A DNA stretch of 64,000 nt, taken from assembly GCA_963669155.1 (NCBI GenBank), contig OZ022589.1, positions 8,265,641 to 8,329,640 on the forward strand, in the 5' to 3' direction. Made by a program: the position numbers and the translations under genes. The stretch comes from Arbacia lixula (Eukaryota; Echinodermata; Echinoidea; Arbacioida; Arbaciidae). The notes below the pieces were generated by a model that was not told where the DNA came from, ran no database searches, and worked only from the letters and a program-made list of their open reading frames with translations. Every line of letters starts with the position of its first letter. Within the stretch, counting starts at the first letter, position 1. Positions 1-64,000 of this stretch are shown here, one piece after another.

Positions 1-143
1 TTATCTTCCCAGCTTATTTCAGTACCCAGTCTCATTTGCGCCTAGAGGATTGGTGGAGAATACAACAAATGAAATAATTTATAAATTATATACATATTAT
101 CCCATGATTAAATGTTCATAGTACTTACATTTTTATCGTTATA

Positions 144-452
144 TATGCATATAAATGGAGTAAATGGATTGAACTCTACTAGGTATTTGTCGGATAGGGA
201 ATAGTGTGTTGCGATGACCTGTCTACGTCCTATGAAATGGAACTCCGCCCGCAGTTTGTTGATTGATGTGATTGCATAATCTGTTATGTAACACGGAAAG
301 GAGGCATGTGACACTTGGAGTTGAAACAGTGCATCCGACTCTGTATTCAAAGATCTTCTTTCATCAAAGTAATTGTTCAAGTTGGGAAGTAAATGGATTG
401 AACTCTACTAGGTATTTGTCGGATAGGGAACAGTGTGCTGCGATAAATTGTG
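144..452. repeat. Direct duplication of about 65 bp
   Basis: The segment with TAAATGGATTGAACTCTACT and GGTATTTGTCGGATAGGGAA occurs near 160-222 and again near 388-445, about 228 bp apart, with few differences. The rest of 1-720 shows no gene I can support. Confidence 0.7.
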
Positions 453-718
453 AGTTCTCTGACTTAAAAAAAAACACTCCAAAGTGCACCCTGAGGTTCA
501 ATTTTGGGTTCCCCTATCATTCTCTACTACATTGGATTCACGGCAACCAGCTTATTCAAATTCCAAGAAAAGCAAATCCATCTTGATTGCTTCCTCCAGT
601 ATACAGCGCTATAATCAATGATGTTTAATGATCCGACAACATTTACTTGCTAGTATCACGACCCCTTGATCTTGATCAGCAATTAAATGTCGTCGGATAT
701 TTAATCGCAAGGGGAGGT

Positions 719-890
719 CTGTTACTCCCACAATTGTAATAACGCCCACAAATGTAATAACACTTTATCCACAAATGTAATAATTTCACCCACAAATGTA
801 ACAACGCACTTTACCCTCATATATATGTTATAATTTTGAACCACTCACGAATGTAATAATGACTTTACCCACAAATGTAATACATTTCAA
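719..890. repeat. CACAAATGTAATAA motif cluster, candidate LTR start
   Basis: Six copies of a CCCACAAATGTAATAA-like motif occur between 727 and 885. The block begins with TGTTACTCCCAC directly after a purine-rich AAGGGGAGG, as a 3' LTR would after a polypurine tract. No second LTR or pol gene is visible, so the LTR reading is tentative. Confidence 0.4.
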
Positions 891-894
891 GCGA

Positions 895-1257
895 TTTCAA
901 CCCTGTACTAAAGCATGGGTACAGCGTACAGTCTTTACTCCGGACCAGATTATTTAAAACAAATTGAAAATCATCCAAACTAAGACCCCATCATCTTATT
1001 CTTGTGGAATAACACGAGTACCAAGTCTTGTCTTTCATCCAGAACCGGTTATTTCAAAAATAAAAAACAAAGCAAATCAAAAACAAAAAGTTGAAAACTA
1101 ATACCCACTATCTTCCACACTAGGGCAATGTGATAAAACATGGGTTAGTCTCTCGCACAGACCCTCGAAATTAAGACCTCATCTCATTCCTGTGGAATAA
1201 CATGAGTATTAAACGTAATGTTTCCTACAGACCCGGTTATTTCAAAAGTAAAAATAC
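895..1257. repeat. Tandem-type repeat of about 180 bp (left block)
   Basis: Blocks with AAGACC...CATCATCTTATTC and GTGGAATAACA...GAGTA recur near 985 and 1170, and again beyond the LINE at 2330-2480, showing that the LINE fragment inserted into a pre-existing repeat array. Confidence 0.55.
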
Positions 1258-2316
1258 AATAATAATAATAATAATAATAATATTCAATTCTTAGAGACGC
1301 ATAATACCATTCAAATAGTCTCTATGCGTGTGAAAGTAAAAATTGATTATGTGAGAATTTGAAAATTTGAAAATAACTAATAATTATCAAACAGATACGT
1401 CTTTAGTTTTGATTTGAATTGATCGAAGTCTGTCAATGATCTAATGCCTTGGGGGAGGTTATTCCATAATTTGGGTGCCGTATTTGCAAAAGCTCTATCA
1501 CCGAATGTCTTAGATTTAACACGAATTTCAGAAAGAAGATTTTTTGATTGAGAACGAAGATTTCGAGTAGGCTGGTATGGTTTGACGAGTTCAGTAAGAT
1601 AGACAGGAGCATTTCCACATAAGCATTTGAATACAAGAGTGAGGATTTTAAATTGAACACGAGCCCTTATCGGGAGCCAGTGGAGACTACGTAGGATTGG
1701 AGTTATATGTTCAAATTTCCTTTTTCGCGTTACAAGCCTTGCCGCTGAATTCTGTACACGTTGGAGTTTATTTAGTTGAGTCTCAGAGATTCCCAGAAAC
1801 AGACCATTATTGAAATCTAAGTAACTAAATATAAATGCGTGAACAAGCCTCTCTGTGGTCGCTTTATCCAAAAAATGTCTGATCTTCCCAATCCTATATA
1901 GTCCCTTGGCCGCCGATTTACAAATATTATCAATGTGAGTATTCAAACGCAAATCGTCTTGGACAATAACACCCAAGTCACGTGCTTTGGAAACTGACAA
2001 AACGGGAATATCAGAAACTGTTATTGACAGCGATGGTTGTAATTTATCACGAGGTTTTACATGCACAACTTCAGTTTTTCCTAGATTTAACTTTAAACTG
2101 TTTTGCAGTGACCACTCCTGTATTTCACACAAACAAGATTCAATTTGAGTTATTACTGTGGCACGACTAGTACATTTTGGTATTGAGACATAAATTTGGG
2201 TATCATCAGCATATATCATTTTGCCGATTCCACACTTCTCTATTACATTTTCCAATGGAGCCGTGTACATAGAAAAACATAATGGTCCCATAACTGAACC
2301 CTGATAAACCCCAATA
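1258..2316 (-). mobile_element. L2/CR1-type LINE, 5'-truncated, 3' part of reverse transcriptase
   Basis: The minus strand encodes RT motifs GVYQGSVMGPLCF and MIYADDTQIYV (catalytic YADD), then the C-terminal region with LQRVQNSAARLVT, HWLPIRARVQFKIL, LWNNLPQGIRSLT. The frame 1377-2316 is intact. The element ends in an (ATT)n microsatellite at 1258-1281, typical of L2 3' tails, and is cut at its 5' side near 2316 where the host repeat resumes. Polarity is 5' at the high coordinate. It lacks endonuclease, so it is a dead copy. Confidence 0.85.
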
Positions 2317-2329
2317 AAAAACAAAATTT

Positions 2330-2485
2330 TTAAATCTAAGACCAAACAATCCTCCAAACTAAGGCCCCGTAATTAAGCACAGATTTAGAGCCTTGTCTTT
2401 ACTCCAGACCTAGTTTTTCCAACATTTTGAAAAAATCTTAAAAACTTAGACCTCATCATCTTATTCCTGCGGAATAACCTTCCCC
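2330..2485. repeat. Continuation of the array interrupted by the L2 LINE
   Basis: Carries AGCCTTGTCTTTACTCCAG and CATCATCTTATTCCTGCGGA, matching the blocks at 930-1200. Confidence 0.5.
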
Positions 2486-2961
2486 CATCATCTCTTCTCC
2501 TAGTATACAAGCTAACTCACGGCCCAACTCATGAATTATAACATACTGTATTCGCTTTATTTTTCTTCTTTCTCTTTGTTTGCCTTTTTCTATTTTCTTC
2601 TGTTTTCCTCTTTACATCTTTTCTGTCTTGTTATCATTAATATGTAGTTCTTATTATCACGAGATATCAATGTAAACACTTTGTTTCACTAAAACCAAGG
2701 GAATCTATACAATACAAGCTTAGCTTTTTAATAGGTTCCCCCATATTTAACTCTTAACTCTCTCTCTTCTCATCTTTAAACTGTCATCTGAAGCTCATAC
2801 AAAGAACGAATCAATGTATATTGTATTGAATTAACTTTGTATTCAGTGTAAATAGGTGCAGATAATTTCGAGACACGCATTAGTGAATACCTCAACTCTG
2901 AAGCAATACCATTTTCCATAAACCTCGACCCAAACGACCCATCACCGGGAATTCAAGAATC

Positions 2962-3690
2962 TAAACACAACAAAAAAGTAAGGCCCCTCCCCTAAGCGAA
3001 ATAGCATAACTGTTTATCAAAGAGGTTATGGGCAAAATAATTTAGCAGGATTGTTCCTCAAGCTATTGAGTAACGTATGTGTGAAAACCACACTAATCCG
3101 ATCAATCATGCATGAGTGGGCAAATTTTAAAGGCACAAATGGCACTTTTCAAAAGTCACAAGGGTAATTGTTTATGCCATTTTGACAGAACATTTCTGGC
3201 ATTTTTGTGCATTCACTCAACCAATTCACGAAAATGACGTCATATGTTTACATAACAGGTCACGTTACACGTTTTATTTTTTCACAAAAATAAAGGGTTT
3301 TTCAAAAGTTTCAAACTCAAGAGGGATGAGTATTATTTTGTTAAACGGTGCTCACTCAACCAGAACAATGGGTTAAGTATCGGGATAGGTGTAGGCGCAT
3401 CGAGATATGGATGATAAACAATGAAAGGACATTAATTGTGCACCAGAAATGTAATTCATTCAAAATTCATATGACAGAATCCCAAAATTACCTTTGTGAC
3501 TTTTGAAAAGTGACAATTTCCTTTCAAATTTACCCACTCATGCATAACTCATTGGATAAATGTGATTTTTCACCGAGAAGTTAGTCAATAAGTTAAGGAG
3601 CAATCCTGCGAAATTAGTTTGCCCAGTACCTCTTCGATAAAAAAACTATGCTATTTTGCTTAGGGGTACTTACCTTTTCTGTTGTGTTTA
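2962..3690. mobile_element. Foldback element A with long inverted arms
   Basis: Left arm (CACAACAAAAAAGTAAGGCC ... TCATGCATGAGTGGGCAAAT ... CTTTTCAAAAGTCAC) is repeated inverted on the right (GTGACTTTTGAAAAGTGAC ... CCACTCATGCATAACTC ... TTTCTGTTGTGTTTA). Arms are about 200 bp with diverged sequence. No coding capacity. The same family recurs at 17006-17679 and 20505-23850. Confidence 0.75.
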
Positions 3691-4014
3691 ATTGACTAAC
3701 AGAATATCAGTTTATAAAAGAGTCGGCAACCCGAAGATTTTTCTGTTCTTGATTTCAATATAAGACGTGACATATAAGAAGTAATATAACAAAAAATTGG
3801 GACTACTCAAAACATTTCTTGACCAGCGTCCATTTGAATGTCCAGTTATATATAGGGTTGAGCGAAACTTGGCTTACGGATGGAAATTATCCTTTACATT
3901 TTCTGAATAATTATTCGTATACGTGAAACAGTAGAATTTGCAAATTAGTGGGTGATGTAGATAGGCCTATTATATCAAATAAATTCCAAACCAAAGTATT
4001 GGGAGATAAATCAC

Positions 4015-4436
4015 ATGTCGAGTGTTACCGAAACTGTTTTTATTGAACTCATTATGCCTCGTAAAAACAATGTCATTGGATAAATTTACAAACCTCCACA
4101 AGATAGCCCAAATTATTTTATTGGTTTCCTTGAAAATATATTATCTGCTCCTGCTCTTGAAAATAAAACGCGTTTTCCACCTTGATCTCTTAAAATGTGA
4201 TGATGTATACACTTTCAAGAAGTTTGTGATGTTACGCTCTCGAAATCATTTGTATCCCTTACAGAACCACTCTTACAGCCAATAATTCATCAACCCTTAT
4301 TGATAATGTATTTACTAATGCCATAGAACCCCCAAAATCTGGTATGATAATTAATGATTATGTCAGACCACTTTCCAGTGTATGTATTCAGTATTCACGC
4401 CTGACAAATTGCCTACTCCATCCCGTACGCGAGTGT
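4015..4436 (+). mobile_element. CR1/Jockey-type LINE, piece 1: endonuclease domain remnant
   Basis: Translation of the plus strand in shifting frames gives DKFTN..., LLKCDDVYTFKKFV, then TLIDNVFTNAIEPPKSGM and INDYVRPLSS, the C-terminal half of an APE endonuclease. It continues after a short repeat at 4636 and, beyond a 5.2-kb insertion, at 10393. Confidence 0.65.
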
Positions 4437-4636
4437 TGACGGTAGCAGTTCGATATTCCGAAGGTTAGTTTACTCCGAAGGCTCGTTATTCCGAAGGTTC
4501 TTAATTCCGACACACGTAAATTGCATATACCTCGATGCTCGTTAGTCCGAAAACGAAAAAGGGTTCGTTTATCCGAGCAGTTATCGCGTAACGTTCGGAA
4601 TACCAAACCTTCGGAATAACGAGTGCTTCCCGTATT
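4434..4636. mobile_element. TTCCGAA-type MITE, copy 1
   Basis: About 190 bp with repeated inverted GTTATTCCGAAGGTT-like words at both ends, aligned over nearly its whole length with 18245-18411 (shared core CCTATACCTCGATGCTCGTT in the other copy). It sits within the LINE, between the endonuclease remnant and the EN-RT linker. Confidence 0.7.
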
Positions 4637-5230
4637 GACCCAATTCTTTACAGAAAACAACATAGCGAGTTTCAAAGAATCCTTACCCCAGACCACAAAG
4701 GTGTTAGAACTGGAGTCTGCACGAAGAATAATTTATTCCTACACCAGTCGCGTTCATTGATAGCACTATATAATATTTGACGCATTTGGTTCTTTGACCC
4801 AGTAATGATCGCCGCCAAATATGCAAATGGTTGAATGGTTGACATATTTTGCAACACAGATTTTCTTTTGTTCTTCAGAGGGAGGCACTTCCTAATTAGA
4901 AATACAGCTAATTGTTTAAAACACCTGAATGTCTTGAATGTTTATGAGGCGGCGGTCATCATGGATCAAAGGAAGTCTATCCGAGCGCAGTCCATCCATG
5001 ATAGGTCCATGGCTAGACTAATTGGTCACAGGTGCACAACAAAACCGTTGCGAATGAAGCTTATAAAGTGTATATTAATTATTCATGAGCCTGTTTGACA
5101 CCCACTTCCATTTAAAATCTTCTCAAACTAACTACAACAAATTCCCAGGTCTCCGTGGAATACAAATTCTCTCCTTCGGTCCATAGACAGGAAAAATCGA
5201 TTGTATTTTAAACATAAGAAAACCAAATAG
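4636..5230 (+). mobile_element. CR1/Jockey-type LINE, piece 2: linker between endonuclease and RT
   Basis: Plus-strand frames read ENNIASFKESL..., then RSPWNTNSLLRSIDRKNRLYF at 5145-5215, the conserved PW-x-T-x-x-L-L-x-S-I-x-R-K-N-x-L-Y linker. The reading stops abruptly where the composite foldback begins and resumes at 10393. Confidence 0.6.
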
Positions 5231-5349
5231 ACCATTTCGTTATGTATGCACATTTTTATTCACGTCGTTCAAACAACATATTAGTGGGGCGGTTAAGCTC
5301 AAAATATTGGCCGGATTGTGCACTTAATGACTAAAGCATGAAATTTTCA

Positions 5350-6275
5350 CCACATCATCGTTATGATCTAAGCTTCGATTTAAGCTATGGAAGCACTTTG
5401 GACTTGACCTCTGGTGACCTCTGGTGACCTTGAAAGGTCATTGGCGTCAAAATCATGTTTTTTCCAATTCAGCACTAGCTAACTTCATTAAAATTATATA
5501 TTTATTTGCTAAATGTCATCGTTATGACCTAAGCTTTGATTTAAGCTATGGAAGCATTTTGTACTTGACCTCTGGTGACCTCTGGTGACCTTTAAAGGTC
5601 ATTTGTGTCAAAATCATGCTTTTTTTCCTATTTAGCACTAGCTAACTTGATTAAAATTATATATTTCTTTGGTAAATGTCATCATTATGACCGAATCTTC
5701 GATTTAAGCTATGGAAGAACTTTGGACTTGACCTCTGGTGACCTCTGGTGACCTTGAAAGGTCATTGGCGTCAAAATCGCGTTTTTTCCAATTCAGCACT
5801 AGCTAACTTCATTAAAATTATATATGTCTTTGTATCATCGTTATGACCTAAGTTTCGATTTAAGCTATGGAAGCACTTTGTACTTGACCTCTGGTGACCT
5901 CTGGTGACCTTTAAAGGTCATTTGTGTGAAAACCATGCTTTTTTTCCTATTCAGCACTATCTAACCTGATTAAAATTATATATTTCTTTGGTAAATGTCA
6001 TCATTATGGCCTAAGCTTCGATTTAAGTTATGAAAGCTCTTTGTACATGACCTCTGTTGGCCTCTGGTTATCTCTGGTGACCTTGAAAGGTCATTGGCGT
6101 CGAAATAATGTTTTTTCCTATTTAGCACTAGCTAACTTGATTAAGATTATATGTTTCTTTGCTAACTGTCATCGTTATGACCTAAGCTTCGATTTAAGCT
6201 ATGGAAGCACTTTTTATTTGGCCTCTGGTGACCTCTGGTGACCTTGAAAGGTCATGGACGTCAAAATCATTTTTA
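5350..6275 (+). repeat. Tandem array, about 160-bp unit, six copies (left arm)
   Basis: Successive copies begin with ATCGTTATGACCTAAGCTTC and include TGACCTCTGGTGACCTCTGG, an AAAGGTCATT motif and GCACTAGCTAACTT. Spacing is about 150-170 bp and copies are well conserved. The inverted counterpart is at 9000-10200. Confidence 0.9.
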
Positions 6276-6279
6276 AGGC

Positions 6280-8800
6280 CCCATTTTGCTTACTATCCGT
6301 GGGTAAAGCGACACTACTGACCACTTAGTCGGTTTGCATGCCCATATGTCACATTTATTGTGCACAACGTACTTTAATAAATTTCCCTTTCTAGAATGAA
6401 CAAAGATTTCTGTAGAGTTGTTTGTGTCAAAGTAAAGGGGTAGGAAGTACCCTATCATGTAGCCCTACCCCTAATCGGGATATCTGGGAATGTTAGTCCC
6501 ATGCAATGAAAGAGGCACATATATTTATCTATGTTAATCAATATATAACGTATTACTGTATTTCTGAAATGGACTTGGTATTTAGGGTTGTCAGTGAATC
6601 AAATAGGTAGCCATTTACACCCCACTTCACAGCATTTACAATAGTTAGCTACGTAGCAATACTTTATACTGGATACTATCACTTTAGGTATAATTCAGTT
6701 TACTAATAAGAATTATTTTGGGGGTGGGTGGGGTGAGGGGTTGTGTGTGGCAAAAGGTACAAACCCCCAACCCTTCCTTACTTCAGGATTTTGTAAATGG
6801 ATATTGACATGGTCATCGACATTATCAATATTTACCAAGCAGGTATTAGGATGATGAGTAAAAAGCCTGATAAATGCTAAATAATTAGCAATGAGTCAAT
6901 TAAAATCATGCGCATGTATATTTTCTCTCCTTGAAGCACCAAAAAGGGCAAGATATACCCTTGCTATGACCCATTTGAAGTGGAACAACACTGTCAAAAT
7001 CTGTATTCATAGCTCTCAGTTTATCCAACTTTTGACTGATATTTTCAATCATGTGGAAGGGTACGTTCAGAGGCATATTGTGCTTGGGAGCTCAGGGAGC
7101 GGAAATCGAATAGTTCAGATTTGCTGTCATGAACGCGCAAGAAGTCTTTCCAAGTCTTTTTATCGCAGTGGTGAGATGCACCAACACACCACTTTATCTC
7201 TTATCATGCTTATGTCAGCTTGTGCTTTCCAGAATGACATCGATGTAAACATCCAACACGATATCAAAAAGTCTCAAATTTAAAACTTCACATATTGTAG
7301 AAAGACATCACCGACATAGTCCCGAAAGGCCTTTGCAACTCCTGGATTCAGGATCTGGACCTCTGCTAACCATGCGTGCAATGGATGTATCCATGAGTGA
7401 GGTATCAGAAGATCATTGATCTCTTCAAGGAAAGAGTTTCCCATCTCTTCAGTGATTAGTTGCTGCTCATTGCGGCAGCTTTCCTGGCTAATTTGATGGG
7501 CTGGTGACCTAAAAGTCTGCAGCAATTCTGAGCAGCAGAGTTAATATCATGCAAGATTACGAGGTAATAAGGTAAAAATTTATGTTAGAATTTTTGATTG
7601 CCGCACGTCATCATGGGAGGTGGACCATGAAACACAAGCCTTGTGCTTTTGGTGATCTCCCTATACAGCTTCCAGCTCGTCATAAATCACGCCCTGGTCT
7701 GGTACAGCCTGTAAATCCATGGTTCAGCTAGATATTAGTTCCATGAGATAAGTTAATTGATGTTAAAAATCTATATTTTCAACAGCTTCTTTTGTGAAGA
7801 GAACATTTTCAATTCTCAGCCACTGCGCTCAATTTGAAATGACTGGCGATCTCTTTACAATGTTTGCTATTCTAACTAAGTTTGTGGCAACACCATCATG
7901 GTCACAACCTTTCTGAAGAGCACCTGTGATGTCAAGAATCTATCTCTTCCCTGATAATATGTCATTTAGTCCGGTAATATATACATGTAGTAGTATAAAT
8001 AATAGTCTTTATTCTCTGGTCGTGTGGATACAGTAGCAGCAGAAAAGAAGGGTGAGCAAATGAAGGCCTAAAAGTATGGTTTTCTACAGGCTCGAGGACT
8101 ATGTTAGTCTTCTACTACCATTACTGACCGATACAATTACAAAGCAGGACATCTGTGGAATCATGAAGCAGAGGTAGAGCATTGAATCTGGATAGCACTG
8201 TTAATTCAGATTGAGAGATAACGATCAAGGTTAAGTCACAGTACATTACAATGTAGCATGTGATGGAAAGAAAATAGATGTTGATTCCAGATAGATTTGT
8301 ATGAAGATAATACACCAATTGAAAGGGAAAAAGTGTTTATTTCAAGTAAATTACCTTACAAGGGTGCCAAATGTTAAATGCATTTTGTATTCAGTATACC
8401 ACAGAAACATATTGCTTGAAATCAATCTGGAATTTCAAAGAAAGGCGCATGTTTTCTGGAAAATGCACATCATATTAGAATCAGCGTTTGCGAGGGAAAA
8501 ACGACTTATTTCAATATTATTATCAATAACCTCTCAAGGTCACCAAATGGCAAATAAATGATGTCACTCATCTGAAAAATATACCCTAAACCAATTTACT
8601 TGATAGGAAAGTGAGCTTTCTGAGATAAAGTGCATATGTTACTAAAGAAACTCAAGGTTTATGTAAAGGGTCACATGGCAAAGGTGTGAAATGGGGCTTT
8701 TGAGGTCTCTCAAGTTCGGCAAAGATTAGGCATACACTGTATTTAATTCCTCGGAATGAACACATATGCATTTGGGGTACCCTAAATTTTTTAAATGAAG
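6280..8800. other. Interior of the composite foldback; no supported gene
   Basis: There are open frames at 6891-7283 (plus, 130 codons) and 7280-7525 (minus, 81 codons), but neither shows a motif I recognise and both are flanked by stops. A decayed transposase cannot be excluded. Confidence 0.4.
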
Positions 8801-8803
8801 AAG

Positions 8804-9437
8804 AGTACACATTTGCACATGAAACACACTCATATTATGAAGTTGAATGTGTCAAAATGTAAAAAACACACATTTTGAGGAAAATTGTCTCAGGGTCATA
8901 GAAGATCAAATATTTTCATTCCTTGGAGTTTTACGGTTATCAAAACATCTTCATAACAAAATAAATTGACATATACCAAAGAAATATACAATTTTGATGA
9001 CGTTAACAGGTGCTAAATTGAAAAAAAAAACATGATTTTGACATCAATGACCTTTCAAGGTCACTAGAAGCTTAGGTCATAACAGTGACATTTACCAAAA
9101 AAACACACCATTTTCATGAAAGTACACATTTGCACATGAAACACACTCATATTATGAAGTTGAATGTGTCAAAATGTAAAAAACACACATTTTGAGGAAA
9201 ATTGTCTCAGGGTCATAGAAGATCAAATATTTTCATTCCTTGGAGTTTTACGGTTATCAAAACATCTTCATAACAAAATAAATTGACATATACCAAAGAT
9301 ATATACAATTTTGATGACGTTAACAGGTGCTAAATTGAAAAAAAAAACATGATTTTGACATCAATGACCTTTCAAGGTCACTAGAAGCTTAGGTCATAAC
9401 AGTGACATTTACCAAAGAAACACACCATTTTCATGAA
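8804..9437. repeat. Recent tandem duplication, about 317-bp unit
   Basis: Positions 8804-9120 and 9121-9437 are nearly identical (starting AGTACACATTTGCACATGAA); only a few substitutions or small indels are visible. Confidence 0.9.
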
Positions 9438-10205
9438 GGTAGCAGGTGCTAAATTGAAAAAAGCATGATTTTGACGTCAATGAAGATTGAAGGTCACAGG
9501 AGGTCACGAGAGGTCAAGTACAAAGTGCTTCCATAGCTTTAATCGAAGCTTAGGTCATAACGATGACATATACCAAAGAAATATATAATTTTAATGAAGT
9601 TACCTTGTGCCAAAGTGAAAAAACATGATTTTGACGTCAATGACCTTTCAAGGTCACCAGAAGTTACCAGAGGTCACCAGAGGTCAAGTACAAAGTGCTT
9701 CCATAGCTTTAATCGAAGCTTAGGTCATAACGATGACATATACCAAAGAAATATATAATTTTAATGAAGTTACCTTGTGCCGAAGTGAAAAAACATGATT
9801 TTGACGTCAATGACCTTTCAAGGTCACCAGAGGTCACCAGAGGTCAAATACAAAGTGCTTCCATAGCTTTAATCGAAGCTTAGGTCATAACGATGACATA
9901 TACCAAAGAAATATATAATTTTAATGAAGTTACCATGTGCCAAAGTGAAGAAACATGATTTTGACGTCAATGACCTTTCAAGGTCACCAGAGGTCACCAG
10001 AGGTCAAGTACAAAGTGCTTCCATAGCTTTAATCGAAGCTTAGGTCATAACGATGACATATACCAAAGAAATATATAATTTTAATGAAGTTAGCTTGTGC
10101 CAAAGTGAAAAAACATGATTTTGACGTCAATGACCTTTCAAGGTCACCAGAGGTCACCAAAGGTCAAGTCCAAAGTGCTTCCATAGCTTAAATGAAAGCT
10201 TGAGT
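9437..10205 (-). repeat. Tandem array, about 160-bp unit (right arm, inverted)
   Basis: CCATAGCTTTAATCGAAGCT recurs at 9531, 9701, 9861, 10021 and, varied, 10181. Each unit carries AGGTCACCAGAGGTCACCAG and TGACCTTTCAAGGTCA. Diverged copies extend into 9000-9120. Confidence 0.9.
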
Positions 10206-10392
10206 CACAAAGATGATATGGTGAAAATTTCATGCTTTAGTCATCAAGTGCACAATTGTTGAGGTTAACTGCCTAACTATATTACTAATGGTAACTTCAA
10301 AGCTTGTCCGATGTTTGTTAGCAACAACTAATAGATTCAGAGTGCATTCCGTCCATTGTAAATGAATAAAGTTGTGAATACATTACGAAAAT

Positions 10393-11352
10393 GATTTATT
10401 AGATCGAGATAAACAAAAATATGCAAACTCTCGTAACATCCTTACGTCCTTGTTACGGGTATCAAAAAGCAATTTCTTCTCAAGCCAATTTGAAATCAAG
10501 AAGTCCGATGCTAAGAGTACGTGGAAGATCATAAATAATGTGCTACATAACAAGTTTAAATCAATATTTATCAAGAACATTACTGTTAACGGTTCTGAAG
10601 TACAATACAATGATTGCTGAACTTTTTAATGATTTGTTTTGTCAACATTGGCCCCAATCTTGGCAAAGATATACAAAACTCCCACATAGAATTCCATACA
10701 TTCCTAGAGGAAGCACGAACTCAGACTATGTTTCTCTCACAACCAACGAGCTCATTGCAATAGTTAACAACATGAAACCTAAAAAGAATGTATAACGAAT
10801 CTTCTTGATATTTTCTCATCCCCGATAAGATGAAAGTTGCAAAAGTAATTCAAATTGATAAAAGGGGTAAAAAACAAGATGTCGGAAATTATCGTCCTAT
10901 TTCTCTTTATCCTCTCATTAAAAAATCCTTGGAAAATTATATACTTTTTCCATAATTGTTTTTATCAATAAATGTGATATTTTGTCTGCGCCTCAATTTG
11001 GCTTCCGAAAAAAATATTCAACTACCTATGCTTCAGTGATATTTATCAATAAAGTAGCAACATCTATCGATGATCACTCACACACGGTCGGAGTTTTCCT
11101 GGACTTATCCAAGGCCTTCGATACCATTGATCACGATGTTCTGCTTTTTAAATTATCCCACTATGAAATTCTTGAAACGGCCTCGGAGTGGTACAGGAGT
11201 TACCTAACCAATCGCACCCAATTTGTCCAAATTAATGGCCGTTATTCTCTGACGAAAAGAATCACATGTGGAGTATCGCAGGATCGTTACTTGTCCCGCT
11301 CCTGTTCTTAATTTACATTAACGAAGTTCATGATTGTTCCAACAAGCTATCC
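10393..11352 (+). pseudogene. CR1/Jockey-type LINE, piece 3: reverse transcriptase N-terminal half
   Basis: Frames give SKSTWKIINN-like linker text (10460-10550), ELIAIVNNMKPKKN, then PQFGFRKKYSTTYAS, VGVFLDLSKAFDTIDH (RT motif A with catalytic Asp), YLTNRTQFVQING and ITCGVSQ (motif B, PQGS decayed). It ends at LIYINEVHDCSNKL where another insertion begins. Several frameshifts and stops; not functional. Confidence 0.8.
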
Positions 11353-12270
11353 CAGGTAACAGAACACGTTTCATAAACGTTCCTAGTAGGTTTTTTGGAT
11401 GTCCAATAAAACGTCTTATGGACGTCTAAATGGGGTAGGCTTTAGACGTTTTCTTGGACGTTTTAAAAACGTTTTTTCAAACGTTTAAGGAACCTTAAAA
11501 AACTTTGAAAACCTTTTGAAAACGTTCTGTGGACGTTGTTAGAACGTGCAGAAAACCTTTAAAAACGTTAATAGAAACCTTGAAATGCACTAGAAACGTT
11601 TTTAGAACGTTTAAAAAACCTTTTAAAACACGTCTAAAACATTCGTTTATGACCAGTTTGAAAAAAAAAGTTTAATTATAGTGGAATATTATCTCATATG
11701 ATCAAACATACATGGATAAAAACGCACACACAACCCTAACCACATTTTAATCGTATCCTACTCCTATCTTATCCTACCCTACTCCTACCGTATTATTAAC
11801 ACGCTCACTTATATATATATAGTACTACGGTAATATGCTCCAAAAATATTAGTTAGTACAATTTAAGATGAATATTTTGTTGTAATTATTGTTGTCTGCA
11901 CTCGATTAGGTAAGATTCATTGTTTCAATGTCTAACTTTCTAAATGTTTATTAGAATGTATGCTTAAATATTTCTTCTATCTAGTTTTGCACCTTTTATC
12001 TATTAAAATGTACAAAAAAATGACACAAGTCAATAGGCCTAATGCATTAATGAATATTTATGATCATCTGAGTACGAAGACGTACAGGACTTAGCAAAAA
12101 CGTTTTTAAAACGTTCTAAAAAAAACCCTTAATAAAAAGTGCAGACTATAACGTTTTATTTAGCGTTTTAAGAACGTTCATTTAGGACGAAGACGTAAGG
12201 GACGTAAAGAAAAAGTTTTTAAACCGTTCTGAAAACGTTTTGTGTTTGCTCAGAATCCCTGGGATATTTT
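11352..12270. mobile_element. AACGTT-rich foldback element inserted in the LINE RT
   Basis: Ends read TCCCAGG at 11353 and CCTGGGA at 12268, flanked by TA on both sides (possible TA target duplication). Inside each end there are many AAACGTTTT/AACGTTC words and GGACGT words (11360-11640 and 12090-12245); the centre is plain A+T-rich DNA. The LINE frame resumes after it as LFANDSNIFLSN. Confidence 0.65.
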
Positions 12271-12345
12271 CTCTTATTTGCTAACGATTCGAACATCTTC
12301 CTTTCAAATCGTAATCCCCAGATTCAAAGCATATCGCCAAGCTGG
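12270..12345 (+). mobile_element. CR1/Jockey-type LINE, piece 4: RT motif C
   Basis: Reads FLLFANDSNIFLSNRNPQ; AND stands where the catalytic (Y/F)ADD is expected, so the Asp pair is damaged. The sequence then passes into a Tc1 relic. Confidence 0.6.
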
Positions 12346-12365
12346 TCAAGAAATGGTTCTATAGG

Positions 12366-12571
12366 ACAATGATGTCAACGTCCTAGCATGGTCAAGTCAG
12401 AGTCCTGACCTGAATCCGATCGAGAACTTGTGGCGAGACTTAAAGGTGAGAATGATGACTAAAAACCCGACCAACCTGACCCAGCTTGAGGCCTACGCCA
12501 AGGAACAATGGGCCAACATCCCGCAGGAGACATGCAAGAAGCTTGTGGACACGGGAACAGGAATCGTCTAG
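12366..12571 (+). pseudogene. Tc1-like transposase, C-terminal fragment
   Basis: One frame reads DVNVLAWSSQSPDLNPIENL then WRDLKVRM...TQLEAYAKEQWANIP and a stop at 12571. SPDLNPIEN with its Glu (third residue of the DDE triad) is diagnostic of Tc1/mariner. The N-terminal part is missing. Confidence 0.85.
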
Positions 12572-12771
12572 AAGCAGCCATGAACAACAAAGGTTATGCT
12601 ATTGACAATTAAAGAAAGACGCTGGACTCAGAAAACCTAGGGTATGAATAGTTGTGAACATGCCGCTTTTTTAATATCTATGAATAAAATACCCCTGAAA
12701 TGAGAAATTTCCTGAATTGTGCATTGTTCACATCACATATATATCAGAGAAAAAATGCATTAATTTCATCG

Positions 12772-12920
12772 CACGCACGCGCGCGCGCGCACACACACAC
12801 ACACATACACCAAAATAACCAAACCGCAGCACACGAAAAGACGCCTCCCCACACACGCACAAATCCTCAACAGCCCCCTGGTGAAGAGCAAAGGCACACA
12901 CACACACACACACACACACG
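12772..12920. repeat. (CA)n/(CG)n microsatellites
   Basis: (GC)n followed by (AC)n at 12772-12808 and (CA)n at 12894-12919. The open frames across them are low-complexity artefacts. Confidence 0.95.
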
Positions 12921-13069
12921 AATGTAAGTTTATGTCTTCCTTCATTTCCGAAACCCTTTAGATTGTATCGACGCCATAGAAATCGCTGGATGAGATACAT
13001 CGCATTTGGATATTTTGGTCGGTAGTGTGTGATGCCACTCCTTCTGTACAGAAAGACAAAAAACACAAT

Positions 13070-14100
13070 TTCCTAGTCAATTAAAAAAAATGTTATCAGG
13101 TTGAAAGCACTGTAGAATAACACACGTCAAGCAACCAATTAATCATGAAAATCGAAGAATGAGCCGATATTGTGGAGCTTGTGTTTCGAACAAAAGCTGT
13201 TACTAGTAGTAACTGCGACGTTGATTTTTCATTCTCATAACATGTATTTTGTGTCAATCTTTTGCAAATTTAAATTAAAAATTAAAAACCAAGGAAATGG
13301 AAGAAAGTAATTGAAAAGAACATCTCTTACAATAATATCAATGGAAAATGACTTAAAGCAGAATTGTATTTATTGCTAGATTTCGAGGAGGTTGTTAGAC
13401 GGGTCGTACACAATGAACGAAAGAGCAGATTACTGTCCAATACGAGCTCTCATTAAAGTAATAATACTCGATTAAAAGTAAAAATGAAAGGAAGTAAAAT
13501 TATTAAATCACAGCCAAATGAATGATAAATAATTTTGAAGACATAAACTCCACATTTTTATTTAAGCGGATTGAAAGACATTATTTTCTTTGTAATAAAA
13601 ACATGACGTGTGGAGTCGGCATGGAATGCATTCACATACATAATTCAGTCATTCATCAGAAGGCGATTCACAATCAGATATGCAGTGTTCCACCACCTCC
13701 TCTCTTTGCATTTTATTTATTTCAAAACGCATGAAGTTACACACGATTCAGCGTACAAATGGCTTTATACAGGGCGTATAGAAAATGTAATCGAAGTTTA
13801 AAGGTCAATCATTTTTAAATTATCCATGATCACAATATGAATGTAAGCTATCATTAAAGAGCAACTATTCTGCTTTTATTTGATAGCACTTGCACATCAC
13901 AAGCATAATGCATGACTGAGTACATTGTTCTAAACACAACAAGACAAGATACATGTGAATGCAATAACGCGTTACTACGCAGCTAGGGGAAAGTCGTGAA
14001 TACATTACGAAAATGGTCTTTTGTTGACTTCCGTTCAATCTATGGAATTTTGACTTCTCATACGTCACTGGAGGCGTGCGTTTTTTCAAATTCGTTTTTA
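13070..14100. other. No recognisable feature
   Basis: A+T-rich, no long frame. GTGAATACATTACGAAAATGG at 13999-14019 resembles the terminus of the composite foldback at 10393. Confidence 0.4.
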
Positions 14101-14109
14101 GTGGATAAT

Positions 14110-14932
14110 TTTACATAGATTACATAGAAAAAGCATCTACCATACAGATTTACCATATACATACCATTGTACTACATACATACCATTCACAATGTATATT
14201 TGGTATACCATAGAACAAGCATCTACATGTGCCATATACATACTATTACCATATACATATCATGGTAACATATACATACCATTCACAATGTCTGTTTGGT
14301 ATACCATAGAAAAAGCATCTACCATACAGATTTACCATATACATACCATTGTACTATATACATACCATTCACAATGTATATTTGGTATACCATAGAACAA
14401 GCATCTACCATATAGATGTGATATATACATACTATTACCATTTACATATCATGGTACCATATACATACCATTGACAATGTGTGTTTGGTATACCATCGAA
14501 CAAGCATCTACCACAGAGATGTACAATATACATACCATCACATATACCTACCATTGTACCCACATACCATTCACAATGTATATTTGGTATACCATAGAAC
14601 AAGCATCTACCATATAGATGTGATATATACATACTATTACCATATACATATCATGGTACCATATACATACCATTGACAATGTGTGTTTGGTGTACCATCG
14701 AACAAGCATCTACCACAGAGATGTACAATATACATACCATCACATATACCTACCATTGTACCCACATACCATTCACAATGTATATTTGGTATACCATAGA
14801 ACAAGCATCTACCATATAGATGTGATATATACATACTATTACCATTTACATATCATGGTATCATATACATACCATTCACAATGTGTGTTTGGTATACCAT
14901 AGAAAAAGCATCTACCATACAGATTTACTATA
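14110..14932. repeat. Minisatellite, about 101-bp unit, left part
   Basis: Units contain TTTGGTATACCATAGAACAA, GCATCTACCATA and ACATACCATTCACAATGT. Stretches offset by 202 bp (14435 against 14637, 14479 against 14681) are almost identical, indicating a two-unit higher-order repeat. Confidence 0.9.
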
Positions 14933-14934
14933 TA

Positions 14935-15577
14935 CAGTTGAGGCCAGAAGTTTACATACACCCAGGAAATTCAAAGAAAAGTTGACACTTGCCAATCATC
15001 ATACAATTTACTCTATCTTATAAAAATATTTGTGCTATCATGACAAATTTGGTATCAAACAAATGAGTATGTCATGCTCCTTCATCACATTGCTTTGTCA
15101 TCAGGAGTTGAAAAATATTTAGGTGTCATTTTGTCCCTCCAAATTTTCTTTGGAAAAATTAAAAATAAAAACTTCACTAAAACATTTCATATTTGTGCCA
15201 GTTACTTATCAACACAAACATTTCAGATTACACTTGTTTGTTCAACGGTGACATATCTGATAGAAAATGTAATATAAATCATAGATTTGACATTTATATA
15301 TTTCTATGTAACGATATTTGAAAATATAATAACAAACAATAGAATACAGTTTGCACGCATATTGCTTTTTTTCTTCAAAGAAAATTCCACCTGAAAGATA
15401 ATTTAATCCCAACGGCATTCCAATCATCTGAAATAACTTAACACGCTCTTTCATTTGATACCAAATTTGTCATGGTAGTACTTATATTTCTAAAGATATA
15501 GTCAATTTTATGATGTTTGGCAAGCGAACAGATTTCACCGAATTCCATGGATGTATGTAAACTTTTGGCCTCAACTG
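14935..15577. mobile_element. Tc1/mariner MITE with Sleeping-Beauty-like terminal repeats
   Basis: Perfectly bounded: TA then CAGTTGAGGCCAGAAGTTTA at the left, and the inverted form TAAACTTTTGGCCTCAACTG then TA at the right. Both sides are minisatellite, so the TA target duplication is clear. Length 643 bp with no transposase; the inner sequence also has inverted similarity (GACACTTG.../...TTGATACCAAATTTG words). Confidence 0.92.
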
Positions 15578-15578
15578 T

Positions 15579-16465
15579 ACATACCATTGTACCATATACA
15601 TACCATTCACAATGTATATTTGGTATACCATAGAACAAGCATCTACATGTGCCATATATATAATATTACTATATATATATCATGGTACCATATACATACC
15701 ATTGACAATGTGTGTTTGGTGTACCATCGAACAAGCATCTACCATAGAGATGTACAATATACATACCATCACATATACCTACCATTATACCCACATACCA
15801 TTCACAATGTATATTTGGTTTATCATAAAAAAGCATCTACCATACAGATTTACCATACACATACCATTACCATATACATACCATTGTACCATATACATAC
15901 CATTCACAATGTATATTTGGTACACCATAGAACAAGTATCATTCTAGCATAGTGATGTACCATATACATACTACTCACCATATACACATCTTCGGTATAC
16001 CATAGAATAAACATCTACCATAAATATGTACCACATACATACCACTCACCATATATTTACATCTTGGGTATAGGTCATAGAACACGCATCTACCACACAG
16101 ATGTACCATATACATACCACTCACCATATATCTACATCTTGGGTATACCATAGAAACTATAGAAACTATAGAAACTATATATACGATACAGATAGACCAT
16201 ATACATACCACTCACCATACATCTACATTGTTGGTATACCATAGAACAAGCATCTACCAAAGAGATGTACCATACACATACCACACACCATCTATCTACA
16301 ATATATTGTATACCATAGAACAAGCATCTACCATAGATATATACCATATGTATATCACCCACCATATATGCATCATATGGTATACCATACAACAAACATG
16401 TACCATAGAGCAACACTATTGATCTACCATATACCATAGAGCCATACCATAAACGTACCATACGT
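15579..16465. repeat. Minisatellite, right part, increasingly diverged
   Basis: Continuation of the array broken by the MITE. From about 15960 the units become shorter and more diverged (GGTATACCATAGAA, GCATCTACCA, ACATACCACTCACCATA), with GAAACTATA triplicated at 16154-16178. Confidence 0.85.
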
Positions 16466-17005
16466 TTTTCTTTGTAAGGGCATGGTAGCCGAACTGCTGA
16501 GAGCAGATGGCACTTGAAGAAGAACTATAAAATCATAACTTAAATGCAAGATTATGATCCGTAATTACGGAAGTTCCCCCTTTTCTTCAATGATATTCAT
16601 ATTTGACATTTCAAAATCTACCGACAGGCGGCGCTACAACGTGGCACAATGTAGAGTACATGCATATAGGTACTCTAGCATAATGTAGCTACACGTTATC
16701 ATGTGGTATGACGTAACGTCACATGTGGCTACACGTTATCATATGGTATGATATAACATGGTGGATTGCTAATTAACGGATCCTCATCATTACCAATGCT
16801 TTTTGGGCATATACAGCTTGCCTCAATAAAACTTACACAACGACACTTTCCGCAACGATAACTTTAAAGATATTAAATCAATCACAATGATATACCACGG
16901 TATGAAACTATTTATTTACAGACCTTACCACTGTTTGCAAACTGAAATATATTATTTTCTTTTACTTCATTTGATTAAACGAATCATGCCGTCACTTTCT
17001 TAACA

Positions 17006-17679
17006 TATATAAAGACAACAACAAAAGTAAGTCCCCCTTAAAAAAAAAACAAAAGAAAAAACTTTTAAACAAAACGGCTTTGAGCAAAATAATTTGGCAC
17101 GAGTGTTCTTACACTAATTGACTAACTTCGGTGTGAAAATGTGATTGATTCGTCAAGTCATGCATGAGTGAGAACATATCAATGGCGAAATTGTAATTTT
17201 TAAAAATAATCGTCAATCGTTTGACCTCGTTTTACACCCCTTCACTTTTTAAATATTTTGTAGGGTTAAACAAGCCCAATGCAAACATTTTCAGAATTCA
17301 TGATTTTTGAAATGGTGAAATCTATGAAGTTTATGCCAAAGAATTGAATTTTTATTTCAGTAAAATACATCTTCACATCTTCTAAACGAATAAGAAGTTA
17401 TAAGAATGCCATTGTTTACTGTTCACACTAAACAAAGCAAAACATATCATTATTTACTGTTTGGGGGCATAACTCCGACCTGTGACTTTTGAAAAGTGAC
17501 ACCTTTACTTTTAATGCAAGCTCATTCATGCATGACTTGACGGATCAATCACATTTTCACACAGAAGTTATTCAATGGGTGTGAAAACACCCCCGCCAAA
17601 TTATTTTGCTTAAACTTGTTTTGTTAAAAAGTAACGGTATTTTGAAGAAAGGGGGCTTTCTTTCTTGTTGTGTTTATAT
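17006..17679. mobile_element. Foldback element B (same family as 2962-3690)
   Basis: Left arm with ACAACAAAAGTAAG, TTCGGTGTGAAAATGTGATT and GTCATGCATGAGTGAG; right arm inverted with CATGCATGACTTGACGGATC, CACATTTTCACACAGAAG and CTTGTTGTGTTTATAT. Confidence 0.8.
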
Positions 17680-18244
17680 GCAAGAACACATTAAACAATT
17701 TCGATTATAAAGCGTGAACACAATGGACAACACGTCTCCTTATAAAATCTGGAGGGACATCGGACATGATGGACAAAAGATCCCTATTCTCTATGACCAC
17801 TGAAGCAAATCGAAAAGAGTTTTCTTCAGGGTGAAATTAATAAATTATTGTTTCATACCCTGAAATAGCATTCTGATTAATGTAATATCTTTAAAGTTAT
17901 GTTGTGGAAAGTGCCGTTGTATTTTCATTTTATTTGATAAGCTGTATAGCTTAAATTGGCCATTGTTGGGCATACGCTCTCATAATCCTCAAAACTATTC
18001 TCTGGGCATATTTAATGCAATTGCGGAATTAATGGAAATGTCCATGCACTCACCCATTTCCTTTACATATGGATCGAGCAAAAGGTCTATGACGTACAAT
18101 ATGTCACACTAAGTCGGGACAATACGTCACGCATGCGCAGCTCCTTAGATGCAAAATACGCATCCATGTCAATCACAACAATAAGAACCCAAGTCGCTAC
18201 ATTGTCACACATCCGCTACTTGTTTCAGGGCTTTGAAGCCTTTG

Positions 18245-18411
18245 AGGGTTACAGTTCGATACTCCGAAGGTTAGTTAATTCGATGGTTCGTTATTCCGAA
18301 GGTTCGTAATTCCGAAACAAGTAAATTGCCTATACCTCGATGCTCGTTAGTCCGAAAACGAAAAAGGGTTCGTTATTTCGACCATTTGTCGTGCAACGTT
18401 CGGAATAACGA
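18245..18411. mobile_element. TTCCGAA-type MITE, copy 2, overlapping the receptor's last exon
   Basis: Aligns with 4434-4636 from CAGTTCGATACTCCGAAGG to GTTCGGAATAACGATTGCTT. On the minus strand it supplies the last codons and the stop of the receptor-GTPase gene. Confidence 0.75.
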
Positions 18412-18659
18412 TTGCTTCACCCTTTCTCGTTCTGCGATCTCCAAATTGTAAATGTTCAGATCGCAGGTTCTCAAAGCTAATTTTAAGAACTCCAGAAACG
18501 CAATATCCTTTTCGACGTCCTCAACATGGTTATCGCTGGTGTAATTCTCGAAGAACCAAATGTTTTCTTTCGGGATGCTAGTAGTGACGAGATCATCCCT
18601 GAGACGGTCCACGTCCTCGATGTCGTCCTTGTGTGTGACAACCAGCAGTGGTGAGCGGT
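18373..18659 (-). CDS. Exon 10: GTPase G4 (THKD), C-terminal helices and repeat-derived stop
   Basis: Acceptor TTTATCATAG|AC, phase 1. It encodes RSPLLVVTHKDDIEDVDR (G4-like THKD), then IWFFENYTSDNH, corresponding to the G5 region with the NY seen in IFI44-like proteins, and the helix IAFLEFLKLALRTCDL. The last 13 codons or so (QSLFRTLHDKWSK and stop) lie in the TTCCGAA repeat at 18245-18411, so the present C-terminus is repeat-derived. A candidate AATAAA on this strand lies at 17929-17934. Confidence 0.78.
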
Positions 18660-21600
18660 CTATGATAAAGACACAACATTTAATGAAGAGCTTGCTTATA
18701 AAAGATGCAAGCATGAGAGCTAACTTTCTTCGGGCCAGCCCCATATTTGACGTTTCTAAAGGAGAATGGCAGGCCAGAGTTGATCTCGAAAGAAGCAGAA
18801 ATATCTAAAAAAACACAGTCATCTAAAACATGTGTAACAATTGGCGTGACATCACAGGCGCACTTTAGGCCAACTGCAACTCCCGCGTCGTACCATTACG
18901 ATGCTCCCCCACACACTCCCACACCCCCTCCCCTATACGCTCGGAAACGTTGTGCTTTTAATTCCGCTGCTGAGCTGTGAAAGGCCATGACTGCCACACT
19001 TCATATACTCATACGTATACGAATTGTTGCAGTCATGGCCCTCCATAGAGAGCTACGTGCTTGCGTAGATGAGCTAGCTGAATGAATGTCCCCCGCAAAG
19101 TGCGCCTGTTACGCCATGATGTCATGTTCTCGGGCGGCAAACTTTATATTTTATTCAAATATAATATAATATAGTATTCCTGAATGCCCTACTAGGACGC
19201 TCCTAATAGTTAGGGAGGGTTTGACGCCCAGTACGCATTTATTAGGCAGTGGAGAGATGTGTTTCATTTATAAATAGCCAATCACAATATCTCATCTGGA
19301 CTTTCACCTAGGCTTTATCCCAACTCTGTGGCCGCGCAACCATAGAAATATTAGATTTGGAATTGTCGGTAGTTTTTTTTTTATGAAAGGTGATCGCTAT
19401 CAGAAGAGGTAAACACGATTTAACTTGAAACATCTTGAAGGTAAAAATTTACGATGATTATATCAAAGATGAGTAGAAGCATTTATATGACATGATAACA
19501 TTTGTAGGTGTTGATCGTTATTCTGATGGTTCATTGTTCCATAGAAACATATTGTGTTTCCCCGGGGGGGGGGGGGGGGGGTCGAGTTCTTGACAGTGAC
19601 ATTGTTTGAATACACGCTTTGTACATTTCTTGAAGAGATCTTACTGTAAAATTCATGCATCTCCTTGGTAAACTCGTTGATAAAACTCAATGCGACATCG
19701 TTTTCATATCTCCTGAAAGAGAGGAAAAATGGGGAGGTGTTGGTATTAGGGTGGATGTTACAATTTTATTCAAATTACACATCATAAAAAATATCATCAA
19801 GATATTAAGCATCATCTACTTAAATGGGAATGGAGTCGTGATTATGTGCTGATAATACAGGCAGACAAGTTATAATCAATTATTTGTATTTTATCCAAGG
19901 TACACACGTGATGCTGTGGATAGTGTCTTATGTTCACACGGTTTACAACAAGAATGGGAATTGTGGATCAATGGAGATGCCCATTAAGGATTATAATTCG
20001 ACAGTTATCGTGATTGACGAAAATTAAAAAATTCCTTCTAAGACGCCTCACTTTTTTTTTCAAACATCGGCCATTCGGTTTTTTCTGAGTGTTCTGTTTT
20101 ACTTCAATCAAATCGCTGTCAGTGATTTTTTTTATATCATTTTTTGATGATTTCTCCAAAACGCATGAAAGGCTTTATATATGAGAATACATGCACAATG
20201 CGTGTTACACATGTAACGAACAACTGTTCTAATTCACAGATTATCAGATAAAATCGCAAGCAATTTACGGTTTTGAATGTGAAACAAGACAACACATCAC
20301 TATTAATCACTATTAATCAAACTATTAATTCAGTGCGAACTTACCAGGAATGGTATACAAAGACCGGACAGTGCACAACGTTTCCTTTCCTCTCAGACCT
20401 TGTCAGAGGCTTTGAAGGGTCAAAGCCACGTTGTCCCCCTATCGAGAGTCCACACAATCACTGTATTTACAGCTCCCCTCCAACCATAGAGCCATATATA
20501 ATAAGACCTTAAGTAAGACCTAACGTCAAAATATGAACACACAGAATAGTAAAAAGAAGCACATAGCACAACTTTTTTTGAAAACAAGTTTTGTTCATAA
20601 TAACTTGGCAGGATTGTTTCTTAAATTCTTGACTAGCTTCTATGTAAAAAAGATTTGACCCATTTAGTCAAACATGAGTGAGCACAAATTATAGGCAAAA
20701 CTGTCATAATGGGAAAATGTGGCTTTTGCAATCTTCTCATGTAGCTAACTTACAGAAGCTGCATTCCCGAAACGATTACTTTCTATCAATCACATAGGTG
20801 AATTATAGGGATAAGTAAAAAGTATGTGCATAAATTTGCATAATTATATAATAATGAATACATTTTGATTACAATCGAAAATGTGCTTATGCACAAGGAA
20901 ATTACTTCCCAAGTGACATATGTGCCGAATTTTGTGACCGTCGCGCGTTTCGTTGCAGATATCGGAGGGGGGGGGGGGGGGCGTAATGCCCCCCGCAAAA
21001 TTTATATACTATAGTCTATAATACATGGTTGAGTGAATACACATTTAAAGGCACAATGGGGGTATTCAACTGCATGAATATTATTGCATTATTTCACGTA
21101 AATCAAAGGTAAAGGGCACTATTCGTGCTTTGAAGGGCAAGTTTACTCATTAAACATGCCAATTATATTTAAAACTTCATTCAAAATAATTAAAAATGGC
21201 TTCAAATGACGGACTTTGGTTGAGAAAGTACCAGACGAAGCCCGTTTAAATACTTTTCGGTTTCAGTCGCCAAAGCGTACGCCGAGTAAACTTACAGGAG
21301 TCGTCATTTTCCGCGCTTCCATTCAAAATTGTGACGTCACATATGAACATATTAAACCTCTACACCCATTGGTTGCAATTTGTATTTTCTCGTGCCGTAA
21401 TATTAGTAAAAGTATAAATATCAATTCCAAACTTCTGTTATCGCTAGACTGCTTTTACTAGAAACAAAAACATATTTAATAAAAAGATTATCATTCGTTA
21501 ATAACATATACATTTTTTTTTACCTTTTAGTATTTCCTTTGTAACGACAATCCAACAACAAATCAGAGGTATTTTCCAGCTGATTTTCAGACATTTTCAG

Positions 21601-24600
21601 ACATTGTTGCCCACTCATGCATGACTAATGTAGAGCGCTCAGAAAATCAGCTGGAGAATAAGCCATTATTGTATCAACAACTTTCCCCCTAACTGTCTGA
21701 TTACGCGTTATTACATCCACCTGCATTTCGTGACTCAGTTTCAATGGATGGAACGCACTCTGAATCTATTAGTTGTTGCTACTCGGACAAACCTCGGACA
21801 AGCTTTTAGGTTACCAATAGTAACGCATTGTTTGAACGACGTGAATAAAGTCCGCATACATAACGAAAATGGTCTATTCTTCCAATTTGCTGTTAAAAAT
21901 ATTTTATTAAATATGTTTTTATTTGTTTGTAATAGCAGTCTAGAAATTTTGGATTTGATATTGATACGTTTATTGATATAACGGCACGAGAGTGTACAGA
22001 ATAGAACTAATGGGCGCAGAGGTTTAATTTGTTCGTATGTGATGTAACAGTTTTGAATGGCAGCGCGGAAAGTGGCGACTCCCGTAAGTTTGCTCGGCGT
22101 ACGCTTTGGCGACTGAAACTGTACTTTCCTAACTAAAATATGTCATTTTACAGCCATTTTTAATTATTTTGAGTGAAGTTTTAAACAGAATTTAATGGGT
22201 AAACTTGCCCTTTAACGTGTGTCATTCAATTATACATTTTCCACCATGTCACGCTTGAATAATTGCTTAAAAAGTCCATTTCAAATGATTAACAGATATC
22301 AAATAAGCTGCCAGGAAGACTAATTCATGATTTTAGGATTTAATGTGTTACTCAATGTCTGCAAAGGCCTCCTCACTCATTTTCTGATATTACGTGACAT
22401 TTTATGTTAAAATTTCCGAGCCAAGTGAATACTTCAATTGATATCAATAGTTGTAATCCAATCAGCATTCTCACCCAATATTGTATCAAGTAAAGAATGC
22501 CTGATAACACAGAAAATATTCTTTATGAATAATCAAAGCTACAAGGTTAACATGCAGATCTCACACGAAACTTTAATCAAAAAACATAATTTTAATCTGG
22601 ATGAAAAAAAATATATCAATGGCTTGGCAGTACATTTTCGCTTTCTGTATCTTTTAACTCACTAACAATAGAAATTCGAATGGAAAATGTAAGTTACAGT
22701 ATCATACAATATGTGAGGAGGTCATTACAGGCATAGAATTACACCTTAGATCCAAAAATAAATCTGACACCTTTTCTCATCATATTTGATTTTTATCTTA
22801 TCATTCAAATTTGAGTTCTTGAATCTTATTTGTGTACCTCCTCAAGCGTGACATAATGGACAATGTTTATTAACATCATGAAAAACATTTAGCAAAATTG
22901 GTAACATTCACCTGTAAAATGTGCCGTGATTTCGATGGTGGAATATACCTATTGTGCCTGATATATTGTGTTCACTCAACCATGCAATATCGATTACAAT
23001 ATCAGAATAGGTCTGAGAAAGTTGATAACGGATGCAGTGATATATATACGATGCTTAAATCAACAAATTATTAGTAAATGAACATATGCATTTATTCCAT
23101 AATACCATTACATGTTAGGAACATAACGTGTGCTCACTCAACCATGACACCACAACTACCTCTTATGATCATAAAACATCTGATGATACATGATGTTAAC
23201 AATATCTGACGTCGATTTATTCAATAGGACAGTTAAACATAACTTTTTCGCCTCTAGAATTGTGATCAGGTAACCGTGCAGAAGCGCGAAAAGTGTCAGG
23301 ATACGTGTGAGAGGGAGAAACAACGGATGATCAAACAACAACAGCCCTTTCACATACACCAGTAGAAAATACAGAAGGATCTTAAATTCTGCAGATGTCA
23401 ACGGGTCATCAGCAGTACACCAGGGATCACAGGTGTTTCAGCCATTTGAGTGCTGTACACCTCCTCCTGGCTGGCCAGTGCTACGCTGGAATACCCTGGA
23501 CAGCACCCCCGTTGACACCTGAGTGATCTGGATTGTCCAGAAAACACTACGATGCCTTCCGAACAGAATTCGCCAAAATCTTGTTTCATAGACCTCAAAA
23601 ACTGACTCTCAAGACTTTTGAATAATGTCAAATTTGCCTTTAATCTGTGTTCACTCATGAATGACTGACTGAATAAAATTACAAATTATCAAATTTTCAT
23701 ACGGATTTTAGTCAATAAGTTAAAAAAATCCTCTTAAGTAATATTGTTGAAAAACTTTTTTCGATAAAAAAAGTTATGCTATTTTGCTTGGTAGGGGGGG
23801 GGGGGAGGGGGGGGGGGCTTCCTGTTTTGAGTATGTTTATATAGCTATATTTCTGTAACCCACTTGCCGGGAGCTCAACAATGAGGGCGTCATACAACGA
23901 AACTCCGCCCTACTTAGATCTATAATCAGGGGAAATCATGTCAATAGAAATACCTTCTCTTACTGTCCATCTCATTGAAGGGTTTCACGACTTGCTTGTC
24001 TGAGTAAAGCTTTGTTTCGTTTGTATGGACAATATGAATATGAGGGAAAGAAAGAAATATTTCAAATTGAATCGAATTGTGCAACTACGGCGGGTACGGT
24101 ACCTTGCATTCGTAGTGTCAAAACAACATAATCATTTATGACATGAATATAAACACATTAATTTATACATGTATAGTGAAACTTACGGAGCTGGGCCCTG
24201 ATATCACGCATGTTGGGATCAGCGAAGTCCTTCATACCACGGTTGTCCAAGATGCGTGCAGGTAACGGTGTCCCGCTTCCACCGACGAGGGGGTATGGGA
24301 GACGAGAGGCTGTCTTGCCCCCTCCTCCTAAAGAGCCTTCCTCCGACAAGATTGCGTAATCACCTGTCAGGTCAAACAAAAGATTATTTACACCTCTCTA
24401 TGCCTGTCAGTACACTGATCTATTAGAGCAAGCACATGTTGCTACTCTCGCACGGAAAAGGTTATCAAGAGAGAATCATCAGTGTTTCTCAGATTTTTTT
24501 TTTTTAGCTTTTCAGTGTTTTTCAGGCACGGGGCGTTATGTTACATGAACTACAATACGTAATGACTTGACATTACGTTCGTTTGTATGAGGTGTTAAAG

Positions 24601-27600
24601 GGGACGTCTTTTGAGAGAAAACGACACCGTACATCATTTGTTTCGCCTCGATACGTAATAGGTGTTATCTCAAGATTTAAGATTCAATTTTATAGTTCCA
24701 TAAGAAACAAACAAACAAACAAACAACAAAATGCATGCAAAAAGTTCAGATACAATTATAACAAACAGGAAATAATAAACACAATTCATTTATTGAAATA
24801 ATTTTTTTGTGGAGAGGTCCAAAAAGAAGCAGGACTTGTGTATATTGGACCCCGAATGAAAATGAATAGAAATTATGTAATATAAAATACCTTCATACAT
24901 AAGTAAACATATATGTTTCGCTTGACAGTGTTTTTTCCTTAACAAACAAGCAACAAAAAAAAAAACAACAACATAAATATAATAAAGCGATGTAGAAAAT
25001 AATCAAATCAATATATATGAGTACCGCTCAAACAAAGAGAGCGATAGAGAGGAATAGAGGGAGGGAGTTGGGAAGGGATAGGAGCGGGGAGGGGGGGGGG
25101 GGCTATGAAAGTCGCGTTCCTGTGATTGTTGGATGAATAAACGCTATGCGGATACGTCACCAGGTAAAGTGTAAACAAAACGTCTATGTGCAGTTGCGTA
25201 GATATAAAGTTTTACTGTTAATCTTGATTTTAAAATGTCTTTTTTAAAGTTGTGATTTAAATATGCTCAGGCTGAGAGATTGTCCGATGTTGGGGCTGAG
25301 AGAGTTCCCGTAATTTGGCCCAGTATATATGAAAAGACCTGTTTGCAAGATGAGTCCGTGTGCAGAGTAAATGGAAGAGTGTTGCCTGGCGAGTGGGGTA
25401 TATGTGGTATGCGTTCTTTATTGAAAATAATCTATCTATGATTGTTAGTAATTCATTATGCTCACGTTGAAACATTAGTTGAGCTAAGTTGAAAAGATAT
25501 AAGTCATATAACTTTAGTGTGTTACGTTAAAAAAATAATATGTCAGTATGCGCAAGAAAATGTGTGTGTCAAATATAATTCTCAGTGACTTTTTCTGGAG
25601 GAGGTATAGTTTCTCTAATTGCGTGTTTCCGGAGTTTCCCCATGCTATTATTTCATAATTAAGGTGCGGTAGGATGAGGGATGAGCATAACGTGAGAAGT
25701 GTTTGACATGGGAAATACTATGTTCATCATAGTCTCCAGTTCAGAAACCGACAACCTGCTCAGACACATGAATGGCCGCCACCCATCCATTCAGTTTACG
25801 TCGGAGGTTGAGTGTGAAGGGAAGATAGCATTCTTAGACACGATGGTTCACAGGCACGAAAACCACAGGCTCTCCACCCCAGTCTACAGGAAGCCTACCC
25901 ATACAGACCAGTACCTTGCGTTCGACTCTCACCACCCCACATCGGTGAAGAGAGGGTTGGTGAAGTGTCTTTTTGACAGAGCATCACGCCTCGTGACAAA
26001 CCCACAACAGCCAAGCAAAAAGCGGACTCGTGTCCGCAATGCCCCGAGTCTCAACGGTTACCCACGCCGTTTCATACATAACACCAAGAAGAAAGCCCTA
26101 GAACAAAAGGATCAGAAGGAATACAAGTCGTTCGTAGTCTTGCCTTACGTTGATGGAGTGTCCCCACAACTCAGGCGCCGCCTGGAAAGCCATGGCATCC
26201 GCACGGTTTTCCGATCAGATACCACCCTCCGACAACAACTAACACGCCCCAAAGATCCTATCCCTCAACACAGACGGGACGGAATCGTGTACAACATCTC
26301 TTGCAAAGGGTGAGACCGTTCGTACATCGGTGAAACTGCCCGACCGATATCTGAAAGAATTTCTGAGCATAAGAGGGATGTCAGGCTCCGCCGGACTGAC
26401 AGCTCAGCAGTAGCTGAACATGCCTGGTATAACCAGCACCAACCGGACTGGGATGGGGTTCAGTGCATCTCACAAGAACGGCACTGGTACACACGTAGGG
26501 TAAAGGAAGCTATCAATATCCGTCTCAATCCCAACAATTTCAATCGAGACAACGGGATCGATATCCCCGATTTTTGGATTCGTACGATACGCCGCCATGA
26601 CACTCCTCGCCATGACGCTCGACCGCCTTTCGATACGCCTTAACAGCCTGCTGTTAGTCTATAGCCAGCCTTTGTTACCGCCCAACAATGTGCTGTTTTT
26701 AGCGACCCTTGGACTTGTTGCCCGCCCGTAATTACCGGCCTGTGGCTTTGTTCCTTTTTGTCCTTTGTCGGTAACTTGTTACCGCCGGTCAATGCGAGGC
26801 GCATCAACGGTCTATTGTTGGTCAAGTACCCGGATACGCCGGCTATTAGTATTGGACCATTTATGAGCACATTGCAGTTAGTGCGCTGCACTGACCATAG
26901 GGTATTTAAACCCCTTCTTACTACAATTTTGTATAAAACCTGACGAAGTGTTGCAGCGGCGCACGAACCGTCGTATACGAAACGTTGTATATCTTTGAGT
27001 GAGAAATTTTTGCCCTGTAACGACACATATTGTTCACGTCGTGACAAATAATTATTGAACTAGTTGAGTGCTATGCCTCTGACTCCGTAGTGTGCTAGTT
27101 TGTTAAAGAGAATTTTGTGGTCAATATAGTATCGAAGGCTTTCGAAAAATCTAAAAAGATACCTCCGGTATGGAAGTGAAAGTCAAGCGACTTTGTAACG
27201 TTATCAATGAGATTGAGAATTGCGTGAGTGATGTTACGTTTAGATCTAAATCCGTATTGTGATTCACTTAGTATGTCGTTTTGTTCAAGAAAGGAGATTG
27301 TCCTAGTGTAAATTATCTTTTCGAGGATTTTGGAAAAAGCTGTCAGAAAAGAAACTGGTATATAATTTTCAATATTTGTCGAGTTACCCTTTTTGTGTAT
27401 TGGAATCACTTTTTTTCATTTCGTTTTGGAAATTACCTGTTATAAGAGAAGTGTTAAAAATGTGTGTCAAGGGATCTATTATTTGAGGTGAAATGTATAT
27501 GTATATTGTCGATGTCATAAATTCCGCAGCTCTTTTTATTTGACAAAGTATTGATGATATCAAGTATTTCAATTGCATTTATTGGTGTCATGTAGATAGA

Positions 27601-30600
27601 GTTAGGATTAGGATGAGTCAAGAAATCGTGAAAATCTTTATTTGCCACTGAAATACTTTCCGCTAGTCTTTCTCCTACTGAATGAAAGTATGAAATGAAA
27701 TTATTTGCAATTATCTCTTGATTATCTACTGTGATTTCCTCCACTACTATTTTCCCATTGATTTCTTTTCTCTTGTTTTGTTCAAAACTTCGTTAATGAC
27801 ATTCCACGTTTTTTCTTGTTGTTTTTCATTCTGTTACAAAAATAAGATTTTCTTTCATTGCGGAGTATCATTGATCGAGTGTTTTTATAATTATTATGCT
27901 GCAGGGATTTTTTTATCAATGGGCTTGTTCTTAGATTTAAGGTATGAATTATTTTTGCGGTTTATGCATCTTAATAATGAGTGTGTAATCCATGGTGACT
28001 GTGGTACCTTTCTTCTATTCGAATGTTTTACCTCTATGAGCGGTACATGTTCGGCAATTTGAGGTTGAAGTAACATAATAAACGACTCGACTCGTATTTG
28101 TATCATGGCAGTCATGTAGAGGTAACCAATCGATTGGGCTAATGCTCTCTTGTCAGTTGGCTATGTTTTCTTGAGAATATATGCGTTTAAATCCTTGGGT
28201 GTTTGTGGGTGTTCTGATGTTGTATGGTAACGAAGTAAATATTGGAAAGTGATCTGATATATCCGACAAAAGTATGCCAGAACGTTTGTAAAGAAATTGT
28301 CAATTAATGTTGCTGTGGTTGTAGTGATACGTGTGGGGTTAGTTAAAAGAGGTCTGAAAGATGCTGTTAGGAACGTTTCGAGAAATTCGTGAGAGTCATG
28401 ATTATTGTTATAATGTAATAGATTTATATTGAAGTCACCCATAATAATGCACCTTTTCTTTGATAGAAATCGACTGTTGAGTAAATTTTTTAAGGGAATG
28501 ATGAATTCGTTTATATTGCCACTAGGTGGTCTGTAAATGACCCCAGCGCAATTTTCGAGGATTTCTCTGGTTGTATTTCAACGAATAGTGATTCCATAGT
28601 TTCACTCATGACACGCAATTCCTTTATTGGGGGAAAATCTAGTTCCTTAGGGATATAAAATAAGACGCCACCACCAACTTTCTCGCCGCGATTGTTAAAT
28701 AATTATGATATTGTGTCCTGGCAAGGTATACAAAGGGCTTACGATATCAGAAGACATGTTTCTGTTCAAGTTCAATTATAGATTTACTCCATTGTTTTCT
28801 TTATAGAAGAAGTTTTACATTGTCAAGATTTTTGTTAGCACTTCTAATATTGAAGTGAATCAATTATAGGATTTTTGGAAGAGTAGAAATTGTAGATTTG
28901 AGTTGGTTGTCTGAATAATGTTGGGAAGAGTTTTGTGTTTGAACCGAATCATCAGGATCTAGGTTGTAAGCTCTTCAGCTGCATTATTCAGTGAATTTAT
29001 TGTAGCGTATTCATATCGTATATTTATGACGGTGTGAGTGTCCGCAAAGGGTTCTGAGTTAATGTTTGTAAACTCCGTAACAAAATCTTGTTTGTTCAAT
29101 TAGTGACAAGGGAAATCATTTGCGTTCATTAAGACTTGCTGATTAATAATGTGGATGGGAGGCGGTAAAGGGGGGGGGGGGGGGGCAGGGCAGGGAAAAG
29201 ACAGGGGCAGTCGAAAGTGGGTGTTTGGAATACAACAGACATTAAATTATCACTTTGCAATGTTAGAATGAAAAAAAGCAAAGCGACGAAAATCTGATTC
29301 TCGTGATGCGTATTAGTTAGTGTATCAAAGTCACATCATAGTGGTCGTTCTGTAAAAAGGAAAAAGAAAAGATCAGAACTAACTATCGTGAGTTGTGGGC
29401 ACAAAGGTGTTTTAAGAAGTCAACTGATCTAGAGTTAAAGAGGGATTCTATTTTAGTAGAAGGGACTATGGTTTTGAAAACGGAAAGAGGACGACTGCTG
29501 ATCGAGGATGACGCATGCCCCATCGGTCCGTAGTGTAGTATTTGTGTACTGGAATCGAGGTAACGGAAATAAGAAACATGATTTGAATGATAACAGGTAT
29601 AGAGCAAATTACTTTTGACTGTTCGATTTGTGCCGATTGAAGGGAACTGAATAAGTAAACAGAAACAACAACAAAAATATAAGCAATGGAAGGAAAACTC
29701 AGTTTAGCATAACATGGCGAAGCGAATATTGACAATATGAGTATGTCGTCAGGGCATCTGATTCTTAGCTAAGTGGGTGTTACAAAAAGCGAAGATGATA
29801 TGGCGAAGCGAATATTGAAAAGGCAAACTGCCAGAGAGCGCCGAAGTATGACGTCATATGAGCATGTCTTTAAGACATCTAGATCTTAGCTAAGTGGGTA
29901 CTATAAAAAGCGGTGATCATATAATAGTGGAGATCCCTCACCGGAGGTGCCCGACATTTCCCCTCTGGAATATGTCGCACAGTGAAAAGAACCAGGAACC
30001 TAAAATACAATGGATATGACAATACCACTTCGGTTCTCTTATAGAGTTTGTGTACGGTTTAGTCGAGCTAGTTTATATAGAAATCATGAAAAAGCGTGGC
30101 AAGTTAAGAAGGAATATGCTCTATAAACACGGTCACCTGCCTCGTGAACAAAACAAATACAAACGGTTCCTTACTTCGTCCGTGCAACAAAGGATCATGT
30201 TCAAAGTGATGTATTCGTAAACTGTTCTATACAAGCATTGTGATTGAATTGTCCTTTTTAAAGATTGTCCGTCCCTTTTGCAAGCTTAAAATTTGAAATC
30301 GTCTATCACGATCGTAAATTGAAGAAAGTGTGATTCAAGACCATTTCTAAGAATATAGCATGTTGAAGCTTTCTGTATATGTAAACAATTTCAGCCGTTA
30401 AATTTCAAACCGACTTTTTTCGTACTACGAAAAAAGTATTAGTCTTTGCTACAGTATCTATGTGGTTATTATGCGTGTGTGAAATCCTAATTTTATGAGT
30501 AACTAACAAACTTTGGAGATGATTCCCTACATAGAACAATTTTTTTCATAATGCGTTTTATAATTTAATAAACAGATTAATCAATATAGCAGATATTTCA

Positions 30601-33600
30601 ACACAAACTGCTAAGAGCCTGAGGTAAAGACTATTAATCAGACGTTGTTTACGTGCATTATTTGAATTTTACACTACGTATCAGTTTCAAATTGTGAATA
30701 TAGAGCTTGCTAACACTTCTCTATATGTTTTGCCAATGTTTCGATGGTTTTGTGGTGATCTGAAAAAGGGACTGGCTGTCTTTAAGAAGAAAGAGGAATG
30801 ACAATTACAACAGAAGAGTTTGAATAGCTAGAGAGAAACCCTTTGGAGAAGAAGATCACAGACATGCATCATTTACCAACTGAGATCTCAGGATAAAAGA
30901 GGAGGAAGGCTTACAAAGTGAAAATGCCTTTCAAAGATGTCAATGAAAGGCGAACACTCTTCGATCAGGTAGAATTGTAGATGTGTAGAGTCACATGTAA
31001 ACTAGTTATGTTCTCAACTTGCTCTATAAAATACCTTCCTTTATAAGTGCAATGGAGAATTTAATTCACTTACCAGATAATGCATATGCCAAAGAGTTAA
31101 TGAGGGCCGACTTCCCCGCACCCATCACTCCGAATAAGGCGATGGTGACAGGGGATTCCCTCTGGCCGAGTTCGACTTTACCAAATTGTCCAGGTATGTA
31201 ACCTGTTATATCTGCTCTCAAACTACTTCTTTCCTCCTGGCGTCGCTCAGCTAAAGCATTGTAACGTTTCATTGGTTGTCGTAGAGAAAATAAACATACA
31301 CGTCAAATACAATATAGCAAGCACTAGAATGTTATAAAAGAAGAACGGTTCAAAGTAATCAATCCATTCATATTTTGTATCAAGTTGTACTGCAATGCAG
31401 ACACGTTACTATATATTCATCTAACATCCATCTGTACAATAAAATTTAGCCACAAAACAGACACTCGGCCTGTACAATTATGTATTTATAATACGAGACA
31501 AGATAATAAGAAAAGCCTGAGCATATATCCATTCAATAATGCATTGATTTGATAAACAAAACGGAAAACAACTACTATGATTTCGGACAAAGGGCTTTCT
31601 TTGGTAATTAGCTCTTGTGCCTGGTGTATGAATTGTCACCAGTAATCTACACAAAGCCCATAGAGAAATATTTTGCTCGGAACAAGGAGGGTAAAGATAC
31701 GAAAATATTTTCTGCTTTGGTGTTCAGTCATTTGCAGAATGTAATATGATATCGTTTTTTCTAAAATAAAATCACTTCTGAGACGATTATCCAGGTAGTG
31801 GTTCATATTTTCGTTCAAATTGAATTAGGTCATACGACAAATAGGCTGCCATTAAAAACAGTATTCCGTCATATTTGTCAAACTTGGATGTCGTGTGGCC
31901 TATCACAAATTTGAAATCCTTCTTGAAGTAAAAGCTTAATTGAATTTGTAGTTACCGCGACTAAATTCAAAAATATTCATGATTTCGCATTGATCTATCA
32001 AGGATGGTCTTTTTTATTTCTTTTTATTCATGTTTTCTTAATACAGGGTAGGCCGTTCAGTTGAAAAACTGCTTTACAACAGCGCCCTGTGTTTAAGCAC
32101 ATGGATATAAATCGCTTTGAACAAGGTTTGATGCCGCCACCTAATATTCATGACTAGCAGCTGCTCTCAACAATATGAACAATATGATGCATGCGCGATT
32201 GCGTCACGTTCACCTGGATTTCATAATAGGTCATACGCATTCCTATACATGCATACATTTCAGCTTTCGCTGCTGAACTTTTAATTTTGTCACTAAGTGC
32301 TTGTTATGTAGTTAAAAAGGACGAGCGAATACGAAATTTGATACTTTTTGAGATGAAATACTAGCTTGTTTTTCATGTTGCTTGTCTGAAAGGAAAATAT
32401 TTTTATTTTAGGTATGAAGCGGAACATTGCGAAATTGAGACTTTTATAATGCAATTTGATATCAGGTTTAGAGTTTTTTTGCCATATTGTAACACTATTC
32501 CTCGATTGAATTTTTACTGATGCAACGTAGGTATTACATGCCACAACTGCGCAAGCATATGTGGTGAGGATATTTCCCCAAATTCTTCTGCGCATCCGAT
32601 TTTGTTTATACGTCAAATGCAGGCAAAACTCATCCAGAGAATCGGCGGCATTGAACATCGAGATCAAAGAGAAAATCTTTGTGAAGCGTTCTTTTGTGAC
32701 TAGAAGGAGAGTACAATGAATCTGCATTAATTAAACGGCAGCTGGATATCCAGTGGTGAAACATCCTTGGGTCAGGGATGTGTTAGGAAGGAGAAGCAAC
32801 TCGAGCATAATATATTCAAACATCTGTATGGATACTAAAGCGTGCTAATGAATGTCAAAAGCATTCCACAATCACTACAATGCTTTGATGTCCTATGCGC
32901 GGCACCGAGATTTAGCTACTGTCAACTTGGAAAGCAATATCTCTAATCCACTGTTTTGTCTCTGGAAGCTATGTTTGTTATCACATTTTTGTGCAATTTT
33001 TAAGAAAGTTACGGGCAACACCACTAAAGATCCTGTACTCGGTTTTCTTCTAAATGATTGTTAAATGATGCACAAACGGAGATATAAGATAATATTCTTA
33101 CTTACACAATTAACAAATTTCTTCAATTTCCGCAGATTTCCGCAAATGAGGAATTCAATCATTATCAAAATTATATCTTCAGCTGTTTATTTTCATTAAC
33201 AGAGTTTGCGTGCATTTGCGTGCAACTGAGATATTTTAGTAGAAAAAACTGTTTATTTTTGTTCGCTGATATCTTTTGTCCTCACAAAAGTATATGCAAT
33301 CCAACAGTACTGGATAAGCGAAATAAGACTCTATATTTCTTTTGTTCTATCTGAGAAACCGTTGCTACGCAATCCTGTTTGTTATTATTAAAACACCTGA
33401 AAAGCACATGCTGAGAAGACATTTTTTCTTCGGCGGTACCACGCATGGGTTCAAAGAAAGAAAGTTGTTTCATATCCTTCCATACACATCCCTACTTGGA
33501 TCTATCAATATATGTATGCCCTGCATTCGTTCAGCTCCACTAACGCAATTGACATTGGATGTTCTGTTGATTTTACCTGGATGGCGTAAAGTTCATTAGA

Positions 33601-36600
33601 TCTTTTCTATTTTACACAGGTGCCAGCTTGCATCCAACAGCTCTTAAGATATTGGGGAAAACAGATTGATGACGGACGGACAGAATTCTATTTCCAAGAC
33701 CACTTTTGGTGGATAGGTAAGACTGGTACCTTGCAACAAGCGCCTTTCTTCGTCTGTTTGCACCTGCAGTGATACGGCGCCCTTTCCTGCATCGGGTCTC
33801 CTCAGCCACGGTATCCGGTTAAGAATGGCATGACCTACGGGGATGCATTCGTATGAGACGACCACACAATTAGTATTTATTGTTAGTCAAAGCGAATAGT
33901 TCAAGGGATAGGTCATCCCTGAATTATTTTTTGTTTCAATTAAAGAAGAGACATGAAAGAAACATATTAATGAAGTTTTGATGAAAATCCGTCAAAGGAT
34001 AAGAAAGTTATTTGATTTTACAGTTTTAATTTTTTGACGTCACCTGTTTTTTTTTCGTACAGGTACGTGTGTAAAAACGTATTTCCAATGATGTATCAAA
34101 TGCACAGATAAAAGGATGCATATATTTTCGAGAGAAAAAAATAGTACACAACATGTAGGAGAACACCTCGCATGTGACGTCACAAAATCAAAACTTTAAA
34201 ATTCAATAACTGTCTTTCCCTTTGAAGGATTTTCGTCAAACCTTTACTAATATGTTTCTTTCATGTGCGTCTTTTTATTGAAATCAAAGTAATTCCAGGG
34301 TGAACTTTAAAATTGCATTAATAATTTTTTGCACAGTATAAAGGATTTGACATTAGTATTTGTATGCTTCTGATATGGGTACAACCAGTTTTATTGGATA
34401 ATATTGCTATGATTGGTAGTACTAGAATTATGGCTATACGGTTTTAAGTATATTGTCACAACTGTCCCAATGTAATGATTAAAGAGATGATACTCTCGGT
34501 CTAAGAGAATTTTTTTTAATTGCATGCATTTGGTACAAGCACAAATGAAGTGGCGAATGTGATTACAACTAAAGCAGGCCATATGAGTTTATATACCGTA
34601 TCTTCGTCCCCATCTCCACGCCTGAATTACCCACCTTATACTAGGTCTCCAAAAACATTAAAAAAATTGACACCATATAACCAGTATATGATGATTATTT
34701 TTAGCTTCATTTCAGTTGTGACTTATTTGCTTTGATATTTCCAAAGTGTAGAATTATTTTTTGAACACTTAGTTTTTAGGTTTAGGTTTATCATCATCAA
34801 AAGAATGAAATCGTTATCAGTATATCATGATAGAATTTGCATTAGCGTTGTCTTTCAGTCATTATTAGGTCTTATAGTCATTTCGGTATCGATGAAATAA
34901 TATCGGTAGTTTTATGCTCGGTGAAACTACTAGTATATAGAAGTAATATCGATATTGGTACGGGCATTATTTTATCTACATGTATTAGTATGATACATCG
35001 ATTTGTATCAATGGTTGCCGCAATGTGCCATCGGATATTTATCATGGTTCCTTCCTGCCGCGTTGTGCGGTCCCCATAATCACGGTATTTCCGTGGTAGT
35101 TGGTGCGTTAATGAAAGAACCATGGAACCGTCATATTACCATGGTATTTTAGTGGCAACTTCGAGGCTTTTCGCCAATGACACAGAAAGTTCATGATACA
35201 CATTTCTAAGATACTTTCAGACTAACCGCTCATCACCATGAGAATGGTACCACGGGAATAATTAATTCAGTACTAGTATTTAGAGTGGCATTGTTACTAG
35301 AATCAGTGTTAGTACTCTGGAGTATGTATTATTCGTTCCTAGTCTGACCTCAGCATCAGCAACTACATTACCTCGTTTGGAGAGTCTGCCCCGCTTTCGC
35401 CTATACAATGCCAGCGCCAACAGCGCCAGCACCACCACCGCACAGATCAAAACTAGGCTAAAGATGGCAATCACTACCGCAACCCCAATGGAGAGTCCTT
35501 TCTTCTCTTCCGGTGAAATGGCTGAAAGAAAAGATGGAAGTAAGCACACAATGGCTGATATAATGACACCCTGTACGTTTTGCACCGGAAGTAGATTAAA
35601 TCAACCGAGAAGGTGCTATGAAAATATGTTTCCCATACTTTTAGATTTTTTTATAGAAATTTTCTTCACCTAGCTTTGAAACATTCCTTACAATCTTTCA
35701 TATATTCATGAGCACATTGTGATATCACACGTTATTCAAAAGGTTAAATCAACATAACACACAATATTTGGCAACTCACCTTTTCAGCTGCCAATGCTCA
35801 CAATAGCAGGACAGATTGTCATACCATACCACCTCACAACCTTTCTCACTTCAGCGCTTGGAAATGCTGAAATAGCATAATCTACATGGTTGCTGGGTGG
35901 TACTCATTTAAACACCTGCCATTCTATTGTGAGCATTAGCAGCTCACTAGATCAGTTGCATGATATTATGTATTGTTATAATGATTTTTCCTGCTAGTCG
36001 GTGACAGGTGATGTCACAAGGTACTCATGAACATATGGAGGATATTAAGGGGCGTTTCTTAATTATGTAAAGAAGACTTTAGTGAAACATAATTTTTAAA
36101 TACGGGAAACATATTTTCACGGTTATTATACGGTTTTTAAGTTCCTAATGTATGAACCAAGATGCACCACTAGAAGCCCACATGTATTTCCATAATAGTG
36201 AACCTTTAAGATGACTTTTAACCGCCAGTACAAATCATTTGCCCATTGAACGTGTTGATTTCTTTTAGGCGTTCTTGACGGTTTGAATTTACCCGTGTTC
36301 AAACTGCGTTGGTGACGTAGTCACGCCGCAAATTAGTGTTTGTGTACGGTGTTAACACGGTCTTTGGCGGAGCATGACGAATTGCAGGGCCCCTACGAAG
36401 AATACTGAATAAATGTATGATACAAATGTACATGAATAGATTGCCGAATCGCCATGAGTGCCATTTAAACCGGCATTGCCTGATCGCATATCGAGCAGTT
36501 TCGCGCAACCATTGACATTGTTGGCGTGTCTGCCTACCTGATAAGGCTTTGACCGTTATGTGCGTCACCAGGTCTGTGCCGTTGGTCGCTTCTCCGCTCA

Positions 36601-39600
36601 CCGTACACGTGAAGTTCTGGTCCAGGCGTTCCTTGGCATCCACGCTCACGGTCACGTCCATATCGAACGTACCGCCCGGCCCAGCCCGCTTATCCGAGGT
36701 GCCGAGCGGTTGCAGATCCCGCCCGACACCGTCTTCCACGACGGACCAGACTACAGACACATCAGGCCTAAACCCACCCACGCGGCACACCAGGTTGAAC
36801 TTAGGAAAGCTGCGCGAGGTGGAGGTTGTGCAGTGATTCGGTGGAGAGGGGAGGGAGGAGGGCGATGACGACGATGCATCCAATGGCGTTTCATCGCACT
36901 GTTCAATCACAGGTTCGAATGGCAGGGCTGCATAAGAGTAGTGATAAGAACACAAGTAATTCAAACATTTCTTTCTTCATAAAATGGTTTATAACATCAA
37001 AAATCTATAAAATCCTTGCTGTATTTAGCTGTATTTGATAGGCATAAGGTCAAATATAATTACACGATGAATTAGACACGACTCCTAATTTTTCCATGAA
37101 TATGTCTGCCGCCTGGGCTTCTTTTCATCATCATCATGATCATTGGTTATCGTTTTGTTCTTAACTCTGCAGTTTGAAGCAATGTAGTCTCTCAAGTTAT
37201 GTCCAACTGCAACCACATCAAAACTACTATAGTTCAAGTGCAAAGAGTGTCAAGTTTTTGACAAAACGTTCTATATCTTCAAGCAACCAGAAATCAGCTT
37301 CTCTGATGATTTATATAGCACTGTAGAAAGAAATGTCTACCTACGTGAAGAACAAACATACCATATCTAGTACCCATACTTTTGGTAAACCCCATATCGT
37401 GTTTCTGCTATTTCTGGCATACCTGCATGGGCAAAATATGTCAGGATAACTCTTAGTGACATAGATGTAAAATGACTCCTATGCAATACGAATATAATTT
37501 TTATCTGATATTTTGTATTATATTCCACATACTAAGAATGTTGCTATATGATTGGTCAAGAGTTGATCACGTGATGAAGCGTAGTTTTTCCCATCTGATC
37601 ACCTGAGAAGAAAAGTTCGTTACACTGTAGGTGATAGTACTTTTTTGAGAAGGAAAGTTCGTTACACTCTAGGTGATAGTACTTTTTGGTTTCGCTGATC
37701 TCTTCACTCCTCACAGTCCTAACGCGTGATCAATATTTTGAGTACGCGCGAAATAAAAGTGCGTAGCTCGGACTATCGGCGCAGACGACACCGCGGTGCG
37801 CGCGCGGAAATTAAAATTTTTGGTTATAGCGCGCTGCGCCGCGGGCGTACGTACAAAGCAGTGCAAGTCTTCCATTTCCCCCACACAGTATTTCACCAAA
37901 GCAAGTGTACAATTCTCTACCACCTCGTACCAAAATTGACCTAGAATTTCACATTCCTGTAATTTATTAGAATTATGAAGAGTATTCTCGGAGGATCTAT
38001 GTTCTCACCGATACCGCACAGGTAAGAGAATTTCGATTACTTCTTGCTTTTCCGTCAAAATCTTACAAATTAGCGTCACTATGTCATAGTGTTCGTTGGA
38101 ATTTGTAGAGTCTACAGTTGGCAGCAAAATTATTCAACCCCCCTCTCATTTTTGACATTCTGTCATAATGAATAATATTGCAGCAGCAGATTGCTACTAA
38201 ACCATTAAGATAGTTAGCAGACAGTTAATTACTTTGCAGAACGTTACCATGGTTACTGTGTTTTGACAACACATGGTTTGTGTCAGGTAGGCCTCTATGA
38301 CGTGCAGCTATTAATATGTGGCGCCTACATAGTAAGCAAATAATCAACGTTGGTGAAGGTGATGGGACGAGCTATCACTTCCGAGGCGATCTGGATGTAG
38401 CTATCTTTGCGAAGCGCAGCTGAGGAAATATAGCGTTTATATTCAGACCGCCGAGGAAGTGGTAGTTCGTCTCATTGCCTGAAACCAAAAGTTGATTATG
38501 TACTTTATATTCTACATCTGAAACCAACTATCTATACCAAAAATGTCAATTTGACGTACAAAAGAAATGTTTACTTCTCTACCTAACCCCGAGCTGCTGC
38601 CATGGGGAACACGCGTATGGGACGCGTCAGTGGGAGCTACTAGTCAATTTATAGTCCAAGTATAACGCACTTTTATTTCGCGCGTACTCAAAATATTGAT
38701 CACGCGTTACGACTGTGAGGAGTGAAGAGATCAGCGAAACTAAAAAGTATTATATTCCACATACTAAGAATGTTGCTATATGATTGGTCAAGAGTTGATC
38801 ACGTGATGAGGCGTAGTTTTTCCTATTAGATCACCTGAGAATAAAAGTTCGTTACACTCTAGGTGATAGTACTTTTTGGTTTCGCTGATCTCTTCACTCC
38901 TCACAGTCCTAATGCGTGATTAATATTTTGAGTACGCGCTATCTTTCCTCAGCTGCGCTTCGCAAAGATAGCTACATCCAGATCGCCTCGGAAGTGATAG
39001 CTCGTCCCATCACCTTCACCAACGTTGATTATTTGCTTACTATCACCTAGAGTGTAACCAACTTTTCTTCTTAGGTGATCAGAATGGCGAAACTACACTT
39101 TATTACGTGATCAACTCTTTACCAATCATATAGCAACATTATTAGTATGTGGAATGTAATAAGCAATACTTTCTTATAGTTCCCGATGCTTTTTTTCCTG
39201 AATTGTTGTTGTTGTTGCTGGTTGATTTTAGGCGAGTGTTCAATCACACCCGATTATTTTGACGCTGGCATTGTAGTGGGTCTAATGCTATCGCTAATAA
39301 TGTTTGTTAGAGGTGCATTTAAGTTCATTAGAAGTTTTTTTTAAATTTTTTTGGTCTTTGACAATTCATTTAACTCTTTTTCTCTCATGATTTTCAGCGC
39401 GCATATTTTTATCAAAAAAGGGAGGAGAATAAAAGAGAAGGAATTTAAGGAAATGTTTTACCATCTTTTTGACATGTATGAGACAAGAACTATAGACTGA
39501 GGGAGAAAGAGACCGAAAAAAAGAGAAGAAAACGAAGAACATTATGTTTTTGTATCCTGTAAATACTGTAACATATCTAGCATGTTTTTGTAATTCCTAT

Positions 39601-42600
39601 GAGAGGCAAGTACAACCTTGTTAACGTTCTCTCAAATGGATACTGTAAAACCAAGAACAAAAAATTGATATATGGGAACGTTCTGATGTGATTGGTAAAA
39701 ACTATCCCTTTGAGGCAGCTACTTAAATACTGTAATTGGTCTCTAAATATAATGCTTGATCTAGACACAGGAATAAAATGTTTATTGTTCTGCTCATTTT
39801 GTTTCATACATTTTGATATTTGATATAGCAAGAATTTGTGGGTATATCTAAACATACACACACATACATACACACACAAAATAGAAGGAAACAAACAACG
39901 ATAAACAACAAACTAGACTTTATTTTATTTTCTCGAAACTACAAACATGTAACGAATTTGTCAGATGATAATACTGTAAGCGCATTAGTGCGCGCGAAAA
40001 AAGGAAGAAAAAAACAACAACAAAAAACAAAGCAGAACATCAACAACTTACGCAAATCTGTACTCTTTTCATTAATCCGTGTATACAAGACAGCACAGAG
40101 TTGAGGGTCTAAGACGTAATTTAGCAGGCCAACTACTGACTTGTGATCGCTCTTCCAGTGATTTAAAAAAACCAAATTAATCAATAATATAAGAATTTGT
40201 TAATGAAATGATGTATGCGTATGTGGGACGAACTTCCTAGTCATTTTGCTGATTCTGGAGTAATTAAATGTATCTGTATTTATCTGTTGTTTTAATGAAA
40301 CGTATACCTAGAGCGTGGTTCTGGTTTAGTACCTAACAGATATTTTATGGTTATTTTTTTTCGGAGACATGTAATAAGTTGTTTTCTTTGCTCCTTGTAT
40401 TCCTTACAATGCAGTAAAAAATGTTTGATTGTTTCATGCAATTTTCAGTTATCGCAAAGCCCGCTTTCGTGTCTGTTAAGACAGAATTTATAAAAATTGG
40501 AGTTACACTTTCCCAGTCTTGATCTGTGTATGATTTTCTCATCTCTTCTGTTACTGAGATTAACCTGAAATTTTGGTTGTATAATAGGTTGAAGAGTGCA
40601 AAGGAATCTACCCGTTGTATTGGAATCCCACTGCATTTGCCAAATTTGTTTGTAAAAATAAAACATGTGATTAACTATTTCTTGTCTGCTTTTAGGGAGT
40701 GCTATGTCAATATTTTCTTTTATGGCAGCTTTTTTAGCCAAATAGTCTACATGCTCATTTCCGGCTATACCACAATGAGCAGGAACCCATTCAAAGTGAA
40801 CCGTGATACCATATGTATTCAAATATGTGATTTTTTCTGATATTTCCCTTACGATACAGGATTCTTTCAAATCATGTATTGACTCGATAGCAGAAATCCA
40901 GTCAGTTATTATGACCACTGACAGGGGGAGGGCCTCTTCAATCAATCCCAAAGCGAGGAGAATAGCAATTACTTCTGTCCTCATGATCCCTCCTGGGGAG
41001 ATTCTGTACAGTCTGTCTAATTTGAAATGTGGTATACAGAATGCTACTCCTGTCATGCCATCCGCTAGCTTAGACCTATCCGTGAATATTTTTATATGAT
41101 TTTGCCATTTTGTTGAGACTACCTCGTTTGTAACCAACTGCAATTCAGCTGGTAAGCTACTTCTGTTTGGATACTTGTTTATGGAAATCTAATGATATAT
41201 GCGGTTTGGCGTAAGTCCAGAAAGGTATATGGTGAATATAGTCTGATTGTTTTTCCTAAAGAGAGACCTGTAATTTACATTCTCTGTTGCGTAATGATCA
41301 TTTACCTTCAGGCCATTTGTCATATTCACATTGCCAGCAACTTTTCGAAATCTCTTTTGTTGGGTGGTTCTCTTTTCGAGTTTCAAGAATTTATATTTGT
41401 CTACAAAAAGGTTTCTCTAGTGGAGGTTCTCCCCATTCCTTTTGGAGGGCGGCTAGCGAGGTAGTTTTTGTAGCGCCAGTAACAATGCATAATGATTCAT
41501 GCTGGATTGAGTTTTTTTTTTAAACGGAAGAGGATGCCGCATCATACGCTTCGCACCCACAGTCTATTACTGAGCGTATGAGGCCTTATATTATGTACAG
41601 TATATTTGCATTTTTCCCCATTAAGTCAATGAGATACAACGTAACAAATTGATACGTTTCTTGCATTTTTCAACTACATGTAGTTTCTTGACATGAGTAT
41701 TCAATGTTAATTTGGCAATGTTGGCGTCAGACCATATACCTAAAAATTTGTGTTCTTTTATCTGTGTTATATTTTTGTTATTTATTTTGAATTCAATATC
41801 TTGAAATCATTTTCTCCCAAAAACGATTGCACAAGACTTGGTAGACGAAATACGTAGACCCTAGCACTTGCATATTGTTTCTATTTGTGATAGGGCTAAT
41901 TGTAGTTTATCTTGAACATACTTGATATATCGGCTGGAGAACCAGATACATAAATCATCAGCATAAATGGAAATGTTTACTGTATTTGAGACATTAGAAA
42001 AATCATTGGTCATAAAATTAAAGATTAAAGAGTAAAGGAATTCCACATTCTAGTACGTTGTGAGATCTAATCTTGTTCGACAAGTTCTGATTTTTTTTTA
42101 AAAAAAGAATCGATCCATTTAAGAATATTTCCAGTAATGGACTTTTCATACAATTTGATTAAGAGTCCCCTACGCCACAACATGACATATGCGCTTTCTA
42201 GATCTAGAAACACGAGTTCTGTTTGCTAAAGCTTTATGTATGTCAGTTTCTAGTCTAATAACATGGTCTCATGTACAGTACTTCTCTCCTTTCTCAAATC
42301 CGCTTGTAAGGGCGTAATTAAATCGCATCTTTCAATAAACTAGGACAGACGATTTTTAACCAATCTTTCCATCATCTGGTGTAAAACAATATGAGACGGA
42401 GGGAATTTGGATTAACTGGGTTTTTCATTCCACCAGGGAACCGGATCTCTGAACTTACCCTCCTTCGTTTTACCAAGAATTTCTGATGCAGATTTCAGTA
42501 TTGCCTCTACTATAAAATCATATTACCGATGCTTCTTACAAACATATTTACTGATACTTTCTTCCCTACATAGTTAATGATACTTTCTTATAGCTATTAA

Positions 42601-45600
42601 TACGTTCTTAAATACAAAGTAACCGATACTTTCTTACCATAAATGGCCAGCTCCCACGAAACTTGGTAGGTTTCACTGCCTATCTCTGTGGAAACATCAC
42701 ACCTGTATTCCCCCTCATCGTCTACCCCCAGGTCGCGAATAGTGAGAGAGTTGTCTAGATTCAGGACGAATCGCTCGCTGGTACCCGAGCGCTCGCCCTT
42801 GAAGAGTGACGCCTTTAAGACTTTGTCCTCAGGATGCGTCTGGTTGAGGTGATACCAGAACACCGCACGGAGTTCGACGGAGAAGTTGCATGGGAGAGTC
42901 GCCTCGTGCCCCGTCCAGCCCACGATAGTTTTGGTGTCTTGGGTGTCTTAAGATGAAGGATTCAAAATGGTAAAGAAGGGAAGATGAATTTTACAAATAA
43001 AGGCAAGAATTGTGTATATAAATGCAGAAGAGGGGATGTAGTAAGCGAGAGAATAGGAAACTGATTGGATGGGCAAAGCGGGTGAGAAAGTTGGGGGAGC
43101 ACATACGTTGAACATGTTCTTTCATGCTGAACGGAGATGTGTCCAATCAATTAATCAATCTGAATCCTCTGTCACGTCATTAGGGTCGCAAGATCCATGA
43201 ATTGGCGGACAGTTTAACCACCCAGCTCCCCCGTTTAAATCTTCTACGTTTAAAAATAAACGATCAAAACTGCCGCCGTACTCTGGTGTGAGCGGGGGGT
43301 GTGAGTGTATCTGTCTGTAAGGAGAGATCCACCCAACACAGGAGAGACGGCTGATCGAAGGGATGGGAGGACAACATGACAATATGGGCTGAGGGAGGGT
43401 ACACGCTGGCATGACGTCATCGAGGGCAGGTCTAGGCCTCGACCTTGGGCTTGCGCTGTCATAGCCATCATAGCCATTTTGGACGCCATTTTGAAAAATG
43501 TCGTCTGAAGGGCAAATTGTTAAGTGCCTCTATATCTAATTTTGTTAAGTTAATAATCCTTGACATATATACCAAATTTGGTGCTTGTAGGTAAAATAGA
43601 ACAGAATAAATTAAAAAAAACATCGGTCTGGCAGCCATTTTAGACGCCATCTTGGAAAATGGCGTCTCAAAGTCAAATGTTTAAATGCCGCTATATACAA
43701 TTTTATTCAATTGATAATTATTAAGCTATGTAGCAAATTTGGTGCTTGTAGGTAAATATATAACAAAATAAAGTAAAAAAAAAATCAGTCTGGCAGCCAC
43801 TTTCGACGCCATCTTGAAAAATGGCGTCTCAAAGTCAAATGTTTAAGTGCCTCTATATCAAATTTTATTCAGTTCATAATTATTAAGCTATGTACCAAAT
43901 TTGGTGCTTGTAGATAAATGTAGAACAGAATAATGCTGAATACAGCGGTTTGGCAGCCATTTTGGACGCCTTCGTGGGAAGTGGTGTCTCAAGGTCAAAA
44001 GTACCTCTATATCCAATTTTGTTTCGTATATAATTCTAAACATGTATACCAAATTTGGTGCTTGTAGACAAAAGGGCAAAATTTATCTCATATTTGATGC
44101 TTAACTACCTCACTATAATAAAGCCTCATCTAATAACTATTTTGTTGAATTTATGCTTCATTTCTTATTACACATAAATAAAAAAAACGATCTTAGAATG
44201 CAGTGAAGCTTTCAATACAAATATGAAAACCGCCCTAAGCCATGTAAGTGGAGAGCCATTTTGGTCGACTTTCGCGTCGAAGATGGCACATGATGATGAT
44301 GGTGTTATCTCGATTGTTCAGAGAGGGGCATAAGGAGAGAGGTGAAACTGCGAAACGAATACGCAAGAGGTCATCTGAGATACGAATCGAGCATGCACAG
44401 TTCTGCAACATGATAGAGGGCTCATAATATCAATTCACGTTTTGCAATACATACAGCATATTATTCACTTCATCAGACATCTGAGCCATGTCATTATCAC
44501 ATATTATTGCCCCGCTTTAGAGAGGCCAAATAGATAGCGGGCCGAAAAATCGTGTATTGCCCGCCAACGAAAGTCAATGGGATTTTACGTGTAAAGTAGC
44601 GGGCAATAAACTAAAGGGAAATCGTTTCATCATCATCTATCGGCCGCAGCCGAGATGCTGTTAACCACATAGCTCCAAAGGACGACGACCCCTTTTGGCA
44701 CGGTAACTTCCAACATATGACGTCTGAGTCTATTTGATCGATCGCACGATATGACAGTGACAGGAAATCGTGCAGGGCGTTTGGCAACAGAAGATGAAAT
44801 TGGAGAGATATCTCCATATATCTGTGCTTTGGTTTTGTGCTCAAGCCAGGATATATTTTGAACTCGCATAAGGAGCTTGGTGTAGGTGCCATCCAGTCTA
44901 TCCTTTCTTCATGGTCCAGGTCTCAGATTCATAATTTTACACAGGCTCTAAAGAATTTCAGCTTGGTTGACTTGGATATACCAGCTTGCCACAAATGGTG
45001 TCGTTTATTGCAGGCATTCCAAGCCTGTCCTTTTCGTGACAGGAAGTCTTTCTTGCTGTCGGCAAAATAGGATCCCAGATACTTGAAGTCCTGACCTCTT
45101 TGACTTGGGTACCATCTGTAGTGCAGATAGGTTGATGATGAACTTCCTCGTTGACGGTCATATATTCTGTCCTCTTGGCATTTAGATGTAGACCGACTTT
45201 GTCTGCAGCATTCTCGGCCGGGTGCTGTTAGTAGATCTTGTGCACCACATATCAGATCAGCTGTTAGAGCTAGATCATCTGCGTAGTCAAGGTCTGTGAA
45301 ATACTGACTTTGGTGACGTCTAGAACGCTTGGGTTTGATGGTGAGTCCTTTGTCGTTCATGATGTCAAGACTCTGTCTGAGGATGTAATCAAACACGACT
45401 ACAAAGAGATATGGAGCAAGAGTATCTCCTTGGAGGATTCCAGTAGTTGGTAGGAACTCCTTTGTGGGGCACATCCATGGGCTGCACAAGGGTATATGGG
45501 TTATCATACAAGATGGCAATTACCTTCACAGTCTCATCTAGTACACCGTAGTTGGCGAGAATATCTGAGGGCAAGTATCTGGGTTTAGTGCTGATCTGTC

Positions 45601-47865
45601 TTTGCGAAAACCATTCTGATTCCGTCTGAGAATGGGATCTGTGTGAGGAGTGATTCTGTTGAGCAGCATGGAGTTGTAGATCTTAGAGGCCAGTGGAGAC
45701 AGTGTGATTCCGCTGTAGCTTTCGGGTTGTTGGAGGTCGCCTTTCTTTGGTAGAGGAATAATGAATGATGTTGAGAAGGCAGCTGGTTTGTTGGTGTTGT
45801 TCAGTTTCTTCAGGCAGATCTGAAGCTCCTCTATAGTGAAAGGTCCGGTCTGGATGGGAAGGGTGTCTGCGATCTTGTGATTGTAGAAAGGTTCATCAAG
45901 GTCAGTGTTATTCTGAACCGGCTTGCCAAGTAGAGAACTTAAGTGCTGAAACCAAGTGTCAAGGCGCTCTTCAGTTGTTTCACCTTTGATTCTTATAGAT
46001 GGGATAGCCTTCTTATCAGTCAGCTCCCTCAGGGCTTCCCAGGCAGCAGCATGCTTGTTTTCATGATGTAGGGTGTCAAGTGCTGCAGCCTTGGACTTAA
46101 CGTGCTCCTCAAGCACCACAGCGTAAGCATCATCAAGTGCAGTCTTAGCAGCATCAAGGTTCTGCTTGGAACTCTTAGTGGATTTTGGTGGATTCTGACA
46201 ATAACTTATCTGGCTCCTGCAAGAGACAATTCTTTGATCAGACTTAACAGCTTCAAAAGTGTTGTAGGCTCTTGAGCTCTATGCTGTTAATCCACTTCTT
46301 TCTGACCAGAATATAGTCCAATTGGACAAGTTCACCGTTTGGGTAGCGGTGTGTCCACAGTCTGCCTGCCTGACTTTGGTATCCTGTGTTAGTGGTAAAC
46401 AAGGTTAAATTGTTCCATGAAGTCCTTCAGGTACAATCCAGGTCTGTTGGATCCATTGTTGCAAGTGAACAGCGCGTCATTAGACCCAAGCTTAGCATTG
46501 TAATCTCCAGGGATGTACAGAAGATTATGGGCTAGAACTGTACTGGTTGCAGTGGAAAGTTCATGGTAAAAGTGGCACATGACTTGAGAGCCTTATGTGA
46601 TAAAAGAAACCCCACACCTCCTGTAGCTGCATATCTCTTGTTCTTCAAGGCAGAGGTTGTAATAAGTGCATAGCCCTGGATATTCTCCTGTAGTAGAGGT
46701 TCACTGTGCACAATGCGTTGTTCTTGTATGCAGAGGATATCGATGTCATACGGTTGTGCTTCATGTACGAGTCCTTCTTTCTTGGTTGTTGTTGATAGTG
46801 TCTGGACATTAAATGTGCTAATGATGAAGGCATTCTTGCGTCTAACAAATTTGTCCATGCATCTTTTGTCAGTATCAGGGTTGGACCGTCCATTAGGCTT
46901 TAGGACTAACCCATCATGTGTATTGGTGACCAACGTTGACTCAGAAGGCACAGACTTGAAACCAGGGCCTCCAGCACCCTTTTCTGTTGGGATAGGTCCC
47001 TTAGCCTTTGTCTTTCACGATGACACTCTGCAAAGCAGCAGCATAAGAGCAAGAGGGTAAGTAAGAGTAGTAAGTAAGCAAGTAAGAGAGAGAGTCAACA
47101 TTTGGCCCAGTTGCCACCCGTACTGGGGATACGCCGTCACCGCCACTATCGGGAACTGTGTGTATGTACCCTCCTGTGGCATCAGTGAAGTCTTGACTTT
47201 TCCAAGCATCCAGGCGCCTTTAAACCTACCTTACCAACATAGACACATGCCCTAGGCAATTGAATGTTGGGAAAGATGAGAGCTAGGAAGGCGGAAAGTG
47301 GAAAGGTGGCTATGGGAGGTATAGGGCGCCCTGTCCCTCACTCTGGTCAAGAACCAGCCTACCATCATCATTTCATAATCACTCTTAATCACGATATCGA
47401 TAGCTTCGGGAACATTGCCATTGGGGTGTTCTTTTTACACGAAGTTCAGCGCAGACTTGCAAGTGAGCTTTATTCACGCTAGATCTGTGTTTATCAATGT
47501 TTTCGAGTTCGCTCTGATGTCCGATTTTATTGATAATAATGATATGGTCTGGCTCCTTTCGTGGGATACGACATTGATTGCCATCAGTAGCATCGTATTG
47601 CACTAGTCTTCGATTTGGGCAATGCTAATTCAGGCAAGAAATGTTATATCCCCCTCAAGGTCAGTCCATATCTTATTATCATTCAATGCAACATTCAAAC
47701 ACATGCTGACATAACATAATCATACAACGGAATGCATGATGATTCAGCGGATAGATGACGTATGACCAGACGAAACTAGTTATTGTCCATACCTTGTGAC
47801 GACGATGGTTGGATGTGGAGAAGTAACATGACGAGAAACAGCGGTAAAATATAACACGACTCCAT
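18373..47865 (-). CDS. Ig-domain transmembrane receptor with cytosolic IFI44-like GTPase domain (whole gene, 10 coding exons)
   Basis: Assembled by eye from minus-strand exons 47793-47865, 42638-42946, 36538-36927, 35372-35521, 33730-33834, 31074-31250, 24187-24363, 20345-20438, 19645-19712 and 18373-18659. All introns have GT/AG ends; all are phase 1 except the one between the 94-nt and 68-nt exons (phase 2). The joined frame is 1830 nt, 609 residues plus stop. Domains: signal peptide 1-24, V-type Ig about 28-127 (C44, W55, C107), Ser/Pro linker 144-157, second Ig about 168-257 (C175, W188, C235), TM helix 266-296, basic stretch 297-307, GTPase about 376-585. Inferred role: a cell-surface recognition receptor, perhaps immune, with a GTP-binding tail. 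The alternative is two adjacent genes (Ig receptor and GTPase); exon 5 lacks an in-frame ATG, which favours one transcript. No identical architecture is known to me. Confidence 0.72.
18843..19125. repeat. Inverted repeat in intron 9
   Basis: GGCGTGACATCACAGGCGCA at 18844 returns inverted as TGCGCCTGTTACGCCATGAT near 19098, with an inner pair AGGCCATGACTGCC / GCAGTCATGGCCCT near 18983 and 19031. Confidence 0.75.
19645..19712 (-). CDS. Exon 9: 68-nt exon encoding the helix before G4
   Basis: A 68-nt exon with a strong acceptor (TTTTTCCTCTCTTTCAG|GAG), phase 2 in, phase 1 out, donor TACA|GTAAGA. It encodes RYENDVALSFINEFTKEMHE..., an amphipathic helix, and restores frame exactly between exon 8 and exon 10. 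The result is the continuous helix-strand EFYNRSPLLVVTHKD expected in this fold. Confidence 0.7.
20345..20438 (-). CDS. Exon 8: GTPase beta-strand exon (94 nt)
   Basis: A small exon, phase 1 in and phase 2 out. It completes a LRGQRGFDP motif across the junction and encodes GNVVHCPVFVYHS, a hydrophobic beta strand as expected between G3 and G4. Acceptor GATAG|GGGG is only moderate; donor TCCTG|GTAAGT is strong. Without this and the next exon the G3 to G4 distance would be far too short for a GTPase. One arm of a foldback repeat begins within about 100 bp. Confidence 0.7.
20505..23850. mobile_element. Foldback element C (third family member), expanded interior
   Basis: Left arm near 20560-20700 (TAACTTGGCAGGATTGTTTC, AACATGAGTGAGCACAAAT) and right arm near 23615-23850 (TTGCCTTTAATCTGTGTTCA, AGTTATGCTATTTTGCTTGG) are in opposite orientation. 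The interior contains another foldback at 21135-22218, so the element is nested or the arms come from separate copies. Confidence 0.55.
21135..22218. mobile_element. Long inverted-repeat element, arms about 280 bp
   Basis: TTTCAGTCGCCAAAGCGTAC and GCCGAGTAAACTTAC at 21265-21298 return inverted as GTAAGTTTGCTCGGCGTACG at 22085. Outer limits are AAGGGCAAGTTTAC and GTAAACTTGCCCTTT. Between the arms, 21740-21868 matches the inverted end of the 5.2-kb composite foldback. Confidence 0.85.
24187..24363 (-). CDS. Exon 7: GTPase middle part with switch regions and G3 (DNRG)
   Basis: A phase 1-1 exon of 177 nt. It starts with DYAILSEEGSLGGGG, a KTASRLPYPL stretch whose Thr could serve as G2, and ends with ARILDNRGMKDFADPNMRD; DNRG fits the G3 consensus DxxG. 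Acceptor CTGACAG|GT, donor CTCC|GTAAGT. The two 177-nt GTPase exons have the same length and phase. Confidence 0.8.
24364..25250. other. Receptor intron 6, no gene; simple repeats
   Basis: (AAAC)n at 24706-24726 and A-rich stretches; a G-run at 25088-25102. Confidence 0.5.
25250..25690 (-). mobile_element. LINE 3' end (RT C-terminal region)
   Basis: Minus-strand frames read IAWGNSGNTQLEKLYLLQKK then SLRIIF, and further on HIYPTRQATLFHLL...TRTHLA, the conserved C-terminal part of CR1/Jockey RTs. It belongs to the same LINE type as 27062-29150 and may be its displaced 3' part. Confidence 0.65.
25699..26642 (+). pseudogene. Penelope-like RT/GIY-YIG fusion with one premature stop
   Basis: Single frame broken only by TGA at 26311-26313, precisely at the junction of the CKGC-type Cys motif and the GIY-YIG domain (SYIGET). 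Otherwise the frame is open to 26642, suggesting a fairly recent insertion. Confidence 0.85.
26936..26992 (+). ncRNA. Candidate hammerhead ribozyme core of the Penelope-like element
   Basis: CTGACGA at 26940-26946 fits the conserved CUGANGA box and CGAAAC at 26978-26983 fits the GAAA box. Between them GTGT and ATAC can close a stem II with an inner CGG/CCG pair. Penelope-like elements are known to carry type I hammerheads in this position. Stems I and III were not confirmed. Confidence 0.4.
27062..29150 (-). mobile_element. CR1/Jockey-type LINE: endonuclease, linker and RT N-terminal half
   Basis: Reading down the minus strand: GGGVLFYIPKELDFPPIKEL (28685-28600), GDFNINLLHYNNNHDSHEFL and LIDNFFTNVL (28440-28270) of the APE endonuclease; PQSPWITHSLLRCINRKN (linker, 27990); then NYIPVSFLTAFSKILEK, SQYGFRSKRNITHAIL and GGIFLDFSKAFDTI (RT). 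Frameshifts and stops throughout. The palm with the catalytic ADD is missing; the copy ends where the Penelope-like element ends. Confidence 0.82.
29150..31070. other. Receptor intron 6, no gene recognised
   Basis: G-run at 29168-29184; a diverged duplication (ATGGCGAAGCGAATATTGA at 29713 and 29800; TCTTAGCTAAGTGGGT near 29762 and 29885); and a perfect palindrome at 30413-30437. Confidence 0.5.
30413..30437. repeat. Perfect 12-bp palindrome
   Basis: ACTTTTTTCGTA, one C, then TACGAAAAAAGT: perfect arms with a single-base centre. Confidence 0.95.
31074..31250 (-). CDS. Exon 6: GTPase N-terminal part with Walker A (G1)
   Basis: A phase 1-1 exon of 177 nt. A charged helix (AERRQEERSSLRADI) leads into beta-1 and the P-loop: TIALFGVMGAGKSALINSL, a clear GxxxxGKS motif at residues 383-390. 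This matches the IFI44-like/TRAFAC-type nucleotide-binding fold. Donor TCTG|GTAAGTG is strong; acceptor TTTAG|CTGAG has a weaker pyrimidine tract. An in-frame ATG at 31272, just upstream, could start a separate cytosolic GTPase if the fusion model is wrong. Confidence 0.8.
32773..33493 (+). mobile_element. hAT-like MITE, copy 1 (intron 5)
   Basis: Starts CAGGGATGTGTTAGGAAGGA and ends with the inverted TCCTTCCATACACATCCCT. Flanks CCTTGGGT and ACTTGGAT agree at 6 of 8 positions, consistent with an old 8-bp hAT duplication. Colinear with the inverted copy at 60093-60807. A 70-codon frame inside (32852-33064) is not selected. Confidence 0.82.
33730..33834 (-). CDS. Exon 5: cytosolic linker between TM and GTPase domain
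   Basis: A phase 1-1 exon of 105 nt (35 codons) encoding GHAILNRIPWLRRP... and ...QVQTDEERRLLQ. Acceptor CCCGTAG|GT and donor CAAG|GTACCAG. The frame has no ATG before the next upstream stop, so the exon must be internal, which supports joining the receptor exons to the GTPase exons. No recognisable domain; the GAGKG-like DAGKG is not a P-loop. Confidence 0.6.
33915..34301. mobile_element. Foldback MITE in intron 4
   Basis: CCCTGAATTATTTT... and GAAACATATTAATGAAGTTT with TTTGACGTCAC on the left return inverted as GTGACGTCACAAAAT ..., AATATGTTTCTTTCATG and AAAGTAATTCCAGGG on the right; arms about 130 bp. Confidence 0.85.
34310..35275. other. Receptor intron 4, nothing recognised
   Basis: A+T-rich sequence without conserved frames; G-to-T-rich stretch with many CGGTA words near 34880-35150. 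Confidence 0.4.
35372..35521 (-). CDS. Exon 4: transmembrane segment
   Basis: A phase 1-1 exon of 150 nt encoding a juxtamembrane ISPEEKK, a long hydrophobic run from GLSIGVAVVIAIF to ALLALAL, and the stop-transfer sequence YRRKRGRLSKR. Acceptor TTTCTTTCAG|CC is strong and the donor is GAG|GTAATG. If that donor is not used the frame stays open to a stop at 35280, giving an alternative 30-residue tail with no GTPase. Confidence 0.82.
35788..35948. repeat. Inverted repeat in intron 3
   Basis: AGCTGCCAATGCTCACAATA near 35796 returns inverted as TATTGTGAGCATTAGCAGCT ending near 35944; loop about 100 bp. Confidence 0.85.
36538..36927 (-). CDS. Exon 3: Ser/Pro-rich linker and C1-like immunoglobulin domain
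   Basis: A symmetric phase 1-1 exon of 390 nt. It begins with FEPVIEQCDE, passes through a Ser/Pro-rich stretch (DASSSSPSSLPSPP) and then carries an Ig domain with FNLVCRVGGFRPDV, VVW and NFTCTVSGEATNG. The motif C-x-V-x-G-F-x-P-x-V-x-V-x-W resembles C1-set domains (MHC, TCR, B7), but an I-set or generic invertebrate Ig assignment is also possible. Two extra Cys (138 and 160) flank the linker and may form their own disulfide. N-glycosylation sequons NFT and NGT are visible. Acceptor TATGCAG|CC, donor TCAG|GTAGGC. Confidence 0.82.
37505..39170. mobile_element. Rearranged inverted-repeat element in intron 2
   Basis: TTATATTCCACATACTAAGA opens at 37518 and again at 38750, and returns inverted near 39140-39160. 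TTTCGCTGATCTCTTCACTC occurs at 37681 and 38880 and inverted near 38720. A second inverted pair (AACGTTGGTGAAGGTGATGG at 38346; inverted near 39008) lies inside. No coding sequence. At least two nested copies or an internal inversion. Confidence 0.75.
38112..38145 (+). mobile_element. Tc1/mariner-like terminal repeat, single end
   Basis: TA followed by CAGTTGGCAGCAAAATTATT and a C-run resembles a Tc1-type terminus. No matching inverted end was found nearby, so it is a solo relic. Confidence 0.4.
39850..39882. repeat. (CA)n microsatellite
   Basis: Interrupted CA repeats with ACATACAT variants. Confidence 0.9.
40340..42480 (-). mobile_element. RNase H-bearing LINE (I-type), RT and RNase H remnants
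   Basis: Reading down the minus strand from 42.48 kb: VFLDLESAYVMLWRRGLL and KWIDSF, then ISIYADDLCIWFSSR at about 41.95 kb (YADD), then an intact 232-codon RNase H frame (40445-41143) with IFTDRSKLADGMTGVAF, RTEVIAILLALGLIE and FEWVPAHCGIAGNEHVDYLA. The TD, E and WVPAHCG motifs are those of LINE RNase H domains. The RT part is broken by stops. It lies in receptor intron 2, directly downstream of the V-domain exon. Confidence 0.82.
40445..41143 (-). pseudogene. LINE RNase H domain with C-terminal tail
   Basis: 232 codons open. Catalytic residues: D in FTDRSK (usually DGS; here DRS), E in MRTEVIAI, D in VIITDW (usually TDS), and the WVPAHCGI.GNE..D signature. The downstream part includes HRSRLGKCNSN, the usual RLGH-type tail. 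Confidence 0.8.
42638..42946 (-). CDS. Exon 2: V-type immunoglobulin domain
   Basis: A symmetric phase 1-1 exon of 309 nt encoding one Ig domain. Hallmarks are the first Cys in EATLPCNF, Trp in AVFWYH, and the second Cys in DDEGEYRCDV, with NSLTIRDLG just before it, as in V-set folds. A pyrimidine-rich tract precedes two equivalent acceptors, AG|ACACC, nine bases apart (exon starts 42946 or 42937). The donor is ATG|GTAAGA. The RT part of a LINE begins about 150 bp downstream. Confidence 0.85.
43470..44090. repeat. Tandem repeat of about 160 bp, four copies
   Basis: Each copy has CAGCCATTTTGGACGCCATC-like sequence, AAAATGGCGTCTCAAAGTCA, CCAAATTTGGTGCTTGTAGG and an A-run. Diverged relatives at 61470-61620, 61800-61930 and 63180-63330. 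Confidence 0.88.
44600..47260 (-). mobile_element. Near full-length APE-type LINE in receptor intron 1
   Basis: 5' end near 47260, with untranslated GAGTCAAGACTTCACTG-like sequence. The endonuclease reads FIISTFNVQTLS, DIDILCIQEQRIVHSE and GGVGFLLSHKALKS (46860-46580) and LLYIPGDYNAKLGSNDALF (46530-46450). RT: FIIPLPKKGDLQQPESYSGI, NRITPHTDPILRRNQNGFRK (45740-45590), TGILQGDTLAPYLFVVVF and DLDYADDLALTADL (45460-45250). The C-terminal part reads ISWLEHKTKAQIYGDISPIS (44850-44790). At least four frame breaks. I do not assign a clade (RTE-like is one possibility). Confidence 0.85.
47793..47865 (-). CDS. Exon 1: start codon and signal peptide
   Basis: The ATG at 47865 opens 24 codons, MESCYILPLFLV... 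followed by a Leu-rich core and a polar PSSSQ end, a typical cleavable signal peptide. The donor CAAG|GTATGG leaves phase 1, which matches the acceptor of the V-domain exon. An in-frame ATG upstream at 47991 would add 42 residues before this one; I chose the downstream Met because it places the hydrophobic core at the N-terminus. Confidence 0.7.
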
Positions 47866-48460
47866 TTTAAAATATTCTGTGACAGTTGGCACCCACAGGT
47901 CTAAAGGCAATATGAAGCTGTATGTTAAGCTCGTGAGAACACAAAGGCTTTTGCATTGAACGCATTGAATAGCAAGAGTGGCATGTGACATCTGCGCGGT
48001 GTCAAAATGGGGATTCCCAGCCTACCATCATGACCGTGTGTATGATGAAAAGCGGGGCACGGGGGAACCTCACTATACATGTACATTCCTTTAGCACAGT
48101 CCACAGAAATATGTTTGTATTCATTGCAAGCCATGCGATGTAAATCTGGTAAAAATAAATTTCTGCTGTATTGTGTATTTTTTGTGCAAACGTGCATATT
48201 TGTCACCCAGAGAGTGAAGCACTGGTTTGGTTTGCACTGAACTAAAATGTGTGTTATATGATAAGGTCTATGTGCATATTATTATCCACATATAAACATA
48301 AACATACAACGCACAAGTACATGCAATGATACGTTCACATGCATATACAGATAAATAAAGAGGGACATTAACAAGGTAAATAGAATGCATATCGAAAACA
48401 ATATTAAATGACTGCTTGTACACTTCAATAACAGAAAATTGATAAGATATAACAATGTGG

Positions 48461-48505
48461 GGGGAGCCTATAAAAAAGCGAAGCTTGTAGGGTTATAGGC
48501 TCCCC
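48461..48505. repeat. Perfect 13-bp hairpin
   Basis: GGGGAGCCTATAA and its exact inverse TTATAGGCTCCCC are separated by 19 bases. No adjacent gene was identified to make it a terminator or processing signal. Confidence 0.9.
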
Positions 48506-48717
48506 GTTACAATATATGAGATTACATAAAGATGTATACATTTATGAAATCAAAGTGCCGTAAAGGAGGGGGGGGGGGGGAGTTAAAGGTGAAGGGCATA
48601 CGTACGTAGGAGAAAATAAACTAAGCATCGGGAAGTGTGCGATATGCGTCGATTAGGCTGCGCTTTAGCCTGCGCTTGAATGTTTAGATAGTTACGGATG
48701 ACTGCAGTTCACTGCAT

Positions 48718-48756
48718 GGTATGGTAAAATGGTAAAATGGTAAAATGGTAAAATGA
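48718..48756. repeat. (GGTAAAAT)n microsatellite
   Basis: Four consecutive units. Confidence 0.95.
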
Positions 48757-49199
48757 TAGTACAAAATTCAAATACACGGTACAAACAATTGCACTCCTTC
48801 AACTAGCTATGGTTTGCATTGCATTTGTGTTGTGCACTAGCATCTTCACGTGCTCTCGTAGGCATGTCTGCAAAGTGTACATGAATATCTTAGCAACGAA
48901 GCAAGAGTGAACAGTGTGACCAAATAAGAGCTATGTGTGTCGACTGTATTCGAGTTGTACATGTACTTCGAGTGAACAGTATAGTACAAATCTCTGTGCG
49001 CCCGAGCTCAATCAAACAGCTGTGTTGTATGCACGTACGTACGTACTCGTACTATAGTACACTGATCGCTTTATTCAAGTCGTAAAATTCCAGTAAATTT
49101 ACGAAACTGACGCGTTAGTGGTACGGAAAAAAAATCGTGCGCGCGCAAGGGGTCCAAAAGGCGTATAAGGACTTGATATGCTGTAAATGGAGCAGTAGC

Positions 49200-51206
49200 A
49201 GCAAAACAACTATTTGTGAATGTGCCTTTAGTTTGTTTCTTATCCAGCATTAATTATCAACCACCCCCTTTGTTTATTCTACTAGTCTCTCTGCATTACT
49301 CCACTCAGTATTTAATCTGAATACCCCGTTGCTGTATATGTGTTGATGTTCCGTGGAAATATGTGTTATGTGAAATACTGGCTCTTGATGTATATAGTGA
49401 ATCTCACGGTGCTCTAAAATTCATGTTCTGATGCTCATCTCAATGCTGCAAATCTTTATATTCAGGTTTTATCAACACACAATGAATTTCATGCCAAATA
49501 TGGACATGTTAGAGATGTGTGAAAGCATGCCAGAATGTCATTTGAGTCTTGCAAAATGTGAACAAAAAACTGCTGTATCAACATTGTGTCAAAGATGTTC
49601 ACAATACACAAACATATACGTCCACGATTACAGTGAATGCCATTGCTAAACAGTACAATGCACTCTTGTCACATTTTGAAAATATTTGGTTTTATACATT
49701 TACTGTTTATGGATTATTTGTCCTTGGTTAATATAGAGTTTGTAAGTAGTTTGTGATATTCAGTACTCAACCATTCTCAATGATATAAGAGGGCAAATAC
49801 TGACCTTGGACTTGGGGAGAGTTAGAACGTTATCGCCCTCTTATCACTTTTCAAGCTTAGATTTGGCGTGCTTTATTGAAACGCGAAGGAAGGGGCACCC
49901 TGCAGAAAAAGGAGGTTATCATGTCTCTTTAAGCCCGATCAGTGCAGGTTTTTTTTTTTAATATTTCGATAACATGAAAGCAGATCATAATGTGGTTAGG
50001 AGTGCTCACACATGTGATACCAATGTGTTCCTTGGACCATGTCTGTACTGCATTCATTAAACAGGTGAACTGGGTGTGTCTTTGGCGTAAGCCTTTTTCT
50101 TTTTATAGAAGAAATGTTATTTGTTTTCTTCTTCTTTTTATTTATTTTTTTATTTTTTTGATTTTTACATATTATCACTTATTTTGTAAGTGTATATTCA
50201 AACCGAATCTGGTGCTGTATAAGTTATTTTTAACCGTGTGATGGATGCATGAGTGTTGCAACTCAACATACAGATTTGTTTACAACTTAATGTACATATA
50301 CATGTATTACTTTGTGTCTGGAGATGCTTTTAAGAAGAAATTGACGAAAAATGCATCAATATGTTGATATCCATCATCACAAAGCATCTGTTTATTTAAT
50401 GTGTTGTGTATATTATGTTAATGTCAACTACTTAATGTGTGTGCACACTGGGCTTGCTGGTCTGAGGCATACCCATTTTGAGAAGGACAAGATCCTTTTT
50501 AAAATGGCAGTACCTACTCAATGTCTTTGTGTATATTATTGTCCAAAGCATTGTTGTTGCATATTGCTATCTGGTAGAGCATAATATTCTATAATAATTA
50601 GTATCACATCTGTAGTATTACCTCGCTAATGTATGATATCATTTTTATTGCAAAAAAAACCACAATCACACATGTATCCAATCTTTTGTATTGTGCTGAA
50701 ATAGATCTAGCAGGCTTGAATGTCACACTAGTTAAAGCATTAATTGTGAACTTTGCATACAGACATTTTTATGAAAAAGTAAGTCAGCAGAGTGCACGCA
50801 TGTTTGTTGCTTATGAGGAGAGCTGGATTTTTAAGTCTAAGAGAATTGGGGTATATATTTGAAAGAAATTCGAAGCCTACCCCCTCCCCCTGAACAGAAA
50901 ATGAAATCATACAGCAAAATCAGGTTTTACACAATGGGCACATATTTTGCTTATATTCATAACAAACGGTGTATTTTTTAATCTGTGTGTAATTCAGTCA
51001 GGCATATTTCTTAGACCTTGACCTTGTATGTTTTACACTTTCAAGGGACACAATATTTATTCATGTTTGATAGTTTAAAACAAACTATATTCTGTATCAA
51101 TCAGTGTTTTGATGAATCATGTTAAACGTATATGAATATGTGATTAGTCACATTGTTACCCATGAGGAGATATTTGTGAATGGTCTCATGCAAAGATTTC
51201 AATAAA
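49200..51206 (+). other. 3'UTR-like stretch ending in AATAAA
   Basis: T/G-rich plus-strand sequence with no coding frame and no repeat similarity inside the window, ending with AATAAA at 51201-51206 followed by TCTGAACTTG. It resembles a long 3'UTR or UTR-only copy, but no upstream exon on the plus strand was found. Confidence 0.2.
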
Positions 51207-51879
51207 ATCTGAACTTGAATGATTAAATGATAATGGTGATTCCTAGCATTTTTATTTTGATGTCAGAACTAGGCTTACATAGCATCGACATTCTCTATGC
51301 ACAGTCTTTATACTAAAGCAAATAATGGTAACCAAGAATTAAGCTCTGAAGTACAATGTGATGCTTTATTATGGCAAAGTTGTCTCTTCAAATTGATTTG
51401 AAGTTAAACATAACCATTGAAGATTAATGTTTTTCAACTTTCAAAAACTCTTTCTGCCCATTTCAATAAAAAAGGTTCCATCATATAAACTGTATTATTG
51501 GCTTAAACGAGAAGTTATCCCCATTTTTCTTTCGCAATTAAACGATTGCAGGCTATCAGTCGTTTTGTCATTAATCTCTTACTAAAAAATCTACTCCTGG
51601 CAAATATATGGCATTTTCTCAAAATGCTAACCTTTTTATCACATTCGCGTCATCTAGATATCCAGAGCTTTTCACCATTAAACAGGGTTAAATGCGTAAC
51701 TTCATTCATTTTTCCGTTTCGTAGTTAGAAGTCAAACACACAAATAAAATTAAACAATACCTAGTGTTTCACTTGTATGGAAACCTCTTTTTTTTTATTC
51801 AAAAACATAAATGACAAGAAAGGGGATTGAAATCTGTACACTGGGGCGGCCGATCCATGATTGCCAGGAGTTGTCTCTT

Positions 51880-52064
51880 CCTTTTTCTTCAAGTAGCCGT
51901 TGCATATTCTTTGAATAGTCTTTTTTTTAAGGTGTGCTTTTGGTCATTGTCCTACTGGAAAACGAACCCTTCTCCGATCAGGCGTTTCCCTGGAGGGAAG
52001 GCCTTCCGCTGTAGGATTGAATGGTAGCCTTGCTGGTTGAGAATACCCTCTACTCTGTGCAAAT
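51880..52064 (-). pseudogene. Tc1-like transposase fragment
   Basis: Minus-strand translation reads RVEGILNQQGYHSILQRKAF, KRLIGEGFVFQ, stop, DNDQKHT. QQDNDPKHT with its Asp is the second catalytic residue region of Tc1 transposases. It has a stop in that motif. Confidence 0.85.
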
Positions 52065-52603
52065 AAGAAAGATTAGATGATATCACACATCAGGGCCATG
52101 TTGCAGATAGGTTTTCCAATTGGTAGCTACCATTGATGGTAAGGTAGAATAATTTAAAACCTATATGCAACATGCCCCAGGAAAGTGTAGAAAATCAATG
52201 GACAAAAAACCGGTCAGAACAGTGATAAGAAGAGGAATATGGAATAACGAAAACGGAACAACAAAGATGATAAGGCTCTGGTTGATTGTTGTCATCAGAG
52301 ATAGAAGGAAAACAACAATTAAAGCCAATATTTCAACAACAAAAAATAAAAGGTTAAGCGATGGATTGCCAGGAGTTCAGGTGTCGTGACTTCGGGCTTC
52401 CGCAATTAAGCTCATCACCCTTACCGACTACCATTAGTTCCCTTCTGGTATGGCGACCGGCCCATTCGCGTATCCCTTCCTACCTCCTAAAAACTATAGC
52501 CTATAAAAACTATAGACTCTAACTCTTTAGGGGAGGAACAAGGGTGATCCCAATGCCTTTGCCGGGCCATCCGACAATCCTTGAACCTTGGCTTTTCAAC
52601 CTT

Positions 52604-52687
52604 GGAGTTAGCGGGTTTCGAACCCGTGCTCGCTAGCACGAGTGTGAGGTAGTACCGGCGCTTACCCTACCACTAGGCTATAAGACG
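52604..52687 (-). repeat. tRNA-like sequence, probably a SINE head
   Basis: On the minus strand TAGCCTAGTGGTAG fits an A box and GGTTCGAAACC (52614-52624) fits a B box with a perfect CGGG/CCCG T stem. The acceptor ends do not pair, so it is a tRNA-derived element rather than a tRNA gene. Confidence 0.5.
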
Positions 52688-52758
52688 TCGGTGGTTTTGC
52701 TTGGTGATTTTAGCGTATAGACTATGAGTTTCAAATCAAGGAGAAAAAAACCAAAAAA

Positions 52759-52831
52759 GCATCTAGTCAGGAATCGAACTCTCGACCTTCAGGTTACCAG
52801 TCTGACGCTCTACCAACTGAGCAAACAGACC
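52759..52831 (-). repeat. Degenerate tRNA-like sequence (Thr-GGT-like anticodon)
   Basis: On the minus strand TTGCTCAGTTGGTAGAGC is a full D arm, the loop CTGGTAA would present anticodon GGT, and GAGTTCGATTC is a T loop. Length about 73 nt. The acceptor stem and T stem have mismatches; probably a pseudogene or SINE head. Confidence 0.45.
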
Positions 52832-53127
52832 GATTGCTGATGTTGGTTACTTTTCAAGGTCGATTAAACATATATACTTGCAGATTGTCAACAAGTTTCT
52901 ATGTATTACTGAGGTAATTTTCTTTTTTATATAAAGAAATATGCAATTCATTAAAAAAAAATCACATGGGGGAGGGGGGATTTGTTGGCCAAATGTATCC
53001 TGAAAGTGACCCGAGAGCCCCCTAAATCTGATACAATCTTGTAGTAACATGAACTATGATATGACATCTTATATGCTGTGAGATAAGTGGCCATTGAAAT
53101 GTTACTTCTTTTCCATGGCGCTCGCTT

Positions 53128-53226
53128 TTCTCTCCGTCTCTCTCTCTCCCAACCTCCTCTCTCTCCACCTCTCTCTCCCCCTTCTCCTCTCTTTCTCTCC
53201 CTCTACCCCCACCTCTCTTTCTCTAA
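53128..53226. repeat. (CT)-rich low-complexity tract
   Basis: About 100 bp of CTCTCTC/CCTC sequence. Open frames across it are artefacts. Confidence 0.9.
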
Positions 53227-53229
53227 AGA

Positions 53230-55470
53230 GATCTTCGTTGTTCTTTTCTCTTCCGATGCAAGCATTCTTTCATATAGAGTACCGAAGTGGTGTCGTCATA
53301 TGAACATGTTGTCAAGACAAATTTACTCTAAACAAACTCACTCCAATGAGAGGTTTACCTGTCCGATATTGTATATCGGGCTAGTGTCCGCATTCTCAAT
53401 TACATTCCCCGTTGTAATCACCGCTGCTTGTTCTGCCCGTGTTTACAGCCATTTGTCTCGACAATGATGCTCAAATTGCGTCACACTTCGGTACTCTATA
53501 TTCAGATAAGCAGACGTAGACGGTTGCTTATTTTCCCCACAAATATATTTTTTATTCTTGAATGCATCAACATTTCCAGATTCATGACATATATCAATAC
53601 GGTAATGATGAAACTCATTCATGTATAATCACGTAAATGCTCATTGTATTGATGAAGGAAACACTCGAATATCTATATCGTGGATACAGAGAATTGTCAT
53701 AATCAAAACTCAACTCAAACAGTGATGCAACACTTTGGCAATTGTCGACAAAAACTCTGAATATAAAAAATGTCATGTTGTTTTCTTACATATTTGCTGG
53801 CTGAGCCTCCCCCCTACCCACAAAAATACAACGAAAATCAGAGTAAGAAAGTGAAATGATTTATTACAACATAAAATTGAAAATGAGAATGAGGGATATT
53901 AGGTGGGATATGTGACAAACATAAATTTTATTTCAAGAACTAAAAATTGAAAATGCATACTTGTTCTTTTATAATGCTGTCTTTATCAAACGCTTAGAAA
54001 TATAACTTATTTAGTTCTTATTCATCCCATCCTTTCAAAGATAAGTACATTTATACTAGGATCCCTTATGCCATGGTCACAACCGGCCGTCCGTGTTTTT
54101 CTACGTGGAGTTGGCAGCTTGCTTGCCAACTTCTACGATCCTTCCCTGCGTCGTCCTTGCGTCCGACGCAAGGAGTTTCAGCGAAACCCGACGCAGATCA
54201 CAAGCAGAGAGAATCACATGTATATGTGAAGGAACATCGCGGGGGAAATCAAGAAGAACCGAGCTGCACACTCTACAATGCAAAGAAGCTAAGCCATTTG
54301 AATCACCAATTAGATACTTTACACATGCCAACACTGATTCTGATAATGTACATGATGGATAGCTTATATCGTTGGAGATTCACATGGAATAGAATGTCAT
54401 TTGAGAGAGAAATAGTTTGTTCAAACATTGCTTTCCTCAATTAAATACAACCATAATTATTCCGCTTCTTATAGAGAATGAATTCCATGTCGTGTTCATC
54501 AATACTGTGCACTTCACATGCTATTACTTGCAAAACATTCGTGTGTGTGACGGGGATATGTGTCGAAGAATGATTCATGTCGCCGGTCTCTTACACTAAT
54601 ACATCATGGGACGACTTTCCCTTATATGTGCAGTATCGATAATTCAACGTGCTTCACATAATCCTTTAATCCTAATACTCACGGGGGTGCATTATTCCCC
54701 CACCCCCCGTCAATTTTTTTGTCGGTACTTCCGAACATCTCAATATTTGATTTTTTTTCTAATCCTTCCCGCACATTTTGATACCAAATTTATGACGATC
54801 GGACCTACCGTGCCGATATCAGATTACGTTTACCAAACACATGTCGCTGAAATTTTGCTATTTTTCTATATGACTGAGCACAACCATATGGACAAAATCA
54901 TGTAGGAGATTTCCCGTTTTATGTAAATACTTTTCTAATAGGTAGTGTTAATAGTTACAACACACACAAACCCACATACACCCACATTCACACACACTTG
55001 CACCCAAATCGCAAAATGCGCTTGACGAAAAACAATGAAATACGTGAGAAATAATTACCACAGCCTATCCTTTTTTTCAGGAATTGATGAGGGATCTTTA
55101 AAAGACATTTGTACCAGAAATTGATATTCCCGAGGCTATATCTAGTGATTTCTTGCATAAATGAGCATACATTATTGAATTTAAAAGATAAAGGCACTTT
55201 CGTAAATTTAGCTATACAATTTGTAGAGTACATAATTCTTGACCCTTATAAAAAAAATTCATGGAATCGGGCGGCCCATGGCCATAATGCCCCCCCCCCC
55301 CACCCTAACATGCTTTGAAATACCCCGGTAGTATTAGGGTTAAGAGAGGTGTCATTCTTTGTTCAAAAGTATTCATGCATGCAATCCAACTTTTCGTGAA
55401 ATAATTCTACGATCATGATTTGCCTTGTGGTCTGTCCAAGCTATCTTGATAGTTAATATGACTGCTTGAT
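53230..55470. other. No gene recognised
   Basis: A GC-richer patch at 54070-54260 contains local inverted repeats (GTTGGCAGCTTGCTTGCCAAC; TGCGTCGT...CGACGCA) but no conserved frame. Confidence 0.4.
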
Positions 55471-55477
55471 ACATTAT

Positions 55478-55532
55478 CTCTCTCTGTCTCTCTGTCTCTC
55501 TGTCTCTCTGTCTCTCTCTCTCTCTCTCTCTG
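55478..55532. repeat. (CTCTCTGT)n/(CT)n microsatellite
   Basis: Regular TCTCTCTG units followed by pure CT. Confidence 0.95.
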
Positions 55533-56129
55533 GGTGCTTTGTCGTGTGACGTAGGCGATCATGGAGTGCCACACAGTTCTCTGTACTGAGCTCTTTGTAT
55601 CAATTGCATATCATGGTAAACCAGTCAGTCAGGATGCTTATCAACTTAATAATCCTTCTTCCAATGCCCCATACCACTGGTTCTTTTTCATCAATCCAAA
55701 CTCTTTCAAGTCAACTTTACACAGAATACGACGTACAAAATCTCAACCTTCAGACATAGCACATACAGCTATGACTTGAGTCATATGTAACAAGTAAGGT
55801 AAAAACTCGTTCTAGGCACATCTTAATATGATCCGCTATTACGGTGAACATGTCTGTACTGACTTTCCAATGGGTGGATACAAAATACCTTTTGTTCCCC
55901 TGCATCAGTTATAAACTAATGCTCAATACCCCAAAGGAGATGCAGTCCGCTGGTTCAATAATGATGTGCGAGTTTCGGCATGTAAACAATTAAGATTGGC
56001 GGTTATTTCTGACCAGTCAATCCTAAAGCTCGCAGCTTAATCAAGAGAGAGATGTGTCGCTGATATTTATATGGGACATGTGTGGAGTTACCCCGGTGGT
56101 CCTCTGTGGGAAAGTCCACCCTTCAATGA

Positions 56130-56540
56130 CCTCTCCTTAAGGAGAGATGTAGCGTTGATTAGTTGAGCTACCTCTGCGCGTTCTCTTCAAATCGTTCCAA
56201 AGCCCATCCGTTAATTCATCGTGACCTTTATTTTAGGGAAGATTTAGAATTGATTTGTTGCGCTAGCTCAGCGGGCTCTCTCTCTCCCTTACCATTTTGT
56301 CAAGTCTCGCAAAAGTTCATCCTATAATGGCAACTCTGGTCGGATAGATTTCTTGTTCATTTGTCAAGCTGGCTGCGCGGCTTAATTATCTCCCTCACTC
56401 ATCCTTCGTTAAGTCATGCCAAAGTCCATCCTACGGTCTATAGTGACCACTCCTTTAGGAAGATTTAGCCTAGTGTTCATTTGTTGAGCTCTGCGAGTTC
56501 TCGACAATTTCCCTCACTCATTCTACTTTAATTCGGCCTG
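56130..56540. repeat. Degenerate tandem repeat of about 115-130 bp
   Basis: Phrases of the type GATTTAG...TGATTTGTTGAGCT, CTCCCTCACTCAT and AAAGTCCATCCT recur at roughly regular spacing with strong divergence. Confidence 0.5.
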
Positions 56541-56587
56541 CTTTGGCGCTTCCTACAGTAGCGTCCCCGCCGACGACGGAATTCTTA

Positions 56588-57125
56588 TGGATTTCTCGCT
56601 TTCCTTCATACGTTATTAAATCATTATGAATTATGATTCACCAAGATGTAAATTACTGCTGAGTTTCTCTAACTGGAACGTGCCCATAAAGCCGTAGATG
56701 CTCTCCTCCTACTCGTCACTGTGCTTCGCAAAGTGGGGAGCTCTGCAATACTTGACGTCAAGGTCGCTCTCCACATGCTTGCGCCACTGCTCGACCAACT
56801 CGTCGTTTTCCTTGGCCGTGGCGATCGGGTCATCGCGAGAGAAGAGGTTCAGGGCGGGCGCCTTGACCGGGCGGCCAGTAAAGATCTCATTCACCTGAAG
56901 GACAATGCAGAACAATAGTACCGTTAATAAACTCTGCTTTTTTGGATGATGTTTGGAGGTTTGCATGGTGGTATGATCAATCATAGAATAGAACCGATGT
57001 AGAACCGATGATTAAACTCTGCTTTGTTTCTTTGGAAATTTTTATGGAATTCTCGCTTTCTTTCATACATTAATGAATCATAATGAATTATGATTCCCCA
57101 AGATGTAAATTACTGCTGAGTTTAT
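56588..57125. repeat. 80-bp direct duplication bracketing the last TMEM53-like exon
   Basis: ATGGATTTCTCGCTTTCCTT...GATGTAAATTACTGCTGAGT at 56589-56667 recurs at 57045-57122 with a few differences; the exon 56709-56894 lies between. Confidence 0.8.
56709..56894 (-). CDS. TMEM53/DUF829-like, last exon
   Basis: The acceptor TGTCCTTCAG|GTG opens 61 codons plus stop. The stretch APALNLFSRDDPIATA followed by an ELVEQWRKH helix is the conserved C-terminal part of DUF829 proteins, where the acidic residues sit in the position of the hydrolase acid. The open frame with no damage here contrasts with the disrupted upstream exon. Confidence 0.7.
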   Translation of the reverse strand: MNEIFTGRPVKAPALNLFSRDDPIATAKENDELVEQWRKHVESDLDVKYCRAPHFAKHSDE

Positions 57126-57396
57126 GCCTTGTAAAATGTTAGAAATATGTGGCTTGTTTGAGACCGAGTCTCCGCGAGACTAGACGGGTCTCCGAGAAGT
57201 CATCGTGAATTCGAATGTGTTTGATTTTTTGTTTAAGTCTCATGTAAGTCTCTGTAACTTATCTATGCTGTCCTTGCGACATCTCTACCAATGAGTCGGA
57301 CCTTTAACTCTTACATTACCATTCCCTGAAAACCACATTGGCTTACGACACATCTTCACGCCAATGCTCATGGGAAAGTTTACCCTTCAAGCTCAC

Positions 57397-57810
57397 CTTG
57401 ACGATGCTATCCATGGTGTACTTGTTGGTCAGCCAATAGTAGGTCTCTGCAACCCTCTTGATGGATGACAAACTGCGTAAAGGAATTATTGGCGGCCTGC
57501 GAGTAGATACCCTCGTAGCTATCCCTGGAGAGAATACAACTGTACAGGATCTGATCAACGATGCGGTGACGCACCGATGCATAGGCCTAACGGCTCCTCC
57601 GCTCCGCAGACGCGCGCTTCTTCTCCCTCTGATGCATCCATTGGGTCGAGCATCTCGGCGTACACGTGGCTGCTGACTGAGAAGGCATGGACCAGGAGAG
57701 GGCGTGTGTCGCCGTCCGTGACATAATCCAGGATCTCCCGCGCGATCTCCTTGGCGTTGGCGAGCCAGGCGATGTCGATGGGTCGCGTCTTGACCACCAG
57801 TACATCGAAT
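57397..57810 (-). pseudogene. TMEM53/DUF829-like, central exon with two frame breaks
   Basis: Acceptor TTGTTCTAG|A, donor AAG|GTGAGC. The expected family order of motifs is present but spread over three frames; the breaks fall near 57600-57640 and near 57465-57485. The GC content is clearly higher than in the flanks, as expected for an exon. The nucleophile-elbow position reads HAFSVSSH. Confidence 0.7.
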
Positions 57811-57949
57811 CTAGAACAACTAAAAAAATATACAACATTGAAACATGTATTTGACTTAACATAGGAAAATATAGATAGTGACTGATCGGCAATAGCGACG
57901 ATTAATAAAAAGCGGCACAACATGAGTATTGCAGAGATGTAAGTATAAA

Positions 57950-57950
<1 letters not shown>

Positions 57951-57980
<30 letters not shown>
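57951..57980. repeat. (TGAT)n microsatellite
   Basis: Seven uninterrupted GATT units. Confidence 0.95.
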
Positions 57981-58329
57981 AAGAAATTAACGACACTACT
58001 TGAGTGTCATATAAGTGCCGAACAGTTCACCTAAAAAGATGAAACAATTCAAGTTTCCCTAATGTGATTTACAGAATTTGAGCAGGATTATAAATCAGAA
58101 ATAAATCAATATGTTAACTTCCTCGGGATAACTTCCCTACTCTTTATGAAAAGAGAAGCAGGTTCTTTAACGTGCCAATGGTGTGATTGTCCTTTACACG
58201 GGACCGACGGTTTAAAGTCTCCTCCGAAAGACTAGGCAAATGGAATAAAATACCTTGCCCAAGGGTATACCTGTTGTGATTGGGATACGATCAGTTTCCC
58301 ACTTAAAATGTAGTGTAAAGATTGATCTT

Positions 58330-58640
58330 CTTTAGAAAGTTTATAACACATAATCGCGAAATATCTCTAAATAATGTCTAGAGGTCAGGACAATCAAAAA
58401 GGTAATACGAATATTTGCAAGTTCAACACATTGAAGGAGAATGTGTTTAATTGTTAGTGTATAATTACATGACATGCATTGAGGTGGATTTTCTACTGCA
58501 AATAAGTATGCATGAGTCAAATAAGAATGCCCAATACGAGCACGGGTCAAATATAAACAATGCAGAAAAAGGTTTACCCGTAAAAGCCTCAGTGGCTTGA
58601 TATATTGGGTACACCTGTGTAAAAAGAGCATGCAGATAAA
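58330..58640 (-). mobile_element. RNase H-type LINE, 3' terminal coding remnant
   Basis: Minus strand reads LTRARIGHSYLTHAYLF, CMSCNYTLTIKHILLQCVEL and ANIR, the RIGH-x-x-L-T-H / C-x-x-C / TVKHIL tail that follows the RNase H domain in I-type LINEs. The rest of the element is absent. Confidence 0.75.
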
Positions 58641-58649
58641 TAAAATAAT

Positions 58650-60085
58650 TACACCGGGGAGCTAAAGCTGTTAACTTATTTTGTTCTATGTTGCGCCAGG
58701 TAAAGAGTATTGAGAGGAGGAATGCTGTTTGTCATATTGTGGGGTTCTTCATAAATGAAATAAATAATAAAAATCTGAACTAATGTTTATGTAGTTTCAA
58801 AATGAAACTTTAATTATAAGGAATGCATGAAATAATCAGATTATAATGAAACTCAATAACATAAACATAGCAATTGAATTGAACAGTGAAATGTTGCCTC
58901 AATACAATAATCTTTAAATAGGAATGAGGATGGATAAACAATAAAATATTTTCCGATTGACTCTGTCTACTAGTTATATATATATATCAAAAGTAATGAA
59001 TTAAATTATGGGTTTACATCAAAATGTCTTTGGTACAGATATCAAATCCTGGATATGGCCGGTTGATAATGTTCAGCGCAGTGTGCAGCGTCAATACAAC
59101 CCGGTCGCGATAACGTTGATTTTTGAAGGGCGAGTTCATCAAAAGACCCGCTGTCGAGGCTACACAGTTTGGTTTACCAAATAGACTTCGCAAAAAAAAA
59201 AAAAAAAAAACAGCAACCGGATATCTCCTCGAAATCTCCAATTAGCATAATAGCCATTTACTAGCATAATAATATCCAGAGCTAGAATGGTTCATACCTC
59301 TGCTATGTACAATACTTCCATTTAACCAGCAACCATTACTTATGACCGCTTGTTAACAAAATGCGTAAGTTGCATAAACCATTGATTATCAAAACATATA
59401 GCCACGCTAAAGTAGTTCTCATTTCCATCCCAATGTAAATATATGCCGTAAATACACGGTGGTACAAATCAATGAGAAATACCCAACAATATAGGCTTCC
59501 TCAAAGATCGACATAGCTGACATAAAATGGCCGACTTTTGTTACTTGCCAAAAGAGGGCGTTTATGACATTTGACTACTAATTAAACAAATTTCAGTTTT
59601 TGGTGAAAAATACATACGTTCAGTTTCCGAACTAGAAGAAATCATTCAATTTGAAATGATAATTTTCGTGTCAGAAATTGTTTGCATTTAAAATGTGCAC
59701 TTTATTGAAAGCACTGATTTTTAGAAGGCCAAACTTCTATCTGAAAGACTTTCCAATAAGGAAATTAAACGGTTGTAGAAACCCCCCGCAAACAGGCATG
59801 TTTCAGACTTACAGTTATTTTGAAGAATTGAAGACCCTGTTGCCTGCCTCCCGGTGGAATTTGTGTCCACACGACGGCCGTCTGCACTTCCCGCTCATGA
59901 CAGCAGAAACAGTGGCAGCTAGAGTTGGGGCGGATACACTCACTCTCATGCAGCAAGTCCCCAGACTTCCCCGACTCTCTCCCGCACACAGGACTCCTCC
60001 CCGTGGGTGACCAAACAGGTCTTCCGTCAATCACGACAAAATAGCTTCTAACACCACTCCCTCAAACTCATGTACTCTCGGATCC
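58650..60085. other. No supported gene; GC-rich patch at 59815-60030
   Basis: The patch has open minus-strand frames of 71 and 89 codons and a donor-like AACT|GTAAGT near 59811. It could be a 5' exon of the TMEM53-like gene, but I recognise no motif. Confidence 0.25.
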
Positions 60086-60092
60086 TAGTTCC

Positions 60093-60807
60093 CAGGGATG
60101 TGTTATGGAAGGATATGAAACAACTTTCTTTCTTTGAAGCCATGCGTGGCACCGCCGAAAACAATGTCTTCTCTGCATGTGCTTTTCAGGTGTTTTAATA
60201 ATAACGAACAGGATTGCGTAGCAACGGTTTCTCAGAAAGAACAAAAGAAATGTAGAGTCTTATTTCGCTTGTCCAGTTCTGTTGGATTGCATCAATACTT
60301 TTGTGAGTAAAAGAGATATCAGTGAACAAAAATAAACAGTTTTTTCTACTAAAATATCTCATTTGCACGCAAATGCACGCAAATTCTGTTAATGAAAATA
60401 AACAGCTTAAGATATCATTTTGATATTGATTGAAATCCACATTTGCGGAAATCTGCGGAAAGTGAAGAAATAAGTTAATTGAGTAAGTAAGAATATTATC
60501 TTATATCTCCGTTTGTGAATCATTCAACAATTATTTACAAGAAAACCGAGTAAAGGATTTTTAGTGGTGTTGCCCGTAACTCTCTTGAAAATTGCACGAA
60601 AATGTGATAAGAAACATAGCTTCCAGAGACAAAACAGTGAATTAAAGATACTGCTTTCCAAGTTAACAGCAGCTAAATGTCGGTGCCGCGCATGTGACTT
60701 CAAAGCATTGAAATGATTGTGGAATGCTTTTGACATTCATTAGCACGCTTTAGTATCCATACAGATGTTTGAATATATTATTGTTTCTCCTTCCTAACAC
60801 ATGCCTG
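60093..60807 (-). mobile_element. hAT-like MITE, copy 2 (inverted relative to copy 1)
   Basis: Left end CAGGGATGTGTTATGGAAGG, right end CTCCTTCCTAACACATGCCTG; flanks CTAGTTCC and CTCGTTCC match at 7 of 8 bases, an 8-bp duplication as for hAT. Aligned end to end with 32773-33493 in reverse orientation. Confidence 0.85.
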
Positions 60808-60814
60808 CTCGTTC

Positions 60815-61465
60815 CATCATACCAAAACAAAATCTACCAATCATGTTCTCCCATATGTGCTCACGTCACTTACTATTACATAATACCATTAGGGCAAAAT
60901 CAGGCAAACCGAAAAAACGCGGGTAACAATAAACTAGGCACGGCTCCTAGCTGCGAAAAGGATAAACAAAAGAATTAATAATGCGATGCATCCAGTGCGC
61001 CACAGAGCCTAGGTTACCTTTATTATAAAACATATGGTATAAAGGCTTTTAGAAGATGAGTCGAATTAACTCGGCCATGTGGTGTTTAAAGCTATTACAA
61101 AAGAAACACATTACTGAGCAACGTGGCTTCCATTGCCAGTCAGTTAACCTTTGTAATTTTGCTTACATCTTATTTTGACACTGTTTACAAGTTGATTTTA
61201 AAAGAATTACGAAACTAAGCATTTTGAATGTGTGCTGGTAATGAATTCTAGGTTACTGGACCTAAACAACGGGCTGATTTGGAAAGAGTATTTTGTATTT
61301 AACTTTCCACATGTGGAATTTAACAGGTTGAAGCGTATTGTACTGATGAATTTCAGCATTCAATGAAAACATGTGCATGAGATATTAGGTTTGAAAAGTA
61401 TCTACGCATTAAACAGGCAGTTTGCATCATATCTATATCAAGAACATTAAGTAACGTTCGAACGG
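60815..61465. other. No recognisable feature
   Basis: A+T-rich without frames or repeats that I can identify. Confidence 0.4.
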
Positions 61466-62189
61466 GACGGGCCATCTCTATACCTAATTTTGTTGAGTTC
61501 ATAATCATTAACCTATGCACCAAATTCAGTACTTTTACGTAACAATAGAACAGAATAAAGCTAAATACATGGCTTTAGCAGCCATTTTGGACGCCACCTT
61601 GGATCCTCCTTGTCTCCTCATCAGCTGAGTACAGTTTGGATACATTCGAGAAAATATTCCTTTTTTTTTTTCTTAAAATGTTGAACCGCAAGGAGCATTT
61701 CAGAGGTGGTGGGGGAGGTATTTACATCACTGTTATTTCATATTTTGAGCACTAGCGATTGATTTTTCACTGTTACCTTTCTTATGTATGGTTATAAACG
61801 AGTTTTATGGCGTCTATACTGAAGAATGGCGACCTTGAAAACATTTTAGATGCCCCAAAATGATATCTCATATCTTTCCAAAGAGAATTTTTAAACATAT
61901 GTTCAAAATTTGGTGCTTGTTGAAAAAAAAGTTAAAAGAACCAAAGAAAAAAAAAACCCTTGAAATATTAATACATGCACTGAGGGAGGGAACAAAGTCC
62001 CCCCATGATAACAAGAGAATAATTGATATGTAAGGCCCCATGTTTATTTCGAGGGTAGGGGGGGGGGGTCTCCCTTGTCCTCTCATCACATGAGTACGCC
62101 ACTACATGTGTACGTTTGATTATTCTTTATCCTCAGTTACTCTACAGTTTAGATACACTTAAAACCTTAGGTCTACTTTCAAGAAAATA

Positions 62190-63165
62190 ATAAATGGAAT
62201 TTGCCCCCTGGGGCCATTTGGGGCGCTACCCGCACACCCCGCCCCTTACCACTTGAGTACCACCATTTTACGAACGTAAGTTCCCTATTGCCCATGGATC
62301 ATTCCAATCAAGTTTGGTTAAAATCCAGTTATTTATTCTTCTGAAAAAGTAAAAATAAGAGAAAGTTGCATGGGGGATTTTTTTTTTTTTTTTTTTTTTT
62401 TTGGGGGGGGCTACTCCCCCCCATGACTCCTTGCCATTGGTGTTTCCCCATTCTAAATTCTAACAACTTAAGGTTCCTAATACCTAAGGATGGTTCCAGT
62501 TATTCATTCTTGAGATATCTTTTAAAGAAAAGGAAAGTTTCCCCTGGGGCGTTTTGGGGGCTACCCCCCTTCCCAACACCTTGTTCCTTGTGTACCCCAA
62601 GTTTACCAACTGATAGTCTCAATTAACTACATGACCTAAAGATAATTCCTATCACGTTTGGTTAAAATCCAGTTATTTATTCTTCTGAAAAAGTCATAAA
62701 TAAGAGGAAGTTCTCCCATGCATGGGGGCATTTTTTGTTAGGGGGTGGGGGGGGGGGGGCTACCTACTCCCAGCTCCTTGCCATTTCCGTCCTCCATACT
62801 AACAATTTAATGTCCCTAATACCTGAGGATGGTTCCAGTTATTTATTCTTGAGAAAAAGTGTTTAAAAAATAAGAGAAAGTTCCCCCCCCGGGGTGTTTT
62901 TGGGGCTACCCCCTTCCCCAGCCCCTAACTGCTTGTACACCACAAGTTTAAGAACTAATGGTCCCTGTTTCCTAAGGATGATTCCTTTCTAGTTTGGTTA
63001 AAATCCAGTTATTTATTCTTGAGAAAATGTCCCAAAATATGAGATAATGCCCCAGGGGCGCTTGGGGGCTACCCCACCCCTTGCCACTCATGCCCACACA
63101 TTTGAACAAGGTAAGGTCCCTATTACCTAAGGATGATTCCTATCAAGGTTCTTTTTCAAGTCCGG
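62190..63165. repeat. Tandem array, about 170-bp unit, five to six copies
   Basis: Copies carry TTGGTTAAAATCCAGTTATT, TATTCTTGAGAAAAAGT, AAATAAGAGAAAGTTCCCC and a GGGGGCTACCCC motif. Homopolymer G and T runs vary between copies. Confidence 0.9.
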
Positions 63166-63169
63166 CGGC

Positions 63170-64000
63170 GCGTTTTCATAAAGAATGAATTGGGGCACTT
63201 TAGAGGCTGCCCCCAGGTGCCCCTGAAAATATTTTGAGATGCCTCTATTGGTAATACATGTATTGTTCCAAATATAATTTCATGCATGTGTGCCAAATTG
63301 GTACTTGTAGGCAAAAGTGCACATTTTTTCACTTTATCCATCCCACCATACAATACACACGTGTCATAGCCTAGCCATATGCCAGTTATTTTTTGGCAGT
63401 AGAAGAAATAAGCACATTTGGAGAGGAGATAGCTGTCATTAAGATCTCCAGCAACTGCCAGCAGGGCCCAAACAAATCAAAGCCATTAAACGGAAGGCCA
63501 TAAAGCAATGTGCAACAGGGGATCTAGGCAACTAACTAGACTAATTTGCGTATAGCTGCATACAATAAATCATGCACTAGCATGCCAGATGACCTTAATT
63601 TTTGTATATATTTGTATTTTCCCAAATCATTGGTTGCGTGGGCCCCTTCCCCCGTCAAAACAATCGCGTCTACAGAGCGAAGAGAGGATTTTGCAAACAT
63701 GGTCTAGGGAACTAGGCTAATAATACGGAAAGGAACCACATATAACAATGAACCAAATATGTCGTGGTTCCTCCTGGAACGATATGTGATAACGAGAACG
63801 ATAGCTGCTGGCATATATTGTTCCGAGAACAGATATAACGCTGTTACGAGATATGCCGTCACACCGGCCGCGATTATCAAGGCACTACTACTACAGCGTT
63901 GCCAATCTAAAGAGTACGCAAGAAATTACGCGTAGACCTCTATGCTATATGGGACTTGCATCCAATACCCATGCGATTTTCCAGAGCTCTCATTCATAGC
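63170..64000. other. No gene recognised
   Basis: One diverged unit of the CCAAATTTGGTGCTTGTAGG family at 63180-63330; the rest shows no frame or repeat. Confidence 0.4.

Follow-up and report, generated by a model that had tools for sequence, protein, structure and literature searches.

The question raised by this locus of the sea urchin Arbacia lixula is whether an immunoglobulin (Ig) receptor and a GTPase are encoded here by one gene, as a single chain, or by two neighbouring genes. Ig receptors usually signal via phosphotyrosine motifs, adaptors or kinases. The original prediction, made from the letters of the window (the entire analyzed stretch of 64,000 nucleotides), was that ten minus-strand exons form one frame of 609 residues, with two Ig domains, a transmembrane (TM) helix and a complete IFI44-like GTPase. 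The reading that we favor, tentatively and at somewhat less than an even chance, is that the gene encodes a sea-urchin type I single-pass receptor whose entire cytoplasmic tail is an IFI44/septin-related GTPase and in which ligand-induced clustering would drive the assembly of G domains.

Rebuilt from the raw sequence, the ten exons (Table 1) add up to 1830 nt and a single open frame of 609 residues; all nine junctions have a GT donor and an AG acceptor, each exon is open in the frame used, and the phases of exons 1 to 10 are 0, 1, 1, 1, 1, 1, 1, 1, 2 and 1. In tblastn searches of the window with eight related proteins (P0001-P0008, see below), exons 2, 3, 4, 5, 6, 7, 8 and 10 were matched in order, with exons 5 and 8 weak on their own (best E-values 0.42 and 0.05), and no match from these relatives was obtained for exons 1 and 9. 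Other sites in the window were matched by the same queries at E 0.5 or worse, except for matches that overlap or extend the eight exons. The splice signals and the ordered matches bear out the ten-exon frame, and all the cysteines (C44/C107 and C175/C235) and GTPase motifs (GVMGAGKS, DNRG and THKD) claimed for it are present in the model. Exon 5 is a phase 1-1 cassette and hence removable with the frame kept.

Table 1. Features of the Ig receptor-GTPase gene (positions are those of the window)
Feature	Positions	Strand	Content and evidence
Exon 1	47793..47865	-	Start codon and predicted signal peptide, residues 1-24; 24 of 24 residues identical among the four C14 copies
Exon 2	42638..42946	-	Ig domain 1, V-set, C44/C107; tblastn P0007, E 1.8e-13
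Exon 3	36538..36927	-	Ig domain 2, C-like, C175/C235; tblastn P0002, E 1.2e-22
Exon 4	35372..35521	-	Extracellular stalk, TM helix, basic stop-transfer; hydropathy, tblastn P0002, E 1.8e-7
TM stretch, approximately residues 267-300	35394..35495	-	Kyte-Doolittle hydropathy
Exon 5	33730..33834	-	Juxtamembrane cassette, 35 codons, phase 1-1; aligned with Lytechinus P0001 and P0002
Exon 6	31074..31250	-	Start of the GTPase: helix LRADITGYIPG, P-loop
Possible alternative start (ATG)	31251..31272	-	In frame with exon 6, reads through its acceptor
G1/P-loop GVMGAGKS, residues 383-390	31108..31131	-	
Exon 7	24187..24363	-	Switch region: conserved Thr (GGGGKT), DNRG
G3 motif DNRG, residues 441-444	24236..24247	-	
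Exon 8	20345..20438	-	VHCPVFVY strand of the GTPase; best tblastn E 0.05 (P0006)
Exon 9	19645..19712	-	GTPase segment; present in all four C14 copies
Exon 10	18373..18659	-	THKD, FFENYT, C-terminal part, stop; tblastn P0005, E 1.4e-16
G4 motif THKD, residues 523-526	18625..18636	-	

Relatives were sought by searching 5.8 billion proteins with residues 310-609, which gave three matches, and with a TM plus GTPase profile, which recovered at least seven proteins among the 8000 candidates scored, including one already known, and missed P0001 and P0002. These searches yielded at least nine distinct proteins, eight of the urchin type and one fish IFI44-like protein (P0009; E 0.042). Five of the eight urchin-type proteins contain Ig, Ig, TM and GTPase in one chain, namely, P0001 (Lytechinus pictus LOC129264846), P0002 (Lytechinus variegatus LOC121422193), P0003 (528 residues, clustering with the urchin proteins), P0005 (Diadema setosum) and P0007 (Strongylocentrotus purpuratus LOC100890756 isoform X2, which ends prematurely within the GTPase). 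The remaining three are GTPase-only models: P0004 and P0006 from S. purpuratus (LOC576240, the model of which begins at the P-loop and is possibly partial, and LOC100891569) and P0008 from Diadema antillarum. The P0003 frame of 528 codons lies on a 1741-base contig, without introns, and is thus probably a transcript. The window model aligns with P0002 across residues 30-577, exon 5 included (318 bits, 38% identity); the exon 5 stretch is missing from P0003 and P0007. Where database names are given to the relatives, these are 'uncharacterized protein' or domain names, and no mention of the locus tags of five relatives was found in the open-access papers searched. None of the 8000 candidates scored in a homologue search with the Ig half reached E <= 1e-5, and because this search also missed the known relatives, the result is no evidence of absence. 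The sequences show a one-chain architecture, its occurrence in several urchin genera and an intact set of GTPase motifs in the window protein, and the homologues are not always two separate genes, the finding that would have spoken against a single receptor.

We then searched the A. lixula genome (607 Mb, 590 contigs), in which the window corresponds to C14:8265641-8329640. Contig C14 carries four tandem copies including the window gene, all on the minus strand and about 66-68 kb apart, each with 10 of 10 exons in order, GT/AG ends and no internal stop. The encoded proteins have 609, 614, 615 and 611 residues, with all length changes in multiples of three. With 93-95% identity in the alignment of their gene spans, the copies must be recent; that the exons are hardly more conserved than the whole gene spans counts against our preferred reading. 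The second C14 copy (C14:8352239-8381724) has an open frame with Phe in place of Cys44 of Ig1 and DNRC in place of DNRG, and is possibly a decoy or a copy on its way out; both losses likewise count against our preferred reading. Three further copies on C19 each contain Ig1, Ig2, TM and exons 6, 7, 8 and 10 in order; their exons 1, 5 and 9 were unplaced in the exon-centered stretches that were read, and the absence of exon 5 comes from genome-wide searches, in which this exon matched C14 only. The gene belongs to a tandemly amplified family. At four more distant loci, Ig-like and GTPase matches share a strand and follow the same order. One of these (C12:12365318-12375723) was read and contains Ig1, Ig2, TM, P-loop and DNRG pieces; C12:20457919-20448612, C12:17935475-17943219 (one exon read) and C145:19549-4837 are candidate loci known from match coordinates.

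A wrong joining of neighboring genes for an Ig receptor and a soluble GTPase might be suspected from the introns, which reach 6.7 kb between exons, and from GTPase matches without a nearby Ig match on C4, C8, C13, C26 and C77. However, single-chain relatives occur in three genera, one of them as an intron-less 528-residue frame, and both halves are in order in all seven close copies, which makes such an artefact highly improbable. On the strength of the single-chain relatives and the seven close genomic copies, we rejected a chance or misjoined frame, and the claim that both halves belong to one chain stands on the five urchin-type relatives and these seven copies. C1, C15 and a C12 cluster also carry Ig matches that lack a GTPase match. 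At C12:6009510-6765882, twelve V-set-like matches on both strands span 0.76 Mb, with 29-44% identity to Ig1 of Diadema P0005 and no GTPase match within the cluster at E <= 1e-3; this is a cluster of other Ig-domain genes.

The window protein has the features of a type I receptor of the Ig superfamily: a predicted signal peptide, an Ig domain, one predicted TM and a basic stop-transfer sequence. Its first Ig domain scores above the Pfam cut-offs (ig, 41 bits; V-set, 37.8 bits), and it is the only one that does so, the second Ig being below the Pfam cut-off. The assignment of this second, putative Ig domain rests on the conserved cysteines and on relatives that pass the C1-set cut-off (P0002, P0003, P0005 and P0007; P0001 does not). 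Kyte-Doolittle means of the 19-residue windows starting at residues 264-282 are 1.9-3.4, with a maximum of 3.38, and YRRKRGR follows the hydrophobic stretch. From the signal peptide and the stop-transfer sequence, we infer a type I orientation, with the Ig domains outside and the GTPase inside. The solved-structure matches listed for the full sequence and for the full profile are generic Ig chains.

The tail is harder to name than the ectodomain. No Pfam GTPase model scored above its cut-off for the window protein, and the NCBIfam search gave weak generic matches only. A family profile built from six of the nine urchin sequences matched the fish IFI44-like protein P0009 with 37.1 bits (best domain 36.1 bits, E 2.2e-8 in a PDB-sized search space with filters off; the reversed P0009 control scored -1.5 bits) and septin-9 with 35.0 bits, across the G domain (best domain 30.5 bits, E 1e-7). 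P0009 was chosen from a far larger collection than septin-9, so that the small score gap does not decide between the two; the comparison with IFI44 covered this one fish protein. The hhalign comparison with P0009 gave a probability of 96.5% over 153 columns. The tail shares GKS, Thr and D..G with P0009, and GKS, D..G and HC with septin-9; in the profile alignment, the HC of the VHCPVFVY strand (exon 8) is found in septins too. The Pfam Septin model reached 13-18 bits in P0001, P0002, P0003 and P0005, against a cut-off of 26.2, and was not listed for the window protein. Neither AIG1 nor TLDc was listed at E <= 1 for the window protein and P0001-P0003 or at E <= 0.01 for P0004-P0008, and TLDc was likewise unlisted for P0009, a short isoform; AIG1 gave sub-cut-off matches with P0009 (20.2 bits) and a piece of the C4 locus (16.7 bits), against a cut-off of 27. 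At E <= 1, NACHT was not among the Pfam matches of the window protein. A NACHT or GIMAP/AIG1 tail was rejected, there being no such Pfam match at the E-values used, and so was a plain IFI44 assignment, because the TLDc part is missing and septin is nearly as close. The tail is best described as a probable IFI44/septin-related GTPase, for which IFI44-like is only narrowly the closest name. Of the original wording, 'complete IFI44-like GTPase', the clear G domain holds, whereas the completeness and the specific name are weakened by the missing TLDc part and the nearly equal septin-9 score.

The motifs expected of active GTPases at G1, the conserved Thr, G3 and G4 are present in the window protein as GVMGAGKS, T, DNRG and THKD. 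Across 10 aligned sequences (the window model and P0001-P0009), there is no variation in GKS of the P-loop, in the Thr or in D..G. The G4 motif, by contrast, is THKD in each of the seven close copies but THAD in P0003 and P0004, THAA in the two Lytechinus proteins, THKN in P0005 and P0008, THKG in P0006 and TKPD in fish P0009. The P-loop and D..G are thus kept better than the Asp of G4 that reads guanine, and since this Asp is Ala, Asn or Gly in relatives, guanine reading is not conserved, a point against our preferred reading.

Selection was estimated as dN/dS (w) pooled over the seven copies, with 5-95% ranges from 150 codon resamplings. The Ig exons have w of 0.37 (0.25-0.55) and the GTPase 0.65 (0.47-0.96); both halves are constrained on average across the seven copies. 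Within the GTPase, the values are 0.47 (0.21-0.90) for exon 6 with the P-loop, 0.45 (0.29-0.75) for exon 10 with G4/G5 and 1.83 (0.95-3.89) for exon 7. Among the C14 copies, w of the GTPase is 1.00 (0.64-1.61), a value compatible with relaxed constraint too, and that of exon 7 is 3.57 (1.59-10.47); among the C19 copies, the corresponding values are 0.52 (0.32-0.84) and 0.73 (0.31-2.25).

These data bear on an alternative under which the architecture is real, the tail binds nucleotide as a scaffold or docking domain rather than hydrolysing GTP as a switch, and recruited partners do the signaling. The replacement of the G4 Asp in five of the seven urchin-type relatives that reach G4, with the P-loop and D..G kept, argues for this possibility, as do DNRC in one of the four C14 copies and the GTPase w within C14. 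However, GKS and THKD are kept in all seven close copies, that of the window included, and the exons that carry the P-loop and G4/G5 are constrained across them. We regard a scaffold tail as unlikely, albeit a serious competitor of the receptor with GTPase assembly that we prefer.

The elevated exon 7 values could be taken further, to a one-piece receptor GTPase in which binding outside would drive nucleotide-dependent assembly of the G domains at the membrane, without an adaptor, kinase or phosphotyrosine relay, and in which the C14 array diversifies exon 7 and holds the Ig part constant, such that the copies would differ in their assembly partners and not in what they sense. Among the seven copies, 24 of the 58 exon 7 residues vary, with the GG..T core and the DNR triplet unchanged. 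The signal is a lead only, given the small samples, the related sequences and the many exons looked at, and the fact that w of exon 7 is not above 1 among the C19 copies takes further weight from this reading, which we consider distinctly unlikely.

The constraint on the ectodomain raises the issue of what is recognized. A receptor for cell-cell or allorecognition contacts, not for microbes, the G domain of which would form homotypic clusters at contact sites, would agree with an Ig part that is constrained between copies, unlike an ectodomain expected to be driven by pathogens, and with the tandem family. Against this stands the description of IFI44, one relative of the tail, as an infection-induced gene (PMC6401078), and we judge a contact receptor to be improbable.

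In phylogenetic trees, the seven copies are set apart for both halves (support 0.975 in the Ig tree and 1.000 in the G tree), as are the Lytechinus pair (0.999 and 1.000) and the strongylocentrotid-like proteins (0.996 and 1.000), an agreement that favors our preferred reading. The C14 group has support of 0.997 in the Ig tree and only 0.354 in the G tree; the C19 group has 0.937 in the G tree and is no group in the Ig tree. The low C14 value in the G tree and the missing C19 group in the Ig tree count against this reading. The G tree places P0008 and the C4 locus together (0.992) but also puts the diverged receptor locus of C12 on that side (0.895), and receptor and soluble forms are therefore not cleanly divided. 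P0006, P0008 and the C4 locus belong to the same DNxGM...FENYT family as the tail (the C4 piece that was read reaches only DNRGM), but no Ig or TM is seen in these models or in this piece.

The GTPase-only models of P0004, P0006 and P0008 and the possible alternative start invite another explanation, in which one locus makes two products, an Ig-TM receptor that ends early and a soluble GTPase that is started internally, with the full chain rare. The ATG at 31272 shares the frame of exon 6 and is identical in all four C14 copies, and an internal-start isoform is possible. However, CTG occupies this site in all three C19 copies, and the C14 copies are recent duplicates, so that an ATG shared by four of them is weak evidence. 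Furthermore, P0003 has everything in one frame, and exon 5 aligns with the Lytechinus proteins between TM and GTPase. Two separate products appear to us decidedly improbable.

Returning to the single-chain receptor with a GTPase tail, the mechanism that we propose would start with a ligand, or contact with a neighboring cell, clustering the ectodomains. Clustering would bring GTP-loaded G domains face to face, and the resulting G-domain dimer or oligomer at the membrane could then scaffold or power the response. Septins assemble through their G domains, which also mediate pairing in septins and related proteins. A nucleotide-bound assembly is proposed as the signal because of the septin relationship and of an analogue in the sea cucumber Apostichopus japonicus, AjNLRC4; by the same analogy, the response would most likely be cytoskeletal capture or uptake in immune cells. 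The architecture suggests how binding outside might be turned directly into GTPase assembly.

AjNLRC4 (Ig-TM-NACHT) is the nearest described receptor in the sources covered. Its Ig part is reported to bind bacteria, it dimerizes on infection, and its tail binds actin and drives phagocytosis (PMC8699970). Like the predicted urchin protein, it comes from an echinoderm and joins two Ig domains outside the cell, a TM and a P-loop NTPase inside in a single membrane-bound chain (PMC8699970); where the urchin protein has one TM and a GTPase of the septin/IFI44 type, AjNLRC4 has a second TM and NACHT. AjNLR-new, also from A. japonicus, is another membrane protein that combines Ig, TM and NACHT; it is described as having two TMs, with its NACHT domain outside the cell and its Ig part inside (PMC13133943), the reverse of the arrangement inferred here. 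In Aplysia, two predicted TLR genes contain ROC-COR (ROCO) domains, for which the authors suggest a possible novel function (PMC9334734); here too an innate receptor-type protein and a GTPase share a chain, but the receptor is of the LRR/TIR type, the GTPase is a ROCO one, and no Ig is reported (PMC9334734). The GIMAP/AIG1 proteins of Biomphalaria resemble the tail as immune-associated, septin-related GTPases with tandem amplification, and 12 of the genes have a TM; they differ in that none has a signal peptide, and immunoglobulin goes unmentioned in that paper (PMC7053062). According to the same paper, GIMAP/AIG1 genes are not known in Strongylocentrotus (PMC7053062), which agrees with the lack of an AIG1 match here.

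Septins are similar through the septin-9 profile match across the G domain and differ in that the urchin protein is a membrane receptor. The probable likeness to IFI44/IFI44L lies in the G domain, by way of the fish protein P0009, which septin-9 nearly equals in profile score. To our knowledge, IFI44 has no Ig or TM. A putative TLDc part has been described for IFI44 (PMC5614904), and Ig-Ig-TM stands in its place in the urchin protein.

The original prediction knew of no described receptor of this architecture. With the terms used, no Ig-TM receptor carrying such a GTPase came up in the open-access papers searched; AjNLRC4 (PMC8699970) and the Aplysia ROC-COR TLRs (PMC9334734) are near precedents, and as an Ig-TM-NACHT receptor is already in print, Ig-TM-GTPase is not categorically new. 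What sets the urchin protein apart is an interferon-response/septin-type P-loop GTPase fixed to an Ig ectodomain, with the same chain in Diadema, Lytechinus and Strongylocentrotus. IFI44-like GTPases work by a poorly known mechanism, and such a receptor would be a natural form of them under the control of a ligand, amenable to testing in a classical model animal. Its existence alongside AjNLRC4 suggests that Ig receptors with NTPase tails arose more than once in echinoderms.

The window further contains mobile and repetitive elements. Reverse-transcriptase/RNase H frames (Pfam RVT_1 and RNase_H) at 1377-2357 (minus strand, outside the gene) and 40445-41143 (minus strand, intron 2) are retroelement remains. 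Two other long frames, 25699-26313 (plus strand, intron 6) and 44929-46119 (minus strand, intron 1), are retroelement-like by eye and match no Pfam family at E <= 0.001. Arrays of units of about 160 bases at 5355-6270 and 9384-10216 are mutual reverse complements, and the latter is adjoined by a 317-base tandem duplication with a 99% match (8804-9441). Shortly past the stop codon of the receptor gene, a 16-base repeat (GTTCGTTAWTCCGAAG) occupies 18254-18316 and recurs nearly unchanged 14 kb away, at 4448-4510; a 47-base piece made up of the end of the last exon and its flank has an 83% match at 4556-4602.
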